Assembly: GCF_001940525.2 (NCBI RefSeq)
Contig: NZ_CP019437.1
Location: 1,152,501 to 1,216,500, forward strand
Origin: Thioclava nitratireducens
GTDB lineage: Bacteria > Pseudomonadota > Alphaproteobacteria > Rhodobacterales > Rhodobacteraceae
Reading direction: 5' to 3'
DNA: 64,000 bases
The position numbers and the translations under genes were made by a program. This document shows positions 1-64,000 of the stretch, in pieces (the stretch's first letter is position 1; each line of letters opens with the position of its first letter). The notes beneath the pieces are model-generated. The model saw only the letters and a list, made by a program, of their open reading frames with translations, was not told the DNA's origin and searched no databases.

Positions 1-1
1 C

Positions 2-1747
2 CGTTTGCGCGGGCCGCTCGCCGGGCGGCTCCATGTGGAGATCGCCCGCGTCGCGGTGATAGGTCTGATCTTCTCCTCCGTCACCTCTTTGTGGATGACG
101 GCCTCGACCTTCGCGCTGATCCCGGATGGCGGGCCGTCGCTGGGCGTGCCCACCGAGGTGAGCGGCCAAACGGGCGCGTCGATTCCCGATCTCGGCTTGC
201 TCGGCACCACGCCCGTCTCGGAACTGCGCAGCCTGAGCTTCCCCTATGACGGCGATGCCACCGATGTGTTCACGCTCAAGACCGATCGCGGCACCGGCTA
301 TCTCGATCAGGGCACCGGCACCGTGCTCGCCTGGGCGGATCTGACCGCATGGCAACGCGTCTCGGAAACCATCTACACCCTGCATACGGGGCAGGGCGCT
401 GCGCTGCTTGGTGCGGTGCTGGGTCTCATGGCGCTCGGCGTGCCGGCGATGGGTCTGACCGGCGTGTCGATCTGGCTCGTGGGGCGTCGCGGACGCCCGC
501 GTGTCCGGGCCAACCAGTCGGCCGGGCGCGCGGAGACGATCCTTCTCGTCGGTAGCGAAAGCGGCAGCACATGGGGGTTTGCGACGACCCTGCACGCGGC
601 GCTTCGCGCAGCGGGCCAGAGTGTTCACATCGCGCCGATGTCGTCCTTCGCCCCCGAGCGTTACGCCCGGGCCGATCGGATCATCGTGCTCGCGGCAACC
701 TATGGCGACGGGGCGGAGCCCAGTTCCGCGAAAGGGTTCCTGACGAAACTCGAAGCCCATTCCGATGCGCTGGATATCCCGATTGCCGTGCTCGGCTTCG
801 GGGACCGGAGTTTCCCTGCCTATTGCGCCTATGCCCAGACGGTTGCCGACACCGTGGACGCGAAGAGGTGGCCGGTTCTTCTGCCCTATGACACGATCGA
901 CCGTCAGTCGCCGCAGGCCTTCGCGCGCTGGGGGCAGGCGCTGGGCGCGGTGCTCGGGATCGCGCTCGATCTGCAACACCAACCGACGCCGCCCGTCACG
1001 ACCGAACTCACGCTCCAGTCGCGGCGCGATTACGGGGCGGACGTGCAGGCGCCGACGTCGATCCTGCGCTTCTCGCTGCCGCGCGCTACGTTCTGGCAGA
1101 GGCTGACAGGTACGGGTTTCACGCGGTTCGCCGCGGGAGACCTGATCGGGATCCTGCCCGAAGGGGCGCCGACACCGCGCTTTTATTCGCTCGCGTCGTC
1201 GCGTCGCGACGGGTTTCTGGAGATCGTGGTCAGGAAGCATCCCGGCGGCCTGTGTTCGAGCCAACTGACGGCGCTCGAGCCGGGGGAGCGCGTTCGCGCA
1301 TTCATCCGGCGCAATCCTGCCTTCCGGCCGGACCGCTCGCATACGCCGCTGATTCTGATCGGCGCGGGCACGGGAATCGGCCCCCTTGTGGGCTTCGTGC
1401 GTGAGAACGAGCAACGTCGCCCGATCCACCTGTTCTTCGGCATACGCGATCCGCAAAGCGATTTCCTCTATGCGCAGGAGATCGGGGGTTGGAAGGACGA
1501 GGGCCGTCTGTCGCGGCTCGTGACCTCGGTCTCGCGCGGCCAGCGCCCGCGCTATGTGCAGGATGCGATGCGCGCCGATGGCCCCGAATTGGTTCGGCTC
1601 GTGCAGAGCGGCGCGCGGATCATGGTGTGCGGCGGGAGAGACATGGCGGCGGGGGTCGCCGATGCCCTTCACGATATCCTCGCGGCCTCTGGTCTGAGTG
1701 CGGCCAAACTGAAAACGGAGGGACGCTATGTCGAAGACATCTTCTGA
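2..1747 (+). CDS. PepSY-associated membrane flavodoxin/NADPH reductase, 5' truncated by window edge
   Basis: The frame is already open at the first base, so the N-terminus (probably a PepSY domain and first membrane helices) lies outside the window. What remains is a short PepSY-like stretch, a membrane helix near residues 130-160, a flavodoxin-like FMN domain (about 175-325, with an ATYGDG loop), and a ferredoxin-reductase-type FAD/NAD(P)H module (about 340-580) with RFYSLASS for FAD binding and GAGTGIGPLVGF for nucleotide binding. The layout matches membrane-anchored sulfite-reductase-alpha-like flavoproteins that move electrons from NADPH across or along the inner membrane. The last 20 bases overlap the apbE-like gene, so the two are probably co-translated. 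The electron acceptor is unknown; a partner protein may lie upstream of the window. Confidence 0.85.
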   Translation, partial: RLRGPLAGRLHVEIARVAVIGLIFSSVTSLWMTASTFALIPDGGPSLGVPTEVSGQTGASIPDLGLLGTTPVSELRSLSFPYDGDATDVFTLKTDRGTGYLDQGTGTVLAWADLTAWQRVSETIYTLHTGQGAALLGAVLGLMALGVPAMGLTGVSIWLVGRRGRPRVRANQSAGRAETILLVGSESGSTWGFATTLHAALRAAGQSVHIAPMSSFAPERYARADRIIVLAATYGDGAEPSSAKGFLTKLEAHSDALDIPIAVLGFGDRSFPAYCAYAQTVADTVDAKRWPVLLPYDTIDRQSPQAFARWGQALGAVLGIALDLQHQPTPPVTTELTLQSRRDYGADVQAPTSILRFSLPRATFWQRLTGTGFTRFAAGDLIGILPEGAPTPRFYSLASSRRDGFLEIVVRKHPGGLCSSQLTALEPGERVRAFIRRNPAFRPDRSHTPLILIGAGTGIGPLVGFVRENEQRRPIHLFFGIRDPQSDFLYAQEIGGWKDEGRLSRLVTSVSRGQRPRYVQDAMRADGPELVRLVQSGARIMVCGGRDMAAGVADALHDILAASGLSAAKLKTEGRYVEDIF

Positions 1748-2693
1748 TCTCGTGCGCCACGCCCTGCACGGCCCGACCATGGGCACCCGCTGGACCGCCC
1801 TGTTTTTCGCACCGCCCGGGCGCGATCCCGCGCCGATCCGGGCCGCGCTTCAGGCGGCGGTTGCGGAGGTGGACACCCAGATGTCCACGTGGAAACCCGA
1901 CAGCGAGCTGATGCGGCTCAATGCGGCTCCGGAAGGCGAATGGGTGAAGGTGCCCGGTCGCTTGGCCGAAGTGCTCCACCTCGGGCTGGAGATCGGCAAA
2001 GCCTCTGGGGGCGCGTTCGATGTCGGGCTCGGCGATGCGGTCACGGCGTGGGGCTTCGGGCCCGACGAAGCGTCGCCCGACGCGATCCGCGCCGCGATGA
2101 GCGTGCCGCGGCAGCCTGCATATGAATGGCTCGAGATCGACCATGACAGGGTGCGCAAGCACGGCCCCGCGGCGCTGGACCTGAACGGGATCGCGAAAGG
2201 TTACGGCGTGGATCGCCTCGCCGAGACGCTGGCCGCGCAGGGGATCGAGGCTGGTCTTGTCGGGATCGACGGCGAAATGCGGGCCGAGGGGCTCAGGCCA
2301 GATGGCAGCGCGTGGACGATCGCGGTCGAGAGCCCCGATCCGCTTCGCCGCATGCCGCATTCGATCCTCGCGCTCGAGAATGCATCGGTCGCAACGTCGG
2401 GCGATTACCGTCACTGGATCGATCTCGGCGTGCGCAGGCTCTCGCATACGATGGATCGTTCGCGTGGCGCACCGTTGCTGGCATCGCCTGCCTCCGTGAC
2501 GGTGGTCGCGCGCAGTTGCGCCGAAGCTGATGGCTGGGCCACCGCGCTGATGGTGCTCGGTCCGGGCAAGGGGCTGGAGGTTGCGAAGGCGCGCGGTCTC
2601 GACGCCCTGTTCCTTATGCATGTGGACGACGGCAGCGTGCAAAGCCGTGGCACAGGCGATCTCTTTCCCCAGAGTCTGGCGGCCACGGTATAG
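1728..2693 (+). CDS. apbE: ApbE-family FAD:protein FMN transferase
   Basis: A 321-residue protein with the family hallmarks: GPTMGTRWT near the N-terminus, DLNGIAKGYGVDR near residue 151 and SGDYRHW near 225, plus acidic residues for Mg binding towards the C-terminus. Family members move FMN from FAD to a Ser/Thr of target proteins. The gene starts inside the end of the preceding flavodoxin reductase gene (20-base overlap), so it probably serves that redox system or an FMN-bearing partner encoded upstream. Many ApbE proteins are exported lipoproteins; this N-terminus shows neither signal peptide nor lipobox, so a cytosolic location is likely unless the start is wrong. Family call is firm, target unknown. 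Confidence 0.9.
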   Translation: MSKTSSDLVRHALHGPTMGTRWTALFFAPPGRDPAPIRAALQAAVAEVDTQMSTWKPDSELMRLNAAPEGEWVKVPGRLAEVLHLGLEIGKASGGAFDVGLGDAVTAWGFGPDEASPDAIRAAMSVPRQPAYEWLEIDHDRVRKHGPAALDLNGIAKGYGVDRLAETLAAQGIEAGLVGIDGEMRAEGLRPDGSAWTIAVESPDPLRRMPHSILALENASVATSGDYRHWIDLGVRRLSHTMDRSRGAPLLASPASVTVVARSCAEADGWATALMVLGPGKGLEVAKARGLDALFLMHVDDGSVQSRGTGDLFPQSLAATV

Positions 2694-2963
2694 GCTACGT
2701 CGGTTCGCCGCGGATCCGACCGACGGCGCCGGGAGATGCCGCTGCAGGCGCGCTCCGACATGTCCTCGCCCCTTATCGGGATGGGCGTAACGGTGGAGGA
2801 AAACGACATCCCGACCTGATCGTTGATGCATCGCGCGATCCCTGTGCCGCGAGTAATCCGATCCGCCTTGACGCGGAAAGGGGCGCGCAGTTTGCAGGTC
2901 GCGCTCTGATTGCCGGGCTGCCGCGCAAGCGATAACCCTTGTCTGTCGAGAATGGAGACGAAC

Positions 2964-3737
2964 ATGAAAATCGCGCTTGTCCAACCGCGGCCGCTTTCCT
3001 CTGATCAGAGGCAAATATTTGCGATCATCGAGGAATGGGTGAGCGGTGTGGCGTCGCTCGGAGCCGATCTTGTCGTGCTGCCCGAGCTGATACTGCCCGG
3101 CTACAACCGCCCCGAAGAACACCGCGAGCAGGCGCAACCGCTCGACGGAAAGTGGTGCGCAGCGATGCGCGACATCGCGCGGAAACACGGGTGCGCGATC
3201 TGTTATGGCTGGGCCGAACGGCTGGGCGATCAGGTGTTCAACGCGGCGTCCGTGCTCGACAAGACAGGCGCAAGGGTCGGGCATTATCGCAAGATTCAGC
3301 TCTTCGGCGAGATGGAGCGTGCGAGCTTCGACTTCGGTACGGAGGCGCCACCCGTATTCGAGCTGAATGGCGTCCGGACCGGTCTGCTGATTTGCTATGA
3401 CATCGAGTTCCCGGAACATGCGCGTGCTCTGGCGCGAGCCAAGGCCGAATTGATCCTCGTGCCCACGGCGAATCCGGTTGGCTACGATCACGTTCCCGAT
3501 CTGCTCGTGCGGGCGCGGGCGAACGAAAACGCGGCCGTGGTCGTCTACGCGAATTACGCGGGACCTGATCGAGAGATCGACTTTGGCGGCAAGTCGGTGA
3601 TCGCGGGCCCCGACGGGCAGGCCGTGGCGCAGGCCGGAAGAGGGCCGACGACGTTGATTGCGGACCTGCCGAAAACTGCCGATTATCCGGCCGAGGCGAT
3701 CTCGGTTCAGTTCGACGATTTGCGCCGCGTGGAGTAG
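2964..3737 (+). CDS. Carbon-nitrogen hydrolase (nitrilase superfamily amidase)
   Basis: A 257-residue nitrilase-superfamily amidohydrolase. The catalytic triad is visible: E41 in VVLPELILPGYN, K110 in HYRKIQLFG and C144 in LLICYDIEFPE. The start was chosen at the ATG four codons after another ATG because GGAGA lies five bases before it. Relatives hydrolyse N-carbamoylputrescine, deaminated glutathione, omega-amides or small R-amides; nothing here fixes the substrate. A second, clearly paralogous enzyme lies at 6882-7673, and a ureohydrolase and a polyamine-type importer follow, so an amide or carbamoyl intermediate of guanidino or polyamine compounds is a reasonable inference. A 226-base spacer separates it from apbE, so it probably has its own promoter. 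Confidence 0.85.
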   Translation: MKIALVQPRPLSSDQRQIFAIIEEWVSGVASLGADLVVLPELILPGYNRPEEHREQAQPLDGKWCAAMRDIARKHGCAICYGWAERLGDQVFNAASVLDKTGARVGHYRKIQLFGEMERASFDFGTEAPPVFELNGVRTGLLICYDIEFPEHARALARAKAELILVPTANPVGYDHVPDLLVRARANENAAVVVYANYAGPDREIDFGGKSVIAGPDGQAVAQAGRGPTTLIADLPKTADYPAEAISVQFDDLRRVE

Positions 3738-3797
3738 TCGGCGGCCTTCGCGCCTTCGCGATTTGAAATTCGGCCATCCGAGCATAGCTCCCGATTA

Positions 3798-3819
3798 CGC
3801 ACCGCTTAGGGGCGGTGCG
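3798..3819. other. Perfect 8-bp hairpin upstream of the cupin gene
   Basis: CGCACCGC and GCGGTGCG flank a TTAGGG loop. No T-run follows, so it is not a classical terminator. It sits in the spacer between the amidase and the cupin gene, 40 bases before the cupin start, and may be a leader hairpin, a weak transcription barrier or an operator. Confidence 0.4.
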
Positions 3820-3859
3820 ACAGTCCACCTCGGGTTGGGGCAAATATTTCGGAGGACAT

Positions 3860-4528
3860 ATGGAAATCAACGCGGAGTTTTCGGAGCGCGTGCTCGTTCA
3901 TTCCGACACGCTCGATTGGCATGGCTCGCCGTCGGCTGGCGTGGAGCGGCGGATGCTCGACCGGATTGGCGACGAGGTGGCAAGGGCGACGAGCATCGTG
4001 CGCTTCGCCCCGGGGCATAGTTTCTCGGCGCATAAGCATGGCGGGGGCGAGGAATACCTCGTGCTGGAAGGGGTGTTCCAGGACGAGAGCGGCGATTATC
4101 CGGCGGGAACTTACGTGCGCAATCCGCCGCAGACCCGGCATCGTCCGGGCTCGGAGGGCGGCTGCACGATCTTCGTGAAGCTCTGGCAATTCGACCCCGA
4201 CGACCGCGACCAGTTCCACAAGGACATGCGGACCGATTTGGTCCACACCGAAGAGGGTATTGAGTGCTCCGAGCTTCACCGCGATGCACGTGAGATCGTT
4301 CGCTATTTCCGGCTGGCGCCGAATGCGGGCCTGTCGCTCGATGATCCGGGCGGGATGGAACTGCTCGTGCTTGGCGGGACGTTGACCGAGAGCGGCGACG
4401 AGCTGCGCGAGGGGTCGTGGTTGCGCCTGCCTATCGGACACACGCTGCAGGTTCAGGCGGGGCAGGACGGCGCGGAGTTCTGGATCAAGACAGGGCATCT
4501 GCGCTTTGTCGCGGCACCGGACCAGTGA
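3860..4528 (+). CDS. ChrR-like cupin-domain protein
   Basis: A 222-residue protein built from two cupin-like halves. The first half (about 30-110) carries metal-ligand style residues in [19 protein letters not shown], followed by [16 protein letters not shown]; the second (about 150-215) keeps [11 protein letters not shown] but lost the histidines. This is the fold of the ChrR C-terminal domain of the Rhodobacter sigmaE anti-sigma factor, but the N-terminal zinc-binding anti-sigma domain is absent, so it is more likely a small-molecule-binding or oxygenase-like cupin than an anti-sigma factor. GGAGG at 3851-3855 sets the start. It lies between an amidase and an amine oxidase on the same strand. 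Confidence 0.75.
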
Positions 4529-4561
4529 CGGAAAACCATTTCTCCAAATGACGGGATTTCA

Positions 4562-5608
4562 ATGAAGACGCAGGTCGCGATCGTCGGCGGTGGGCTGGCA
4601 GGCTTGGCGCTTGCGCGGCGTCTGCACGCACGCGGGATTTCTTTCGAGCTGTTCGAGGCACGGCCCCGCTTCGGCGGGCGGATCAAGGCGCTTGAGATCG
4701 GCGCCGGGAAGGTCGATCTCGGCCCGTCGTGGTTCTGGCCCGGCCAGCCACGTATCGCTGCGCTCACCGAGGCGCTGAAGCTGCGAAAGTTCGAGCAGTA
4801 CGCGCGCGGCGCGGTGTCCCTGGAAGATGCGAACGGCCTTGTTCACCGCAACATGGGGTTTGCCAGCATGGCCGGGTCGTGGCGCCTCGAAGGCGGAATG
4901 GTCGCGCTGACGAACGCGTTGGCCGCTGAGCTTCCGGCCGCGCGGCTTCATCCCGGTGCGCGGGTCGTGGCGCTTGGGACTGGGCCCTCGGTCACGCTTG
5001 CGGATGGCCGCGTCTGCTGGGCCGAGCATGTCGTGCTTGCCGTGCCGCCGCGCGTCGCGGCGCAAATCTCTTTTGCGCCGCCGCTGAGCGACATGCAGAT
5101 GCAGGCGCTCCGCGCGACCCCGACGTGGATGGCGGGACACGCAAAGTTCGTCGCGGTGTACGAGCGTCCGTTCTGGCGCGAAGCCGGGCTCTCAGGCGAT
5201 GCGATGAGCCAGCGCGGGCCGCTGGCGGAAATCCACGATGCCTCCGGGGCGGAAGGATCTCCGGCTGCGCTCTTCGGATTTCTGGGCGTCCCCGCGCGGG
5301 CGCGGATCGGGCAGGGAGAGACGATCGAAGCGATGGCGCTCGCGCAATTGGCGCGTATCTTCGGTCCCGAAGCCGCCAACCCGCTGACCTATGCGCTGGA
5401 GGACTGGGCCATGGCCCCCGAAACCGCGACGGAAGCCGATTTCGAGCCGCTCCGGTTTCACCCCGATTACGGCCTGCCGCCGGTCCTTCGGGGCCTCCAT
5501 GACGGACATGTGCATCTCTCCTCATCCGAGACCGCGCCCGAGATGGGCGGCTACATGGAAGGCGCATTGGCTGCGGCCGAACGCGTGGCGCGCGAACTGG
5601 GTATTTGA
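4562..5608 (+). CDS. FAD-dependent amine oxidase
   Basis: A 348-residue flavoprotein. The N-terminal Rossmann motif is VAIVGGGLAGLALARRL, followed by ELFEARPRFGGRIKA, typical of the monoamine oxidase/phytoene desaturase superfamily; the C-terminus carries the second FAD contact (GGYMEGALAAAERVA). It is shorter than most bacterial amine oxidases (about 430-550 residues), so some substrate-domain elements are reduced. Family chemistry is oxidative deamination of an amine or amino acid to an aldehyde or imine with hydrogen peroxide, and arginine monooxygenases also belong here. Linked to the amidase and cupin genes upstream. No strong ribosome site precedes the ATG. Family firm, substrate unknown. 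Confidence 0.85.
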   Translation: MKTQVAIVGGGLAGLALARRLHARGISFELFEARPRFGGRIKALEIGAGKVDLGPSWFWPGQPRIAALTEALKLRKFEQYARGAVSLEDANGLVHRNMGFASMAGSWRLEGGMVALTNALAAELPAARLHPGARVVALGTGPSVTLADGRVCWAEHVVLAVPPRVAAQISFAPPLSDMQMQALRATPTWMAGHAKFVAVYERPFWREAGLSGDAMSQRGPLAEIHDASGAEGSPAALFGFLGVPARARIGQGETIEAMALAQLARIFGPEAANPLTYALEDWAMAPETATEADFEPLRFHPDYGLPPVLRGLHDGHVHLSSSETAPEMGGYMEGALAAAERVARELGI

Positions 5609-5646
5609 GCCGAACCCGCTGTCGGAAAAGCCGATCCTAGACGACA

Positions 5647-5678
5647 TTGCCGGTCGGGATACGCACCCCGACCGGCAA
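5647..5678. terminator. 12-bp perfect inverted repeat between convergent genes
   Basis: TTGCCGGTCGGG and its exact complement CCCGACCGGCAA flank an eight-base loop, between the stop of the amine oxidase gene (+) and the stop of the oxidoreductase gene (-). There is no long T-run on either side, but position and stem strength suit a bidirectional terminator. Confidence 0.6.
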
Positions 5679-5706
5679 GCCGCTTTCAGTCCTTCCGCAA
5701 GCGGTC

Positions 5707-6636
5707 TCAGGTCTGGTCGATGGTCACCACGATTTTGCCTACGGCGTGCCCGTCCTTGAGCCGCTCATAAGCCTCACGAGTCTCGCTCATCGGGTAGACG
5801 CGGTCGATCACGGGACGAATGGCCCCGTCTTCCAGCAGCTTGGCCAGATCGGACAGCATCGCGCCATCGGGCTCCATCAGGAACCATTCGAACTCGACGC
5901 CGTGTTTGGAGGCCAGATCGTCCGTGTCCTGCCCCTTGATCGAGACGAGCTTGCCGCCCTTCTTGAGAACCTTGAACGAGCGGTTCAGCGTCTCGCCGCC
6001 CAGCAGGTCAAAGACGATGTCGTAATCCGAAAGCTCTTCGTCGAAGGCCTGACTGTGATAGTCGATCACGATATCCGCCCCGAGCTCGCGGACCAGATCA
6101 GCGTTGCGCGGGCTACAGGTGGTGGCGACATGGGCCCCGAAATGCTTCGCGATCTGGATCGCCAAGGTGCCGACCCCGCCCGATCCGGCATGGATAAGAA
6201 CCTTGTCGCCCGGCTTCAGCTTGGCTTTCGACATCAGCGCCTGCCACGCGGTCAGTCCGGCGAGCGGAACGGAAGCCGCTTCCTCGTGGCTCAGCTTCGC
6301 GGGCTTGAGCGCGATCTCATCGGTCTTGAGGCGAGCGACCTGCGCGATCGCGCCGGCGTCCTCCTGGTTGGGGCGCGCGAACACCGCGTCTCCCACTTTG
6401 AAATCCGTAACACCCGGGCCGACCTCGACGATCTCACCCGAAACGTCGTAGCCCATGACATGCGGGAATTCGAGCGGGACGTTTTCCTTCATCGCGCCCG
6501 ATTGCAGAATGTAGTCGATGGGGTTCACGCTGGCCGCGTGGACGGCGATCAGGACGGAGCCTTCCTTCAGCTGGGGCGGGGCGATGTCGTCGATTTCGAT
6601 CGCCGTGTCGTAGTCCCGGATGATGGCGGCTTTCAT
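5707..6636 (-). CDS. NADP-dependent zinc-independent alcohol dehydrogenase/quinone oxidoreductase (MDR family)
   Basis: A 309-residue medium-chain reductase. The N-terminal GroES-like domain contains HAASVNPIDYILQSG and the glycine-rich AGSGGVGTLAIQIAKHFGA binds NADP. Structural and catalytic zinc cysteines are absent, as in quinone oxidoreductase and enoyl/acryloyl reductase relatives. AGGAG lies at good spacing before the ATG. The gene runs against the amine-oxidase cluster and is transcribed alone; a role in reducing reactive carbonyls is typical for the family, but the substrate cannot be read from sequence. Confidence 0.88.
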   Translation of the reverse strand: MKAAIIRDYDTAIEIDDIAPPQLKEGSVLIAVHAASVNPIDYILQSGAMKENVPLEFPHVMGYDVSGEIVEVGPGVTDFKVGDAVFARPNQEDAGAIAQVARLKTDEIALKPAKLSHEEAASVPLAGLTAWQALMSKAKLKPGDKVLIHAGSGGVGTLAIQIAKHFGAHVATTCSPRNADLVRELGADIVIDYHSQAFDEELSDYDIVFDLLGGETLNRSFKVLKKGGKLVSIKGQDTDDLASKHGVEFEWFLMEPDGAMLSDLAKLLEDGAIRPVIDRVYPMSETREAYERLKDGHAVGKIVVTIDQT

Positions 6637-6881
6637 GGGCGTATCTCCTGTTTGAATGGGGTGGGAAACCGGCTTGCGCGTGGGTCGCGGTTCAAGAGGT
6701 CTTTAGGTCAATCTGACGGTAGAACTCGAACGCGGCGCTGAAGGTCCATGGACACCGAAGATGTGAAGCGCCGACGGTTGGCGGCGCGCCGATGCGCCAT
6801 CCACAGCTCCGGACTTGCAGCCGTTTTCCGGAGCGGTGAAACTGGCGCAGAAAAATTTCGTAGAGCGAGAGCAGGGCAGCG

Positions 6882-7673
6882 ATGAGTGACAAGGCGCAAG
6901 ACGGGCTGGGCGTGGCGCTCTGGCAGGGACAGACGGTCGCGGGGGATCGCGACGCCGCGCTCGGTCAGATCGCCCGCGCCTCGCGCGCGGCGGGGCAGGC
7001 GGGGGCGGCGGTGATCGTCTTTCCCGAACTGTTCCTGACCGGGTATGAGCGCGACGACCTCAACGAGCTTGCGCTGAGTGTCGAGGATATGGCGGACCGG
7101 CTCGCGCCGCTTGCACGCGAGGCTGGCTGCGCGATCTGCGTCGGATACCCCGAGCGCGCCGCGGACGGGCTTCGCAATTCGGCGATCTGCGTCTCGTCGA
7201 CGGGCGAGGTGCTGGGCAATCATCGCAAGATCCAGCTTTACGGCCCCGCAGAGGCCGAGCGCTTCGTGCCGGGATCGCGCTACACGCTGTTCGACCTGGC
7301 GGGCAAGCGCACGGCGATCCTGATCTGCTACGATGTCGAATTCGCCCCGCATGTCGCGGCGCTGCGTGACAAAGGGGTCGAGTTGATCCTCGCGCCGACC
7401 GCCGCGATGCGCCCGTTCGAGCATGTGGGCGATCATGTCGTGCCCGCGATGGCGGCCAATCACGGGCTGGCCATCGCCTATGCCAATCTCTGCGGCAGCG
7501 AGGCCGATCTGGAGTATTTCGGCCTTTCGGTCATCATGGGCCCCGACGGCAAGACGCTCGCCCGCGCCGGGAGCGATCCTGCGATGCTCCTTGCCACCCT
7601 GAAGCGGCAGTACGATCCCGCGCTCGTCTCGACGCAGGCGCAGGACTTCCGCCACGTCGACGAGACGGCCTGA
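6882..7673 (+). CDS. Carbon-nitrogen hydrolase (nitrilase superfamily), paralogue of the enzyme at 2964-3737
   Basis: A 263-residue amidohydrolase with the triad E49 (VFPELFLTGYE), K116 (NHRKIQLYG) and C149 (ILICYDVEF). It aligns along its length with the hydrolase at 2964-3737 but has a slightly longer N-terminus. The stop overlaps the start of the LysR gene by one base (TGATG), so enzyme and regulator are co-translated. The ureohydrolase and polyamine-type ABC importer follow on the same strand, which points to degradation of an amidated or carbamoylated guanidino/polyamine intermediate. Exact substrate not determinable. Confidence 0.87.
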   Translation: MSDKAQDGLGVALWQGQTVAGDRDAALGQIARASRAAGQAGAAVIVFPELFLTGYERDDLNELALSVEDMADRLAPLAREAGCAICVGYPERAADGLRNSAICVSSTGEVLGNHRKIQLYGPAEAERFVPGSRYTLFDLAGKRTAILICYDVEFAPHVAALRDKGVELILAPTAAMRPFEHVGDHVVPAMAANHGLAIAYANLCGSEADLEYFGLSVIMGPDGKTLARAGSDPAMLLATLKRQYDPALVSTQAQDFRHVDETA

Positions 7674-8593
7674 TGCAGCTTGCGGGAACAGACCTGCGTC
7701 TTCTGCGCGTCTTCGACGCGGTCGTCCGCCATCGCGGTTTCGCCGCCGCCCAGGCCGAGCTCAATGTCAGCCAGTCGACGATCTCGACGCAGATCACGGC
7801 GCTGGAAGAACGGCTTGGCGTGACGCTTTGCCGGCGGGGACGAGCGGGGTTCCGGCTTACCCAGAAGGGCGAGATCGTGCATGCGGCGGTGGTCAAGCTG
7901 ATCGCCGCGACGGAAGAGTTCGTCACCGAAACCGCCGCCCTGCGTGGCACGCTCTCGGGCACGCTACGGATCGGGCTCGTGGACCATGTCGTGACCGATC
8001 CGAACTTCCGGCTGCCCGAAGCGATCGCTGCGTTGGAGCGTCGCGCGCGTTCGGTCCGGTTCGAGCTTGCGCAAGGCTCGCCACAGGAGTTTCAGACCCG
8101 GGTGCTCGACGGATCGCTGCATCTCGCGATCGGGTCCTTCCCGCACAAGGTGGCCGGGCTCAATTACCGAAAGCTCTATGACGAGGAGAACTTCCTCTAT
8201 TGTGCGCCGGGTCACCCGCTCTGGTCAGTGCCCGATGCGGCGCTGACCCCTGAATTCGTCAGTTCGATGCGCGCGGTCGGGCGCAGCTACTGGCGGGATG
8301 ATCACTGGAACAATCGCGATTTTCCGCAGACGACCGCGATGGCGCAGGGGCTCGAGCAGCAACTGGTGATGATCCTCTCGGGCGCCTTCATCGGCTACAT
8401 GCCGGACCACTCCGCGCGGCGCTGGGTCGAGGCGGGCCGCCTGCGGGCCATCCTGCCGCAACGTTTCCTTTACCGCTGTCCCTTCGAGGCGATCACGCGC
8501 CCCGATGCGGAGGCCTCGCCGCTTGCTCAGGCCATGCGCTCGGAGCTTGAAGCGGTCTACGCAGGAGATGCTGAAAAAAGCGTCACCGTCTGA
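7673..8593 (+). CDS. LysR-family transcriptional regulator
   Basis: A 306-residue regulator: N-terminal winged helix (about 1-65, with LNVSQSTISTQITALEERLGVTLCRRGRAGFRLTQKG) and a periplasmic-binding-protein-like effector domain. Translationally coupled to the amidohydrolase before it and 95 bases before the ureohydrolase gene, with direct and inverted TTCGAA-type repeats in that spacer. Unlike most LysR genes it runs in the same direction as its likely targets. Probable job: inducer-dependent control of the ureohydrolase and importer genes. Confidence 0.9.
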   Translation: MQLAGTDLRLLRVFDAVVRHRGFAAAQAELNVSQSTISTQITALEERLGVTLCRRGRAGFRLTQKGEIVHAAVVKLIAATEEFVTETAALRGTLSGTLRIGLVDHVVTDPNFRLPEAIAALERRARSVRFELAQGSPQEFQTRVLDGSLHLAIGSFPHKVAGLNYRKLYDEENFLYCAPGHPLWSVPDAALTPEFVSSMRAVGRSYWRDDHWNNRDFPQTTAMAQGLEQQLVMILSGAFIGYMPDHSARRWVEAGRLRAILPQRFLYRCPFEAITRPDAEASPLAQAMRSELEAVYAGDAEKSVTV

Positions 8594-8600
8594 TCTATGC

Positions 8601-8639
8601 TTCGAATTTCGTCGAAGTGAATTTCGACACAACTATATT
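8601..8639 (+). promoter_or_regulatory. Candidate LysR operator and promoter of the ureohydrolase/ABC genes
   Basis: An inverted repeat TTCGA-N6-TCGAA (8601-8616) overlaps a direct repeat GAATTTCG at 8604-8611 and 8619-8626 (15-base step). An AT-rich TATATT at 8634-8639 could be a -10 element. The site lies between the LysR gene and the gene it probably controls. Binding is inferred. Confidence 0.45.
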
Positions 8640-8688
8640 TTTCAGTCCATCGTCGCGACGCATGCTTCCGCGAATTACGGAGATTGCG

Positions 8689-9645
8689 ATGACCGAACAC
8701 CGATACAATCAGCCTCTGAGCGGAAACGCGATGCCGCGCACCGGCGGGCCCGCGACGATGATGCGACTGCCCTCAGCACCGACGGCGGAAGGGCTCGACG
8801 CGTGTTTCATTGGCATTCCGATGGATATCGGTACGTCGAACCGCCCGGGCACACGTCTCGGCCCGCGCCAGATCCGCGACGAAAGCCGGATGATCCGGCC
8901 TTACAACATGGCCACGGGCGCGGCCCCGTTCGAGCATCTGCAGGTGGCCGATATCGGCGACGTGCCAATCAACCTGTATGATCTGAAGAAGTCGGTGGAG
9001 ATCATCGCGGAGCATTATCGCGGCATCCTCGCGCAGGATGCGATCCCGCTCACGCTGGGCGGCGACCACACGCTCACCTGGCCGATTCTGCGCGCGATCA
9101 AGGAGAAACACGGGCCGGTCGCGCTGATCCATGTCGATGCGCATTCCGACACCAACGCGGATATGTTCGGCGAGACAGCCGCCCATGGCTGCCCGTTTCG
9201 CCGCGCCTGGGAAGAGGACTGCCTGATCAACGACAAGGTCTTCCAGATCGGTCTGCGCGGTACCGGTTACGGCGCCGACGATTTCGACTGGGGCCGCGAG
9301 CGCGGCTGGACCTGCATCCAGGCCGAAGAGTGCTGGCACAAATCGCTCGCGCCGCTGATGGCGGATATCCGTGCGCAAATCGGTGACGCGCCGGTCTATC
9401 TGTCCTACGATATCGACAGCCTCGATCCGGCCTTCGCGCCCGGCACGGGCACGGTCGAGGTTGGCGGGCTGACGACGATGCAGGGACTCGAGATCATTCG
9501 CGGGACGGCGGGGCTCAACCTCGTGGGCTGCGATCTGGTCGAGGTCTCGCCGCCCTACGACATGGCAGGCAACACGGCGGTGATCGCCGCGAACTTCCTC
9601 TACGAAATGCTCTGCGCGCTGCCCGGCGTGCCGCAAGGGCGTTAA
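8689..9645 (+). CDS. Ureohydrolase (agmatinase/guanidinobutyrase family)
   Basis: A 318-residue arginase-superfamily enzyme. All six binuclear-metal ligands can be placed: H127 (GGDHT), D150, H152 and D154 (HVDAHSDT), D241 and D243 (SYDIDSLDP). The C-terminal GTVEVGGL segment fits agmatinase, guanidinobutyrase or guanidinopropionase rather than arginase. The start is the ATG with ACGGAG six bases upstream; an upstream in-frame ATG has no ribosome site. The reaction would release urea from a guanidino compound, leaving an amine. A four-gene polyamine-type importer follows at once, so an imported guanidino compound is likely. Some family members hydrolyse guanidine itself with nickel and dedicated chaperones, but no such chaperone genes are near. 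Confidence 0.88.
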   Translation: MTEHRYNQPLSGNAMPRTGGPATMMRLPSAPTAEGLDACFIGIPMDIGTSNRPGTRLGPRQIRDESRMIRPYNMATGAAPFEHLQVADIGDVPINLYDLKKSVEIIAEHYRGILAQDAIPLTLGGDHTLTWPILRAIKEKHGPVALIHVDAHSDTNADMFGETAAHGCPFRRAWEEDCLINDKVFQIGLRGTGYGADDFDWGRERGWTCIQAEECWHKSLAPLMADIRAQIGDAPVYLSYDIDSLDPAFAPGTGTVEVGGLTTMQGLEIIRGTAGLNLVGCDLVEVSPPYDMAGNTAVIAANFLYEMLCALPGVPQGR

Positions 9646-9674
9646 GACAAGCCGGACAACAGGGAGAATATCCA

Positions 9675-10739
9675 ATGAAAAGACGTGAGTTTCTGGTAAG
9701 TGCCGCGCTTGGAACGGCCGCGCTTGCGGCTCCGACCGTGCTGCGCGCGGCCTCTTCGACGCTGAAGGTCGGCACCTATGGCGGCTACTTCAAGGACAGC
9801 TTCGACAAGTTCATCTACCCCGATTTCACGGCCGCCACGGGTATCGAGGTCGAAAGCATCGCGGAGCCCACGGGCGAGGCGTGGCTGGTGCAGCTGTCGC
9901 AGGCGGCGCGCGCAAATCAGGCCCCGGCGGACGTGTCGATGATCGCGCAACTGCCGCGTATCAAAGGCGAGCGCTCGGGCCTTTGGGCCAAGCTCGACGC
10001 GGACAAGATGAGCAACATCTCCGTGCTCCCCGATCACTTCGTGCATCGCTATGAGGATGGCAGCGTCTACGGAACCGGCGCGGTCAGCTGGTATATCACG
10101 CTGGTGACCAATACCGACGCCTATGCCGATGCGCCCGCCTCGTGGAAGGCGCTGTGGGATCCGGCGAACAAGGACAAGCTCGGTCTGATGTCGCTTGCGA
10201 CGAACTCGTTCCTGCTCGAGATTACCGCGACCACCTATTTCGGCGGCACCGACATCCTCAAGACCGAGGAAGGCATCCTCAAGGTCATGGACAAGCTCGC
10301 CGAGGTGAAGCCGAATGTGCGCCTGTGGTATCGCGACGAGGGCCAGTTCCAGCAGGCGCTGGAGACCGGCGAAATCCCGATGGGCGAGTATTACCACGAC
10401 GTGACCTCGCTGGCCGCGTCGCAGGGCAAGCCCGTGCGTTCGACCTTCCCGGATGAGGGCGCGGTGCTCGATTCCGGCTCGTGGGTGGTGTCGAAGGCGT
10501 CGAGCGCGCTCGATCAGTCGCAGATCTTCATCGACTACATGGCCCAGCCGGAAATTCAGGCGAAGCTGTCGCGCAATGTCGGCACCGCGCCGACCGTGCC
10601 GCGCGAGAAGACCGACCTGACCGACGAGGAATTCGCGGCCGTGTCCTCGGACAAGCAGCCGATCCTGCCGCTCTACGATATCTATGTGGACCGCGGTGAC
10701 TGGATCAATCAGAAGTGGTCGGAAATGATCACCGGCTGA
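9675..10739 (+). CDS. Polyamine-type ABC transporter, periplasmic substrate-binding protein
   Basis: A 354-residue binding protein of the PotD/YdcS family. The N-terminus MKRREFLVSAALGTAALAAP is a signal peptide with a weak twin-arginine look (KRREF), cleaved near ALRAA. The mature part starts LKVGTYGGYFKDSF as in spermidine/putrescine binders. AGGGAG lies nine bases before the ATG. It lies 29 bases after the ureohydrolase and is followed by the ATPase and two permeases, completing an importer. Acidic pocket residues suit a cationic amine or guanidino ligand, but the ligand is inferred. Confidence 0.88.
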   Translation: MKRREFLVSAALGTAALAAPTVLRAASSTLKVGTYGGYFKDSFDKFIYPDFTAATGIEVESIAEPTGEAWLVQLSQAARANQAPADVSMIAQLPRIKGERSGLWAKLDADKMSNISVLPDHFVHRYEDGSVYGTGAVSWYITLVTNTDAYADAPASWKALWDPANKDKLGLMSLATNSFLLEITATTYFGGTDILKTEEGILKVMDKLAEVKPNVRLWYRDEGQFQQALETGEIPMGEYYHDVTSLAASQGKPVRSTFPDEGAVLDSGSWVVSKASSALDQSQIFIDYMAQPEIQAKLSRNVGTAPTVPREKTDLTDEEFAAVSSDKQPILPLYDIYVDRGDWINQKWSEMITG

Positions 10740-10755
10740 TTTGGCTACCAACTTG

Positions 10756-10784
10756 CGCCGTGGCGTCTGCATGTCGCCACGGCG
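10756..10784 (+). terminator. 10-bp hairpin between binding-protein and ATPase genes (partial terminator)
   Basis: CGCCGTGGCG and CGCCACGGCG flank a nine-base loop, followed by a loose T-rich tract. Position between the highly expressed binding protein and the rest of the operon suits a partial terminator or an mRNA-stabilising stem that raises binding-protein output. Confidence 0.55.
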
Positions 10785-10813
10785 TCTATTTGCTTTGAGG
10801 AAACAGGACAGCG

Positions 10814-11854
10814 ATGACCAATCTGCGCATCGAGCGGCTAAGCAAGAAATTCGGGTCGTTCACCGCCCTCGATGATGTTTCGCTCGAGATACCGACGGGG
10901 AAATTCGTCTGCCTTCTGGGGCCCTCGGGCTGCGGCAAGACCACGCTTCTGCGGGTGGTCGCCGGGCTCGAGACGCCGACCAAGGGCCGAGTGGTCGTCG
11001 ATGGCGATGACCAGACGAAGGTCCCCACCCACCGCCGCGACATGGGCATGGTGTTCCAGTCGCTGGCGCTTTTCCCGCATCTCGACGTGGCGGGAAACAT
11101 CACCTATCCGCTCGCGATCCGCGGCGCAGACCGCGCCAAGCGAGACGCGAAGGCCGATGAACTGCTGAAACTGGTGCGCCTGCCCGGCATGGGCGCGCGG
11201 CGGATCGACCAGCTCTCGGGCGGCCAGCGTCAGCGTGTCGCGATTGCGCGCGGTCTCGCCATCGACCCGAAGGTCTTCCTGCTCGACGAGCCGCTGTCGG
11301 CGCTCGACGCGGGCCTGCGCGAGCATATGCAGATCGAGCTGCGCCAGATCCAGCAAAGCCTCGGCGTGACTACGATCGTCGTCACCCACGACCAGAAAGA
11401 GGCGCTCACCATGGCCGATCTGGTCATCGTGATGAAGGACGGCGTGATCCAGCAGGCGGGCGCGCCGATGGAGATCTACCGCAACCCGGCGAATGCTTTC
11501 GTGGCGGGCTTCATCGGCACGACGAACCTGCTGCCCTGCACCGTCCGCGACGGCGCGATCGAGGTGCTGGGCGCGCGGTTGCCGATTGCCGAGGGCGACA
11601 GGATCGCTCTCGAGCAAGGCGAGGCGCAGCTTTCGATCCGGCCCGAGCATGTCGCCATCGAGCCCGCGGGCGCTGGCGGCATCGAGGCGGAAGTGACCTT
11701 CCTGCGCGATCTCGGCGAAAGCCGCCATGTGCTGCTGGATGCGCAAGGCCAAGAGATCACTGCACAGCTCTCCCCCGAGACGCAGGCGAGCTATCGCCCC
11801 GGCGACCGGGTCAGCCTCAGCTTCCGCCCGGGCGAGCGTGTGGTGGTGACATGA
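10814..11854 (+). CDS. ABC transporter ATP-binding protein (PotA type)
   Basis: A 346-residue ATPase: Walker A GPSGCGKTT (about 36-44), Q-loop in MVFQSLALFPHL, signature LSGGQRQRVAIARG, Walker B VFLLDEPLSALD and H-loop VVTHDQKEAL, then a TOBE domain over the last 100 residues. It energises uptake for the binding protein and permeases around it. Its stop overlaps the next start by four bases (ATGA). Length and TOBE domain match PotA/PotG of polyamine importers. Confidence 0.93.
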   Translation: MTNLRIERLSKKFGSFTALDDVSLEIPTGKFVCLLGPSGCGKTTLLRVVAGLETPTKGRVVVDGDDQTKVPTHRRDMGMVFQSLALFPHLDVAGNITYPLAIRGADRAKRDAKADELLKLVRLPGMGARRIDQLSGGQRQRVAIARGLAIDPKVFLLDEPLSALDAGLREHMQIELRQIQQSLGVTTIVVTHDQKEALTMADLVIVMKDGVIQQAGAPMEIYRNPANAFVAGFIGTTNLLPCTVRDGAIEVLGARLPIAEGDRIALEQGEAQLSIRPEHVAIEPAGAGGIEAEVTFLRDLGESRHVLLDAQGQEITAQLSPETQASYRPGDRVSLSFRPGERVVVT

Positions 11855-12705
11855 GCCAGAATACCGAGATGCGTGCGACACCGGGTTGGGTCGGTCTTTG
11901 GCCGGCGCTGATGCTGGCGGTCTTCTTCCTTGTGCCTTTCGGGATTATGGTCGCCGTGTCGGTCTCGCAACGCGATCCGGCCGGCGCCTTCATCCCGGGC
12001 TTCGAGCTTACCCATTACGCGCGGTTCATGACCGCCTTCTTCGCCAAGGTGATGGGCGTCTCGGTTGGCGTGTCGCTGGCGGCGGCCGCGATCTGCGTCG
12101 TGCTGGCCTTTCCGTTCACCGTGTTCCTCGCTTCGATGAGCCATCGCGCGCAGACCGTCGCGCTCGTGGTGCTGCTCTCGGTGCTGTCGCTCTCGGAGGT
12201 CATCATCGGCTTCTCGCTCTCGACACTGCTGTCGAAGACGGCGGGGATTTCGAACCTGTTCTACTGGCTCGGGATGATCGATGCGCCGCGCGCCTATACG
12301 CCGTCGCTCTTCGCGCTGATCGCCGGGCTTTGCTATATCGGCTTTCCCTTCGCGGTGCTGGTGCTCTACCCGCCGGTCTCCCGGCTCGATCCCGAGATCG
12401 TCGAGGCCGCCCGCGTCATGGGGGCCTCCGCCTCGCGCGCCTTCTTCGGGGTGATCGTGCCCAACCTGCGCGGAGCGATCGTGGGCGCCTTCATCCTCGT
12501 CTTCGTCTTCACGCTGGGCTCCTATCTTCTGCCGCAGCTTCTGGGCCGGTCCGAGGACTGGACGCTCTCGGTCCACATCACCGATCAGGCGATCTACCAG
12601 ACCAACCTGCCGTTCGCCGCGGCGATGTCGATCTTCCTGATGCTGGTGGCGCTGGCCCTCGTGGGCCTCGCCTCGCTCGCCGGACGGCAAAGGAGCGCAT
12701 CATGA
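11851..12705 (+). CDS. ABC transporter permease (PotB type)
   Basis: A 284-residue inner-membrane permease with about six hydrophobic helices and the cytoplasmic EAA loop (EIVEAARVMGASASRAFFGVIVPNLR) that docks on the ATPase. It overlaps its neighbours on both sides by ATGA, showing a tightly coupled operon. It would form the translocation pore together with the next permease. Confidence 0.9.
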   Translation: MSQNTEMRATPGWVGLWPALMLAVFFLVPFGIMVAVSVSQRDPAGAFIPGFELTHYARFMTAFFAKVMGVSVGVSLAAAAICVVLAFPFTVFLASMSHRAQTVALVVLLSVLSLSEVIIGFSLSTLLSKTAGISNLFYWLGMIDAPRAYTPSLFALIAGLCYIGFPFAVLVLYPPVSRLDPEIVEAARVMGASASRAFFGVIVPNLRGAIVGAFILVFVFTLGSYLLPQLLGRSEDWTLSVHITDQAIYQTNLPFAAAMSIFLMLVALALVGLASLAGRQRSAS

Positions 12706-13502
12706 CAAGCTGGTTGAAACGCGCCTATGTGATCGTGATCCTGCTTTTACTGCTGGCGCCGCTGGTCGTCGTGACCGGAGTGTCGCTGAACGGGCCGCAG
12801 ACCCTGCGCTTCCCCCCGGTGGAGCCGTCGCTGCGCTGGTATGGCACGCTGTTTCAGGACAGCGCGTGGCTGGTGCCGCTGGGCCATTCGCTGCTGATCG
12901 CGGCTTGCGCCTCTGCGCTCTCGGTCTCAGTCGCGCTGCCGCTCGCGCTGTTCGCGTGGGAGCGCAACGGCATCGCGGCGCGGCTGCTGACCGGGCTGGG
13001 GCTCGCGCCCTTCACGCTGCCGCCGGTGATCTCCGCTCTGGGCTTCATGGTGTTCTGGATGACGGTCGGCGGGTACGGGCAGATCTGGGCCACGATCGTC
13101 TCGCATGCCGTCTTTCTCGTGACGCTGCCGCTGGTGACGATCTCGCTCGGGTTGAAGGGCATCGACCGCGCGCTGCTGGAGGCCGCCCGCGTGATGGGGG
13201 CAGGGCGCTGGACGGTGCTGCGCACGGTGATCGGTCCGCTGGTGCTGCCCTTCATCGTGTCGGGCTATGCCTTCGCTTTCGTGCTCAGCCTCAACGAATA
13301 CATCATCGCCTACATGGTCGCAGGCTTCACCGTCGAGACGATCCCGATCAAGATCTTCAACGCCCTGCGCTACGGCTACACGCCGATCCTCGGGGTGGTG
13401 TCGGTGCTTTTCGTTCTGCTTGCAGCGGTCGTCTTCGGGCTGATCGGCAAGTTCGGCGATCTGCCGCGTTTGATGGGCTCTGAGCGGGGATCGAGCGAAT
13501 AG
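12702..13502 (+). CDS. ABC transporter permease (PotC type)
   Basis: A 266-residue second permease with about six membrane segments and an EAA loop (LLEAARVMGAGRWTVLRTVIGP). Start ATG at the ATGA overlap with the preceding permease. Last gene of the importer; together with the binding protein, ATPase and PotB-like subunit it completes a polyamine/opine/spermidine-class transporter beside the ureohydrolase. Confidence 0.9.
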   Translation: MTSWLKRAYVIVILLLLLAPLVVVTGVSLNGPQTLRFPPVEPSLRWYGTLFQDSAWLVPLGHSLLIAACASALSVSVALPLALFAWERNGIAARLLTGLGLAPFTLPPVISALGFMVFWMTVGGYGQIWATIVSHAVFLVTLPLVTISLGLKGIDRALLEAARVMGAGRWTVLRTVIGPLVLPFIVSGYAFAFVLSLNEYIIAYMVAGFTVETIPIKIFNALRYGYTPILGVVSVLFVLLAAVVFGLIGKFGDLPRLMGSERGSSE

Positions 13503-13620
13503 GCGGGCCTCTCCGTCCGCTCTCACAACACGATTGACCCGCTCCGGATTGACCATATTCTTGAGTCTCGGGTGAATCTTGGTTCGCCCCGGCAATCGGA
13601 TCCGAGGGAGGAGAGACGAT

Positions 13621-13914
13621 ATGTGCCATGTATTCGCCGGTCAGGATCCGGAGCGTTATTCCAGCGAGACACGCAGGCTTCGGCTCAACGGGCAAAGCAC
13701 GAGCATCCGGCTCGAGAACGCCTTCTGGGATATTCTCGACGAGATCGCGGCGCGGGACGGGGTATCCACGCCGACCTTCATCTCGACGCTGCATGCCGAA
13801 GTGCTCGAACTGCGCGGGGAGCCGTCGAACTTCACGTCGCTCCTGCGCTGTGCCTGCCTGAAATTCATGGAGATCTCGGCCGATCGCGCACCGCTCGCCG
13901 TCGCTGCAGAGTAG
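13621..13914 (+). CDS. Ribbon-helix-helix (RHH_4-type) DNA-binding protein
   Basis: A 97-residue protein. RRLRLNGQSTSIRLENAFW forms the beta strand and first helix, DILDEIAARDGVS the second; this is the arrangement of the alphaproteobacterial RHH_4 family. GGAGGAGAG five bases before the ATG sets the start. These small proteins dimerise and bind DNA, though targets are mostly unknown. No toxin partner is adjacent, so it is probably not half of a toxin-antitoxin pair. It stands alone between the importer and the glyoxalase-like gene. Confidence 0.75.
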   Translation: MCHVFAGQDPERYSSETRRLRLNGQSTSIRLENAFWDILDEIAARDGVSTPTFISTLHAEVLELRGEPSNFTSLLRCACLKFMEISADRAPLAVAAE

Positions 13915-13942
13915 CGCAAGCCTGACGTCAAACATTCTTGAG

Positions 13943-13964
13943 GGGTAGTATAGACCTACTACCC
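13943..13964. promoter_or_regulatory. Perfect 8-bp inverted repeat between RHH and glyoxalase-like genes
   Basis: GGGTAGTA and TACTACCC flank TAGACC. No T-run follows, so an operator is as likely as a terminator of the RHH gene. RHH proteins bind short symmetric half-sites, so autoregulation is possible. Confidence 0.35.
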
Positions 13965-14027
13965 GCCCCACCTTCGCCCGCTGCTACGCTCTCAGGACAA
14001 CTGACAGCACTACAGCGGGAGCAACCG

Positions 14028-14423
14028 GTGGCAAAATCCATTCATTCCATGATCCGTGTCCTCGACGAGGACCGCTCGGTCGCGTTTTACGACAAGGCTT
14101 TCGGCCTCAAGGTCGCCGACCGTCTCGACTTTCCGGAATTCACGCTCGTCTATCTGAGCAATCCCGAAAGCGATTTCGAATTGGAACTCACCGTCAACAA
14201 GGGCCGGACCGAGCCCTATGACCTCGGCGATGGCTACGGCCACTTCGCGGTCGCGGTCGATGATCTCGAAGCCGAGCACAAGCGCTTCGAGGCGGAGGGC
14301 CTCGCGCCCCGCAAACTCGTGGAATTCGCGCCGGCAGGGGAGGTCGTCGCGAAGTTCTTTTTCGTGGCCGATCCGGACGGATACCAGATCGAGGTGCTCG
14401 CGCGCGAAGGCCGCTTCAAGTGA
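14028..14423 (+). CDS. gloA: Lactoylglutathione lyase (glyoxalase I) family protein
   Basis: A 131-residue vicinal-oxygen-chelate protein, the usual glyoxalase I length. Metal-ligand positions are filled: His in SIHSMIRVLD, Glu in DFELELTVN, His in YGHFAVAV and Glu in GYQIEVLA. A GTG start is chosen with GGGA upstream; the open frame extends further but without family similarity. Expected reaction: isomerisation of the methylglyoxal-glutathione hemithioacetal to S-lactoylglutathione in the cytosol. Confidence 0.85.
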   Translation: MAKSIHSMIRVLDEDRSVAFYDKAFGLKVADRLDFPEFTLVYLSNPESDFELELTVNKGRTEPYDLGDGYGHFAVAVDDLEAEHKRFEAEGLAPRKLVEFAPAGEVVAKFFFVADPDGYQIEVLAREGRFK

Positions 14424-14459
14424 GATTTTCCTAAGGGAGACATCAGGGAGGAGACGACA

Positions 14460-14984
14460 ATGACGACCAAGGCAAGCTCGAAAGGGCTGACCAGACGGCA
14501 GCTGCTGGCGCGGGCGACCGCGGCAGGGGCGAGCTTCGTCGTGGGGTCGGGGTTCATGGCGGCCCGCAATGCCGCCTGGGCCACCGAGCTCTCGGCGCTC
14601 AAGCCCACGACCTTCGCGACGCTGGTGCAGATGGCGCGCGATATCTATCCGCACGACAGGGTCGACGACCAGTATTATGTCATCGCGGTGAAAGGCTATG
14701 ACAGCCCAGATGCGGCCGACGAGATCGAAGCCGGCATCGCCGCGCTCGATGCGGCGGCGCGCGGCAAAGGCTTCGCGAATTACCTTGAAACCGGCTGGGA
14801 GAAGGATCGCGTCATGATCCTGCGGGGCATGGAGGAGAGCCCCTTCTTCCAGAAGATTCGGGGTGGTCTGGTGACCGGCCTCTACAATCAGAAAGCGGTC
14901 TGGCCGATCTTCGGCTACGAGGGCGAGTCCTATTCCAAGGGCGGCTACATCAACCGCGGTTTTGACGACATCGACTGGCTGTAA
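14460..14984 (+). CDS. Tat-exported gluconate 2-dehydrogenase subunit 3-like protein
   Basis: A 174-residue protein starting with a twin-arginine signal (TRRQLLARATAAGASFVVGS, cleaved after about AAWA), then a small helical domain of the gluconate/sorbitol/fructose dehydrogenase gamma-subunit family. In known enzymes this subunit escorts the FAD subunit through the Tat pathway and is needed for its folding. The GMC oxidoreductase follows 11 bases later, as expected. A cytochrome c subunit, usually the third member, is not present here. Confidence 0.85.
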   Translation: MTTKASSKGLTRRQLLARATAAGASFVVGSGFMAARNAAWATELSALKPTTFATLVQMARDIYPHDRVDDQYYVIAVKGYDSPDAADEIEAGIAALDAAARGKGFANYLETGWEKDRVMILRGMEESPFFQKIRGGLVTGLYNQKAVWPIFGYEGESYSKGGYINRGFDDIDWL

Positions 14985-14995
14985 GGGAGGCAGAC

Positions 14996-16567
14996 ATGGT
15001 TGCGAAATTTGATCTGAGCGACGACAGCGTCGTTGTCATCATCGGCACTGGCGCTGGCGGCGGTGTGCTGGCCAACGAGTTGGCGCAGAAGGGCGTCAAG
15101 GTCGTGGCGCTCGAGGCGGGCGGTCGCTATCTGCCCGAAGATTACATCAATGACGAATGGGAAAGCTTCGGCCAGCTCGCCTGGACCGAGCCGCGCACCA
15201 CGAGCGGCGACTGGCGCGTGGCCAAGGATTTCTCGGGTCTGCCCGCATGGATCGTGAAAGCGGTCGGCGGCACCTCGATCCACTGGGCCGGGGCGAGCCT
15301 TCGCTTTCAGGACCATGAGTTCAAGACGAAGACCCATTACGGCAATGTCGACGGGGCGAACCTGCTCGACTGGCCGATCGATCCGGCTGAACTTGCGCCC
15401 TATTACGACAAGGCCGAGGCGAAGCTGGGTGTGACCCGCACTGGCGATCGTCCGGGCTTGCCGGGCAACAACAACTTCAAGGTGCTGGAGAAAGGCGCGA
15501 AGTCGCTTGGCTACCAAGAGGTGAATACAGGCCATATGGCGATCAACTCGATCGAATATGACGACCGGATTTCGTGCCAGCAGACGGGCTTCTGTTTCCA
15601 GGGATGCAAATGGGGCGCCAAGTGGTCCTCTGCCTATACGGATATTCCGCGCGGCGAGGCGACCGGCAATCTGGAGGTCCGCGACCACTGTCATGTCGCG
15701 CGTATCCTGCATGACGACAAGGGTCGCGCGTCGGGCGTCGAGTATTTCGACAAGGACGGCAACCTGCAGATGCAGAAGGCCAAGATCGTCTGCGTCGCGG
15801 GTAACTCGATCGAGAGCCCGCGCGTGCTGCTGAACTCGCATTCGACGATGTTCCCCGACGGGCTTGCGAACTCCTCGGGGCAGGTGGGGCGCAACTACAT
15901 GCGGCACACCACGGGCTCGGTCTATGGCACCTTCGACAAGCCGGTGAAGATGTGGCGCGGCACGACGATGGCGGGCATCGTCCGCGACGAGGCGCGTCAC
16001 GATCCCTCGCGCGGTTTCGTCGGCGGGTACGAGCTGGAGACGCTCAGCCTCGGTCTGCCCTTCATGGCGGCCTTCCTCGATCCGGGCGGCTGGGGGCGCG
16101 AGTTCACGACTGCGCTCGACAGCTACGAGAACATGGCGGGGATGTGGATCGTGGGCGAAGACATGCCGCAGGAGACCAACCGCATCACGCTCAACCACTC
16201 GGTCGAGGACGCCTACGGGCTGCCGGTCGCGAATGTGAATTACACCGATCACCCGAACGATCGGGCGATGCGCGATCACGCCTATGCCCGTGGCAAGGCG
16301 ATCTACGAAGCGGTTGGGGCGACCCGGACGCTGCCGACGCCGCCCTATCCCTCGACACATAACCTCGGCACCAACCGGATGTCCGAGAACCCGCGCGACG
16401 GTGTGGTGAACAAACACGGCCAGACCCATGACGTGCCCAACCTGTTCATCTCGGACGGCTCCCAATTCACGACCGGCGCCGCCGAAAACCCCACGCTGAC
16501 CATCGTGGCGCTCGCGATCCGGCAGGCTGACTTCATCGCCGGGGAGATGTCGAAGGGAAACATCTGA
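14996..16567 (+). CDS. GMC-family FAD sugar/alcohol dehydrogenase, large subunit
   Basis: A 523-residue flavoprotein. VVVIIGTGAGGGVLANELA binds FAD ADP; the C-terminal block with THNLGTNRMSENP and ENPTLTIVALA carries the catalytic His/Asn region of gluconate, sorbitol and fructose dehydrogenases. It has no signal peptide itself and would be exported with the Tat subunit encoded just before it. Internal cysteines (CQQTGFCFQGCKWG) recall the FeS cluster-binding loop of FAD glucose/fructose dehydrogenases. GGGAGG precedes the ATG. The product probably oxidises a sugar or polyol in the periplasm and passes electrons to the respiratory chain; substrate unproven. A clear terminator follows. Confidence 0.88.
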   Translation: MVAKFDLSDDSVVVIIGTGAGGGVLANELAQKGVKVVALEAGGRYLPEDYINDEWESFGQLAWTEPRTTSGDWRVAKDFSGLPAWIVKAVGGTSIHWAGASLRFQDHEFKTKTHYGNVDGANLLDWPIDPAELAPYYDKAEAKLGVTRTGDRPGLPGNNNFKVLEKGAKSLGYQEVNTGHMAINSIEYDDRISCQQTGFCFQGCKWGAKWSSAYTDIPRGEATGNLEVRDHCHVARILHDDKGRASGVEYFDKDGNLQMQKAKIVCVAGNSIESPRVLLNSHSTMFPDGLANSSGQVGRNYMRHTTGSVYGTFDKPVKMWRGTTMAGIVRDEARHDPSRGFVGGYELETLSLGLPFMAAFLDPGGWGREFTTALDSYENMAGMWIVGEDMPQETNRITLNHSVEDAYGLPVANVNYTDHPNDRAMRDHAYARGKAIYEAVGATRTLPTPPYPSTHNLGTNRMSENPRDGVVNKHGQTHDVPNLFISDGSQFTTGAAENPTLTIVALAIRQADFIAGEMSKGNI

Positions 16568-16597
16568 TCCCGAGCGGATCAGCTAAGGCAAAAGACG

Positions 16598-16630
16598 ACC
16601 GGGCTGCTCAAGGGTGGCCCGGTTCTCTTT
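16598..16630 (+). terminator. Intrinsic terminator after the GMC dehydrogenase gene
   Basis: ACCGGGC and GCCCGGT flank a 12-base loop and are followed by TCTCTTT. It lies 31 bases after the stop codon. Confidence 0.75.
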
Positions 16631-16740
16631 GCGGAACCTTTGCAGGTCTGCGCGCTTGCGCACAGGACATGCGGGACCTTCGCTAATTTCATTTTCCTGG
16701 AGAAGCCCCAAACTCTGATCAACGACATTTGGAGGCTTCC

Positions 16741-17649
16741 ATGACCTTTCGACCCGTCTCGGCCACCAGTCAGGCGCAACCCGCGCTCGAAGGCGCCGGT
16801 GTTCATCTGCACCGCGTATTCGGCTTCGGGGATCCGTCGCTGACCGACCCGTTCCTGATGATGGACGATTTCCGCAACGACGATCCGCGGCTCTATTCCA
16901 AGGGCTTCCCGTGGCACCCGCATCGCGGCATCGAGACCATCACCTATGTGCTCGACGGCCAGGTGGAGCATGCGGATTCGCTCGGCAATCGCGGGCTTCT
17001 CGGCGCAGGCAGCGTGCAATGGATGACGGCTGGCTCCGGCATCGTCCATCAGGAAATGCCTTCGGGCAATGCCAAGGGGCAGATGCACGGCTTCCAGCTT
17101 TGGGCCAACCTTCCCTCGGCGCTCAAGATGACGGCGCCGCGCTATCAGGATATCACGGCCATCGATATCCCGATCGAAGGCGATGACGACGGCACGACTG
17201 TGAAGGTCATCATCGGTTCGTTCTGGGGCAAGACCGGTCCCGTCGACGGGATCGCGGCCAATCCGATGCTGCTTGACGTGTCGATTCCCGCGGGACGCCG
17301 CAAGGTACTGCCGGTCGATACGCGCTCCAATGCGCTCGCCTATGTCTTCGCGGGCTCCGGCACCTTCCGCGACGCCAGTGACCCCGTCGGCATCAAGGTC
17401 GAGAAGGAATATCGCGGGCAGGAGCTGAATATCCGCGACATGACCGGCAACCGCACGCTTGTCCGTTTCGGAGCAGGCGACGAAATCACGGTGCAGGCCG
17501 GGAACGAAGGCCTCCGTTTCCTGTTGATGACGGGGCGTCCGATTCAGGAGCCCGTCGCATGGCACGGCCCGATCGTCATGAACACGCAGGATGAACTGCG
17601 CCAGGCGCTCACCGAACTCAACAACGGCACCTTCATAAAACACGTCTGA
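16741..17649 (+). CDS. Pirin family protein
   Basis: A 302-residue bicupin. The metal-binding motif of the N-terminal cupin is visible as [21 protein letters not shown] and the later GIVHQEMP supplies the last ligands. Bacterial pirins act as quercetin dioxygenases or bind and modulate metabolic enzymes; the role here is open. GGAGG at 16731-16735 sets the start. The WrbA gene follows 44 bases later, with a small stem (CTGAGGG/CCCTCAG) right at the pirin stop, so the pair may be one unit for electrophile or quinone stress. Confidence 0.9.
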
Positions 17650-17693
17650 GGGCGCCGTTGCCCCTCAGACCCTTCCCAACACAGGAGATAGAA

Positions 17694-18287
17694 ATGGCAC
17701 AACCGAAGATCGCAATCGTCTTTTATTCCACCTATGGCACCAACCACGCCGTCGCGCTGGCCGCAGCAGAAGCCGCCGAGGCCGCCGGGGCCGAGGTGCG
17801 CCTGCGCCGCATTCCCGAAACGGCCCCGAAAGCCGTCGTGGAAGGTCAGGACGCCTGGAAAAACCAGCTGGAGAAGATGAGCGACATTCCGGAAGTGACC
17901 CCTGACGATATGGAATGGGCCGATGGCTATTTCTTCTCCGGGCCGACCCGCTACGGCGTCTCCGCAAGCCAGATGCGCGCCTTCATCGACACGCTGGGCG
18001 GCCTCTGGGGCGCGGGCAAGCTCGCCAACAAGACCTTCACCGCGACCACCAGCGCGCAGAACGCCCATGGCGGGCAAGAGGCGACGATCCTTGGTCTCTA
18101 CACCACGGCCATGCACTGGGGCTGCATCATCGTCGCGCCCGGCTATACCGACGAAGCGATCTTCAACGCGGGCGGCAACCCCTACGGCTTCTCGACTAAC
18201 GCCGGCGGTGTCGACGAGGCCGGTAAGGCCGCGATTGCCCATCAGGCCAAGCGCCTGGTCGAGATGACGGCGAAGCTCGTCGGCTGA
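17694..18287 (+). CDS. wrbA: NAD(P)H:quinone oxidoreductase, WrbA type
   Basis: A 197-residue flavodoxin-fold protein. The FMN phosphate loop is [12 protein letters not shown], and [17 protein letters not shown] and [16 protein letters not shown] are WrbA signatures. WrbA tetramers reduce quinones by two electrons to avoid semiquinone radicals. AGGAG seven bases before the ATG sets the start. Pairing with pirin suggests joint action on aromatic or quinone stress. A strong terminator follows. Confidence 0.93.
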
Positions 18288-18307
18288 TCTTTCCCGAGAT
18301 TGAGAAA

Positions 18308-18346
18308 GCGCCTCCGCCCTTTCTGGGCGGGGGCGCACCTGTTTTT
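18308..18346 (+). terminator. Strong intrinsic terminator after wrbA
   Basis: A 12-base stem (GCGCCTCCGCCC with GGGCGGGGGCGC, one G-T pair), five-base loop, then ACCTGTTTTT. It ends the pirin-wrbA unit. The bases from here to the stop of the minus-strand lipoprotein (18347-18597) show no other gene. Confidence 0.85.
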
Positions 18347-18573
18347 ACAGCGGTCCGGTGCCGGTTCCTTCCTCGAGCCGGACGAAGCCCCTTTCGGTCG
18401 TCTGCTGAGCGGCAGCAAGTCGCTACAGGCCCATATGAGCGAACGCGCGAGCGGCGCGAGCGCGCCCGATGTTCTCTTTGCCGGCAATGATGCGCCGCGT
18501 CAGTGGCGGGCCGGCTCCCGCCTCGCTCTCGGCTCTTATTCAAGCTTGTTCAAGAGAGGGAGCGAGGCATGGG

Positions 18574-18594
18574 CGCGGCGAAAAAGCCGCCGCG
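18574..18594 (-). terminator. 7-bp hairpin just after the small lipoprotein gene
   Basis: CGCGGCG and CGCCGCG flank a seven-base loop that reads GCTTTTT on the minus strand, three bases past the lipoprotein stop. It may terminate that short transcript, although no T-run follows the stem. Confidence 0.4.
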
Positions 18595-18597
18595 AGC

Positions 18598-18744
18598 TCA
18601 CATCGGGTTTTCGATATTCGCCTTCATGTTCGGAACGTCGGGATAGGTCGCCGTGCCCTGAGTCTGGTTGCAGGCAGCCAGGATTCCCAGGGCGCAGCTT
18701 GCGACCAGAGCGAGCACGGCTTTTTTCTTCATCGGGCTTTGCAT
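18598..18744 (-). CDS. Small predicted lipoprotein, 48 residues
   Basis: A 48-residue frame beginning MQSPMKKKAVLALVASC, with a lipobox ILAAC (lipidated Cys at residue 25) and a mature tail of only 24 residues rich in small polar residues, ending NIENPM. GAGAGGAA lies seven bases before the first ATG; a second ATG four codons in could also serve. The charged KKK, hydrophobic stretch and lipobox are in the right order, and a hairpin follows the stop. Function unknown; entericidin-like and other tiny outer-membrane lipoproteins look similar but the tail has no recognisable motif. Confidence 0.65.
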   Translation of the reverse strand: MQSPMKKKAVLALVASCALGILAACNQTQGTATYPDVPNMKANIENPM

Positions 18745-19122
18745 GTCGGGTTCCTCTCGAAAATTTCAAATGAACTAGGTCGCTCGGGTGAACGACCCGG
18801 TTCAACTATTTGGGGCGCACCGTGGGGCGCGGCAATGTTTTTGTTGTGGCCGATGTGCTTAGCGGCACTGGCGAGACGACCCGCAAGGCAGCTCTGCCGC
18901 TCCTTATGCGCGGGCGATGGCCGCAGCGATATTTCGCAAGCGGCCGATCCCGCCGATGGACTCGCCGCCGCTGTCCCGATAGGTGACGTAACGTGAAAAC
19001 TAACTTTGACATAGTTGCCCAAATCAAGTCACAACATCGCCGCGCTTGCATGTGATCCAGCCCCCGTCGGCGAGCCGCAACGGCCCATTCGGGGCTACTC
19101 GCGACCAACGGAGGTAATGATT
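18745..19122. other. Divergent intergenic region of 378 bases
   Basis: Separates the minus-strand lipoprotein from the plus-strand unknown gene. It contains TTGACA at 19006-19011 on the plus strand, about 110 bases before the unknown gene, but the matching -10 position (around 19029) is poor. A GGTCG/CGACC inverted repeat lies near 18780. No RNA gene or conserved frame was recognised. Confidence 0.4.
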
Positions 19123-19542
19123 ATGAATGTTGAACACGTGTCGCTCGAATTGCTTGTTAAGGTTGGCGAGCGCGGTGTTGCGGAAATCGGAAAATTCTCT
19201 CTTCGGTTCCTCGGCGGTGCTCCCGATTATGCGTCGACCGACTCGATCGACCTGACAGGGCTGGCGACACTGGCGCAGCCGGAAAAAGTATTCACCTCGA
19301 CCCTGCGCGCCGAGTTGCTCGATCAGCACGCGACCTTCGACCCCCAGAAATTCTCGGTGTCGGTCAACGTGAGCTCGTTCGCCACTTCCGATCCCTATAT
19401 CGAGATCGAACGCCGCTGGCGCATCGCCCTCGTCACCTTCCTCGAGGGCTACATCATGCAGTCCCAGCCGATGCTGTCGTCGCTCAAGGTCCGCGGCGGC
19501 TATGCAGAGCAGCTCGCTCTGTCCGACGCGCGGCTGCACTGA
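19123..19542 (+). CDS. Unknown protein of 139 residues
   Basis: Not recognised. The ATG at 19123 lies eight bases after a good ACGGAGGT, better than the ATG two codons earlier. The protein is soluble (no signal peptide or membrane helix), moderately acidic, with alternating hydrophobic patterns in the first half (VSLELLVKVGERGVAEIG) suggesting beta strands, then RRWRIALVTFLEGYIM as a probable helix. Codon use looks like its neighbours, so it is a real gene. Its only close neighbour is the convergent atpG gene; no operon partner gives a clue to its role. Confidence 0.6.
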   Translation: MNVEHVSLELLVKVGERGVAEIGKFSLRFLGGAPDYASTDSIDLTGLATLAQPEKVFTSTLRAELLDQHATFDPQKFSVSVNVSSFATSDPYIEIERRWRIALVTFLEGYIMQSQPMLSSLKVRGGYAEQLALSDARLH

Positions 19543-19704
19543 CCGGCCCGCTCTTCAAATTGCTTGCCCCGCGCGGATGTCCCGAGACCACTCGGGCGCG
19601 CGGGCGATCGCGAATCTTAGACCTTTTCCTGCAACCCGCGGTCTCGGCCGAAGCCGTTTTCCGCCGTGGCGATGCTTGCGCGGTGGGTTTGACGACGTTT
19701 CAGC

Positions 19705-20508
19705 TCAGCTGGACGTGACCCCGGCCGAAAGTTCCAGAATCTCTGTCGTTACCGCTTCTTGCCGCGAAATCCGTGCGGTCTGTTCCAGCGCGTCGAGCTT
19801 GCGCTCGGTCGTCCCCTGGGCGGAGGCCATTGCGAGCATCCGGGCGGTGTTCTCCGCCGCCGTGGCGTGCAGCGCGACGCGGCACAGTTCCGCATGCAGC
19901 ATCTCGGCGAAAAGTGCGGCGCAAAGCTGCTCCGGCGGCAGCGTCAACAGGGGCGGCTGGCTCGGCGGTGCGCTCGGCTGGGCCGGACGGGGGAAGATGC
20001 GGCGACGGCAGGCCTTCCAGCTGCCGTCTTCCGTCTGGGCGTGAAACGCGTCGATCGGCGCCCGGCCCGCAAGCTGAAGCAATGTCTCGGCCAGCCGGTC
20101 CGCGAAGGGCGGGATTGCCGGGCCGTGGGAGGGCAAGGGGAACTGCGCAAGCGCGCTCAGCCCTTGTTCCGCCGCCAGCGCTGCGCCGCGCGTCCCGATC
20201 ACGACGAGGCCGCCGGGCGGCGTTCCCAACGCGCTCAGTAGCCGGGCGTTGAACGAGCCCGCGAAACCCTGCTCCGCCAGAAACAGAACGGTGAGCGGCG
20301 GCCCTTCGGGTTTGGGCGGCTCGGGGGCGAGCGAGAGCACCCGGTCCAGCGCGCGGCTCACCGTCGCCGCGTGCAGGTCGACCGAGGCAAGCTGTCCCTG
20401 CGTCTGGCGCACGCGCGCGCCCGCGATGGCGCGCATCGCCCGGATCACCGAGGCCAGCGTGCGGACACTGCCGATACGCGCTTCGATTTCGGCAAGCTGC
20501 TCGCTCAT
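19705..20508 (-). CDS. atpG: N-type ATPase gamma subunit
   Basis: A 267-residue central-stalk subunit. N-terminal [28 protein letters not shown] and C-terminal [45 protein letters not shown] form the coiled-coil pair of gamma; the middle domain is shortened and diverged compared with housekeeping F1 gamma. The ATG overlaps the atpA stop (ATGA). Last gene of the operon; no clear terminator is visible in the 162 bases before the convergent gene at 19123-19542. Place at the end of the atpDCQRBEFAG order identifies it even though the sequence is diverged. Confidence 0.9.
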
Positions 20509-22007
20509 TTCGAAGGCTCCGGCAGAAGCCCCTTCACGCATTGCAGGATCTGGTCATGCAGACCTTCGCTAAGCTTGGCGGAGAAATCGGCCCCAGACAG
20601 ACTCGACGCATCGAGCGCGCCGGGAAGCGCGTCGCGCAACGCGTCGATCTGCGCGGGCTCCAATCCGTCGAGAAGCCCCGCCTGCACCGCCAGAACCAGC
20701 GCTACCTCATCGGCGAGGCGCAGCGGCGCGTGCTGGACCTGAGCCAGCACCGCGCGCACCGCCCGGCCGCGCGCAAGCTGCGCCTTCACCCGCGTGTCCG
20801 GCATGCCCCCGAAACGCGTGAAGATTTCCAGTTCGAGAAACTGGGCGTAATCGAGCCGCATCGACTCCGCCGCGTCGCGCAGGCTGTGCGCCTGCGTCTT
20901 GCCGCCGACCCGGCTGACCGAGGTGCCGACATCCACCGCGGGTTTCTGTCCGCGGTTGAACAGCTTCGTATCCAGCACGATCTGCCCGTCGGTGATAGAG
21001 ATCAGGTTGGTCGGGATGAAGGCTGCGAGGTTGCCGGCATCGGTTTCGGCCACAGGCAAGGCAGTCAGCGTGCCGCTGCCCAGTTTGTCCGAGAGTCGCG
21101 CGGCACGTTCCAGAAGGCGGGCGTGCAGGTAGAAGACATCGCCCGGATAGGCCTCACGCCCCGGCGTCTGGCGGGTCAGCAGCGCAAGCTCGCGATGCGA
21201 GGCGGCGTGGCGCGTGAGGTCGTCGAGCACGATCAGCGCGTGGCCGCCGGTGTCACGCAGCTCTTCTGCCATCGTCATGCCCGCGAAGGGGGCGAGCCAT
21301 TGCATCCCCGGCGGCGTCGACGGTCCGGCGACCACGACAATGGTGCGCGCCAGCGCCCCGTTGCGCCGAAGCGTCTCAATCACGCGCTCCACCGAGGAGG
21401 TCTTCTGACCGATCGCGACATAGACCGAGGTCACGTCGCCGTCCTTCTGGTTCAGGATCGTGTCGAGCGCGAGCGTCGTCTTGCCGGTCGCGCGGTCGCC
21501 CACGATCAGCTCGCGTTGCCCCCGGCCAAGCGCGAAGAGGGCATCCACGACCAGCGTGCCGGTCTGCATCGGCTCGACCACTGCCGCGCGGTCGATGATC
21601 GCGGGGGCGGGGCGTTCGACCGGGTGCTTTGCACTGGCCGCGATCGGGCCGAGCCCGTCGAGGGGCCGCCCGAGCGGGTCGACGATCCGGCCCAACAGTT
21701 CCGGCCCCACCGGAACCCGCATCACGTCGCCCGTGCCGGTCACCGCATCGCCTTGTGCGACCCCCGCGATGTCGTCCAGCAGCACCGCCGCGAGGGTGTC
21801 TTCGTCGAGCACATGCACGAAGCCCGATTGTCCGCCCTCGAAGACCAGCCGCTCGCCGGCGCGGGCTTCGGGCAGGCCCGACACCATCGCGACGCCATCG
21901 GACACGCGCTCCACCCGGCCACTGCGGCGCACGACGGGGCCCAGAGGCGCGCGCTCGATGGCTTTGACGCTGCGGTCCAACCACTCGTCCGGATCATTGG
22001 GTGTCAT
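20505..22007 (-). CDS. atpA: N-type ATPase alpha subunit
   Basis: A 500-residue alpha subunit with the P-loop [13 protein letters not shown], the [11 protein letters not shown] segment and the conserved [11 protein letters not shown]rg region. The start ATG lies within the end of atpF (14-base overlap), whose frame ends with the same bases. It is slightly divergent from housekeeping AtpA, as is typical of N-ATPases, and the N-terminal region that would bind a delta subunit is short, in line with the absence of an atpH gene in this operon. Forms the alpha3beta3 hexamer with AtpD. Confidence 0.95.
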
Positions 22008-22728
22008 TGGCCACCTCCTTGCGCATCCGGGCGAGATCGGCGGCCCATGAACTTTCAAGGTGCAGATGTTCAGTCTCCAGCGCGAGGCCGCAGATCAACG
22101 CCGCATCCGTCTTGATCGCGGGGCCAATCTCTTTGCCAAGGGTCTGGCCAACGCGGCGGGCGAACGCTTCGCCGTAACCCGCTTCCACCGCCTCGCTGAT
22201 ACGTAGCATGAGCTTTTCCGAGCCGAGCGCGGCGCGATCCTCGGTGTCGAGGGCGGCGACCTGCGCCAGAAGGTCCGTCGCGTAGGCTTCGAGCAGCGCG
22301 GGCCGCGACAGGCGCGCGCCGATCCGCTCGGCCATGCGCTGCGCCAGATCGGCTGCGCGCGCTGCATATCGCTTCTCGGCTTCCTCCGCGCGGGCAGCGC
22401 GCTCGGCCTCGGCGGTGCGGGCCATGTCGGCAGCCTCTGCGCGGGCGTGATCCAGAAGCGCCTTGCGCGCGGCTTCGGCCTCGGTCTGGGCCTGCGCCAG
22501 CATCTCGGACTTGCGCGTGCCGACCTGATCAAGCGCCGCCTCGGCCCGTGCCTTCGCCTCGTCGGCCTTGCGCGCGGCCTCGCTCGCGTCGCTCAATTGC
22601 TTGTCGGCCTCGGCCTGACGCGCCTGGATGGCACTCACGATCGGGCGCCAAAGCACCCGGCTCAGAAGCCAGATCAGTACCGCCGCATTGAGCGTCTGCA
22701 GCCCGAGCGTCCACCAGTCCAGTGTCAT
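21994..22728 (-). CDS. atpF: N-type ATPase subunit b, extended
   Basis: A 244-residue protein: one N-terminal membrane helix ([18 protein letters not shown]), then a very long charged coiled coil rich in Ala, Glu and Arg (about 30-150), then a compact C-terminal domain (about 150-244). Housekeeping b is about 160-185 residues; the extra C-terminal part is typical for N-ATPases, which lack a separate delta subunit, and probably replaces its job of holding the stator to alpha. Two bases separate it from atpE. Confidence 0.92.
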
Positions 22729-22730
22729 GG

Positions 22731-22976
22731 TCAGCCGATGAACGGGTTGGCGAACAGCAGGAGAAGCGCAATCACGAGGCAGTAGATCGCCGTCGTCTCG
22801 ATCATCGCGAGCCCGACGAAGAGCGTGCGCGAGATCGCGTTCGCGGCCTCGGGCTGGCGGGCGATCGCATCCATTGCAGCCGCGACCGAGCGCCCTTCGC
22901 CAAGCGCGGGGCCGAGCGCCCCGAAGGCCACCGCCGCCGCGGCCGAGATGATGCTCGCCACTTCAACATATTCCAT
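22731..22976 (-). CDS. atpE: N-type ATPase subunit c (rotor ring)
   Basis: An 81-residue hairpin of two membrane helices joined by the polar loop ARQPEA. Helix 1 carries P23 and E27 (GPALGEG), helix 2 carries E60, T61 and Y65 (MIETTAIY). A second carboxylate in helix 1 with ET and a Tyr in helix 2 is the pattern used to argue for sodium binding in this family; the real ion remains debated for N-ATPases. ATG chosen at the clear family N-terminus (MEYVEVASI). Confidence 0.95.
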   Translation of the reverse strand: MEYVEVASIISAAAAVAFGALGPALGEGRSVAAAMDAIARQPEAANAISRTLFVGLAMIETTAIYCLVIALLLLFANPFIG

Positions 22977-22978
22977 GA

Positions 22979-23665
22979 TTAGTCCTTTCCGGAGTCTCGG
23001 GAGGGTTGGGATTCCGCCACTGCCGCCGCGATGAACACCATGGCGAGGACGGTAAAGATGTAGGCCTGGACGAGCCCGGTCAGCAGGTCGAGCGCCATGA
23101 ACGGGATCGGCACGAACAACCCCGCGAGCGAGAGCACGATGCCGATGATGAAGACCCCGCTCATGATATTCCCGAACAGGCGGATCAGCAGCGAGAAGCT
23201 GCGCGTCAGCGTCTCGACGAGATTTAGGGGGATCATCAGCGGCGTCGGCATTGCGAAACTGCGCAGGTAGCCCCCGACGCCGCCCGCGCGAATGCCGTAG
23301 ACAATCACCGCCACGAAAACGAGCAGCGCCAGCGCCGCATCGGTTTCCAGATTGGCGGTCGGGGGTTCCACGCCGGGGACCAGCGAGGACCAGTTCGCGA
23401 TCAGGATGAACAGGAACAGCCCGCCGAGGAAGGTGCGGTAGCGGTCGGGGGAGACGCTCATCGTCTCGCGGATCTGGGTGTCGAGCACGGTCACCAGCAG
23501 CTCCAGCGCCGCTTGCCGGCGTCCGGGGTGCAGGCTCAGGTTTCGGGTCAGCGCGTAGCAGCCGGCCACGATCATCGCCATCATCACCCATGTCGTGACG
23601 ACGGGTTGCGTGATCGGCACGGGGCCGATCCAGAACAGCACGGCGGTCTCAAGCGGCGAGTTCAT
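22979..23665 (-). CDS. atpB: N-type ATPase subunit a
   Basis: A 228-residue membrane protein with about five to six helices. The essential arginine sits in SFSLLIRLFGNIMSG, facing the c-ring carboxylate, and the last helices (GLVQAYIFTVLAMVFIAAA) form the ion half-channels. It overlaps the atpR stop by four bases. Together with c it forms the ion path. Confidence 0.95.
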   Translation of the reverse strand: MNSPLETAVLFWIGPVPITQPVVTTWVMMAMIVAGCYALTRNLSLHPGRRQAALELLVTVLDTQIRETMSVSPDRYRTFLGGLFLFILIANWSSLVPGVEPPTANLETDAALALLVFVAVIVYGIRAGGVGGYLRSFAMPTPLMIPLNLVETLTRSFSLLIRLFGNIMSGVFIIGIVLSLAGLFVPIPFMALDLLTGLVQAYIFTVLAMVFIAAAVAESQPSRDSGKD

Positions 23666-23934
23666 GCGGACCTCGCGCGTCGCAGGGTGAGCGCCCGCCC
23701 AATGCCGATCCCGAGCGCCGCCGTAAGCAGTGGCACGGCGCCCAAGAGCGCGCAGCCCACGAGAACCGTGATCGTCAGCCCGAAGCGCAATACGGTCAGC
23801 GCGATCGACTTAAGCGCCTTGCTTTCGAGCAGCATCGCATCAGTTCCCGCCCGCAGCAGCGCGAAATGCACGAGCCCCACGCCGATGCCGAGGATCAGGG
23901 CGCCTGCGCCAAGAAGAAGCTCCACCCCGCTCAT
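23662..23934 (-). CDS. atpR: AtpR, N-ATPase-specific membrane protein
   Basis: A 90-residue protein with about three hydrophobic stretches (LLLGAGALILGIGVGLVHFALL; LTITVLVGCALLGAVPLLTAA). AtpR is found only in N-type ATPase operons, in this position after atpQ, and is thought to help c-ring assembly or ion supply to subunit a. ATG overlaps the atpQ stop (ATGA). It is diagnostic, with atpQ, for the N-type assignment. Confidence 0.88.
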   Translation of the reverse strand: MSGVELLLGAGALILGIGVGLVHFALLRAGTDAMLLESKALKSIALTVLRFGLTITVLVGCALLGAVPLLTAALGIGIGRALTLRRARSA

Positions 23935-24223
23935 TGCTGTTGCACCCAGCGCCAGCCGAGCCAGCACCCCACGACAAGCCCCACCATCATCAGCGCGGCG
24001 GTCCAGAAGATGCCCGACTGGGCGCTGCGGTCGATCCATCGTCCCCCGGCGGCTCCGGCGAGCATCGGTAGCACGACGATCCATCCGAGCACACCGATCT
24101 GGCCCAAGCGGCGGCCCAGCGGGATTTCTCCCTCCCGTCGCGCCTTCTCGGTCCGGGCGGCGTGGCGGCGCGCGGCGCTTTCCATCGGCTCCTCCGTCTT
24201 GTCCGGGTCTTCCGGCGGGTGGG

Positions 24224-24227
<4 letters not shown>
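23931..24227 (-). CDS. atpQ: AtpQ, AtpI-like N-ATPase assembly protein
   Basis: A 98-residue protein: charged N-terminal tail (1-40), then two membrane helices (IGVLGWIVVLPMLAGAAGG; IFWTAALMMVGLVVGCWLGW). It corresponds to AtpI of F-ATPase operons, a chaperone for c-ring assembly. Overlaps atpC upstream and atpR downstream by four bases each. Confidence 0.85.
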
Positions 24228-26771
<2,544 letters not shown>

Positions 26772-26830
26772 GGCAGTCCCGGCCTCCGTTGTGAATGCGA
26801 CGAGGGTAACGGGCTCGAGGCTTCGGGACT

Positions 26831-26844
26831 TTGATGGGGATCAA
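26831..26844 (-). promoter_or_regulatory. FNR/FnrL-type box upstream of the SDR-N-ATPase operon
   Basis: TTGAT-GGGG-ATCAA is an exact match to the FNR consensus TTGAT-N4-ATCAA. Its centre is about 66 bases before the SDR start. If it acts from -41.5, transcription would begin near 26796. It lies between that operon and the gnd terminator, and no other promoter points from here. Implies oxygen-dependent control of the N-ATPase; DnrD-like or other CRP/FNR proteins could also bind. Confidence 0.65.
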
Positions 26845-26918
26845 CTGCCGTGGGCGCAGTCTGGATGCGCACGTCTTCGTGAATGCGGCGCGGGTCGCGG
26901 CGTCCGGAGGTTCGCCGA

Positions 26919-26956
26919 ATAAAAACCGCCCGCGGCTCTCATCGAGGCGCGGGCGG
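26919..26956 (-). terminator. Intrinsic terminator of gnd
   Basis: CCGCCCGCG and CGCGGGCGG flank a 13-base loop; on the minus strand the stem is followed by TTTTTATT. It lies 25 bases past the gnd stop and insulates the N-ATPase operon from gnd. Confidence 0.85.
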
Positions 26957-26981
26957 ACTTCTTCAAGCCTTCAGTCTGCGC

Positions 26982-28391
26982 TTACATGGCCCAGGGGCCG
27001 TGGAAGTCGCCACCCTCGCGATCGGTGCGCTCGAACCCGTGCGCACCGAAGAAATCGCGCTGGCCCTGAATCATGTTCGCGGTGCCGCGTGCGGTACGCA
27101 TCGTGTCGAAATAGCTCAGCGCCATCGACAGGGCCGGAACTGCGAGCCCGTGGGCTGCGGCGATGCTGACGACCTTGCGCAGCGCGCTGTGATGGGTCTT
27201 CAGCAGGTCCGCGAAATAGGGCGCGTACATCAGGTTGCGATCGGGCGACTCGCTGAGCGCGCTCGCCATGTCGTCGAGCATCGCCGAGCGGATGATGCAG
27301 CCGTCACGCCAGACCAAGGCGATATCGGGCAGCGGCAGATCCCAGTCGAAGGGCGCATTGGCCGATCGCAGCAGCTCGAACCCCTGCGCGTAGCACAGGA
27401 TTTTGCCCGCGATCAGGGCGTTCTCCAGATCGTCGGCACTCAGCGCGCCTTCAGGCAGCGCCTCGGGGGCGGCGCCGAACATCTCCTCGCCCTGCTGGCG
27501 CGCCACGAGGCGCGACGACAGGTTGCGCGCCATCACTGCCGCTTCGATCACCGGCACCGGGGCGGCAAGATGCTGCGCCTCGATTACGGTCCAGCGGCCA
27601 GTGCCCTTCTGGCCCGCGCGGTCGAGGATGATGTCGAGCATCGGCTTGCCGCTCTCGGGATCGGTGGCGCGTGCGACCTTTCCGGAAATCTCGATCAGGT
27701 AGGATTTGAGCGCGCCTTCGTCCCACTTCGCGAAGATCTCGCCGCAGGCCTGCGAGTCGAGGCCCATCCCGTCGCGCATCACGCCGTAGGTCTCGGCGAT
27801 CATCTGCATGTCGGCATATTCGATGCCGTTATGCACGGCTTTCACGAAATGGCCCGAACCGCCCTTGCCCATGAAACCGGCGCAGGGCGTGCCGTCGAAC
27901 TTGGCCGCGATCGCATTGAGGATCGGGGCGACGCGGTCCCAGTCCTGCTGCTCGCCGCCGCCCATGATCGCAGGCCCGTGGCGCGCGCCTTCTTCACCGC
28001 CCGAGACCCCGATGCCGAGGAATCGCGGGCCGGCCTTCGCGGCTTCGGCGGCGCGGCGCTCGGTGTCGTGGAAATTCGCGTTGCCCGCGTCGATGATCAG
28101 GTCGTCCGCGTCGAGATAGGCGCGCAGCGCCTCGATCTGCTGGTCGACCGGTTCGCCCGCGGGCACCATCAGGATGATCGCGCGGGGTTTCGCGATCGAT
28201 TTCACCAGCTCTTCGAGGCTCTCGCAGGGCGTGATTTTCGACGCCAGCTCGCCCGCGTTTTCATGGAAAGTCTTGGTGACGCTGGTCGTGCGGTTGAACA
28301 CCGCGATGTCGAACCCTTTTTCCGCGATGTTGAGGGCGAGCATTCCACCCATGGTGCCAAGGCCGATCAGCCCGATTTGCGATTGTGCCAA
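26982..28391 (-). CDS. gnd: 6-phosphogluconate dehydrogenase, decarboxylating
   Basis: A 469-residue enzyme, the usual full length. N-terminal GLIGLGTMGGMLALNIAEKG binds NADP; GVSGGEEGARHGPAIMGGG and KAVHNGIEYADMQMIAE are substrate-site signatures. A TTG start is chosen: GGAGG lies seven bases before it and it gives the standard N-terminus AQSQIGLIG; no ATG fits. It converts 6-phosphogluconate to ribulose 5-phosphate with release of CO2 and NADPH. It complements the gluconate uptake and kinase genes at the end of the window, which would supply its substrate. Confidence 0.95.
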   Translation of the reverse strand: MAQSQIGLIGLGTMGGMLALNIAEKGFDIAVFNRTTSVTKTFHENAGELASKITPCESLEELVKSIAKPRAIILMVPAGEPVDQQIEALRAYLDADDLIIDAGNANFHDTERRAAEAAKAGPRFLGIGVSGGEEGARHGPAIMGGGEQQDWDRVAPILNAIAAKFDGTPCAGFMGKGGSGHFVKAVHNGIEYADMQMIAETYGVMRDGMGLDSQACGEIFAKWDEGALKSYLIEISGKVARATDPESGKPMLDIILDRAGQKGTGRWTVIEAQHLAAPVPVIEAAVMARNLSSRLVARQQGEEMFGAAPEALPEGALSADDLENALIAGKILCYAQGFELLRSANAPFDWDLPLPDIALVWRDGCIIRSAMLDDMASALSESPDRNLMYAPYFADLLKTHHSALRKVVSIAAAHGLAVPALSMALSYFDTMRTARGTANMIQGQRDFFGAHGFERTDREGGDFHGPWAM

Positions 28392-28571
28392 AATACGGCC
28401 TCCGAATTTGTTGCATGCGGGCCGCCGTCGGCCCGGGGTGTCGCCTCGCTCGCTACGCCGTATCGCCAAATTGCGCGGCGCTGCGAGGGCGACCTGCACG
28501 AATTGCCCCAAGATGACGGAAGTTGCAAATCGCCTGATCGCTGCGAGCGCGAAGAAACGCCGTGCCGGGTA

Positions 28572-28590
28572 CCCGATAAAATTACTCGGG
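28572..28590 (+). promoter_or_regulatory. Operator-like repeat 1 upstream of efeUOB
   Basis: CCCGATAAAATTACTCGGG, an imperfect palindrome with CCCGA/TCGGG arms. Sixteen of 19 bases match a second copy 59 bases further on. It resembles the IscR-class iron-responsive element (Iron-Rhodo box) described for Rhodobacterales, as far as I recall the motif. Likely iron control of the efe operon. Confidence 0.55.
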
Positions 28591-28630
28591 TTAGGGGGTT
28601 GCGCCCGTCAGTCGACGCCGCTAACGAATA

Positions 28631-28649
28631 CCCAAGCAAATTACTCGGG
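28631..28649 (+). promoter_or_regulatory. Operator-like repeat 2 upstream of efeUOB
   Basis: CCCAAGCAAATTACTCGGG, second copy of the repeat at 28572, ending 20 bases before the efeU start codon and just before its GAGGAG ribosome site. Position near the transcription start fits repression. Confidence 0.55.
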
Positions 28650-28669
28650 AATCGACGAGGAGCGTCTCC

Positions 28670-30214
28670 ATGCTCGCAACATTCATCATCGGCCTGCGCG
28701 AAGGGCTCGAGGCGGCGCTGATCGTCGGCATCATCGCGGCCTTTTTGCGCGCCCGGGGCGAGCGTCTGCACGAGATGTGGCTGGGCGTTGCTGCCGCGGT
28801 GGCGCTGTCGGTCGGCGTGGGGGGCGGTCTGGCGCTGATCGAGGCCGCGCTGCCGCAAAGCGCGCAGGAAAAGCTGGAATGCGTGATCGCCGCCGTTGCG
28901 GTCGTCTTCGTGACGCTGATGGTGCTGTGGATGACGCGCCACGCGGCGGGGCTGAAGGGCCAGATCGAGCGGGACGCCGACGCGGCGTTGGGGCAAGGGA
29001 GCCGGATCGCCCTGGCCGCGATGGCCTTCCTCGCCGTTTTGCGCGAAGGCTTTGAGACCGCGGTGTTCCTGCTCGCCACGATCTCGGGCGCGCAGACCGG
29101 ACATTGGGCGGGCCTCGGCGCGGCGCTTGGCCTCGCAGCCTCGGTCGCGCTCGGCTGGGCGATCGCGCAGGGCGGGATGCGGCTCAATCTGGGGCGTTTC
29201 TTCCGCTGGACCGGCGTGTTCCTGATCCTCGTTGCGGCGGGGCTGGTGCTGCAGACGCTGCGCTCGGCCCATGAGGCGGGCTGGTTGCTTGCGGGGCAGC
29301 AGCGCATTGCCGATCTGAACTGGCTCGTGGCCCCCGGCACAGTGCGCTCGGCGCTGATCACGGGTGTGCTCGGCATTCCCGCCGATCCGCGCCTGATCGA
29401 ACTGCTGGGCTGGATCGCCTATCTGGTCCCGGTCGCGGCGCTGACCTATTGGCCGCGTGCGCTGCGCCCCGATCCCCGCACGGCGCAATGGCTGCGCGGC
29501 TCTCTCGCGGTCGCCTTCGCGGCATTGGCCGTCGGCATCGCGGCGCTTTGGCCGCAGCCGCAGGTGACGCTGCCCGATCATGCGCCGCGTGGGCTTGAAG
29601 GAGATGTCGACACCTCCGCCGGACCCGATCTGCGTCTGCAGGGACACATGCTCGAAATGGGTGCGACCCGCGTCGATCTGACGGGCGCCGAAGCGACGCC
29701 GGAACGGCATCTGGGTCTCCCGTCCCTGCATCGCCAAGTGCAGAGCCAGACCGAGATCGCGGGCGCCCCCGGCGAGATCGATCTCGCCACGCTTGCGCAG
29801 CTCGCGGGTGGGCGGCTGCCGGTGGGCGTCAGCCCCGCGCGCAACCCCGGGCCCTTCGTGGCCGAATGGACGCGGCTGGAGCAAGTGACCGTCTGGACAG
29901 CGGGCGATGCGCTTCTCGATGCGCAGGGCCATAGCGCGGTGACGCTACGCCTGTCGGGCGGCGGATTGACTACGCCGCGCACGCTGCGCGTCGATTCAGC
30001 GCCCAGCGGTTCGGCCACCGGCGCCTGGGTCATGGCCCCTGCCGCCACGCAAGAGGCCGCGGATGCGCTGCGTGCGCTGCGCCGCGCCCGCATCGAGCAT
30101 CAGTTCTGGGCCCGAGAGTTGCCCGTGATCCTCTTCCTCATCGCGCTTGCGCTGGCAGCCTCCGCGCTCGCCCGTGCGCGCCCCGCACCGTTTTTCCCCG
30201 CCAGGTCCCTCTGA
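28670..30214 (+). CDS. efeU: FTR1-family iron permease EfeU, with C-terminal extension
   Basis: A 514-residue membrane protein. Two REGLE-type iron-binding motifs are present: REGLEAAL near the N-terminus and REGFETAV near residue 125. Seven helices fill the first 290 residues. A further 190-residue soluble, probably periplasmic part follows (about 300-485), with a last helix near the C-terminus; E. coli EfeU is only about 276 residues, so this is an enlarged form. First gene of an efeUOB operon; ferric iron import is the expected role. GAGGAG sets the start. Confidence 0.9.
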   Translation: MLATFIIGLREGLEAALIVGIIAAFLRARGERLHEMWLGVAAAVALSVGVGGGLALIEAALPQSAQEKLECVIAAVAVVFVTLMVLWMTRHAAGLKGQIERDADAALGQGSRIALAAMAFLAVLREGFETAVFLLATISGAQTGHWAGLGAALGLAASVALGWAIAQGGMRLNLGRFFRWTGVFLILVAAGLVLQTLRSAHEAGWLLAGQQRIADLNWLVAPGTVRSALITGVLGIPADPRLIELLGWIAYLVPVAALTYWPRALRPDPRTAQWLRGSLAVAFAALAVGIAALWPQPQVTLPDHAPRGLEGDVDTSAGPDLRLQGHMLEMGATRVDLTGAEATPERHLGLPSLHRQVQSQTEIAGAPGEIDLATLAQLAGGRLPVGVSPARNPGPFVAEWTRLEQVTVWTAGDALLDAQGHSAVTLRLSGGGLTTPRTLRVDSAPSGSATGAWVMAPAATQEAADALRALRRARIEHQFWARELPVILFLIALALAASALARARPAPFFPARSL

Positions 30215-30252
30215 CCAAGCCAATTCCGCAGAGCAAATACAGGAGCCTGACA

Positions 30253-31452
30253 ATGAACATGTCGCCCCGCGCGCGCCGCCGCGCTATTCCACTTCTCGCC
30301 GCAACCGCGCTCTTCGCGCAGCCCGCACTGGCCGATGCGCCCACGAATAACGGGGCCGCGCAGGTCGCGATCACGCTGACTGGCGAGAACGGCGGTGCCT
30401 GCGTTCTCGATCACGACAGCGCGGCGGCCGGGCCGATCACCTTTACGGTGACCAATGAATCCGCCCCCGCGATCTCCGAGCTGGAGCTGCTGTCGGACAG
30501 CCGTATCCTCGGCGAGAAAGAGAACCTCGCTCCCGGTCTGCCCGCATCGAGCTTCACCGTCACGCTCGACGGTGGCGACTATCGCATCTATTGCCCGGGC
30601 GCTGCCGAAGACACCGTGGCCTTCACCGTGACCGGCGAGAGCAAGCAGCGCGCGCAAAGCGCGATCGGCGATCTGCTGGACGAAGGCACCGCAGGCTACG
30701 CCAACTACGTCGAAGGCATGGTCGGCGCGATGGTGACCGCAAGCGAACGGCTCGCCGCGAAAGTGGACGAAGGCGACGTGGAGGGCGCGAAGGCGGCCTA
30801 TGCGCAGGCCCGTCCGTTCTACGAGCGGATCGAGCCCGACGTCGAAGGCTTCGTCCTTCCCGGCACCGACCCGACCGACAACTCGGGCAACCTCGATTAC
30901 CTGATCGACATGCGCGCCTCGAACCTCGACCCGGCGGTCGGCTGGCACGGCTTCCACGCGGTGGAGCGCGACCTGTTCGAGAAAGGCGAAATCACCGACG
31001 AGACCAAGGCCTATGCGGCGGAGCTGGTGAAGAACGTCAAGATGCTCGCCGATCTGTCCGGCGGGATCGAGTATCGTCCGGAAGATCTGGCGAACGGCGC
31101 GGCGGCCCTTCTGGAAGAGGTGCAAAGCGGCAAGATCAGCGGCGAGGAAGAGGCCTACAGCCATATCGACCTCGTGGACTTCGCGGCGAATATCGAAGGC
31201 GCGCATCAGGCGTTCGCCTTCCTCGAGCCGGGGCTGAAGCGGATCGACCCGGACGTGGCCGAGACCATCGCACAGCGCTTCGCGGATGTGCAGACGATGC
31301 TCGAAGACTACCGCGATCCCGACGCTCTGGGCGGCTACAAGATCTACGATGCCGAGCTGCGCAAATCGGACGCGGTGAAGCTGAGCCGCGCGATCCAGAT
31401 GCTGCAGGAGCCGCTGTCGCGGATCGCCGAAAAAGTCGCCACGGCAAGCTGA
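30253..31452 (+). CDS. efeO: EfeO: cupredoxin plus M75 peptidase-like iron-binding protein
   Basis: A 399-residue periplasmic protein: signal peptide (to about ALA-DA near residue 25), a cupredoxin-like domain (about 35-125, with two Cys in GGACVLDHD and RIYCPG), then a helical M75 imelysin domain (about 135-395) with the HxxE motif in GFHAVERDLF. EfeO hands iron to EfeU. AGGAG seven bases before the first ATG sets the start. Lies 38 bases after efeU. Confidence 0.93.
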   Translation: MNMSPRARRRAIPLLAATALFAQPALADAPTNNGAAQVAITLTGENGGACVLDHDSAAAGPITFTVTNESAPAISELELLSDSRILGEKENLAPGLPASSFTVTLDGGDYRIYCPGAAEDTVAFTVTGESKQRAQSAIGDLLDEGTAGYANYVEGMVGAMVTASERLAAKVDEGDVEGAKAAYAQARPFYERIEPDVEGFVLPGTDPTDNSGNLDYLIDMRASNLDPAVGWHGFHAVERDLFEKGEITDETKAYAAELVKNVKMLADLSGGIEYRPEDLANGAAALLEEVQSGKISGEEEAYSHIDLVDFAANIEGAHQAFAFLEPGLKRIDPDVAETIAQRFADVQTMLEDYRDPDALGGYKIYDAELRKSDAVKLSRAIQMLQEPLSRIAEKVATAS

Positions 31453-31469
31453 AGACGAAGGAGGCCATG

Positions 31470-32726
31470 ATGCGCGGGCAAGACGATAAACCGGCAGGAC
31501 TGTCACGGCGTGGGCTGTTTCTGGGCGCGGCAGCGCTTGGCGGCACCTTCGCCACGGCGGGGCAGGCGGCGGAGACCGGCAAGGTCGCGCCCGACGCCAT
31601 GCCCGACCCGGACCAGAGGCGCTACGCCTTTTACGGGACCGGGCCGCAGGCCGGGATCTCCACGCCGCCGCAGCAGCATCTGATGGCCATGGCCTTCGAC
31701 CTGACCGGGACCGATCCGCGCGCGCTGCAAGTGCTGCTCGCGCGCTGGTCGGCCTCGATCGGGCTGATGATGGAAGGGCAGCCGGTCGGCCCGGTCGAGC
31801 CCGACCGCGCCGCGGCGACCGCGCTCGAGACCGGCGAGGCGCTCGGTCTTGGCCCGGCGGGGCTGACGGTGACGGTGGGTCTTGGTCCGCGCGTCTTCTC
31901 CACGGAGATGGGGCTGGCGGCGAAGGCCCCGCCGCATCTGCGGCCGCTCGCCGATCTGCCCTCGGACGCGCTGCGTCCCGAGATCAGCGGCGGCGATCTC
32001 TCGCTGCAGGCATGCGCCGACGATCCGCAGGTCGCCTATCACGCGGTGCGCATTCTCGCGCGGATCGCGAAACGCACTGGCGCCGCGACGGTGCGCTGGA
32101 CACAACTCGGCTTCGGGCGCGCCTCGGCCGGGGCAGGGCAGGAGACGCCGCGCAATCTCTTTGGCTATCGCGACGGCACCCGCAACATCACCACGCCCGA
32201 GCAACTCGCGCAGCATGTCTGGGCCAATGACGGGCCCGAATGGCAGCATGGCGGCACCTATCAGGTGATGCGCCGGATCGAGATGCATATCGAGAACTGG
32301 GACAACGCGCAGGTCAGCCACCAGAACGATGTCTTCGGGCGGCACAAGCTCACAGGCGCGCCGCTGACTGGCACGGATGAATTCGACACGCCTGACTTCA
32401 AGGCGAAGAACGCGCAAGGCGAGCCGGTAATCCCGAGGCATGCGCATATCCGGCTCGCGGCGCATGAGACCAATGAAGGCATCCGCATCCTGCGGCGCGG
32501 CTACAACTTCACCGGCGGTCTGAACGCGGTCGGGCGGCTCGATGCGGGGCTGTTCTTCATCAGCTACCAGAACGATCCTGCGCATTTCGAGGCGTTGCAA
32601 CGGCGGCTCGGCGCGTCGGATCTGCTGAACGAATACATTTCCCACACCGGATCAGGGCTGTTCTGGGTGCCGCCCGCAGCGCAGAAAGGCTCCTATATCG
32701 GCGCGCCGCTTTTCGCTGGGGTCTAA
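31470..32726 (+). CDS. efeB: EfeB: Tat-exported DyP-type heme peroxidase
   Basis: A 418-residue protein with a twin-arginine signal (LSRRGLFLGAAALGG, cleaved after about GQA). The distal Asp lies in FGYRDGTRN and the heme-ligand region in IRLAAHETNEGIRILRRGYNF, as in DyP peroxidases. With EfeU and EfeO it forms the ferrous/ferric uptake system; EfeB is thought to oxidise iron or release it from heme. The second of two adjacent ATGs is preferred, five bases after AAGGAGG. Confidence 0.93.
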   Translation: MRGQDDKPAGLSRRGLFLGAAALGGTFATAGQAAETGKVAPDAMPDPDQRRYAFYGTGPQAGISTPPQQHLMAMAFDLTGTDPRALQVLLARWSASIGLMMEGQPVGPVEPDRAAATALETGEALGLGPAGLTVTVGLGPRVFSTEMGLAAKAPPHLRPLADLPSDALRPEISGGDLSLQACADDPQVAYHAVRILARIAKRTGAATVRWTQLGFGRASAGAGQETPRNLFGYRDGTRNITTPEQLAQHVWANDGPEWQHGGTYQVMRRIEMHIENWDNAQVSHQNDVFGRHKLTGAPLTGTDEFDTPDFKAKNAQGEPVIPRHAHIRLAAHETNEGIRILRRGYNFTGGLNAVGRLDAGLFFISYQNDPAHFEALQRRLGASDLLNEYISHTGSGLFWVPPAAQKGSYIGAPLFAGV

Positions 32727-32875
32727 GCCCCGGAGGCGATCCGGCGGTGACTCCTTTGCGCGCCGTCGTCGCGGCGGTGTGCAGTTGGGTCTGTATCGGG
32801 GTCTCCGCCCAACCCGGATTGCCCGAGCAGATCGCGTCGGCCCATTCCGAAGATCCGTTTGGTCGCTATCAGCTC

Positions 32876-33988
32876 TCAGTGTAGCCGCGCGATCGAGCGG
32901 TCGACCATTGCCTGCGTGATCAGGTTGGTGTCGCCGCTGCGTCGGAACCAGCGCATGTTGCTGCGTCCGATCCCTTCCACGATCGTTCCCGCCGGCAGCG
33001 AGACATCGGGCGCCAGCAGCGTATCGGTCAAGTGGCAGTCAGGCGACACCGATCCTTTCGCCGTCAGCGCAGAGCGCCGACCGACCCCGATGACGCCCGG
33101 AGGCACATCGAGATGCAGGCAGCTCAGCGGCGGACTGCCGCGCGTCGTGGTTCCCTGCGGTGCCGCGAAATCGAGAAGCGCGGAGCGATAATCGTCGAGC
33201 GTGTCGATATCTCGCCAATAGGCTTCGCGGCCGTTGTCGCCGCGTGGCAGGCGGTAGGCTTGCAGGGCCTTCTCGCGCAGTGCGATTTCCAGCAGATCGG
33301 CCCCGATCGAAATGTCGAAACGTCCCAGCGCCAGTTTCGGCAATTCCTCGCGGAGCCACGCGGTCTTGAACAGGTAAATGCCGGTGGCGACCAGGCTTCG
33401 CCCTGAACTGCCGTCGATCTCGGCAGGCGAACTCGGGCGGTGGGTGAGCGCGCTGACATGGCCATCTTGCGCGACCTCAAGCACCGAGTGATGCTCCGCG
33501 TCCGAAGACGCGAGGGTCGCGGCGACCAGTGTCGCGGGCGCATCGCTCAGGCGGTGGCGCTGGATGAACGGACGCAGATCGATGTCGCAAATCTGATCGG
33601 CAGGCATCACCAGAATGTCGTTAACGCCTTCGCGCTCCAGTAGGTTCAGATTGGCGAGAAGCGCATGGGCCGTGCCGCGATAGCCGCCGCGCGAAAGCCG
33701 CGTCGCGTCGCGGATCAGCAGCCCGTCGGGGAAGCTGTCCGCCCATCGGGCGTGCAGGTGCCGGATCAACGGCGCGGGCCGGTACTGGGTGGCGATGATG
33801 GCGCGCGTGAACCCTGCGGCGTGCAACGAGGCAAGGGTGAAATCCACCAGTCGCAGGCCGCCAGCGCCAAAGGGCAGGGCAGGCTTGCACATGTTCTCGG
33901 TCAGCTCGTAGAGACGCTTCCCGCGCCCGCCGGCCAAGACCACTGGAAGACAACCGTTCAATAAATTGGGCCGTTTTTGAGTCAGCAT
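32876..33988 (-). CDS. Short GlgC-like sugar-1-phosphate nucleotidyltransferase
   Basis: A 370-residue protein. The N-terminal signature LAGGRGKRLYELTENMCKP with RLVDFTLASL and later GYRGTAHALLANL is that of ADP-glucose pyrophosphorylase, with the metal Asp kept in MPADQICDID. It is about 50 residues shorter than usual GlgC (about 420) and its C-terminal left-handed beta-helix is reduced, so regulation or substrate may differ. Last gene after glgX-treZ-treY on the minus strand but separated by 220 AT-richer bases, so it may have its own promoter. AGGAG precedes the ATG. Likely makes a nucleotide sugar for glycogen; not certain. Confidence 0.75.
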   Translation of the reverse strand: MLTQKRPNLLNGCLPVVLAGGRGKRLYELTENMCKPALPFGAGGLRLVDFTLASLHAAGFTRAIIATQYRPAPLIRHLHARWADSFPDGLLIRDATRLSRGGYRGTAHALLANLNLLEREGVNDILVMPADQICDIDLRPFIQRHRLSDAPATLVAATLASSDAEHHSVLEVAQDGHVSALTHRPSSPAEIDGSSGRSLVATGIYLFKTAWLREELPKLALGRFDISIGADLLEIALREKALQAYRLPRGDNGREAYWRDIDTLDDYRSALLDFAAPQGTTTRGSPPLSCLHLDVPPGVIGVGRRSALTAKGSVSPDCHLTDTLLAPDVSLPAGTIVEGIGRSNMRWFRRSGDTNLITQAMVDRSIARLH

Positions 33989-34208
33989 CAGAGCTCCTCC
34001 CCGTGACGCTGCGACATTCAAAAGTTTAACGCTTTTCATGAATAAAAGCCACAAATCGGGGCCGCGGTTCCCGGTTTTCCGCCGCTTCGCGGTAAGATTT
34101 TCGCGCAAGTTTTTTTACTATTTCGAGCGGTGCCCGATAACCCTTTGAGTCTAGGGGGAGGTCTCGCGCGATGTGTCAAAAGCCGGTCGGATCGATCCCG
34201 CCGGTCGG

Positions 34209-36485
34209 TCAGCCGGGTGGCGGAAAGCGGAGGGTCCCAGAGGCGTCCGCAGCGCTCGAATCGGAAATCTCGAACAGCACGCCGTCACGAAGGTCGGTGA
34301 GGTCGCGGCAGAATCGGAGCGTGATCTCGCGCCCGTCCGAGCGACGGGTGAGCGTGAAGACCCCATTGCGCTCCGAGGCTTCGGCTGCGCCCGAGCGGAA
34401 CACCTCCGCCGCCGCTCTGCGTAAACTCAGCAGCTGGCGGGTGGCCTCTGACTTGCTCCGCTCGAAAGGCGTCAGCGTCTCCGGCAGGGCGAAGGGACGG
34501 CGGTTGTCGGGGTCGGTCAATTCGTAGAGCGCCCGCTCCCCGCGCTGATAGATGTCGGGCATGCCCGGAAGCATCATCTTGAGCGCCAGTTGCAGCAGCG
34601 ACAAGCGTTTCCCCGTCGCGATCAGACGCGCGAGTTCTGCTGGGGGCTGCGCCTCCCACGCCGCGCAAATCCGGCGGGCGGCGTCCAAGGCGGTTTCTTC
34701 GGCCTCGATGTCGGGGAAGGACCAGCGCGTGATCTCTCCGCCTTCGCGCAGTGCCTTTCGGAGGTGCTCTGTAAGGCGTTCGGACAGCTCCGGTCCGGGG
34801 GCGGGGTCGTCCCAGATTCCCGAGAGGCTCTGCGTGGCGTACCAGACGAAGCCGGGGGCTGCAGGTGCGGCCGCCTGCATCGCGACATCGAACAAAGCGG
34901 CGAAAGTCTCGGGACGATGCGAGATCGCCGCGACGCGCATCCGCGTATCCTCGCCCCGTTTCGTGTCATGGCTGGAGGTGAGTGTCAGGCCGCCGAAGCG
35001 TTGTCCCTGCGCACTCGCAAACCAGTCATTGAGCCCTTCGGCGTCCAGAACCGGCATATCCGGCTCCGCGCCCACTTCGTTCGCGGCGAGGTAGCGCGTG
35101 TGCCGGAAAAAGGCGGTGTCCTCCTGCGCCTTCGCCACCACCGCACCCGTGACCTGCTGGAAGCGTATGCGAAACTTGCGGCTCGCCTTATCCGTGCCGC
35201 CCAACAGAAGCCCCGCGAGCAGATCGAGCGCCTCGCGCTGCGGCAGAGTCTCCGCGGCCGCTGCCACGGTCCTTTCGATCACCGCGCGATCCTCGGACGA
35301 GGCGGGCGGCGCGGTGATATAGGTCCGATAGCGCGGGAAGTGGATCAGCAACGCCAGCATCGCGTCGCGCAGCGTCTCGGCGTCGGGCGGGTCGAGGAGG
35401 TCCACCGCGAGCGCCGCCTGCGCGAGGTCGATCAGTTGGTGCAGTTCGGCGGCGAGGTCCTCGGGGATCACCTGCGCGCGGGCTTCCCGGCACAGCGTCT
35501 CGTAATCGTCGCAGCCACCGGTGCGATCGCGCCAAAGCGTGTCGAGCCGTTCGAACCCATCGGGCGCGGTGAGCACGCGGCAAATCTGGCGCCCCGCCTC
35601 GTAACCCGTGGTGCCATCGGTCTGCCATTCGGCGGGCATCGCCTCGTCGCCGGTCAGGATTTTCTCCACCCAGATCGGCACTGCGTCGCCCACAGTCCGG
35701 CGCAGCCGTTCGAGATAGGTGAAGGGATCGGCGAGCCCGTCGATATGGTCGATCCGCAGCCCGTGGGCGAGCCCCTCGCGCACCAGCCGCGCCGGCAATT
35801 CGGTCATCGCGTCGAAGACGGCGGGGTCTTCGACGCGCATCCCGATCAGACCGGTGACATTGAAGAAGCGCCTATGCGAGAGCGCGCCGCGTTCGCGCGT
35901 CCAGTCGCGCAGCTGCCAATGCTGGTGCGTCAGCACGGAGGCCACGTCGCCCAGCGTTGCCGTCCCGGGGGCGAGCGGGAGCCATCCGCCCTCCCATTCC
36001 ACCGCGCCGCCGTGATCCTCGGTAAGCCGCAGCTTGCCTGCCGCCAGCATGTCGTCGAGCGGCTCGGGCAGGAAGGGCAGGATCAGCTTCTGGGACCAGT
36101 CGATCGCGAAGTATTCAGCATATGCGCTGTCGGGGCCGTGGCGCATCGCATCGCGTATCCACGGATTGTCGAGCGAGAGTGCCGTGTGGTTCGGCACCAG
36201 GTCGAGCACGACGCCCAGCCCCCGCGCCTGCGCAGCCTCCGACAGGTCGCGAAACCCTGCCTCGCCGCCGAGGACCGGGTCGATCTCCTGCGGGTTGGCG
36301 ACGTCGTAGCCGTGGGTGGAGCCTTCCGTCGCGGTGAAGATCGGCGAGAGGTAGAGGTGGCTCACGCCCAGGTCTGCGAGATAGGGCAGAAAGGATTTCG
36401 CCGTCGCGAAATCTATGCCGTTTCGCAGTTGCAGCCGGTAGGTGGCGATCATCGGATGAGTGGCGGCGGGCTCCTCGGACGGCAT
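34209..36485 (-). CDS. treY: Maltooligosyl trehalose synthase
   Basis: A 758-residue GH13 enzyme. ATYRLQLRNGIDFATAKSFLPYLADLGVSHLYLSPI is the TreY N-terminus; GVVLDLVPNHTAL, GLRIDHIDGLADP (nucleophile Asp region) and WVEKILTGDE (acid Glu) are the catalytic blocks. It isomerises the reducing end of a maltooligosaccharide to trehalose. Its ATG shares one base with the treZ stop (TGATG). Works with TreZ and GlgX to turn glycogen into trehalose. Confidence 0.95.
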   Translation of the reverse strand: MPSEEPAATHPMIATYRLQLRNGIDFATAKSFLPYLADLGVSHLYLSPIFTATEGSTHGYDVANPQEIDPVLGGEAGFRDLSEAAQARGLGVVLDLVPNHTALSLDNPWIRDAMRHGPDSAYAEYFAIDWSQKLILPFLPEPLDDMLAAGKLRLTEDHGGAVEWEGGWLPLAPGTATLGDVASVLTHQHWQLRDWTRERGALSHRRFFNVTGLIGMRVEDPAVFDAMTELPARLVREGLAHGLRIDHIDGLADPFTYLERLRRTVGDAVPIWVEKILTGDEAMPAEWQTDGTTGYEAGRQICRVLTAPDGFERLDTLWRDRTGGCDDYETLCREARAQVIPEDLAAELHQLIDLAQAALAVDLLDPPDAETLRDAMLALLIHFPRYRTYITAPPASSEDRAVIERTVAAAAETLPQREALDLLAGLLLGGTDKASRKFRIRFQQVTGAVVAKAQEDTAFFRHTRYLAANEVGAEPDMPVLDAEGLNDWFASAQGQRFGGLTLTSSHDTKRGEDTRMRVAAISHRPETFAALFDVAMQAAAPAAPGFVWYATQSLSGIWDDPAPGPELSERLTEHLRKALREGGEITRWSFPDIEAEETALDAARRICAAWEAQPPAELARLIATGKRLSLLQLALKMMLPGMPDIYQRGERALYELTDPDNRRPFALPETLTPFERSKSEATRQLLSLRRAAAEVFRSGAAEASERNGVFTLTRRSDGREITLRFCRDLTDLRDGVLFEISDSSAADASGTLRFPPPG

Positions 36486-38212
36486 CAATCAATCCTCACA
36501 TCAATGGCGAAGGCGTCCCGACGCGGGTCGCCCATGGAAAACAGCGCGGTGTCCCGGCGCGCGGCGTTGGATGCGGGCGCGCCGAGGCTAACCAGAATGT
36601 CGAGCGTCCCGGCGCCGAATGGCCAGCGCGCATGGAAGGCTTTCAGTCCGTGGCGCGTGACCTCGCCGGGCCCGCGCTTGCCACTGCGCAGAAGCGGCAG
36701 CAGATGCCTCCGGCGCAGGCTCAGAAGTTCGCGCGTCAGCCGCAACCACTCCCGCGTGCGCCGCCTGGTGTCACCGTAAGGATAGCACAGGCGCGGCGTG
36801 TCAGGAGAGGCGGGGTCGATCATCGCGCTCGTGTCATAGCCGAGGCCTTGCAGCTCTTTCGTTCGGCCTTCGCGCAGCGCGGCGACGGCGTGTTTCGGCG
36901 GGTCTGCGAAGAAGGGGAAGGGCGCTGTGGAGCCGACCTCCTCGCCCATGAACAGCATCGGCGTGAAGGGCATCAGCAGTATCAGCGCATGGCTCACCGC
37001 ACCCGCCTTGTCGCCGATCAGGCTCAGGAGGCGTTCGCCCTTGGGGCGGTTGCCTGCCTGGTCATGGGTGAGGTTGGCATTCACGAATGCGGACCAAGGC
37101 AGATGAGCAGCGGGCGCGCCACGAGCTTTCGTCCCGTCGGCCCGCGTCTGACCTTCCTCGACCTGGCCCAGCGTCATTGCGCGTGCCAGATCACCGAACG
37201 GGTCAGCGGCATGGGCCTTGTAGTAGCCCTGCGTCTCGCCGGTCAGCGCGACATGCAGCGCATTATGCCAATCGTCGTTCCATTGCGCATCGTAACCGGC
37301 CTCGCGCAGATCGGGGAGGTTGCGCTCGTCCTCGAGGATCAGGTGGATCGGGCGTTCGCGCTCCTTCGCGCGGATCGTTTGCAGAAGCTCAAACAGGAAA
37401 TGCGGCTCGGACGGATCCCGGATCGCATGGACTGCATCGAGCCGCAGCCCGTCGAGGCGGTATTCGTCGATCCATCCCGTCGCCATGTCGCGCAGCAGCG
37501 CGCGCAGTTCGGGCCGGGTGAAGTCGATCGCATCTCCCCAAGGCGTAGCTTCCCCTCCGAAGGCTTCGGGCGCGTAAGAATGGAGGTAATTTCCGAACGG
37601 GCCGAAGTGGTTCAGCACCAAGTCGAGGATTACCACGATCCCGTTGCTTTGGGCTGCGCGTATGAACGCCCGCATCTCATCGGGCGAGCCATAGGCGGGA
37701 TGCGGGGCGCGCAGGAGCACCCCGTCATAGCCCCAGCCATACGCGCCGTGGAAGTGCGACACCGGCATGATCTCGATGCCCGTGATGCCGAGGTCGGCCA
37801 GTTCGGGCAGGCGTTCCGCAGCGGCGGCAAAGGTGCCTTCGGGGGTGAAGGTGCCGATATGAATTTCGAGGATCACCGCCTCGTCCCATGGGCGCCCGTG
37901 CCACGGGGCGCCCCAGTCGAAGGCCTCCGGGTCGTGGGTCAGCGAGGGCCCGTGAACATCGCCTTGCTGGAGTCGCGCGGCGGGGTCGGGGTAGTCGGTG
38001 CCGTCGAGGCGGAACGTGTAGGATAGGCCGTCGCGCGCCGGGATCGAGGCCTGCCAGCCGCCGTTTCCGACCGGTGCCATGTCATGCGCGGTCCCGTCCA
38101 GCATCAGTTCTGCGCGCTCTGCCGCAGGGGCCCCGATGGCGAAGTCCCACGACCCGCCTGTTCCGGGATGCGCGCCCCAGCGCAGGTGCAGGGGATCGCT
38201 CGCCTCTCTCAC
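36485..38212 (-). CDS. treZ: Maltooligosyl trehalose trehalohydrolase
   Basis: A 575-residue GH13 enzyme: N-terminal CBM48-like domain (about 5-95), barrel with IEIMPVSHFHGAYGWGYDGV, VILDLVLNHFGPFGNYL, DGLRLDAVHAI (nucleophile) and LILEDERN (acid). It cuts trehalose from the end made by TreY. The start is a GTG that overlaps the glgX stop (GTGA); frame upstream of it is antisense noise. Normal TreZ length. Confidence 0.93.
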   Translation of the reverse strand: MREASDPLHLRWGAHPGTGGSWDFAIGAPAAERAELMLDGTAHDMAPVGNGGWQASIPARDGLSYTFRLDGTDYPDPAARLQQGDVHGPSLTHDPEAFDWGAPWHGRPWDEAVILEIHIGTFTPEGTFAAAAERLPELADLGITGIEIMPVSHFHGAYGWGYDGVLLRAPHPAYGSPDEMRAFIRAAQSNGIVVILDLVLNHFGPFGNYLHSYAPEAFGGEATPWGDAIDFTRPELRALLRDMATGWIDEYRLDGLRLDAVHAIRDPSEPHFLFELLQTIRAKERERPIHLILEDERNLPDLREAGYDAQWNDDWHNALHVALTGETQGYYKAHAADPFGDLARAMTLGQVEEGQTRADGTKARGAPAAHLPWSAFVNANLTHDQAGNRPKGERLLSLIGDKAGAVSHALILLMPFTPMLFMGEEVGSTAPFPFFADPPKHAVAALREGRTKELQGLGYDTSAMIDPASPDTPRLCYPYGDTRRRTREWLRLTRELLSLRRRHLLPLLRSGKRGPGEVTRHGLKAFHARWPFGAGTLDILVSLGAPASNAARRDTALFSMGDPRRDAFAIDVRID

Positions 38213-40284
38213 GAAGTCGCCTCGTCGGGCGATGCCTCCTCGGCGCGACAGAACGCGTGCAGCGATTGCCAAGGCAGATTCATTTTCTCCTCCCCAGCTT
38301 CGTCGCAGCGCGGATTGTCCCGCGTCGTGTCGAGGATATGGTGCCAGCCTTTGCCGGGCAGCGTGAACTCGCAGGCGTCGCCCGCATTGGCGACGATCAG
38401 CAACTCCGGATAGCCCTCCAGCCGGTGCCGCAGCCCCACGCAGCACAGACCGCCATCCTGCCAGTCGTCGTCCTTCATCTGACGCCCGGAGGGATGCCAC
38501 CAGTCGCTGACCGGGGTCGCGACGTTGGGAGCGAAGGCGGGCGGGGCGAGGTGATAGCGCCAGTCCTGCCGGAACGCGATCATCGCGCTGACGCTGTCGC
38601 GCAGATCGACCCGCGCGCCCTCCCAGTCGATCCAGGTCGTCTCGTTATCCTGACAATAGGCGTTGTTATTGCCGTTCTGGCTCTGGCCCATCTCGTCGCC
38701 CGCGAGGATCATCGGTACGCCGTGGCTGGCCATCAGCGTACCCAGCATCGCGCGTGCTCGGCGCAGGCGGGCGGCGTCGATCTCGGGGTCGTCGGTCGGG
38801 CCTTCGACGCCCATATTGTCGGACAGGTTGTGGTCGTGGCCGTCGCGATTGTCCTCGCCATTGGCTTCGTTGTGCTTGTGGTTGTAGCTCAGCGTATCCC
38901 AGAGCGTGAACCCGTCATGGGCGGCGAGGAAATTGATCGACGAGGTGGCGGGCCGGTGTGTGTGGTCGAACTGCACGGGCGAGCCCATCAGCCGGTCGGC
39001 AAGCTTCGGCACCATGCCGGGGTCGCGCCGCCAGAAGGCGCGGGTGTCGTCTCGGAACTTGTCGTTCCATTCGCGGAAGGGCCAGGGGAAGCCGCCCACC
39101 TGATAGCCGCCTTCGCCCACGTCCCATGGCTCGGCGATCAGCTTCACGCCAGAGAGTACCGGGTCCTGTCGGATCGCGTTGAAGAACGCTCCTTCACGTT
39201 CGAAGCCGTCCGGCTCGCGCCCCAAGGTGGACGCAAGATCGAAGCGGAAGCCGTCGACATGCACCGCCTCAACCCAGTAGCGCAGGCTGTCCATGACGAG
39301 GCGAAGCACCATCGGATGGGCCACGTTGAGCGTGTTGCCGGTGCCGGTGGTGTCGAAGCCGTGGCGGCGGTTTTCCGGCGAGAGGAGGTAGTAGCTGCGG
39401 TTGTCGATGCCCTTGAAGCTGAGCATCGGGCCAAGCTCGTTGCCCTCGGCGGTGTGGTTATAGACGACGTCAAGGATCACCTCGATCCCGGCCTCGTGGA
39501 AGCGCTTTACCGCGGCGCGTACCTCGTGCACGTCCTCGCCCGGCAGATAGCTGCGATTGGGGGCGAAGAAACCGATGGAATTGTAGCCCCAGTAATTCGA
39601 CAGGCCGTTCTCGACCAGATGTCGGTCCTGCACGATGGCGTGGATCGGCAGCAGCTCGATCGTCGTCACGCCGAGCTTCAGCAGGTGGTCGATGATCGGC
39701 GGCGAGGCCAACGCCCGGAACGTCCCGCGATCGGCCTGCACCACACCCGGATGGCGCATCGTCATGCCTTTGACATGAGCCTCGTAGATCACGGTCTCCG
39801 ACCACGGGCGATGGAGCACCTGATCCTGATCCCAGTCGAATTGCGGATCGGCCACGATCGCCTTCGGCATGAAGGGCGCGGAATCGCGTGTGTCCTGTTC
39901 GAGGTCAGAGCCTCCGACGGGATAGCCAAAGAGCGCGTCGTCCCATTTCAGATAGCCGCGCATCGCCATCGCGTAGGGATCGAGCAGCAGCTTGTTGGGA
40001 TTGAAGCGCAGGCCGTCCTCGGGGGCAAACGGCCCATGCACGCGGTAGCCATAGGCGAGGCCTTCCTGCGCGCCGGGCAGATGCCCGAACCAGATCCCGC
40101 CCTCCTGCTGCGGCATTTCCAGCCGCGTCAATTCCTCTTTGCCCTCGTCGTCGAAAAGGCAGAGCTCCACCTTCTCGGCCTCTCCGGAAAAAATCGCGAA
40201 ATTCACGCCGTCTCCCGTGACGCGCGCGCCAAGAGTATCGGGTCGCCCCGCAAACGGATCGAAACGCAGCGAACTCGGGGTCAT
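38209..40284 (-). CDS. glgX: Glycogen debranching enzyme
   Basis: A 691-residue isoamylase-type GH13 enzyme. N-terminal CBM48 domain, then IEVILDVVYNHTAEGNE, VDGFRFDLAS (nucleophile) and KLIAEPWDVG (acid). It removes alpha-1,6 branches and supplies linear glucans to TreY/TreZ. GGAG six bases before the ATG at 40284 sets the start. First gene of a coupled glgX-treZ-treY operon. A near-consensus stress promoter (GGAAC-N16-CATT) lies 59 bases upstream, divergent to the katA promoter. Confidence 0.94.
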   Translation of the reverse strand: MTPSSLRFDPFAGRPDTLGARVTGDGVNFAIFSGEAEKVELCLFDDEGKEELTRLEMPQQEGGIWFGHLPGAQEGLAYGYRVHGPFAPEDGLRFNPNKLLLDPYAMAMRGYLKWDDALFGYPVGGSDLEQDTRDSAPFMPKAIVADPQFDWDQDQVLHRPWSETVIYEAHVKGMTMRHPGVVQADRGTFRALASPPIIDHLLKLGVTTIELLPIHAIVQDRHLVENGLSNYWGYNSIGFFAPNRSYLPGEDVHEVRAAVKRFHEAGIEVILDVVYNHTAEGNELGPMLSFKGIDNRSYYLLSPENRRHGFDTTGTGNTLNVAHPMVLRLVMDSLRYWVEAVHVDGFRFDLASTLGREPDGFEREGAFFNAIRQDPVLSGVKLIAEPWDVGEGGYQVGGFPWPFREWNDKFRDDTRAFWRRDPGMVPKLADRLMGSPVQFDHTHRPATSSINFLAAHDGFTLWDTLSYNHKHNEANGEDNRDGHDHNLSDNMGVEGPTDDPEIDAARLRRARAMLGTLMASHGVPMILAGDEMGQSQNGNNNAYCQDNETTWIDWEGARVDLRDSVSAMIAFRQDWRYHLAPPAFAPNVATPVSDWWHPSGRQMKDDDWQDGGLCCVGLRHRLEGYPELLIVANAGDACEFTLPGKGWHHILDTTRDNPRCDEAGEEKMNLPWQSLHAFCRAEEASPDEATS

Positions 40285-40342
40285 TGAGGGCTCCATATGC
40301 GGAAGAAATATGCGGAAGAAACGGCGACGCGCCAACGGGACC

Positions 40343-40367
40343 AATGCGCCGCAATGTAATCGGTTCC
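40343..40367 (-). promoter_or_regulatory. Near-consensus EcfG-type promoter for glgX-treZY
   Basis: On the minus strand GGAAC-N16-CATT, one base off the EcfG consensus GGAAC-N16-CGTT, 59 bases before the glgX start. Trehalose genes are frequent EcfG targets, which adds some weight. Confidence 0.4.
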
Positions 40368-40468
40368 TGAGCGTGACACGCAAAAACCGGAGGCGATCGA
40401 GCTGGCGATCGTGCCCAGCCGGGCTGCGTCATATGCCGTAGCCGTGAATTCTGTCGGGGAAACTTCAA

Positions 40469-40493
40469 GGAACTCCGCCATACCCCCCGCGTT
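40469..40493 (+). promoter_or_regulatory. EcfG-type general-stress promoter for katA
   Basis: GGAAC (40469-40473), 16 bases, CGTT (40490-40493): exact match to the EcfG promoter of alphaproteobacteria. It ends 36 bases before the catalase start, the right distance for a short leader. Confidence 0.7.
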
Positions 40494-40529
40494 TCGGAAC
40501 CATTATTCTCCAATATCAGAGGTTCCGAC

Positions 40530-42044
40530 ATGACGAACGACAAGCGCGGACGCCCCGCCACCACAGACGGGGGCGCCCCCGTCCAAAGTCTCGAACATTC
40601 GCTCACGGTCGGTTCCGACGGTCCGATCGTTCTGAACGATCACTACCTCATCGAACAGATGGCGAATTTTAACCGCGAACGTATTCCGGAGCGTCAGCCG
40701 CACGCCAAGGGCTCGGGCGCGTTCGGTTATTTCGAGGTCACGGGCGACGTCTCGAAATACACCAAGGCGAAAGTGTTTCAGCCGGGTGCGAAGACCGACA
40801 TCGTCGCGCGCTTTTCCACAGTGGCTGGCGAGCGCGGCAGCCCCGACACATGGCGCGACCCGCGCGGCTTCTCGGTGAAGATGTATACCGAGGACGGCAA
40901 TTTCGACATGGTGGGCAACAACACCCCGATCTTCTTCGTGCGCGACCCGCTGAAGTTCCAGAGCTTCATCCGAAGCCAGAAGCGCCGCGCAGATAACGGG
41001 TTGCGCGATCACGACATGCAGTGGGATTTCTGGACCCTCTCGCCCGAAAGCGCGCATCAGGTGACCTATCTGATGGGCGATCGCGGCATCCCGCGCACCT
41101 GGCGCGAGATGAACGGCTATTCGAGCCACACCTATTCGCTCGTCAACGAAGCCGGCAAGATGTTCTGGGTGAAGTTCCACTTCAAGACCGACCAAGGCGA
41201 CGGCAACGCCCATTTCACGCAGGACGAAGCCGATCAGATGGCTGGCGCCGATAGCGACTTTCACCGCCGCGACCTGTTCAACGCGATCGCCGAAGGCAAC
41301 CATCCGAGCTGGACGCTGTATTTCCAGATCATGCCCTTCGAGGATGCCAAGACCTATCGCATCAACCCCTTCGACCTGACCAAGATCTGGCCGCACGAAG
41401 ACTACCCGCTGATCGAGGTCGGCAAGATGGTTCTCGACCGCAATCCCACCGATTTCCACACCGAGATCGAGCAGGCGGCCTTCGAGCCCAACAACATGGT
41501 GCCCGGCGTCGGTCTCTCGCCCGACAAGATGCTTCTGGCGCGGGGCTTCTCCTATGCCGATGCGCATCGCGCGCGGCTCGGGGTGAACTACAAGCAGATC
41601 CCGGTGAACAAGCCGCAAAGCGAGGTCAACGCCTATACCAAGGACGGCGAGATGCGGGTGAACAAGTCGGAAGACCCGGTCTATTTCCCGAATTCCTACG
41701 GCGGTCCGGAGGCGCATCCGCAGCAGGCCGAGGCCGGCCTCTGGTATGCCGATGGCGAGATGGTGCGCGAGGCCTACAGACAGCGCGAGGATGACGACGA
41801 CTGGAGCCAGGCGGGCGCGTTGGTGCGCGAGGTGATGGATGATGCGGCGCGCGAGCGTTTCGTGACCAACGTCACCGGACACCTCTGCGATGGCGTCAGC
41901 GAGAAGGTGCTGCAGCGGGCGTTTGAGTACTGGCGTAACGTCGATGGTGACATTGGCGCTCGGATCGAGAAAGCGGTCCGCGACAAGCTGGGCGGTGAAT
42001 CGAAAGCGCCGGGCATGGCCTCGGCCAAGAGCATCAGCGGCTGA
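40530..42044 (+). CDS. katA: Monofunctional heme catalase, small-subunit clade
   Basis: A 504-residue catalase. Active-site His58 ([10 protein letters not shown]), Asn130 ([10 protein letters not shown]) and proximal heme ligand Tyr342 ([14 protein letters not shown]) are present. Length and NADPH-site sequence fit the small-subunit clade 3. It removes hydrogen peroxide, which amine oxidase and other flavoenzymes of the window would generate. AGAGG precedes the ATG. An EcfG-type promoter lies upstream and a strong terminator follows, so it is a single-gene unit in the general stress response. Confidence 0.96.
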
Positions 42045-42066
42045 GCCGGTCGTCTACGAGAACGGG

Positions 42067-42095
42067 AAAAGGCGGGGGGTCGGCCCCGCCTTTTT
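42067..42095 (+). terminator. Intrinsic terminator of katA
   Basis: AAAAGGCGGGG and CCCCGCCTTTTT flank a short loop, 22 bases after the stop. The A-run on the left also makes it usable from the minus strand for the deaminase gene. Confidence 0.88.
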
Positions 42096-42124
42096 GCTGT
42101 CACGCTCACTGTCTGCAGGAGGCA

Positions 42125-42592
42125 TCATTCCTCGCCGTCGGCATAGAGCGCGACGACGTCTTCTTCCAGCACGCCGCCGATCGCCTCGAAAGCCCCGCCC
42201 GCAGTGCGGAATTCCGACAGTGTCAGGTCGGGGAAGACGAAATATTTTTCGGCGACGTTTTCCTTCTGCGCGCCGAAAATGATCCGCGTGATCCCGGCGA
42301 AGCGCGCTGCCGAGAGGCACATTTCGCAGGGCTGCAGGGTGGTGAGCAACACGCAGCCATCGAGCGACGGGTCGTTCTGCGCGCGTGTCGCCTTCGCAAT
42401 CGCGACGATCTCGGCATGGCGGGTCGGATCGCAGTCGAGATGCACCTCGTTCTCGCCTTCGGCGATGATCTCCCCGTCGCGCAGGATCGCGGCGGCGATC
42501 CCCGCCTTGCCCGGTTCTTGTGCGGCTTCTTTGGCCTTGGCGATCAAACGGGCCATCGCCTCGCGTTCGGTCGGGGTCGGTTGCTCGGGCAT
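42125..42592 (-). CDS. Nucleoside/nucleobase deaminase (CDA fold)
   Basis: A 155-residue zinc deaminase. RHAEIVAI supplies His and the catalytic Glu, and LQPCEMCLSA the two zinc Cys. The C-terminus with EKYFVFPDLTLSEF is not that of tRNA adenosine deaminase TadA; guanine deaminase or a specialised cytosine/nucleoside deaminase fits better. Convergent with katA. An exact EcfG-type promoter lies 60 bases upstream on the same strand, so it is probably a stress gene, perhaps for damaged or salvaged bases. Substrate open. Confidence 0.8.
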   Translation of the reverse strand: MPEQPTPTEREAMARLIAKAKEAAQEPGKAGIAAAILRDGEIIAEGENEVHLDCDPTRHAEIVAIAKATRAQNDPSLDGCVLLTTLQPCEMCLSAARFAGITRIIFGAQKENVAEKYFVFPDLTLSEFRTAGGAFEAIGGVLEEDVVALYADGEE

Positions 42593-42651
42593 GGGTCGGT
42601 CCTTTCGGCGGTCTGAGAATGAGAGGCGGGCAGGGATGGCGCGCAGGGACG

Positions 42652-42676
42652 AACGCCCGCAGCTGCGCGCTGTTCC
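42652..42676 (-). promoter_or_regulatory. EcfG-type promoter for the deaminase gene
   Basis: Minus strand GGAAC (42676-42672), 16 bases, CGTT (42655-42652), exact consensus, 59 bases before the start codon at 42592. It is back-to-back with another exact copy reading the other way at 42722. Confidence 0.7.
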
Positions 42677-42721
42677 CCGCGCGCGAGTGCGACCAATCCC
42701 ACACGCATGCCGATTTTTTCC

Positions 42722-42746
42722 GGAACCCATGTCGACATTCGGCGTT
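42722..42746 (+). promoter_or_regulatory. EcfG-type promoter reading into a gene-poor stretch
   Basis: GGAAC (42722-42726), 16 bases, CGTT (42743-42746), exact consensus on the plus strand. The next recognisable plus-strand gene starts only at 43120, leaving a leader or unknown transcript of about 365 bases. Confidence 0.6.
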
Positions 42747-43119
42747 AGGCAGGACTTACAGGTGACCGAAAGGCGCACCGCGAAGCTGCTGCGTGTTCGT
42801 GGGGTCCAAGCCTCCACGGGGCGAATCGGGTGGAGCTTTCAGGTGCGGTGACGTGTCCGGAAGCGGAAATCCGGCCTCTCCCCCGTGTGAGGCTGCCCTC
42901 GCGCTCCCTCTTGCCATCGTGACCTGCAAGGGCTGAGCGGGTTTCAAGAGATCACAACCGTTCAGATGACCTTGAGGCAAAGGCATCTGTCGGCAAGTCG
43001 TCGCTGACAACTCGGCATTTGGCTGCCGGTTCCATCGATGGAACCCGGGCCCGCCCTTTTGTTCCGTCCCGAAATTTCGAATTTGCGCCCTTCGATACGA
43101 ATTTGAAGGGACATCTATC
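42747..43119 (+). other. 373-base region without a clear gene, downstream of a stress promoter
   Basis: No frame here looks like a protein gene by composition; the best short one is a GTG-started 29-codon frame at 42762-42851 without a strong ribosome site. Features are a small CCGGA/TCCGG stem near 42858 and a perfect 18-base palindrome at 43028-43045. It may hold a small RNA, a very small protein gene or a long leader of the DUF882 gene. Confidence 0.4.
43028..43045. promoter_or_regulatory. Perfect 18-base palindrome upstream of the DUF882 gene
   Basis: GGTTCCATCGATGGAACC reads the same on both strands without any spacer. It lies 75 bases before the start codon of the DUF882 gene. Likely a dimeric-repressor operator or hairpin; the binding protein is unknown. 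Confidence 0.45.
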
Positions 43120-43659
43120 ATGGCAAAGGCAACGGGTCTGGCTCGACGCGAGTTTCTCCTGGGCGCGGCGGGCGTACTTGCAACCCCCTACATCGTCACC
43201 CCGGCACAGGCAGCAGGTCAGACGGACGAGCGTCGCCTGAGCTTCCACAACCCCCATACCAACGAGAATTTCGACGCGGTCTATTTCTCGAAGGGGCAAT
43301 ATGACGAGCAGGCGATGCGCGAGTTTTATCGGATCGCCCGCGACTGGCGTCAGGAGAAGGAGGTGAAGATCGACAACCGCACGATCAACATCGCCTACAA
43401 CATGCAGAAGCTCCTCGAGCAGAGCACGCCGCTGATGCTGGTGTCGGGCTATCGCACGCCCAAGACGAACCGGCTGGTGCATGGCGCGACGCACAGCTTC
43501 CATATGCGCGGCGAGGCGCTCGACATCACGCACCCGCATGTCTCGACCAGCATGCTGCACAAGGTGGCCCTGCGTATCCGTGGCGGCGGTGTCGGCTACT
43601 ATCCGAGCGAGCATTTCGTGCATGTCGATTGCGGACCCGTCCGCACCTGGCGCGGCTGA
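43120..43659 (+). CDS. Tat-exported DUF882 (MepK/YcbK-like) murein peptidase family protein
   Basis: A 179-residue protein: twin-arginine signal (LARREFLLGAAGVLATP), then the DUF882/M15-like domain. Zinc-ligand residues are visible in HSFHMRGEALDI (His, Asp) and FVHVDCGPVRTW (His). E. coli YcbK/MepK, in the same family, cuts peptidoglycan cross-links made by L,D-transpeptidases. An L,D-transpeptidase gene lies at 57698-58450 in this window but not adjacent. The ATG has a GAAGGGA ribosome site. Confidence 0.85.
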   Translation: MAKATGLARREFLLGAAGVLATPYIVTPAQAAGQTDERRLSFHNPHTNENFDAVYFSKGQYDEQAMREFYRIARDWRQEKEVKIDNRTINIAYNMQKLLEQSTPLMLVSGYRTPKTNRLVHGATHSFHMRGEALDITHPHVSTSMLHKVALRIRGGGVGYYPSEHFVHVDCGPVRTWRG

Positions 43660-43897
43660 GCGCAAGCGCCACGCGCGTCTCGAACGGCATCGGCGCGGTG
43701 CGCTGTGTCCCTGCCTTCACTAAACCGGAACGAGGGCAGGGCGTCGCGCCGCGCTGACGCCTCGACACCCGAGACGGTTCCCTCTGCTCGCGAAGTTTTC
43801 ACGAAAATTTAGTGCCTCGCGCCGTGTGCGCCCTACGTGAAGGTCGGCCAACAAGCGCCGCGCGGGCGCTCACCGATAAAACGGCGAGGAGGAACTC

Positions 43898-44371
43898 ATG
43901 AAATTGAAGATCAACGGCAAGTCCGTCGACGTGCAGTCCGGCCCGGATACCCCGCTCCTATGGGTGATCCGCGATGAGCTGGGCATGACCGGCACGAAAT
44001 TCGGCTGCGGGATCGCGCAATGCGGCGCCTGTTCGGTGCTGCTCGACGGGACCGTGCAGCGCAGCTGCGTGCTGCCGGTCAGCGCGGTGGGCGACAGTGA
44101 AGTCACCACCATCGAAGAGATCGAGAACGACCCCGTCGGCAAGCGTGTCGTTGAGGCGTGGGTCGACAAGGAAGTGCCGCAATGCGGCTATTGCCAATCG
44201 GGTCAGGTGATGGCGGCGACCTCGCTGCTGAAGTCGAACGACAAGCCCACCGAAGATGACATCACGGCAGCTATGACCAACCTGTGCCGCTGCGGCACCT
44301 ACAACGCGATCAACGATACGATCGCCTCGATTGCCGGTACCGATGCAGCGAAAGCGGGGGATGCGCAATGA
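43898..44371 (+). CDS. 2Fe-2S subunit of a molybdenum hydroxylase (IorA type)
   Basis: A 157-residue electron-transfer subunit. The plant-type 2Fe-2S cluster is bound by CGIAQCGACSVLLDG plus a later Cys (RSCVLP), and the second cluster by CGYCQSGQV and CRCG. It passes electrons from the molybdenum subunit encoded next, whose ATG overlaps this stop (ATGA). GAGGAGG lies before the start. Isoquinoline/aldehyde oxidoreductases have this two-subunit form without a FAD subunit. Confidence 0.93.
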   Translation: MKLKINGKSVDVQSGPDTPLLWVIRDELGMTGTKFGCGIAQCGACSVLLDGTVQRSCVLPVSAVGDSEVTTIEEIENDPVGKRVVEAWVDKEVPQCGYCQSGQVMAATSLLKSNDKPTEDDITAAMTNLCRCGTYNAINDTIASIAGTDAAKAGDAQ

Positions 44372-46632
44372 ACGACCACGATCCCAAGATTTCCGATCCC
44401 GGCTACCCGACCGGCGCGCCCGAGAACGTCTCGCGTCGCCGTTTCCTGCTGGCTTCGGCCGGTATCACCGCGGGCTCGCTCGTGCTGGGCTTCGGCCTGA
44501 GCGTCGTGCCCAACAAGGCTGCGGCTGCCGCGCAGGAGATGCCGCCCGGCGCCAACGTCCCGGCCTTCCTCGAGCTGCGCAAGGACGGCAAGGTCCGTCT
44601 GTTGAGCCCCTTCAACGAAGGCGGGCAGGGCGTCTTCACCGCGATGGCACAGATCGTGGGCGAGGAAATGGACGTCGCCCCCGACAGCTTCATCGTCGAG
44701 AACGCACCCGCAGGCAGCGATTACCTCGTGGTCTACGGCAAGATGCGGATCACCGGCGGCTCGATGTCGGTGCGCACCAGCTACGACACGATGCGCAAGC
44801 TGGGCGCGGCTGCCCGGCAGATGATGCTGGAAGCGGCGGCGAAGAAGCTCGACGCGCCGGTGTCCGAACTGTCGACCGAGCCAGGCAAGGTGGTCCACAA
44901 GGGCTCCGGCAAGTCGGTGGGCTACGGCGAGCTGGCGGGCGATGCGCTCGACCAGGAAGTGCCCAGCCCGGATTCCGTGACCCTGAAAGACCCGAAAGAC
45001 TTCAAGTGGATCGGCGAGCCTGTGAAGCGCGTCGACGTCTACGAGAAATCGACCGGCAAGGCGATGTATGCGATGGATGCCAAGGTCGACGGCATGCTCC
45101 ACGCAGCCGTCCAGCACGCACCGCGTCTGGGGCTGAAACCCGGCGATATCAGCAACCTCGACGAGGTGAAGGGCATGGCCGGCGTCATGTCGGTGCATAA
45201 GCTCGACGGCGCGGTGGCTGTCGTGGCCGAGCGCTTCTGGGACGCGAAAACGGCGGTCGAAGCCGCCAAGGTCGACTGGCAGGAGCCGAGCGAGGAGGAG
45301 AAGTCCAAAATCCGCTACATGCCCGCCGATTTCTCGACCGAGGAGTTCGCCAAGCAACTGGCCAACACCAAGGGCGACGGCACCGAGGCCGAGAGCGAAG
45401 GCGACATCAAGTCGGGCTTCGACGGGGCAGCGAAGACGGTCGATGCGACCTACCAGAGCCAGTATCTGCACCACGCCCAGATCGAACCAGCCTCGACGCT
45501 GGCGCGGTTCAACGAGGATGGCACGCTCGACATCTGGCTGCCCAACCAGGCGCCCGAGCAGTTCCAGACCCAGATCGCCGATGCGGCGGGGATCAAGCCC
45601 GAGCAGGTGAAGGTCAACTCGCCGATGCTGGGTGGTTTCTTCGGGCGGCACTTCCTGTACCCGTCGGCCAACCCCTTCCCGCAGGCGGTCCAGCTTGCGA
45701 AGGAGGTCGGCAAGCCGATCAAGGTGATCTGGACGCGCGAGCAGGAATTCCTGCGCGACCCGCTACGCCCGATGGCGGCGGTGCGTTTCCGTGGCGCGCT
45801 GGATAAGAACGGCATGCCGGTGGCGCTGGAGGCGATCTCCGCCTGCGAAGGCCCGACCGAGGCGCTGAACGGCCATAACCCCGACAAGGTCGATGCGATG
45901 GCCGTCGAAGGGCTGACCGGCAAGAGCTACGCGATCCCGAACCGCCGCATTGCGCAGAACTATGTCGAGAACCCGACCTCGCTCGCCTATTGGCGCTCGG
46001 TCGGCCATTCGATGAACGACTTCTTCTACGAGGCTTTCCTCGACGAGATGGCCGATGCGGGCGGGCAGGACCCCTATGAGCTGCGCATGAAGCTGCTCGA
46101 AGGGAACGAGCGTCTGACAAATCTGCTGAAAGCGGTCGGCGATCTGTCGGGCGGCTGGAAGCGTGGTCCCTTCGATGCCGACGACGGCACCCGCCGCGCC
46201 CGCGGTGTCGCGATGGCCTCGCCCTTCGGCAGCGAGGCTGCGGCGATTGCCGAAGTCTCGATCCAGGACGGCAAGATCGTGGTGCATGACGTCTGGGACG
46301 TGCTCGACCCGGGCAGCATCGTGAATCCATCGATCATCAAGGCGCAGATCATGGGTGCTGCGACCCTCGGCACCTCGGAGGCGTTGATCGAAGAGGTCGT
46401 CTACAAGGATGGCAAGCCGACGGCGCGCAACTTCGACTACTACCCGATCCTCGGGGGCGCGCGGGCGCCGCGCATCCATGCGAAGGTGATCGAGAGTGGC
46501 GCGAAGATGGGGGGCGTGGGCGAGCCGCCGCTGCCCGCCGTGCCGCCGGCGATCGCGAACGCGGTCTCGGTGCTGATCGGGCAGCGCGTGCGTTCGATGC
46601 CGATGGACAAGCTCGACCTGAAGAAGGGCTGA
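44368..46632 (+). CDS. Molybdopterin-binding subunit of a xanthine dehydrogenase-family enzyme (IorB type), Tat-exported
   Basis: A 754-residue large subunit with its own twin-arginine signal (VSRRRFLLASAGITAGSLVLG), so the folded dimer is exported to the periplasm with the small subunit. Molybdopterin-cytosine-dinucleotide regions are recognisable (LSPFNEGGQGVFTAMAQIVGEEM; GGFFGRHFLYPSANPF; VGEPPLPAVPPAIANAV with the catalytic Glu). Typical substrates of this group are aldehydes or N-heterocycles such as isoquinoline. FAD subunit absent as usual; the cytochrome c partner or the CoxF/XdhC-type maturation gene often found nearby is not in the window. Substrate open. Confidence 0.9.
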   Translation: MNDHDPKISDPGYPTGAPENVSRRRFLLASAGITAGSLVLGFGLSVVPNKAAAAAQEMPPGANVPAFLELRKDGKVRLLSPFNEGGQGVFTAMAQIVGEEMDVAPDSFIVENAPAGSDYLVVYGKMRITGGSMSVRTSYDTMRKLGAAARQMMLEAAAKKLDAPVSELSTEPGKVVHKGSGKSVGYGELAGDALDQEVPSPDSVTLKDPKDFKWIGEPVKRVDVYEKSTGKAMYAMDAKVDGMLHAAVQHAPRLGLKPGDISNLDEVKGMAGVMSVHKLDGAVAVVAERFWDAKTAVEAAKVDWQEPSEEEKSKIRYMPADFSTEEFAKQLANTKGDGTEAESEGDIKSGFDGAAKTVDATYQSQYLHHAQIEPASTLARFNEDGTLDIWLPNQAPEQFQTQIADAAGIKPEQVKVNSPMLGGFFGRHFLYPSANPFPQAVQLAKEVGKPIKVIWTREQEFLRDPLRPMAAVRFRGALDKNGMPVALEAISACEGPTEALNGHNPDKVDAMAVEGLTGKSYAIPNRRIAQNYVENPTSLAYWRSVGHSMNDFFYEAFLDEMADAGGQDPYELRMKLLEGNERLTNLLKAVGDLSGGWKRGPFDADDGTRRARGVAMASPFGSEAAAIAEVSIQDGKIVVHDVWDVLDPGSIVNPSIIKAQIMGAATLGTSEALIEEVVYKDGKPTARNFDYYPILGGARAPRIHAKVIESGAKMGGVGEPPLPAVPPAIANAVSVLIGQRVRSMPMDKLDLKKG

Positions 46633-46656
46633 GCCCGTCCGGACGGAAAGATTTGG

Positions 46657-46684
46657 GGGAGGCGGCGCGATCCGCCTCCCTTTT
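46657..46684 (+). terminator. Intrinsic terminator of the molybdenum hydroxylase operon
   Basis: GGGAGGCGG and CCGCCTCCC flank six bases, followed by TTTT. The T-run touches the stop codon of the convergent MarR gene, so the two transcripts meet here. Confidence 0.85.
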
Positions 46685-47115
46685 CAGTCCTGCGGGGCGA
46701 CCGCCTTGCGGGCGAGCACGATGAACTGCGCGGCCTCTTCCTCGCTCAACCCTTCCAGAATCTCCGCCTGCAGCCGCGTCACTACGGGCCGCGCGCCGTC
46801 CAGTGCAGTTGTGCCCTCGGGCGTCAGATGCAAGCTGCGCGCGCGCCGATCCGTCTCGCTGACGGTTCGCTCGACGAGCCCCTTTTGCACCAGCCGTTTC
46901 ACCACGTCCCCGATCGTCGCGCGGTCATAGGCAATGCGCGCCGCCAGCTGCGCCTGATCCATCCCCGGTTCGCGCGACAGGGCATCGAGCGCCGCGAATT
47001 GCACAGAGGTCAGCTCCAGCGGGGCGTCCTTGATCCGTTTCTGAAACACCGCCGTCGAGCGTTGGTTCAGCCGCCGGATAAGGTGGCCGGGCATGGTCTC
47101 GAATTCGTTCGGCAT
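46684..47115 (-). CDS. MarR-family transcriptional repressor (MobR-like)
   Basis: A 143-residue winged-helix regulator: DQAQLAARIAYDRATIGDVVKRLVQKGLVERTVSETDRRARSLHLTPEG is the MarR DNA-binding core with its wing. It is divergent from the aromatic hydroxylase gene, with a perfect palindrome between them. This arrangement is known from Comamonas testosteroni mobR-mobA, where MobR represses the 3-hydroxybenzoate 4-hydroxylase until the substrate binds. Autorepression is likely. Confidence 0.9.
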   Translation of the reverse strand: MPNEFETMPGHLIRRLNQRSTAVFQKRIKDAPLELTSVQFAALDALSREPGMDQAQLAARIAYDRATIGDVVKRLVQKGLVERTVSETDRRARSLHLTPEGTTALDGARPVVTRLQAEILEGLSEEEAAQFIVLARKAVAPQD

Positions 47116-47145
47116 AAGCTGCGCTCCGGTTCTTCCGCGATTTAT

Positions 47146-47159
47146 GTAAGTGTACTTAC
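47146..47159. promoter_or_regulatory. MarR-type operator palindrome
   Basis: GTAAGT-GT-ACTTAC, perfect six-base arms, in the 109-base divergent spacer. It directly precedes TTGACG (47164-47169), the likely -35 of the hydroxylase gene. Confidence 0.65.
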
Positions 47160-47163
47160 TATA

Positions 47164-47206
47164 TTGACGCGGCGCCAGTCCTTCCGCTAATGGTAAGTAT
47201 GCATAT
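47164..47206 (+). promoter_or_regulatory. Promoter of the hydroxylase gene with a second operator half
   Basis: TTGACG at 47164-47169 with TAATGG about 18 bases later as -10. GTAAGT recurs at 47193-47198 followed by a degenerate second arm (GCATAT), so a second repressor site may cover the -10/start region. Confidence 0.5.
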
Positions 47207-47224
47207 CAATTGGAAGGGCGAGCT

Positions 47225-49114
47225 ATGCAGTTTCATCTGAACGGGTTCAACCCCGGCGATCCGGCCATCGCGCCGCGTCATCCGCAGGCGGGTGAGAAGC
47301 TCGACACGGTCGACGTTCTGATTGTCGGCTGCGGCCCGGCAGGGCTGACGCTTGCGGCGCAGCTTGCAGCCTTCCCCGAGATTTCCGTGCGCATCACCGA
47401 GCGCAAACCCGGCCCGCTCGAAGTCGGGCAGGCGGATGGCATCGCCTGCCGCTCGGTCGAGATGTTCGAGGCTTTCGGCTTCGCCGAAAAGGTGATGAAA
47501 GAGGGCTATTGGGTGAACGAGGTCGCCTTCTGGCGGCCCGGCGCGCAAGGCGACGGGCTGCAACGGGCCGACCGGATTCAGGACGTGGCCGACGATCTCT
47601 CCGAGATGCCGCATGTCATCCTCAATCAGGCGCGGGTCCATGATTTCTACCTCGAGACGATGCGCAACGGCGCACGCCGTCTGACCCCGGATTACGACCG
47701 CGCGCTGACCATGCTCACCCGCACCGACGATCCCGATTATCCGCTCGTCGCTACATTCGACTGCCTTGATGCGCCGGGCGGGACCGAGACGATCCGCGCG
47801 CGCTATGTCGTCGGCTGCGACGGCGCGCACAGCACGGTGCGCAAATCCATCGGGCGCGAATTGCACGGCGAATCCGCGCGCCAGCTTTGGGGCGTGATGG
47901 ATGTGCTGCCGGTCACCGATTTCCCCGATATCCGGCTCAAGGCGGCGATCCAGTCATCCACCGAGGGCAGCATCCTGATCATCCCCCGCGAGGGCGGCTA
48001 TCTGGTGCGGCTCTATATCGAGCTCGACGCGCTGCATGGCGACGAGCGTGCCGCAGATCGCAATGTCAGTGCCGAGATGCTGATCGAAAAGGCGCAGGCC
48101 ATCCTCGCTCCCTATACGTTGGAGGTGAAGGAGGTCGCATGGTGGTCGGCCTATGAGATCGGCCAGCGTGTCTGCGACGGGTTCGACGATAGCGACAGCG
48201 ACAGAGACGGCGACGGCGCGACCGAGCCGCGCATCTTCATCGCGGGCGACGCCTGTCACACCCACAGCCCGAAGGCCGGGCAGGGGATGAATGTCTCGAT
48301 GGCCGATACGTTCAACCTCGGCTGGAAACTGGCGGCCGTGCTGCGCGGCCAGGCGCGGCCAGGCCTTCTCCGGACCTATTCGGAGGAGCGGCAGGCCAAG
48401 GCGCAGGAGCTCATCGATTTCGACCGAGACATGGCGCGGCTGTTCAGCGCGAAGCCGCAGACCAAGGACGATGAGGCGCAGTTTCAGGCCTATTTCCAGA
48501 AGCACGGGCGCTATACCGCAGGGGTCGAGACGCAATACGCGTCGGGGCTTCTGATCGGCGACACAGCGCATCAGGCACTCGCTGCCGGGCAGGTCGTGGG
48601 CAAGCGGTTCCACTCTGCGCCGGTGGTGCGCTTGGCGGATGCGAAGCCGATGCAGCTGGGCCATGCATTCAAGGCGGATGGACGCTGGCGGCTTCTGGCC
48701 TTCGCGCCGGAAGGCGACAGTGGCGAGACAGGCGGGGCGATCGCGCAGCTATGCGACTGGCTCGACGGGCCGGAGGGACTGCTTCACCGCTTCACGCCGG
48801 AGGGCGCGGATATCGACAGCGTCATCGACGTTCGCGCAGTCTTCCAGACGCCCCACCGCGAGATGCTGATCGAGGCGCTGCCCGCGCTCCTGCGGCCCAA
48901 GAAGGGGCGCTACGGGCTGGTCGATTACGAGAAGGTCTTCTGCCCCGCCGTCACCGGCCCCGACATCTTCGATCTGCGCGGCATCGACCGGGTGCAGGGC
49001 GCCTTGCTGGTGCTGCGCCCCGATCAATATGTCGCGCAGGTTCTGCCGCTCGATGCGGTGGACGCGGTCGCGGATTTCTTCGACCGCATCCTGATCCCGC
49101 AATCGGCTGGCTGA
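47225..49114 (+). CDS. FAD-dependent aromatic monooxygenase (3-hydroxybenzoate 4-monooxygenase/phenol hydroxylase type)
   Basis: A 629-residue flavoprotein hydroxylase. FAD ADP motif VLIVGCGPAGLTLAAQLA (about 32-50), VVGCDGAHSTVRKSIG (DG motif), IFIAGDACHTHSPKAGQGMN (GD motif), and a C-terminal thioredoxin-like domain (about 460-625). Size and C-terminal domain match MobA and phenol 2-monooxygenases rather than the 390-residue p-hydroxybenzoate hydroxylase. It would hydroxylate a phenolic acid to a catechol with NADPH and O2. Divergent MarR gene and palindromic operator support substrate-induced control. Ring-cleavage genes are not in the window. Confidence 0.88.
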   Translation: MQFHLNGFNPGDPAIAPRHPQAGEKLDTVDVLIVGCGPAGLTLAAQLAAFPEISVRITERKPGPLEVGQADGIACRSVEMFEAFGFAEKVMKEGYWVNEVAFWRPGAQGDGLQRADRIQDVADDLSEMPHVILNQARVHDFYLETMRNGARRLTPDYDRALTMLTRTDDPDYPLVATFDCLDAPGGTETIRARYVVGCDGAHSTVRKSIGRELHGESARQLWGVMDVLPVTDFPDIRLKAAIQSSTEGSILIIPREGGYLVRLYIELDALHGDERAADRNVSAEMLIEKAQAILAPYTLEVKEVAWWSAYEIGQRVCDGFDDSDSDRDGDGATEPRIFIAGDACHTHSPKAGQGMNVSMADTFNLGWKLAAVLRGQARPGLLRTYSEERQAKAQELIDFDRDMARLFSAKPQTKDDEAQFQAYFQKHGRYTAGVETQYASGLLIGDTAHQALAAGQVVGKRFHSAPVVRLADAKPMQLGHAFKADGRWRLLAFAPEGDSGETGGAIAQLCDWLDGPEGLLHRFTPEGADIDSVIDVRAVFQTPHREMLIEALPALLRPKKGRYGLVDYEKVFCPAVTGPDIFDLRGIDRVQGALLVLRPDQYVAQVLPLDAVDAVADFFDRILIPQSAG

Positions 49115-49121
49115 GGGCGCG

Positions 49122-49982
49122 TCAGTCGCGGTTCACCTGCACGACGCCGGTCATGTTCTCATCGCCATGGCCGGCCTCGCTCGCCCGCGCGAAGAGACGT
49201 TTGGCGGCTTCGGTCATCGGCATCCGCGCTTCTCCGCCCTCGGCGATGGCATAGCGGAAATCCTTCGAGATCAGGTCGACCGGGAATTGCGGGGTGAAAT
49301 CCGAGCGCTGCATCGTGCCGGTGATATAGGGCGCGTTCGGCGTCCAGATCGGGGTGGAGGAGAGCGCCTCCAGCGCAAGATCGATATCCATGCCGCCGCG
49401 CTCCAGCATCGGAATGATCTCGGCCCAGGCCGCGACCTGAACGCCCAGCATGGCGTTCGTCGCGAGCTTCATTCGCGCGCCCATGCCCCACGTGCCGACA
49501 TGATGCTGTGCCTTGGCGAGCGGCTCGAGCACGTCATGCACGCGTTTGGCGGTCTCGGCCTCACCGCCGAGGAAATAGACCAGCGCGCCGTTCTCGGCCT
49601 GCGGTAGCGTGCCCGATACCGGCGCTTCCAGAAAGGTCAGCCCGCGCTCGCGGGCGAATTCGCCCAGCTCTGCCGCACCTTCGGGCGTAATGGTCGAGCT
49701 TTCGATTGCGACGGAACTTTCCGGAAGACCTGCGAAAGCGCCCGTGTCCGGGTCGCACCAGACCTCGCGCGAGACATCGGTGTCGCGCAGCATCGAGATC
49801 GTGAACTCGGCGGCTGCGGCGGCATCGCGCGGGGTTTCCGCGCCGGTGGCTCCGGCCTCGATCAGCGGGTCGCAGCGCTCCGGCGTCCGGTTCCAGACGA
49901 CAAGATCGTGGCCCGCATCCAGAAGGGTTCGCGCCATCCGCGAGCCCATCGCTCCCATGCCAAGAAATGCGATTTTCGCCAT
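49122..49982 (-). CDS. Beta-hydroxyacid dehydrogenase (3-hydroxyisobutyrate dehydrogenase family)
   Basis: A 286-residue NAD(P) oxidoreductase. IAFLGMGAMGSRMARTLLDAGH binds the dinucleotide; EAPVSGTLPQAENG is the substrate motif and KLATNAMLGVQVAAWAE holds the catalytic Lys. Family members act on 3-hydroxyisobutyrate, tartronate semialdehyde, glyoxylate or succinic semialdehyde. AGGAG six bases before the ATG sets the start. Convergent with the hydroxylase gene and divergent from ku; a GGAAC-N17-CGTT sequence lies upstream. Substrate open. Confidence 0.88.
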   Translation of the reverse strand: MAKIAFLGMGAMGSRMARTLLDAGHDLVVWNRTPERCDPLIEAGATGAETPRDAAAAAEFTISMLRDTDVSREVWCDPDTGAFAGLPESSVAIESSTITPEGAAELGEFARERGLTFLEAPVSGTLPQAENGALVYFLGGEAETAKRVHDVLEPLAKAQHHVGTWGMGARMKLATNAMLGVQVAAWAEIIPMLERGGMDIDLALEALSSTPIWTPNAPYITGTMQRSDFTPQFPVDLISKDFRYAIAEGGEARMPMTEAAKRLFARASEAGHGDENMTGVVQVNRD

Positions 49983-50124
49983 GCTCTGCTCCTGTTCGTG
50001 ATGCTGTTGCTGACCGAATGCGAGGCGCCTTCGCAAGGTTCCGAGAGCGGCAGGCACATGCTGGTGACCGCAAGGGGGCCAAAGGCGCTTCCATCGGTAT
50101 GGAGATAAATCCGACAGGGGGGCG

Positions 50125-50150
50125 AACGCTCGTTCTCCGGCCTGTGTTCC
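50125..50150 (-). promoter_or_regulatory. Possible EcfG-type promoter (17-base spacer) for the dehydrogenase gene
   Basis: Minus strand GGAAC (50150-50146), 17 bases, CGTT (50128-50125). The spacer is one longer than the other sites and the start codon is 142 bases away, so support is weaker. Confidence 0.35.
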
Positions 50151-50295
50151 ATGACCGATTGCTCCGGCGGCCACCGTGCCGCTCGCCGGTTCTCCGATTT
50201 CTCGTGTGTCGGCTTTGATAAGGGTAAAAATGGAGGCGACGCTCGACATTGCGCGGGTCTATGCGGAAGATGCATCAAGCGCCCGAGCCCGGCGC

Positions 50296-50320
50296 GGAAC
50301 CCCGCGCGGCAGCGGGCGTT
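50296..50320 (+). promoter_or_regulatory. EcfG-type general-stress promoter for ku-ligD
   Basis: GGAAC (50296-50300), 16 bases, CGTT (50317-50320), exact consensus, ending 29 bases before the ku start. In Sinorhizobium meliloti some ku genes are known members of the RpoE2/EcfG regulon, which agrees. Confidence 0.7.
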
Positions 50321-50349
50321 CTCCCAAGGTCAAGCCAAAGGAGCCGCTC

Positions 50350-51267
50350 ATGGCCTCACGCGCGATCTGGAAAGGCCAGCTCAGACTGTCGCTGGTCAGC
50401 ATCCCCGTCGAAATCCACTCCGCGACCAAATCCGGCGCGCGACTGTCGTTCCGGCAAATCCATGGGCCTTCGGGCAAGCGTGTCCATTATGAGAAGACCG
50501 TCCCCGGCATCGGGCCCATCGACGCCGACGAGATTCTCAAGGGCTACGAGCTCGGCGACGATGAATATCTGCTGCTGGAGCCCGAAGAGATCGACGCGAT
50601 CAAGCTGGAAACAAAGAAGACGCTTGAGCTTGTGCAATTCGTCGACGCGTCCGAAATCCCACCGCTTTATTACGACCGGCCCTATTACGTCGTGCCGACC
50701 GACGATCTGGCGCAGGATGCCTACCGGGTGGTGCGCGATGCGCTGCGGCAATCGAAGAAGGTGGGGCTTGGCCAACTGGTGATGCGCGGCAAGGAATATC
50801 TCTGCGCGCTGCGGCCCTGCGGCGACGGCATCCTGCTGGAGACTCTGCATTATGCCGACGAGATCCGCGAAGCCGACCCGCTGTTCTCCGACATCGAGGA
50901 CGAACCTGCGGACAAAGAGCTTCTGGAGGTCGCCACTCAGTTGATCGACCGCAAGACCGACAGCTTCGACGCCTCCGCCTTCACCGATCACTACGACGCG
51001 GCTTTGCGCGATCTGATCGACCGCAAACGCAAGTCGAAGAAGACGCCCCGCGCCAAGGCGGGCGAGGATGACAGCAGCAGAGGCGGCGATAACGTGGTCG
51101 ACCTGATGTCGGCGCTGCAGGACAGCCTCAAGGCCGATGGCAGCGACAAATCCGGGGGCAAATCGACGGGTCGCAAATCGTCATCGAAAACCTCCGGCGC
51201 GAAGTCATCCGGGTCGAAATCCAGCAAATCCTCCGGCGCGAAGTCCTCAACCAAGAAGTCGGCGTGA
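50350..51267 (+). CDS. ku: Ku DNA end-binding protein
   Basis: A 305-residue bacterial Ku. ASRAIWKGQLRLSLVSIPVEIHSAT is the typical N-terminus; the Ku core fills about 1-230 and DALRQSKKVGLGQLVMRGKEYLCALRP lies in it. A Lys/Ser/Gly repeat tail (about 265-305, KSSGAKSS units) follows, probably binding DNA. AAGGAG six bases before the ATG sets the start. Ku homodimers thread on broken ends and recruit LigD, encoded next (TGATG overlap). Gene pair makes a non-homologous end-joining system. Confidence 0.95.
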   Translation: MASRAIWKGQLRLSLVSIPVEIHSATKSGARLSFRQIHGPSGKRVHYEKTVPGIGPIDADEILKGYELGDDEYLLLEPEEIDAIKLETKKTLELVQFVDASEIPPLYYDRPYYVVPTDDLAQDAYRVVRDALRQSKKVGLGQLVMRGKEYLCALRPCGDGILLETLHYADEIREADPLFSDIEDEPADKELLEVATQLIDRKTDSFDASAFTDHYDAALRDLIDRKRKSKKTPRAKAGEDDSSRGGDNVVDLMSALQDSLKADGSDKSGGKSTGRKSSSKTSGAKSSGSKSSKSSGAKSSTKKSA

Positions 51268-53675
51268 TGGGAAGCCTCGATCGTTATCTCGAGATGCGCG
51301 ACTTCGCGCAGACGCCAGAGCCCGATGGCGGCACCGCCTCGGGCCATCTCGCGCCGCGCTATTCGATCCAGAAACACGACGCGACGCGCACCCATTTCGA
51401 TCTGCGCCTCGAATGGGAGGGCGTGCTGCTGTCCTGGGCGATCACCAAGGGACCGTCTTTCGATCCGGGTGAAAAGCGGCTCGCGGTGCGGACCGAGGAT
51501 CACCCGCTCGACTATCTCACCTTCGAGGGGACGATCCCGAAGGACAACTATGGCGCGGGCACGGTGATGCTGTGGGATCTGGGGCATTGGCAGCCGCTGA
51601 TCCCGGTCGGCAAGGCGCTCAAGAAAGGGCATCTGCACCTGCGCCTGCATGGCGCGCGACTGACAGGCGAGTGGCACCTGATCCGCATGAAAACCGAAGG
51701 CAAGCGCGAGAACTGGCTGCTGACGAAGGCGGAGGACGCGGCCAGCGGCGCGCGCGATCCAGTGGCGCGCTATCGCCGCTCCGTTATCAGCCAGCGCACG
51801 ATGCGCGAGATCGCCGCCGACAAGCCGCCCGTCGAGACGCAAGGCGGCAAACGCCCTGGCTTCGCCAAGCCGCAGCTGGCGACCCTGTCGGACAAGATGG
51901 TCGCGGGCGAGGGGTGGTGGCACGAGCTGAAATTCGACGGCTACCGGGCACTGATCGCGCTTGGAGACGGCGGCCCGCGTGTCTTCACACGCAACGGCAA
52001 CGATTGGACGGATCGCTTCGAAGGCCTGCTGCCCGCCTTGGCTGAGACCGATTGCGACAGCGCCCTGATCGACGGCGAGATCGTCGCAGGCGCAGGTCTC
52101 GACGGGTTCTCGGAATTGCAAAAGGCGATCACGGCAGGCGGGCCGTTCCGCTTCTACGGATTCGATATCCTGTCGCGCGACGGCGAGGACCTGCGCAAGG
52201 CGCCGCTCTCCGAACGCCGCGAAGTGCTGGAGGAGGTGATGAAGCCGCTCCCCGCGCTGGGGCCTGCGCAGCTCTCCCCGGTGATCTCCAAAGACCCCGA
52301 GGGTGCCTTCGAGACGATCTGCAAAGCGGGCGGCGAGGGACTGATCGCAAAGCGCATCGACGCACCATATCGCGGGACCCGCTCCAAATCGTGGATGAAG
52401 GTCAAATGCGAGCGCCGCGACGAGTTCGTCATTCTCGGCTGGCAGGAAAGCGACAAGCGTGGCCGGCCCTTCGCCTCGCTCGCGCTGGGGACCGCCGAGG
52501 GCGACGGCTGGCGCTATATCGGCAAGGTCGGCACCGGCTTCGACGAGGATCAGGCGGAGGCGTTGGCCAAGGCGATGAAACCGCTCGCCCGCAAGACCGC
52601 GCCCGCTGATGTCGAGGCATCGGAGGCCAAGGGCATGCACTGGATCACTCCCGAACTGGTAGCCGAGATTCGCTATGCCGAGCGCACCGGGGGCGACCGG
52701 TTGCGGCATGCGGTCTTCCTCGGGCTGCGCGAGGACAAGCCCGCGCGCACGGTACGGCTGGATAACGACGCGCCTTCCGAGGAGCGCCCGAACGGCGCGG
52801 GGATCGGGATTTCCTCGCCCGAGCGGGTGGTATTCGAGGGCGCCGGCTATACCAAGCTCGATGTCGCGCGTTATTACGAGGCGATGGCCGATCGCATCCT
52901 GCCGCATCTTGCCGAGCATCCGGTGTCGCTGCTCCGGCTGCCCGAAGGTCTGGGCGGCGAGCGCTTCTTCCAGAAACACGCGGGCCGGGGCTTTCCCGAC
53001 GGGATCGCGAATGTCGAGATCACCGAGAGTGACGGCAAGACCGCGCAGTACATGATGATCCGCACAGCGGAGGGGCTGGTCGCGGCCGCGCAGATGGGCA
53101 CGATAGAGTTCCACATCTGGGGCAGCCGCGTCGATCGGCTGGAGCGGCCCGACCGGCTGGTCTTCGACCTCGACCCCGACGAGGGATTGGATTTCGCCGG
53201 GGTCAAAGATGCGGCCTTCGAGATCCGCGATCTGCTGGCCGAGTTGGACATGCCGAGCTGGCCGCTCTTGTCCGGCGGCAAGGGTATCCACGTGACGGTG
53301 CCGCTCCGGCGCAGTGCCGGATGGGACACGGTCAGGCTTTTTGCGCGGGTCTTCTCGCATCTTCTCGTCGCGCGGTCGCCCAAACGCTATACCGCCGAAA
53401 TGTCGAAGTCGAAGCGGAAGGGGCGAATTTTCGTCGACTGGCTGCGCAACGGCGAGGGAGCGACAGCGATCGCGCCCTATTCGCTGCGCGCACGGCCCGG
53501 TGCGCCGGTCGCGATGCCGGTCTCGTGGGACGAGCTGAAGAAAGTCCGCAAGGCCAACGCCTTCGATCTGGGCGCGGCGCTGGAGCGTGATGCAGAGATC
53601 GCGTTTCCCGATGCCGTCTCGATTAGCCAGGGTCGGGTCGACAAGCTCAAAGATATGCTCGACGCCTCGGAGTGA
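51267..53675 (+). CDS. ligD: DNA ligase D, three-domain end-joining enzyme
   Basis: An 802-residue protein in the order phosphoesterase - ligase - polymerase. Phosphoesterase (about 15-160): RYSIQKHDATRTHFDLRLEW with zinc/manganese His and Asp. Ligase (about 195-490): adenylation motif ELKFDGYRALI, then EGLIAKRIDAPYRGTRS and WMKVKCERRDEFVI. Primase-polymerase (about 520-800): VVFEGAGYTKLDVARYYE and the catalytic VFDLDPDEGLDF. All three active sites look intact. Works with Ku to trim, fill and join ends. Follows ku with a one-base overlap. Confidence 0.95.
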   Translation: MGSLDRYLEMRDFAQTPEPDGGTASGHLAPRYSIQKHDATRTHFDLRLEWEGVLLSWAITKGPSFDPGEKRLAVRTEDHPLDYLTFEGTIPKDNYGAGTVMLWDLGHWQPLIPVGKALKKGHLHLRLHGARLTGEWHLIRMKTEGKRENWLLTKAEDAASGARDPVARYRRSVISQRTMREIAADKPPVETQGGKRPGFAKPQLATLSDKMVAGEGWWHELKFDGYRALIALGDGGPRVFTRNGNDWTDRFEGLLPALAETDCDSALIDGEIVAGAGLDGFSELQKAITAGGPFRFYGFDILSRDGEDLRKAPLSERREVLEEVMKPLPALGPAQLSPVISKDPEGAFETICKAGGEGLIAKRIDAPYRGTRSKSWMKVKCERRDEFVILGWQESDKRGRPFASLALGTAEGDGWRYIGKVGTGFDEDQAEALAKAMKPLARKTAPADVEASEAKGMHWITPELVAEIRYAERTGGDRLRHAVFLGLREDKPARTVRLDNDAPSEERPNGAGIGISSPERVVFEGAGYTKLDVARYYEAMADRILPHLAEHPVSLLRLPEGLGGERFFQKHAGRGFPDGIANVEITESDGKTAQYMMIRTAEGLVAAAQMGTIEFHIWGSRVDRLERPDRLVFDLDPDEGLDFAGVKDAAFEIRDLLAELDMPSWPLLSGGKGIHVTVPLRRSAGWDTVRLFARVFSHLLVARSPKRYTAEMSKSKRKGRIFVDWLRNGEGATAIAPYSLRARPGAPVAMPVSWDELKKVRKANAFDLGAALERDAEIAFPDAVSISQGRVDKLKDMLDASE

Positions 53676-53684
53676 CTGCCTCCC

Positions 53685-55022
53685 TCACGCGGTGGGCAGG
53701 TCGAGCAGCGTGTGATGCCCGTCGTCGCGCATCTCGTAGCGCAGCGTGGCCCCCAGACGCGCCAACGCATCGCGCGCGATCGCGAGGCCTAGGCCAGAGC
53801 CATTCGCATCGGCACCCTTGCCCTTGACGAATTTCTGTCCCGCCTGCTGCGCGATCTCCGGCGGCAGGCCGGGCCCGCCATCATGGATGTCGATCAAAAG
53901 CGCGTCGTCGGACCCGGTCACACGCGCCTTGATCGCTGCTCCGTCCGGGCTCGCCTGCACCGCGTTCTCGATCAGGTTGCGCAGGGCGAGGGACAGGAGC
54001 AGCGGATCGCTGCCGACGCTCGGGGCGTCCAGAGCGCTGTCGAGTTCCAGTGTCACCCCCCGCCGCGTCGCAAGCCCCGCCAGATCGCCCAGCACCTGCC
54101 GCAGCAGCCCGGTCAGTTCGACCGGGGTCGCCCGCGTCTCGCGGCTATCCACCTGCGCCAGGTCGAGAAGTTGCCGCACCATCCGGTCGGTCCGGTCGAC
54201 GGAGGTCGAGATTGCGGCAAGGGCGTGTTCCCGGGTGTCGGTATCGGGCGCATGGCGCGCGATATGGGCCTGCGTCTTCAGCCCGGCGAGCGGCGTTTTC
54301 ATCTCATGCGCGGCGTAGGCGATGAACTCGCGCTCGCGCCCGCGCGCGGCGGCCAGACGTGCCAGAAGGTCGTCGAGCGCTCCGGCGAGCGGGCGGATCT
54401 CGCGCGGTTGCTGGGCAGTGCCGGGCAACGCGCGCAGATCCTCGCTGGGCCGCGCGTCCAGATCGCTGGCGAAGCGGTCTAGCGGTGCCAACCCGCGCGA
54501 GATCGCAAGCCAGATCAATCCCCACATCACCGGCAGGATCACCAGTGCGGGCCACAGGAACCCTTCGATCACGTCGCGCACCAGCCGGTTGCGCATCGCG
54601 AGACTGTCGCCCACCGTGACCTGCCCGCCCAGATCGGGGTCGATGATCGTGTAGACCCGCAGCGCCTTGCCGTCGCGCGTCACATCGCGAAAGCCCGTTG
54701 CATCGGCGGGCACCAGCTGCGCGCTCGGCGCCCCGTTCGAGCGTCCGACGAGCCCTTGGGTGAAAGACCAGATCTGGCAAAATTGCTGATGCTCGTAGCT
54801 CTCGTCATGCGAGAGGGTGATCTGCGCCGGATCGTCACGGTTCAGCGCGATCTGGTTTTTCGAGACCAGAGACGAGACCATGCGCGCTGCCTCCACCAGA
54901 CGCGCGTCGAGCACGCGCGTCACCTCGGCGCGGGTGGAATTCTCGATCCAGAGCACCGCCGAAAGCCAGACGGCCAGCGTCGCGCCGGTGAGGATCAGGA
55001 AGAGGCGGAGGCGGAGCGAGAT
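53685..55022 (-). CDS. Sensor histidine kinase (QseC/PmrB-like), start codon unusual
   Basis: About 445 residues if begun at the AUC codon at 55022. Domains: first membrane helix (about 6-24), periplasmic sensor region (about 30-150), second helix (about 153-175), dimerisation/phosphoacceptor helix with the His in AAHEMKTPLAG (about residue 239), and ATPase domain with LIENAVQAS (N box), DGGPGL (G1) and GSGLGLAI (G2). The first usual start codon in frame, GTG at 54956, would delete the first membrane helix. GAGGAG lies eight bases before the AUC. The gene overlaps the response regulator by 28 bases. Signal unknown; QseC/PmrB relatives sense iron, pH or small molecules. Confidence 0.8.
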   Translation of the reverse strand: MSLRLRLFLILTGATLAVWLSAVLWIENSTRAEVTRVLDARLVEAARMVSSLVSKNQIALNRDDPAQITLSHDESYEHQQFCQIWSFTQGLVGRSNGAPSAQLVPADATGFRDVTRDGKALRVYTIIDPDLGGQVTVGDSLAMRNRLVRDVIEGFLWPALVILPVMWGLIWLAISRGLAPLDRFASDLDARPSEDLRALPGTAQQPREIRPLAGALDDLLARLAAARGREREFIAYAAHEMKTPLAGLKTQAHIARHAPDTDTREHALAAISTSVDRTDRMVRQLLDLAQVDSRETRATPVELTGLLRQVLGDLAGLATRRGVTLELDSALDAPSVGSDPLLLSLALRNLIENAVQASPDGAAIKARVTGSDDALLIDIHDGGPGLPPEIAQQAGQKFVKGKGADANGSGLGLAIARDALARLGATLRYEMRDDGHHTLLDLPTA

Positions 55023-55690
55023 GGCGAGGTCTCCTCTGGGCGCAGCCGGTAGCCGATGCCGCGCAGGGTTTCGATGAAATCGCGCCCGAGCTTCGCGCGC
55101 AGATGGTGGATATGAACTTCGACGGCGTTGCTCTCGACCTCTTCGTCCCAGCCGTAGAGCCGGTCTTCGAGATCCGATTTCGCAAGCACCCGTCCGGGGC
55201 GTTCGGCCAGCGCCTGCAACACTGCGAATTCGCGGCGCGAGAGTTTCAGCGGTTGGCCGTTGAAGGCCGCGCTACGGGTGCCGGGGTCGAGCTCCAGCCC
55301 GGCATGGGCGATCTGCGCTGCCGCTCGCCCGTCCGACCGGCGCGACAGGGCGCGCAGCCTCGCAGCCAGCTCGTCCAGGTCGAAAGGCTTGCCGAGATAG
55401 TCATCAGCGCCTGCGTCCAACCCCGCGACCCGGTCCTCGACCTGATCGCGCGCGGTCAGAAGCAACACCGGCAGCCCGGCGCGGCCTGCGCGCAATTCGC
55501 GCAGCAGTTCGAGCCCGGAGCCATCGGGCAGCATCAGGTCCAGCACGAGCGCGCGGTACTCCGCCCCTGCGAGTGCTGCGCGCGCGTCCTCGAGGCAGGA
55601 GACGACATCGGCTGTGAACCCGGCCATGCCGAGCCCCACCCGCAGGCCATCCGCCAATATGCTGTCATCTTCGACGACGAGTATGCGCAT
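54995..55690 (-). CDS. OmpR-family response regulator (QseB/PmrA-like)
   Basis: A 231-residue regulator: receiver domain (1-115) with the acidic pair in VVEDD, phosphoacceptor Asp in LVLDLMLPDGSG and Lys in YLGKPFDLDEL; winged-helix effector (about 130-220) with KSDLEDRLYGWDEEVESNAVEVHIHHLRAKLG, the QseB/PmrA recognition-helix style. AAGGAG lies before the ATG. It runs into the histidine kinase gene and is divergent from dsbD; a CTTAAG-N5-CTTAAG element 35 bases upstream is a probable autoregulatory site. Confidence 0.93.
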   Translation of the reverse strand: MRILVVEDDSILADGLRVGLGMAGFTADVVSCLEDARAALAGAEYRALVLDLMLPDGSGLELLRELRAGRAGLPVLLLTARDQVEDRVAGLDAGADDYLGKPFDLDELAARLRALSRRSDGRAAAQIAHAGLELDPGTRSAAFNGQPLKLSRREFAVLQALAERPGRVLAKSDLEDRLYGWDEEVESNAVEVHIHHLRAKLGRDFIETLRGIGYRLRPEETSPSRSASASS

Positions 55691-55724
55691 CTTTTCTCCT
55701 TCGCGGCGGATACAGCGCACGAAT

Positions 55725-55741
55725 CTTAAGACTGACTTAAG
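55725..55741. promoter_or_regulatory. PmrA/QseB-box-like tandem repeat between the two-component system and dsbD
   Basis: CTTAAG-ACTGA-CTTAAG, an exact match to the enterobacterial PmrA-box form YTTAAG-N5-YTTAAG. It lies 34 bases before the response-regulator start on one side and 22 before the dsbD start on the other, so it overlaps both leaders or promoters. Confidence 0.65.
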
Positions 55742-55763
55742 CTTCGCCCGCGATCCGGCCAAC

Positions 55764-57701
55764 ATGAACGCAAAGGCTCTTTCCCGTCTATCGCTGCGCA
55801 CCCTCTGGGGCGTGTTTCTGATCTCGCTGCTGTTGCCCGGCCTCGCTGCGGCGCAAAGCTTCGATCTTCTGAAGCCCAAGGGAGGCAGCGGTCCGCTGTC
55901 GCCCGAAGCGGCGTTTCAGGTCGAGACCGAGTGGCAGGATGACGGGACGCTCGCCGTCTCGTTTGACATCGCGCCGGGCTATTACCTCTATCGCGATCAC
56001 CTGACGGTCAGCGCCGAGGGCGGCGATGCGCCGGTGATCGAGACGCAGCCGGGCGAAATGAAGGATGATCCGAATTTCGGCACGGTCGAGGTCTGGCATG
56101 ATCACACCGAGGCCGTGGTGAGCGACATCACCGGCCCCTTCACGCTGCACTGGCAGGGCTGCGAAGAAAAGGGGCTTTGCTACCCGCCGCAAAGCCGCGA
56201 GATCGTGCCGCCGGATGGGGCCGCGACTGCGTCTGCATCCGGCGCGGCGCAGTCGAACCAAGCCGCCGGGGTGCCCGATTATGCGCGGAGCGACGCGCCT
56301 GCCTCGTCTTCCGCGTCTGCGGCGTCCTCCGAGGCCGAAAGCCCTTCGCCGGCTGCATCCAATTCCGAAGAAAGCGGGAGCGAACTGAGCCTCTCTTCCG
56401 ATGACGGGCTCGTCGCAGGGATAGCGGCGAAAGGCGGCTGGGCGCTGGTGGTGGCCTCGTTCTTCGGCTTCGGTCTGCTTCTGGCCTTCACCCCTTGCGT
56501 TCTGCCAATGGTGCCGATCGTGGCCGGGATGCTCGGCGCGCAAGGAAAAGACCTGACGCCTGCGCGCGGGCTCGCACTGACCGGAACCTATGTGTTGGCG
56601 ATGGCGGTGGCCTTCGGGCTTCTGGGCATCGTGGCAGCGTGGTCTGGGCAGAACCTGCAATTCCTGATGCAGGCCCCTCCGACGGTGATCGCGCTCGCCC
56701 TGCTGTTTGCCGTCCTCGCGCTGTCCTCCTTCGGGTTGTTCGAGCTGCGCCTGCCGCAGGCGCTGACCAACAAGGTGAGCTCCGTGCAGGGGCGGCGCGG
56801 CACGCTTGCGGGGGCGGCGATCCTCGGCTTCACGTCGACGCTGATCGTCGGACCTTGCGTGACGGCCCCGCTGGCCGGGGCCTTCCTCTATATCGCGCAG
56901 ACGGGTGACGCCGGGCTCGGGGCCTCGGCGCTGTTTGCGCTGGGGTTGGGACAGGGCGTGTTGCTGATGGCAGTGGGGCTCTTCGGTTCGGCGATCCTGC
57001 CGCGCATGGGCGAATGGATGGTCGGCGTGAACCGCGCCTTCGGCTTCGTCTTCCTGGGCGTGGCGATCTGGCTGCTGAGCCGCGTCATCGCCGGTCCTGC
57101 GATCCTCGCGCTCTGGGCGCTGCTGCTGATCGGCGCAGGCGTGGCCCTGGGCGGTCGCGACCGGTTCGGACCGGAAAGCTCGGGCTTGCGCCGCACCGGG
57201 GGCGCGCTTGGCGTCGCGGCACTGCTGGCCGGTGCCATCGAGGGTATCGGTGCGGCAAGCGGGGCCAGCGATCCACTGCGGCCGCTTGCTCCCTTCGCAG
57301 CGAGCCAGACCGTCGCGGCTGCCTCGTCGGACGTGCTGACGGAGGATGACTTCACCCATGTCGAGACGCCCGAAGCGCTCGACGCCGCACTGGCCGCTGC
57401 GAAGGGCGCGCCGGTGATGCTGATCACGACCGCCGAATGGTGCACCGAATGCGCGACCATCGCGCGCGAGGTGATCCCCGACCCGCGGGTGCAGGCCGCA
57501 CTGCGCGACGTCACGCCCATCGCGGTCGATGTAACCAAAACCGGCGCGCCGCAGCAGGCGCTTCTGAAACGGTTGGGCGTGATCGGCCCGCCGACGCTGA
57601 TCTTCCTCAACCCAGATCACACGGAGGCGCAGGGCACCCGCCTGATCGGGGATGTCACCGCGCCGAAACTCACGACCTCGCTTTCGGAGATCGCTCAATG
57701 A
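55764..57701 (+). CDS. dsbD: Thiol:disulfide interchange protein DsbD
   Basis: A 645-residue membrane reductase with all three parts: signal peptide, N-terminal domain with C133 and C139 (GCEEKGLCYPP), a Ser/Ala-rich linker (about 155-215), an eight-helix membrane domain with C245 (TPCVLPMVPI) and C365 (GPCVTAPLAG), and a C-terminal thioredoxin domain with C560-x-x-C563 (WCTEC). It carries electrons from cytosolic thioredoxin to periplasmic thiols. The ATG at 55764 gives a standard signal peptide; no good ribosome site is visible. The stop overlaps the L,D-transpeptidase start (ATGA). Confidence 0.94.
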   Translation: MNAKALSRLSLRTLWGVFLISLLLPGLAAAQSFDLLKPKGGSGPLSPEAAFQVETEWQDDGTLAVSFDIAPGYYLYRDHLTVSAEGGDAPVIETQPGEMKDDPNFGTVEVWHDHTEAVVSDITGPFTLHWQGCEEKGLCYPPQSREIVPPDGAATASASGAAQSNQAAGVPDYARSDAPASSSASAASSEAESPSPAASNSEESGSELSLSSDDGLVAGIAAKGGWALVVASFFGFGLLLAFTPCVLPMVPIVAGMLGAQGKDLTPARGLALTGTYVLAMAVAFGLLGIVAAWSGQNLQFLMQAPPTVIALALLFAVLALSSFGLFELRLPQALTNKVSSVQGRRGTLAGAAILGFTSTLIVGPCVTAPLAGAFLYIAQTGDAGLGASALFALGLGQGVLLMAVGLFGSAILPRMGEWMVGVNRAFGFVFLGVAIWLLSRVIAGPAILALWALLLIGAGVALGGRDRFGPESSGLRRTGGALGVAALLAGAIEGIGAASGASDPLRPLAPFAASQTVAAASSDVLTEDDFTHVETPEALDAALAAAKGAPVMLITTAEWCTECATIAREVIPDPRVQAALRDVTPIAVDVTKTGAPQQALLKRLGVIGPPTLIFLNPDHTEAQGTRLIGDVTAPKLTTSLSEIAQ

Positions 57702-58450
57702 CCCTCACCCGCCTCGTCCCCTTTGCCCTGATCGCACTCGCGGCCTGTGCACCCGAGCCGCCTGCCTCTAACCCACAGCCCGCGCCGCAAGCGCCGCAGC
57801 TCAGCGCACGCGTAAAAGCGATCTACAGCGCGATGGAGGACGACGGGCGCACGATCCCCGCGGTGAAGCCCGAGTATCTGAGCGAGGAGAAAGCGCGGCA
57901 GGAAGTCGATTACTGGACCGACGAGCCGCCCGGCACCATCGTGGTCGACCCTTGGGCGCGCAAGCTCTACCTCGTGCAGAAGAATAACCGCGCGCTACGC
58001 TACACCGTCGCGGTGGGCGAGGACGGGCGCGGCTTTTCCGGCAAGGGACGCATCCCGTATCAGCGGGACTGGCCAAGCTGGACGCCGACGCAGAGCATGA
58101 TCAAGGAGGATCCCGAGCTTTACGGACCGGTCAAGGATGGGCTCGAAGGCGGGTTGGATAATCCCTTGGGCGCGCGGGCGCTTTATATCCACCGCGGGAA
58201 CAAGGATACGCTCTACCGCATTCATGGAACGATGGATGACAGTTCCATCGGCAAGGCGACCTCGGCGGGCTGCATACGGCTGTTCAATCAGGACATCATC
58301 GACCTCGCCGACCGCGTCCGCTCTGGCACGCATGTCGTCGTGCTGACCCGTGCCGAGAGCGGCAAGGGCACGGTGCCGCCGGGCCAGCCGCTGCCGCCCG
58401 TTCCCTACTCACCCGAAGATTTCCCCCAGACCACAGGAGACAATACATGA
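57698..58450 (+). CDS. L,D-transpeptidase lipoprotein (ErfK/YbiS/YcfS/YnhG family)
   Basis: A 250-residue lipoprotein (lipobox ALAAC, Cys 17). The YkuD domain (about 70-230) ends in HGTMDDSSIGKATSAGCIRLF, where C192 is the catalytic Cys and the upstream His completes the site. Such enzymes form 3-3 cross-links or attach proteins to peptidoglycan, and their Cys must stay reduced. Its place between dsbD and a DsbA-like gene, with ATGA overlaps on both sides, suggests redox control of this thiol. Confidence 0.9.
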   Translation: MTLTRLVPFALIALAACAPEPPASNPQPAPQAPQLSARVKAIYSAMEDDGRTIPAVKPEYLSEEKARQEVDYWTDEPPGTIVVDPWARKLYLVQKNNRALRYTVAVGEDGRGFSGKGRIPYQRDWPSWTPTQSMIKEDPELYGPVKDGLEGGLDNPLGARALYIHRGNKDTLYRIHGTMDDSSIGKATSAGCIRLFNQDIIDLADRVRSGTHVVVLTRAESGKGTVPPGQPLPPVPYSPEDFPQTTGDNT

Positions 58451-59061
58451 TCGATCGCCGGAATTTTCTCACCCTTGCCGGCGTCGCCGCAGGCTCCACG
58501 CTGATCCTGCCGACGGCGAGCCTTGCCGAGGTCGACATCTCGCCGGACGCGGTGTTCCACGATCCGGTCGCGCCCGCGATTGGCAACCCGGATGGCGATA
58601 TCACGCTGGTCGAGTATTTCGACTACCAGTGTCCCTACTGCAAATCGAACCACCCGGTGGTCGAGAAGGTGACCCGCGAAGACGGCAATTTGCGCGTCGT
58701 GATGAAGGACTGGCCGATCTTCGGCGCGCCCTCCGTCTATGCCTCGCAGCTGGTGCTCGGCGCGCAGAGCATGGGCAAATACAAGGAAGGGCTCGAGGCA
58801 CTGATGGCGACGGAAGGAAAGCTGTCGAACGATCTGATCGACAAGACACTCTCCGACGCCGGTGTCGATCCGGACAAGGCGATGGCGGGCTACAAGGCCA
58901 ACCGCAAGGAGATCGACGCGCTGCTGTCGCGTAACGATGCGCAGGCAGTCGCGATCGGGCTGCGCGGCACGCCCGCCTATATCGTCGGGCGCGACGTCTA
59001 TCCCGGCGCGGTCGATGCCGACACGCTGCGCAAGGCGATCAGCGACGTGCGCAAGGCCTGA
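58447..59061 (+). CDS. DsbA-family thioredoxin-fold protein
   Basis: A 204-residue exported protein. The signal peptide has a Tat-like start (DRRNFLTLAGVAAGS, cleaved after ASLA). The active site is C62-P-Y-C65 in DYQCPYCKSNHP, with the cis-Pro loop RGTPAYIVG, like DsbA/DsbG/BdbD oxidoreductases. ATG overlaps the transpeptidase stop. Third gene of the dsbD operon; could be kept reduced by DsbD (isomerase-like) or act as oxidase. A strong terminator follows. Confidence 0.9.
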   Translation: MIDRRNFLTLAGVAAGSTLILPTASLAEVDISPDAVFHDPVAPAIGNPDGDITLVEYFDYQCPYCKSNHPVVEKVTREDGNLRVVMKDWPIFGAPSVYASQLVLGAQSMGKYKEGLEALMATEGKLSNDLIDKTLSDAGVDPDKAMAGYKANRKEIDALLSRNDAQAVAIGLRGTPAYIVGRDVYPGAVDADTLRKAISDVRKA

Positions 59062-59083
59062 GCGGCGCGCTCTACTATGGCAA

Positions 59084-59120
59084 AAAGGCCCCGGGGAGGA
59101 TCATTCCCCGGGGCCTTTCT
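59084..59120. terminator. Bidirectional terminator after dsbA and the SYLF gene
   Basis: A 14-base perfect stem (59084-59097 with 59105-59118) and seven-base loop. Plus strand is followed by CTC after TTT; minus strand reads into TTTTTG. It serves both convergent transcripts. Confidence 0.88.
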
Positions 59121-59158
59121 CATCGCGGGCCTTCCCTCGGCGGGAAGGGCACCGGCGA

Positions 59159-59734
59159 TTAGCTGTTGTCGCCGTCTTTCCAGATGCGCAGGGTGCTGAT
59201 CTTCGCGCCGCCGTTCAGACCCGAGCTGTCGAAGACATAGACGCGCGGATTGCCGGAGGACGCGTTCGCGGTGGCATTGGCGTTTACCACGGTGATGCCT
59301 GCGCCGGCGCCGACATGCCATTCGCCGCCGCTCTGCACTTGCTTGACGGACTTTTTGGTCGGGAAGACGTAGATCTGGCTGGCCTGCTTGGCGCCGATCT
59401 GGAGACCGACCGAGGCTTTGCCGATGTCATAATAGCCTTGGATCTTGCCGTTCTGGACCATGGCACCCGAGCCACCCGAGCCGCCGACGCCGAGGTCGAT
59501 CGTGGTCACTTCGGGGAAGACGAGGACGGCAGCGGAGTCGGTGGCGACTTTCTTGCAGGAATCCTCGAGGCTGGCGCATTGCTTAAGCGCTGCGGCGACC
59601 TGCTGGTCCAGGTCGGGGCGCGGCTGGACGCCCTTCGCGTGGTCGATCGTGGATGCGGGCGTGGCGGCCATCGCCATAGTGCCCATGAGCGATGCGGCAA
59701 TACCAGCGGTCAGGGTGCGAATCTTGGATTGCAT
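59159..59734 (-). CDS. SYLF/YSC84-domain exported protein
   Basis: A 191-residue protein with a Sec signal peptide (cut after AMA), a conserved Cys pair (KQCASLEDSCKK) and the SYLF domain (about 60-190: AAVLVFPEVTTIDLGVGGSGGSGAM, GYYDIGKASVGLQIGAKQ, QIYVFPTKKSVKQV, GAGAGITVV). SYLF proteins bind phosphoinositides in eukaryotes; bacterial ones are periplasmic with unknown function, often stress-induced. AGGAGG six bases before the ATG. An exact EcfG-type promoter lies upstream. Confidence 0.9.
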   Translation of the reverse strand: MQSKIRTLTAGIAASLMGTMAMAATPASTIDHAKGVQPRPDLDQQVAAALKQCASLEDSCKKVATDSAAVLVFPEVTTIDLGVGGSGGSGAMVQNGKIQGYYDIGKASVGLQIGAKQASQIYVFPTKKSVKQVQSGGEWHVGAGAGITVVNANATANASSGNPRVYVFDSSGLNGGAKISTLRIWKDGDNS

Positions 59735-59765
59735 GAGATGCCTCCTTTTCAAATTACGGGAATGA

Positions 59766-59790
59766 AACGAGCCCGCACGGCCCACGTTCC
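59766..59790 (-). promoter_or_regulatory. EcfG-type general-stress promoter for the SYLF gene
   Basis: Minus strand GGAAC (59790-59786), 16 bases, CGTT (59769-59766), exact consensus, ending 31 bases before the start codon. Confidence 0.7.
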
Positions 59791-59892
59791 TTTTCGGATC
59801 ACTCACGTAATTCAGAAAAACGTGTCGGAACCGGAAGCGGACACGCTGAATTCGCGCGCGCGCGGGGAGGCGGCGCGGGAGGCTGAGTGCGG

Positions 59893-60939
59893 TCACGCCA
59901 TGAGGCTGTCCAGCACGGCCCCCATGATCGCCGACGTGTCGCGCCAGTCGGGCAGAGCCGTCCCCGCGGTTGCCGATGCCGCACCCATCCGGGCGCGCAG
60001 TTCGGCATCTCCGAGAAGCTGTCTTAGCGCCTCGGCGACGTCGAGGTGGGCATCCACCGGAACGAGAAAACCTGCGTCTGGCGGCACCGTGTCGGGCACG
60101 GCGCCGGTGCGACAGGTCACGATGGGCAGCCCGTGCAGCATGGCCTCGCCGAAGACCATCCCGTAGCCCTCGTAGCGGGTCGCCAGCGCGAAGATCGCGG
60201 CGTCGCGATAGGCCGCTTCGAGCGCGTCGCGTTCCATCCGTCCGGCAAGCTGTACCCGCGCAGCCAGTCCGAGCCGATCGATCTGCTGGGCGAGCGCGTC
60301 CGCCACGTCGGGATCGTGCACGCCGCCCACGATCTGTGCGCGCCAGTCCAGGTCTCCGATCTCCGCCAAGGCGTCGATCAGGACGTCATGGCCCTTGCGC
60401 GCGGCCAACAGCCCGACCGACAGGATCAAGGGCGGGGTCGGTTTCGCGCTCTCCAGCGACGGAGGACGGTCGAAGCCGGGCAGGGCGATGGAAATCTTCT
60501 CCGGAGCGACACCGAACTCCTTTTGCAGGATCGTGCTGGTATGCGGGCTCGGCACCACGACATGCGCGGCGCGGCGCAGGTTCTCTCTCTCGCGCCTCAG
60601 CAGATGACGCGCGCGGTCTTCGGCGAGGCCGGTCTCGAGGCCCAGCGGATGGTGCAGCATCGCCACCACGGGCGCCGCCATGTCATCGAGTACCTGCGTA
60701 TCGATCGAGCCGAATACCAGCCCGTCTAGGATCACCGGAACACTCCCGGGGATGGCGGTCAGCTGCGCGCGCGCGGCCTTGGTTTCCTCGGGTGTCGGAT
60801 CGGGAAAACCGGGCGGCAGTTCGAGATGCTCGACGTTGCGGCCCTCCGCCCGCAGCGCCTCGAGCAACTTACGCTCGTAGATGAACCCGCCGGATAGCTG
60901 GGCGATGTCTCCCGGAATGGCGAAAACGGCTGGCGTCAT
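59893..60939 (-). CDS. GT4-family glycosyltransferase
   Basis: A 348-residue GT-B enzyme. The C-terminal half shows ILSVGLLAARKGHDVLIDALAEI and ALATRYEGYGMVFGEAMLHGLPIVTCRTGAVPDTV, where the EGYGMVFGEA motif binds the sugar nucleotide. N-terminus GGFIYERKLLEALRAEG binds the acceptor. No signal peptide or membrane helix. ATG at 60939 is the first with family similarity. Stands alone between the SYLF gene and the LacI gene; the acceptor (glycolipid, polysaccharide or solute) is unknown. Confidence 0.88.
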   Translation of the reverse strand: MTPAVFAIPGDIAQLSGGFIYERKLLEALRAEGRNVEHLELPPGFPDPTPEETKAARAQLTAIPGSVPVILDGLVFGSIDTQVLDDMAAPVVAMLHHPLGLETGLAEDRARHLLRRERENLRRAAHVVVPSPHTSTILQKEFGVAPEKISIALPGFDRPPSLESAKPTPPLILSVGLLAARKGHDVLIDALAEIGDLDWRAQIVGGVHDPDVADALAQQIDRLGLAARVQLAGRMERDALEAAYRDAAIFALATRYEGYGMVFGEAMLHGLPIVTCRTGAVPDTVPPDAGFLVPVDAHLDVAEALRQLLGDAELRARMGAASATAGTALPDWRDTSAIMGAVLDSLMA

Positions 60940-61156
60940 TTGATCTCTCTCCCGATTCTGTTTGGCGCGCCGCTCGGCCCCGTCGCGGCGCGGCGCGTTC
61001 GGTCCCCTCGTCAGCCAGATAGGCCGCGACCCGCGCGAGGGCGAGGAGAACGGCCGAATGCCACAACAGTGCGTCATCCGGTGGCGAGCCAGTCAGCGCG
61101 AGCAGCCTGCCGATCCCGCACCCCGTTGCACCTCGCGTCTCGCGGCGGACTTACGC

Positions 61157-62179
61157 TCAGTGCCCCCGCGTGGAGCGACGCTGCACGATCTGGTAGCCGA
61201 GGTCGACGATCTTCTCCTGTGCCGCGGTACCAGACAGGGAGTCGAGGATCAGTTGCACGGCCCCTTCGCCCATTTCGCGCCGGAACGTGCGCACGGAGGA
61301 AATCGACGGCTCGGCGGCTGCCATCATCTCCATGTCGTTGAAGCCGCAGATGCCGAGATCGTCGGGGATGCGCAGGTTGCGGCGCTGCGCTTCGAACATC
61401 GCGCCGAGGGCGAGGTCGTCGTTGATGCAGAAAATCGCGTCGGTCTCGGGAGCAATATCCATAAGCTGTGCGAGCAGGTGGCTGCCCAGCGTCACCGAGG
61501 AGGCGCGGGTGGTCGTCTGGATACGCTTGCCTTCCTCGACGCCCTGCGCGCGCAACTCGTCGCGGAAGCCGTGGAGACGGCGCTGCGTGCGCGGGTCCAT
61601 CCGCGCGCCGAGGAAACCGGGACGGCGATAGCCCTGCGCGAACAGGTGCGCGGTGGCGGCGCGGGCGGCGTCGTAATGCGAAAAGCCGATCATCCGGTCA
61701 TAGGGGGCGTCGCCGGTCTCCATGATCTGCACCACCGGGCAGCCCGCCTCGCGCAACAGCGCCTGCGCGGCCTCGGTCTGGTCGATCCCGGTCACGATCA
61801 GTCCCGCCGGGCGCTGCCGCAGGAAGACCCGGATCAGGTTCTCTTCCGACAGCGGCGCATAGCGCGAATAGCCGAGCTGGACTGAGTGGTGCGTGCCTTC
61901 GACCGCGGAATAGATACCGTCCATCACATCGGCAAAGACGTTGTTCGACACCGAGGGCAGGATCACCCCGATGATGTCCGAGCGGGTCGAGGCGAGGGCG
62001 CGGGCCGCGGGGTCGGGAAGGTATCCGAGCGATTCGATGGCGGCGGCGATCTTGTCGCGCACTGCCTGCGAAACGACCTCGGGATTGCGCAGGGTACGCG
62101 AAACCGTGGCAACGCTTACACCGACATGATCGGCGACGTCGCGCATCGTAACTGATTTTGTTTCCTTGTTTTTATTCAT
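61157..62179 (-). CDS. gntR: LacI-family repressor of gluconate genes (GntR-like)
   Basis: A 340-residue regulator: DNA-binding domain VTMRDVADHVGVSVATVSRTLRNPEVVSQAVRDKI (about 10-45) with the hinge helix ARALASTRS, then a sugar-binding core (about 65-335). It is divergent from gluconokinase with a GntR-style operator between them, so it probably represses the gluconate genes until gluconate or a phosphorylated derivative binds. The symbol follows the E. coli gluconate repressor; orthology is inferred. Confidence 0.85.
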   Translation of the reverse strand: MNKNKETKSVTMRDVADHVGVSVATVSRTLRNPEVVSQAVRDKIAAAIESLGYLPDPAARALASTRSDIIGVILPSVSNNVFADVMDGIYSAVEGTHHSVQLGYSRYAPLSEENLIRVFLRQRPAGLIVTGIDQTEAAQALLREAGCPVVQIMETGDAPYDRMIGFSHYDAARAATAHLFAQGYRRPGFLGARMDPRTQRRLHGFRDELRAQGVEEGKRIQTTTRASSVTLGSHLLAQLMDIAPETDAIFCINDDLALGAMFEAQRRNLRIPDDLGICGFNDMEMMAAAEPSISSVRTFRREMGEGAVQLILDSLSGTAAQEKIVDLGYQIVQRRSTRGH

Positions 62180-62224
62180 TGATCCTCCCTGCGAGCGCGC
62201 CCCTGCTCAAAAGTGCGATTGACG

Positions 62225-62242
62225 AATGTAACCGCTTACATT
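62225..62242. promoter_or_regulatory. LacI/GntR-type operator
   Basis: AATGTAA-CCGC-TTACATT, perfect seven-base arms with a four-base centre. It closely resembles the E. coli GntR operator form ATGTTA-N4-TAACAT. Lies 45 bases before the gluconokinase start and 46 before the repressor start, so both could be controlled. Confidence 0.75.
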
Positions 62243-62286
62243 ACCCCTCAGTGCCCAAGAAACACCTGTGAACCCGGTAAGGCAAG

Positions 62287-62823
62287 ATGGCAAACAGCAG
62301 CAGCGCGAACGCGACACCGGTCCTAGTGATGGGCGTCTGCGGCACCGGCAAGACGACGGTGGCGCGGCTCGTGGCGCAGGCCGTGGGCGGCGTGTTCCTC
62401 GATGCTGACGATTTCCATCCGCCCGAGAATGTCGCGCATATGGCCGCCGGTCTGCCGCTCAACGACGAGATGCGCTGGGACTGGCTGGACCTCGTGGCGA
62501 AGGGCGTGATCGAGGCGGGGCGCGACGGCAAGACGGTCGCCTTCGCCTGTTCGGCGCTCAAGCGGTCCTATCGGGATCGCCTGCGCCAGAGTCTCGGCGT
62601 GATTCATCTCGCGCATCTCACCGGGCCGCACGACCTGATCGCAGCGCGAATGGCCGCGCGCGAAAATCACTACATGCCGATTGCGCTGCTCGACAGCCAA
62701 TTGGCCGATCTGGAATTGCCGGGGCCCGACGAGGCCCCGCAGACCTGCGATATCCGCGAAGCGCCCGAGGCGCTTTGTTCGCAGATATTGAACGCCTGGG
62801 GCCTCACGGCCTCGCAAGTTTGA
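62287..62823 (+). CDS. gntK: Gluconokinase
   Basis: A 178-residue kinase of the GntK/IdnK family. P-loop GVCGTGKTTVAR (about 17-28), DADDFHPPENVAHMAAGLPLNDEMRWDWL (substrate lid) and ACSALKRSYRDRLR are signatures. It phosphorylates gluconate to 6-phosphogluconate, which the gnd enzyme at 26982-28391 or the Entner-Doudoroff dehydratase would use. First gene of the gluconate operon, 24 bases before the TRAP binding protein. Confidence 0.94.
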   Translation: MANSSSANATPVLVMGVCGTGKTTVARLVAQAVGGVFLDADDFHPPENVAHMAAGLPLNDEMRWDWLDLVAKGVIEAGRDGKTVAFACSALKRSYRDRLRQSLGVIHLAHLTGPHDLIAARMAARENHYMPIALLDSQLADLELPGPDEAPQTCDIREAPEALCSQILNAWGLTASQV

Positions 62824-62847
62824 TTTCGTCTATTAAGGGAGGACACC

Positions 62848-63867
62848 ATGACGAAACCGATCCGTAAAATCGCCCTCGCGAGCGTCGCCGTTCTGGCGCT
62901 GGCCAGCGCTGCGAATGCCGAAACCCACAAGTACAAGTTCCAGAGCTCGGACCCGGCAGGCAATCCGAACTTCGAACTCCAGCAGAACTGGGCGAAGAAC
63001 CTCGCCGAGCGCACCGACAACCAGATCCAGGTCGAGATGATGCCCGTGGGCTCCGTCGTCGAGCATAACGAGACGCTGGACGCGACCGGCGCCGGCATCA
63101 TCGACGGCATCGTGACCGACATCTCCTACTTCGCGGGCAAGGACCCGGCCTTCTCGCTGCTGGGCAACCCGGTCGGCGCATGGTCGAGCACCGATCAGCT
63201 GCTGGACTTCATGAACAATGGCGGTGGCCAGAAGCTCGCGAACGATCTGTTCGAGCCCTATGACGTTCATTACATCGGCTCGACCACCACCGGTCTTGAA
63301 GCGCTCGTGTCGAAAGTGCCGCTCGACGGCGTGGCTGACCTGAAGGGCCTGAAGATGCGCGCGCCGGAAGGTCTCGTGCAGGACGTTTTCGCGGCGGCGG
63401 GTGCTGCTCCGGTGAACCTGCCGGGGTCCGAAGTCTACACCGCGCTCGACAAGGGCGTGATCGACGCGGCTGACTACACCGTGTTCTCGACCAACCAGGC
63501 GCAGGGCCTCAACGACATCGCGCCGAACCCGGTCTATCCGGGCTTCCACTCGATGCCGCTCGTCGGCGTCGCGATGAACAAGAAAGAGTGGGATGCGCTC
63601 TCGCCCGATCTGCAGAAAGCCTTCGAAGAGTCGGTTAAGGAATTCGCGGACAAGGAAGTTAGCGATCTCGCGGCTGCCGACAAGAAGGCCGTGGCCAAGG
63701 CCGAAGCAGGCGGCAAGATCCACGTCCACGACTGGTCGGATGAAGAGCGCGCCAAGTTCCGCCGCATCGCGATCACCCAGTGGGAAAAGGTCGCCAAGAA
63801 GTCGGAGAAGGCGCAGCACGTCTATGACGTCCTGACCGACTATCTGAAGAAGAACAACCTTCTCTGA
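62848..63867 (+). CDS. TRAP transporter substrate-binding protein (DctP family), probably for gluconate
   Basis: A 339-residue periplasmic binding protein: signal peptide cut after AANA, then HKYKFQSSDPAGNPNFELQQNWAKNLAERT and the DctP carboxylate-binding region (LKGLKMRAPEGLVQDVFAAAGAAPVNLPGSEVYTALDKGVIDAAD), with the conserved Arg in KMRAP that grips an acid group. GGGAGG lies before the ATG. Gluconate is inferred from the gluconokinase and repressor next to it. Terminator-like hairpin follows before the next gene. Confidence 0.9.
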   Translation: MTKPIRKIALASVAVLALASAANAETHKYKFQSSDPAGNPNFELQQNWAKNLAERTDNQIQVEMMPVGSVVEHNETLDATGAGIIDGIVTDISYFAGKDPAFSLLGNPVGAWSSTDQLLDFMNNGGGQKLANDLFEPYDVHYIGSTTTGLEALVSKVPLDGVADLKGLKMRAPEGLVQDVFAAAGAAPVNLPGSEVYTALDKGVIDAADYTVFSTNQAQGLNDIAPNPVYPGFHSMPLVGVAMNKKEWDALSPDLQKAFEESVKEFADKEVSDLAAADKKAVAKAEAGGKIHVHDWSDEERAKFRRIAITQWEKVAKKSEKAQHVYDVLTDYLKKNNLL

Positions 63868-63883
63868 TCTGATACACTAACGG

Positions 63884-63914
63884 TGCGGGGCTGCCATTGC
63901 GGCCCCGCATTTTT
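63884..63914 (+). terminator. Intrinsic terminator or attenuator between TRAP binding protein and next gene
   Basis: TGCGGGGC and GCCCCGCA flank a ten-base loop, followed by TTTTT. It probably reduces read-through so that the binding protein is made in excess over the membrane subunits. Confidence 0.8.
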
Positions 63915-63943
63915 CCAGTTTCCTGACAGCAGCGGTTTTTGCA

Positions 63944-64000
63944 ATGTCACAACCCGACAAGACCGGGGTGGATCACCCCGCACATGATCCGCACACGCCG
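63944..64000 (+). CDS. Start of the next gene, probably the TRAP small permease subunit, cut by window edge
   Basis: An ATG opens a frame that is still open at the last base, giving only 19 codons: a polar, His- and Pro-rich tail (MSQPDKTGVDHPAHDPHTP). Small permeases (DctQ) usually follow the binding protein gene, but no membrane segment is reached inside the window, so the call rests on position only. Confidence 0.45.
   Translation, partial: MSQPDKTGVDHPAHDPHTP

Follow-up and report, generated by a model that had tools for sequence, protein, structure and literature searches.

Five exact GGAAC-N16-CGTT sites, which resemble promoters of the EcfG type, stand within 20 kb of the genome of Thioclava nitratireducens. 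The question raised by this locus is whether they bring peroxide removal, DNA end joining, two poorly understood proteins and a transcript of unclear nature under the control of the general stress response (GSR). The window, i.e. the whole stretch of DNA that was analysed, comprises 64,000 nucleotides of contig NZ_CP019437.1.

Sites and genes in the window

A motif scan bore out the coordinates and strands of the five sites given in a preliminary description of the locus. It also yielded a sixth exact site with a 17-nt spacer and two sites with one mismatch (Table 1). The distances of the -10 boxes to the predicted start codons agree with the earlier statement that four of the sites lie 30-60 bases before a start. 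The one-mismatch site ahead of glgX is retained with spacer changes in two further loci (L130 and L131); its first base, 40343, is also the coordinate at which the preliminary description began. The three amylase-family genes behind it are presumably glgX-, treZ-, and treY-like. Ku and LigD are encoded side by side and LigD contains all three domains, the hallmark of bacterial NHEJ. Against more specific profiles, the MepK-like protein reaches 168 bits (NF053624, cut-off 185) and the SYLF protein 92 bits (NF049970, cut-off 200), both under the cut-off. The two proteins described earlier as poorly understood were aptly so called, the deaminase being predicted as cytosolic and the SYLF protein as exported.

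Table 1. Predicted genes, sites and RNA features of the window (distances run from the -10 box to the predicted ATG where so indicated)
Feature	Position	Strand	Basis or remark
Three amylase-family genes in a row	34209..40284	-	Pfam
Near-consensus EcfG promoter, GGAAC-N16-CATT	40343..40367	-	one mismatch; 58 nt upstream of glgX
Predicted EcfG promoter of katA	40469-40493	+	exact GGAAC-N16-CGTT; -10 to ATG 36 nt
katA, catalase	40530..42044	+	PF00199, 4e-182
TadA/guanine-deaminase-like deaminase, distinct subfamily	42125..42592	-	PF00383, zinc motif, subfamily signature
Predicted EcfG promoter of deaminase gene	42652-42676	-	exact GGAAC-N16-CGTT; -10 to ATG 59 nt
Predicted orphan EcfG promoter	42722-42746	+	exact GGAAC-N16-CGTT; next predicted start 373 nt off
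Conserved non-coding leader or small RNA	42747..43119	+	373 nt up to MepK-like gene
Perfect palindrome GGTTCCATCGATGGAACC	43028..43060	+	flank rich in G+C and followed by TTTT; weak candidate for a terminator
8-bp hairpin over Shine-Dalgarno sequence of MepK-like gene	43088..43110	+	
MepK-like exported peptidase, M15_2/DUF882	43120..43659	+	PF05951, 4e-40
3-hydroxyisobutyrate-dehydrogenase-like reductase	49122..49982	-	profile matches
EcfG-like site	50017..50042	-	one mismatch; 34 nt upstream of reductase gene
Exact N17 EcfG site	50125-50150	-	142 nt upstream of reductase gene
Predicted EcfG promoter of ku-ligD	50296-50320	+	exact GGAAC-N16-CGTT; -10 to ku ATG 29 nt
ku	50350..51267	+	TIGR02772, 297 bits, cut-off 150
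ligD	51267..53675	+	phosphoesterase, ligase, polymerase domains
Exported SYLF-domain protein (Ysc84)	59159..59734	-	PF04366, 1e-7
Predicted EcfG promoter of SYLF gene	59766-59790	-	exact GGAAC-N16-CGTT; -10 to ATG 31 nt

The probability that the sites are chance matches in G+C-rich DNA is negligible. It is true that two of the six exact sites of the window have no close start (373 and 142 nt) and that 26 of the 78 exact sites of the genome lie inside predicted genes. However, 100 dinucleotide shuffles gave a mean of 0.68 sites in the window (maximum 4) for N16 and N17 together; the observation behind the earlier estimate of about 0.5 stands. The real motif has five promoter-like sites in the window; none of 200 permuted nine-base motifs came near this count (at most one each), and the sites are retained in relatives while their spacers diverge. 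Shuffles and permuted motifs together rule out a chance origin.

Regulators and the predicted genome-wide regulon

The preliminary description had made its reading depend on the presence of ecfG and phyR; both are found, as is nepR. The genome encodes a PhyR-family protein (NF006623, 359 bits, cut-off 240), a NepR recognised by Pfam (E 5.9e-15), with no match among the NCBIfam profiles, and an adjoining ECF sigma factor (NF009198, 332 bits, cut-off 270). The genes show the classical phyR / nepR-ecfG arrangement, with an EcfG site 34 nt upstream of nepR.

The genome-wide scan near start codons, proposed earlier as a check, revealed a clear enrichment. Of 78 exact sites (N16/17), 52 are intergenic, whereas the reversed motif has 14 such sites out of 64; a start no more than 150 nt away is found for 43 of the intergenic sites, versus 6 of the 64 (Fisher 5e-9). 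These promoter-like sites show a median distance to the start of 41 nt, with 35 of the 43 at 20-70 nt; one stands ahead of an IS66 transposase gene. Many of the downstream genes belong to types that are usual in the general stress response. Among the downstream genes are those for CsbD, OsmC, BON, hemerythrin, topoisomerase IB, and PfpI, further for GT20 (trehalose-phosphate-synthase family), BCCT, DUF1328, and a Pyrid_ox_like protein. The main contig harbors 76 exact sites; under uniform placement, six or more fell into some 20 kb in 0.6% of 1000 simulations. The densest 20 kb, with nine sites, is found at the phyR-nepR-ecfG region; the cluster of the window is one site-rich part of a regulon that extends over the whole genome.

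The window sites are very probably promoters of the alphaproteobacterial GSR. The phyR/nepR-ecfG locus with its own site, the enrichment, the types of genes, and the conservation within the genus support this reading. In the same way, motif, regulators, and conservation lend support to the single predicted stress regulon for peroxide removal, end joining, and the two proteins. We infer from the sequence that the window genes are transcribed from these sites, induced by stress, and dependent on EcfG.

Conservation in the genus and the family

The genes that the five window promoters precede have 19 orthologues in the genus. An exact site is retained by 17 of these, and their spacers differ at 0-10 of 16 positions. 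The promoters of katA and of the SYLF gene are exact in all four genus relatives with the respective gene at at least 82% identity, and the deaminase promoter in three of four (one mismatch in genome G150). The orphan promoter keeps its exact core in four of five relatives with the MepK-like gene (spacer changed at 0-2 of 16 positions); no site was found at the MepK-like locus of G157, where this gene is 69% identical. The ku-ligD promoter is exact in its core in both relatives concerned (G160 and G162), with 9 of 16 spacer positions changed; the neighbourhood of ku-ligD differs in these genomes, and the upstream homology begins at the -35 box all the same. The gene set is variable within the genus, since Ku is present in 3 of 16 genomes and orthologous katA, deaminase, and SYLF genes in 5 of 16 each.

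In the family, a site with at most one mismatch stands, among the matches listed, upstream of 6 of 7 katA orthologues (at least 75% identity), 4 of 13 other catalases in NepR-positive genomes (9 of 13 being without), and 0 of 9 catalase genes of NepR-negative genomes. These counts cover 30 loci (the own locus and 29 others); the genome-level catalase tally leaves aside five genomes with weak matches alone (E above 1e-9). Among the Ku genes, 13 of 23 possess such a site and 10 have none within 150 nt. Left out of the Ku and deaminase counts are three truncated Ku loci (L289, L293, L299), one locus at a contig edge (L147), and L130 and L131, which are deaminase loci of Thioclava. The upstream windows of all these counts begin where the protein match begins, and in several catalases this point differs from the actual start codon. 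Permuted motifs reached the real counts for katA, Ku, and the other catalases of NepR-positive genomes in 0 of 300 cases each.

NepR was found in 89 of 198 family genomes, and all 21 Ku-bearing genomes are among them, a count that ignores kinship. This nesting suggests, kinship ignored, that end joining in the family is kept where the general stress response can switch it on.

GGAAC-type -35 boxes are common to several ECF groups, which counts in favour of the sites being read by an ECF sigma factor other than EcfG. This alternative is improbable, as a site stands upstream of nepR-ecfG itself and, among the matches listed from 29 loci of relatives, catalase genes carry a site (at most one mismatch) in 10 of 20 cases in NepR-positive genomes versus 0 of 9 in NepR-negative ones. 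Moreover, the motif is identical to the GSR motif given for Sphingopyxis in the text of that study (PMC7083833).

A deaminase subfamily behind predicted EcfG-type promoters

Sites of the EcfG type are found upstream of 26 of 46 homologues of the deaminase, compared to at most 10 for permuted motifs. The deaminase is a recurrent predicted EcfG target, which is a new point. Its zinc motif, H-x-E plus P-C-x-x-C, is conserved without change in all 22 aligned sequences (H59, E61, P88, C89, C92). The NCBIfam TadA profile gives 57 bits and its cut-off of 150 is not passed; a subfamily signature, G(K/R)(A/S/T)GI(A/S)A, replaces GPFGA of guanine deaminase and GEVPVGA of TadA. The gene often adjoins a glyoxalase-family gene.

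The orphan promoter and the conserved non-coding stretch

The orphan promoter, the spacer of which contains the palindrome ATGTCGACAT, is not assigned to katA or the deaminase gene, because G160 keeps it and possesses neither orthologue. Downstream, 42747..43119 is 88.5% identical to T. sediminum without gaps, which is the level of nearby genes; four nearby intergenic pieces reach 63-78%. The unknown transcript of the preliminary description would most plausibly be a small RNA or a long conserved leader before the MepK-like gene. A hidden small protein was rejected, as the substitutions relative to T. sediminum lack codon periodicity (16, 13, 14; P 0.85), and so was a 29-codon GTG reading frame, which has 42 codons in T. 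sediminum. A DNA search with 42640-43119 in 149 family genomes matched the genome itself and, in one other, a stretch of 39 bases. Among the loci compared, no paralogues of the region were present, just itself, orthologues, and scraps of 18-23 bases.

It is somewhat probable that the promoter simply drives the MepK-like gene, whose leader would be about 365 nt long, and that the hairpin at the ribosome binding site restrains translation. The distance between promoter and ATG is 373-374 nt in the own genome and four relatives, G160 included, the conservation runs to the start codon, and the hairpin masks the Shine-Dalgarno sequence; it is invariant except for one G-C to G-U change, and some folds of the window sequence favour a different pairing. 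On the other hand, 373 nt is atypical, given the 20-70 nt of most promoter-like sites, and the palindrome with its TTTT lies about 60 nt upstream of the gene. The fold z-scores are modest (-1.29 and -1.16, and -0.23 to -1.53 for five pieces). Furthermore, G160 and G152 are 88-100% alike from alignment column 241, so recombination could lessen the independence of G160 there.

A possible but doubtful alternative is an independent small RNA of about 310 nt that would end near the palindrome (43028-43060) and act as a functional analogue of GsrN from Caulobacter. EcfG-driven small RNAs are known: GsrN is transcribed from an EcfG-type promoter and linked to peroxide via catalase mRNA, according to the text of the original report (PMC5869019). 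The likeness to GsrN described there consists in an EcfG-type promoter without a protein; 42722-42746 has no nearby start codon, as the GsrN type demands. Also in favour of a small RNA are the conservation of the non-coding stretch, which is gapless and matches that of nearby genes, and a 5' stem-loop (42761-42779) that all five aligned genomes retain, any changes in it being pair-compatible. However, an Rfam search of the window at gathering scores gave no match, and no terminator was called. The palindrome hairpin of the window sequence is present in one fold but absent from another, the best one for the surrounding 58 nt. The named helices show no two-sided covariation; for the alignment as a whole, the covariation term of RNAalifold is unfavourable, and 5 of 170 pairs change on both sides. 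Outside Caulobacteraceae, GsrN-type genes are recognised in that report by their location beside phyR-nepR-ecfG (PMC5869019), whereas the orphan site is about 720 kb away. Unlike GsrN, the Thioclava RNA may serve as leader of the MepK-like gene, and G160 keeps its promoter in the absence of the katA orthologue.

A wider proposal, less probable still, is that this promoter gives rise to a regulatory RNA of about 310 nt under EcfG control, which a Thioclava subgroup retains with or without katA and the deaminase. Together with a dedicated stress deaminase, which may clear away damaged purines, it would form a GSR layer peculiar to Rhodobacterales and some relatives.

Proposed regulation and relation to known systems

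In the proposed mechanism, stress would lead to phosphorylation of PhyR, which would then pull NepR off the ECF sigma factor EcfG. RNA polymerase with EcfG would read GGAAC-N16/17-CGTT and switch on katA for peroxide removal and ku-ligD for the end joining of broken DNA, along with the cytosolic deaminase and the exported SYLF protein. The glgX-treZ-treY-like operon is very likely also driven by EcfG, and the orphan site would yield the long conserved leader or RNA ahead of the MepK-like peptidoglycan peptidase.

This kind of regulon is known, as katA and ku-ligD have been reported in the EcfG regulons of sphingomonads (PMC7083833; PMC6599016). The regulon of Sphingopyxis granuli TFA encompasses two katA catalases, ku-ligD, csbD, and osmC. 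As in Thioclava, GGAAC-N16-CGTT is used and a site is located upstream of the nepR-ecfG pair, but Sphingopyxis possesses two EcfG paralogues (PMC7083833). In Sphingomonas melonis Fr1, the motif, looser than here (GGAAC-N17-20-GTT), stands 30 nt before the Ku start, and catalases, glgX, treZ, and topoisomerase IB are lower in an ecfG mutant (PMC6599016). The words deaminase and SYLF are absent from the main text of both papers. New here are the deaminase as a predicted EcfG target, the nesting of Ku in NepR-positive genomes, and the orphan promoter with its conserved non-coding stretch.

For the little-studied deaminase, these results suggest how it may be regulated and list the genera in which to test it. 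Rhodobacter sphaeroides, like Thioclava a member of the Rhodobacterales with an identical locus arrangement, has a NepR-like protein just 25% identical to NepR. Its PhyR was found to play no major general-stress role, in a study the text of which left open whether this holds for the wider branch (PMC5830050). Thioclava, unlike R. sphaeroides, shows a broad canonical promoter set and represents a testable counter-case to that result.

Predicted EcfG-type promoters in the window

The preliminary description had listed five exact GGAAC-N16-CGTT sites, the promoter motif of the general stress response (GSR), and a motif scan finds all five, confirming this observation, plus a sixth exact site with N17 spacing; 0.68 sites are expected from dinucleotide shuffles for both spacings together. 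As described, four of the five stand close upstream of start codons, 29-59 nt before katA, the deaminase gene, ku and the SYLF gene, among 59 genes predicted by an own-built caller trained on the window. The fifth, termed here the orphan promoter, lies 373 nt from the start of a MepK-like gene. If up to one mismatch is allowed, 27 sites are obtained, 7 of them promoter-like (intergenic, start at most 150 nt downstream), versus 32 and 0 for the reversed motif; the promoter-like ones gained in this way are the glgX site and a second site at the reductase gene next to ku. The 3-hydroxyisobutyrate-dehydrogenase-like reductase gene, divergent from ku, is preceded by two EcfG-like sites.

EcfG-type sites and conserved elements in the window (exact N16 sites unless stated)
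Feature	Position	Strand	Remarks
glgX site, GGAAC-N16-CATT	40343-40367	-	one mismatch; start coordinate of the preliminary description; retained, with altered spacer, in two relatives
katA site	40469 (start)	+	
Deaminase site	42652 (start)	-	
Orphan promoter	42722-42746	+	
Spacer palindrome	42729-42738		
5' stem-loop	42761-42779		kept in five aligned genomes
Palindrome before TTTT	43028-43060		kept in five aligned genomes
Hairpin over ribosome-binding site	43088-43110		kept in five aligned genomes
Site at reductase gene adjoining ku	50017-50042	-	one mismatch
Site at reductase gene, N17	50125-50150	-	exact
ku-ligD site	50296 (start)	+	
SYLF gene site	59766 (start)	-	

A probable genome-wide stress regulon

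The genome harbors the regulator locus phyR-nepR-ecfG, with the NepR gene (Pfam profile search, E 5.9e-15) between phyR (+) and ecfG (-) and an EcfG site 34 nt upstream of nepR. The PhyR-family anti-anti-sigma factor and the ECF sigma factor both exceed NCBIfam cut-offs, the NepR product has no NCBIfam match, and the Pfam NepR search matched one of 14 control genomes, namely Caulobacter. The 4.24-Mb genome, of which the window is C1:1152501-1216500, contains 78 exact N16/17 sites and 64 of the reversed motif; 52/78 versus 14/64 fall outside predicted genes (Fisher 1e-7), and 43/78 versus 6/64 are promoter-like (Fisher 5e-9). The 43 comprise 5 sites in the window and 38 elsewhere, 36 of which were Pfam-scanned (nepR, already identified, and L044, truncated at the edge of its own locus, were excluded). 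The genes behind these 36 sites encode, among others, CsbD, OsmC, BON, hemerythrin, PfpI, DUF1328, DUF3008 and Pyrid_ox_like proteins, topoisomerase IB, a BCCT transporter, a cytochrome c, a GT20 trehalose-phosphate-synthase-family enzyme and a GH15/trehalase-like enzyme; six are without a Pfam match, and an IS66 transposase gene is also among them, its site being probably a chance match. The densest patch, 9 sites per 20 kb, surrounds phyR-nepR-ecfG, with 6 in the window patch, so the window cluster belongs to a regulon spread over the genome and does not have to say anything special about this stretch. Locus L032 (C1:461500-480500, main contig) has nine exact sites in 14 kb around the regulator genes, divergent promoter pairs among them, forming a general-stress island. 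Many of the downstream genes are typical general-stress genes.

In S. meliloti, end joining is inducible by stress, and a separate partner-switching system of R. capsulatus is reportedly the subject of one paper (PMC3999984). PMC7083833 and PMC6599016 cover part of the typical GSR genes: direct targets in S. granuli include two katA catalases, ku-ligD, csbD and osmC, with the motif GGAAC-N16-CGTT (PMC7083833), and the S. melonis list names Ku, catalases, glgX and treZ (PMC6599016). The latter two are EcfG-dependent in Sphingomonas melonis according to the same paper; in the Thioclava window, glgX has a one-mismatch site. Further papers describe EcfG-driven sRNAs (PMC5869019), a lipid-binding SYLF-domain protein (review, PMC10787603) and, in the single PhyR-centred Rhodobacterales study found, an R. 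sphaeroides PhyR without a major general-stress role (PMC5830050). The predicted reading of the window sites as one EcfG stress regulon is supported, at the sequence level, by the regulator locus, genome-wide enrichment and conservation; it is known in kind, since the S. granuli and S. melonis regulons also hold both peroxide removal and end joining.

Conservation within Thioclava

Among 16 Thioclava genomes, this one included, orthologues of the deaminase were found in 5, of Ku in 3, of the MepK-like protein in 6 (at least 69% identity), and of SYLF and katA in 5 each (at least 82%). The relatives keep exact sites in 17/19 cases (katA 4/4, SYLF 4/4, Ku 2/2, orphan 4/5, deaminase 3/4), with 0-10 of 16 spacer positions changed, the core being invariant by construction as only exact sites entered. 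The MepK-like gene of G157 (69% identity) has no exact site in the fetched locus; the fourth deaminase (G150) equals T. atlantica L132 by coordinates, whose site has one mismatch.

In the two relatives carrying ku-ligD (G160 and G162), its neighborhood differs, and upstream of it the homology with the present copy sets in at the -35 box; the cassette thus seems to have moved together with its stress promoter. Across Thioclava loci L216, L217 and L218, ku-ligD occupies different places, with Ku 97% identical and homology starting at the -35 box.

The orphan promoter and its conserved downstream DNA

The non-coding stretch 42747-43119 is identical to T. sediminum at 330/373 positions without gaps, versus 63-78% for four nearby intergenic pieces and 88-91% for three genes, with no codon periodicity among its substitutions. 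This katA and the deaminase orthologue are both missing from G160, which keeps the orphan promoter (23/25 identical; preceding 43 columns 65%); identity beyond it is 81% over 27 columns, 62% over 93 and mostly 81-93% thereafter, with one stretch at 68%. From alignment column 241 on, G160 and G152 are 88-100% alike, which may reflect recombination.

Three helices (see table) have 0 pairs broken in five genomes, most pairs being invariant. Folding energies are unremarkable, the palindrome hairpin of the present sequence appears in one fold and is missing from another, and Rfam gave no match for the region. The orphan promoter somewhat more likely than not serves a long leader of the MepK-like gene; a separate sRNA is a less likely product. 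The spacer palindrome (ATGTCGACAT) is unchanged in five aligned genomes, most other window-promoter spacers being variable, and is possibly an operator.

Nine intergenic sites in the genome lack a predicted start in the next 150 nt (L021, L025, L032, L033, L046, L064 and window position 42722); they possibly mark additional small RNAs or small genes that escaped prediction. Two of them stand back to back (C1:3617483 and 3617510).

Deaminase homologues

The deaminase is 99% identical to a protein on a record from Thioclava sp. IC9, and the closest loci in named records are those of Thioclava sediminum and Thioclava sp. JE_KL1. Its zinc motif is that of the cytidine-deaminase fold, and its best solved relative is guanine deaminase 1wkq (1.2e-17); it lacks the GPFGA loop and has G(K/R)(A/S/T)GI(A/S)A, with YF-F and GG--E motifs in its C-terminal portion. 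A role in purine sanitation is a guess. Besides the orthologue set, all 16 genus genomes encode a 33-39% relative, presumably TadA. Deaminase, EcfG and general stress response reportedly occur together as terms in one paper (PMC8125078).

Named records hold 63 homologous loci, 49 of them (L130-L178) from Rhodobacterales, Devosia or one alphaproteobacterial MAG. Upstream of the predicted starts, 18/49 have an exact site, and the count rises to 27/49 if one mismatch is allowed; these sites occur in Thioclava, Devosia, Sulfitobacter, Pseudosulfitobacter, Sagittula, Profundibacterium, Marivita, Oceaniovalibus, Rubellimicrobium, Palleronia and others; the exact site of L151 lies 7 nt from a doubtful start. 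If the two closest loci from Thioclava and one at a contig edge are dropped, 26/46 have a site (16 exact), versus a mean of 1.26 (maximum 10) for permuted motifs. None of the other 14 homologues (cyanobacteria, SAR116 and others, at most 45% identity) has one. Ten of the 22 site-less loci overlap or abut a same-strand upstream gene and can therefore borrow its promoter. Neighbors were obtained for 44/49 loci: 12/44 adjoin a glyoxalase-like gene, judged by N-terminus (four checked, all matching PF00903), and others adjoin pdxJ, acpS or lepB (identity checked for L134 and L167). Across L134-L178, a glyoxalase-family gene is a recurrent neighbor of the homologues and the pdxJ-acpS-lepB region a recurrent location, in which they often have an EcfG site of their own.

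NepR, Ku and catalases in the family

With one genome per genus, NepR was found in 89/198 genomes (87 over the Pfam cut-off), although divergent forms may escape the search, e.g. the R. sphaeroides protein (25% identity, PMC5830050). Ku occurs in 21/198, and 21/21 of these have NepR; leaving out the present genome, the proportion is 20/20 versus 88/197 overall (hypergeometric 2.6e-8, which ignores phylogeny). Catalase genomes are likewise enriched for NepR (36/46). Sites with no more than one mismatch precede Ku in 13/23 cases and katA orthologues of at least 75% identity in 6/7; for other catalases, the figures are 4/13 in genomes with NepR versus 0/9 in those without. Three points merit further attention: the recurrence of the deaminase as an EcfG target, the nesting of Ku within NepR-positive genomes and the conserved orphan leader.
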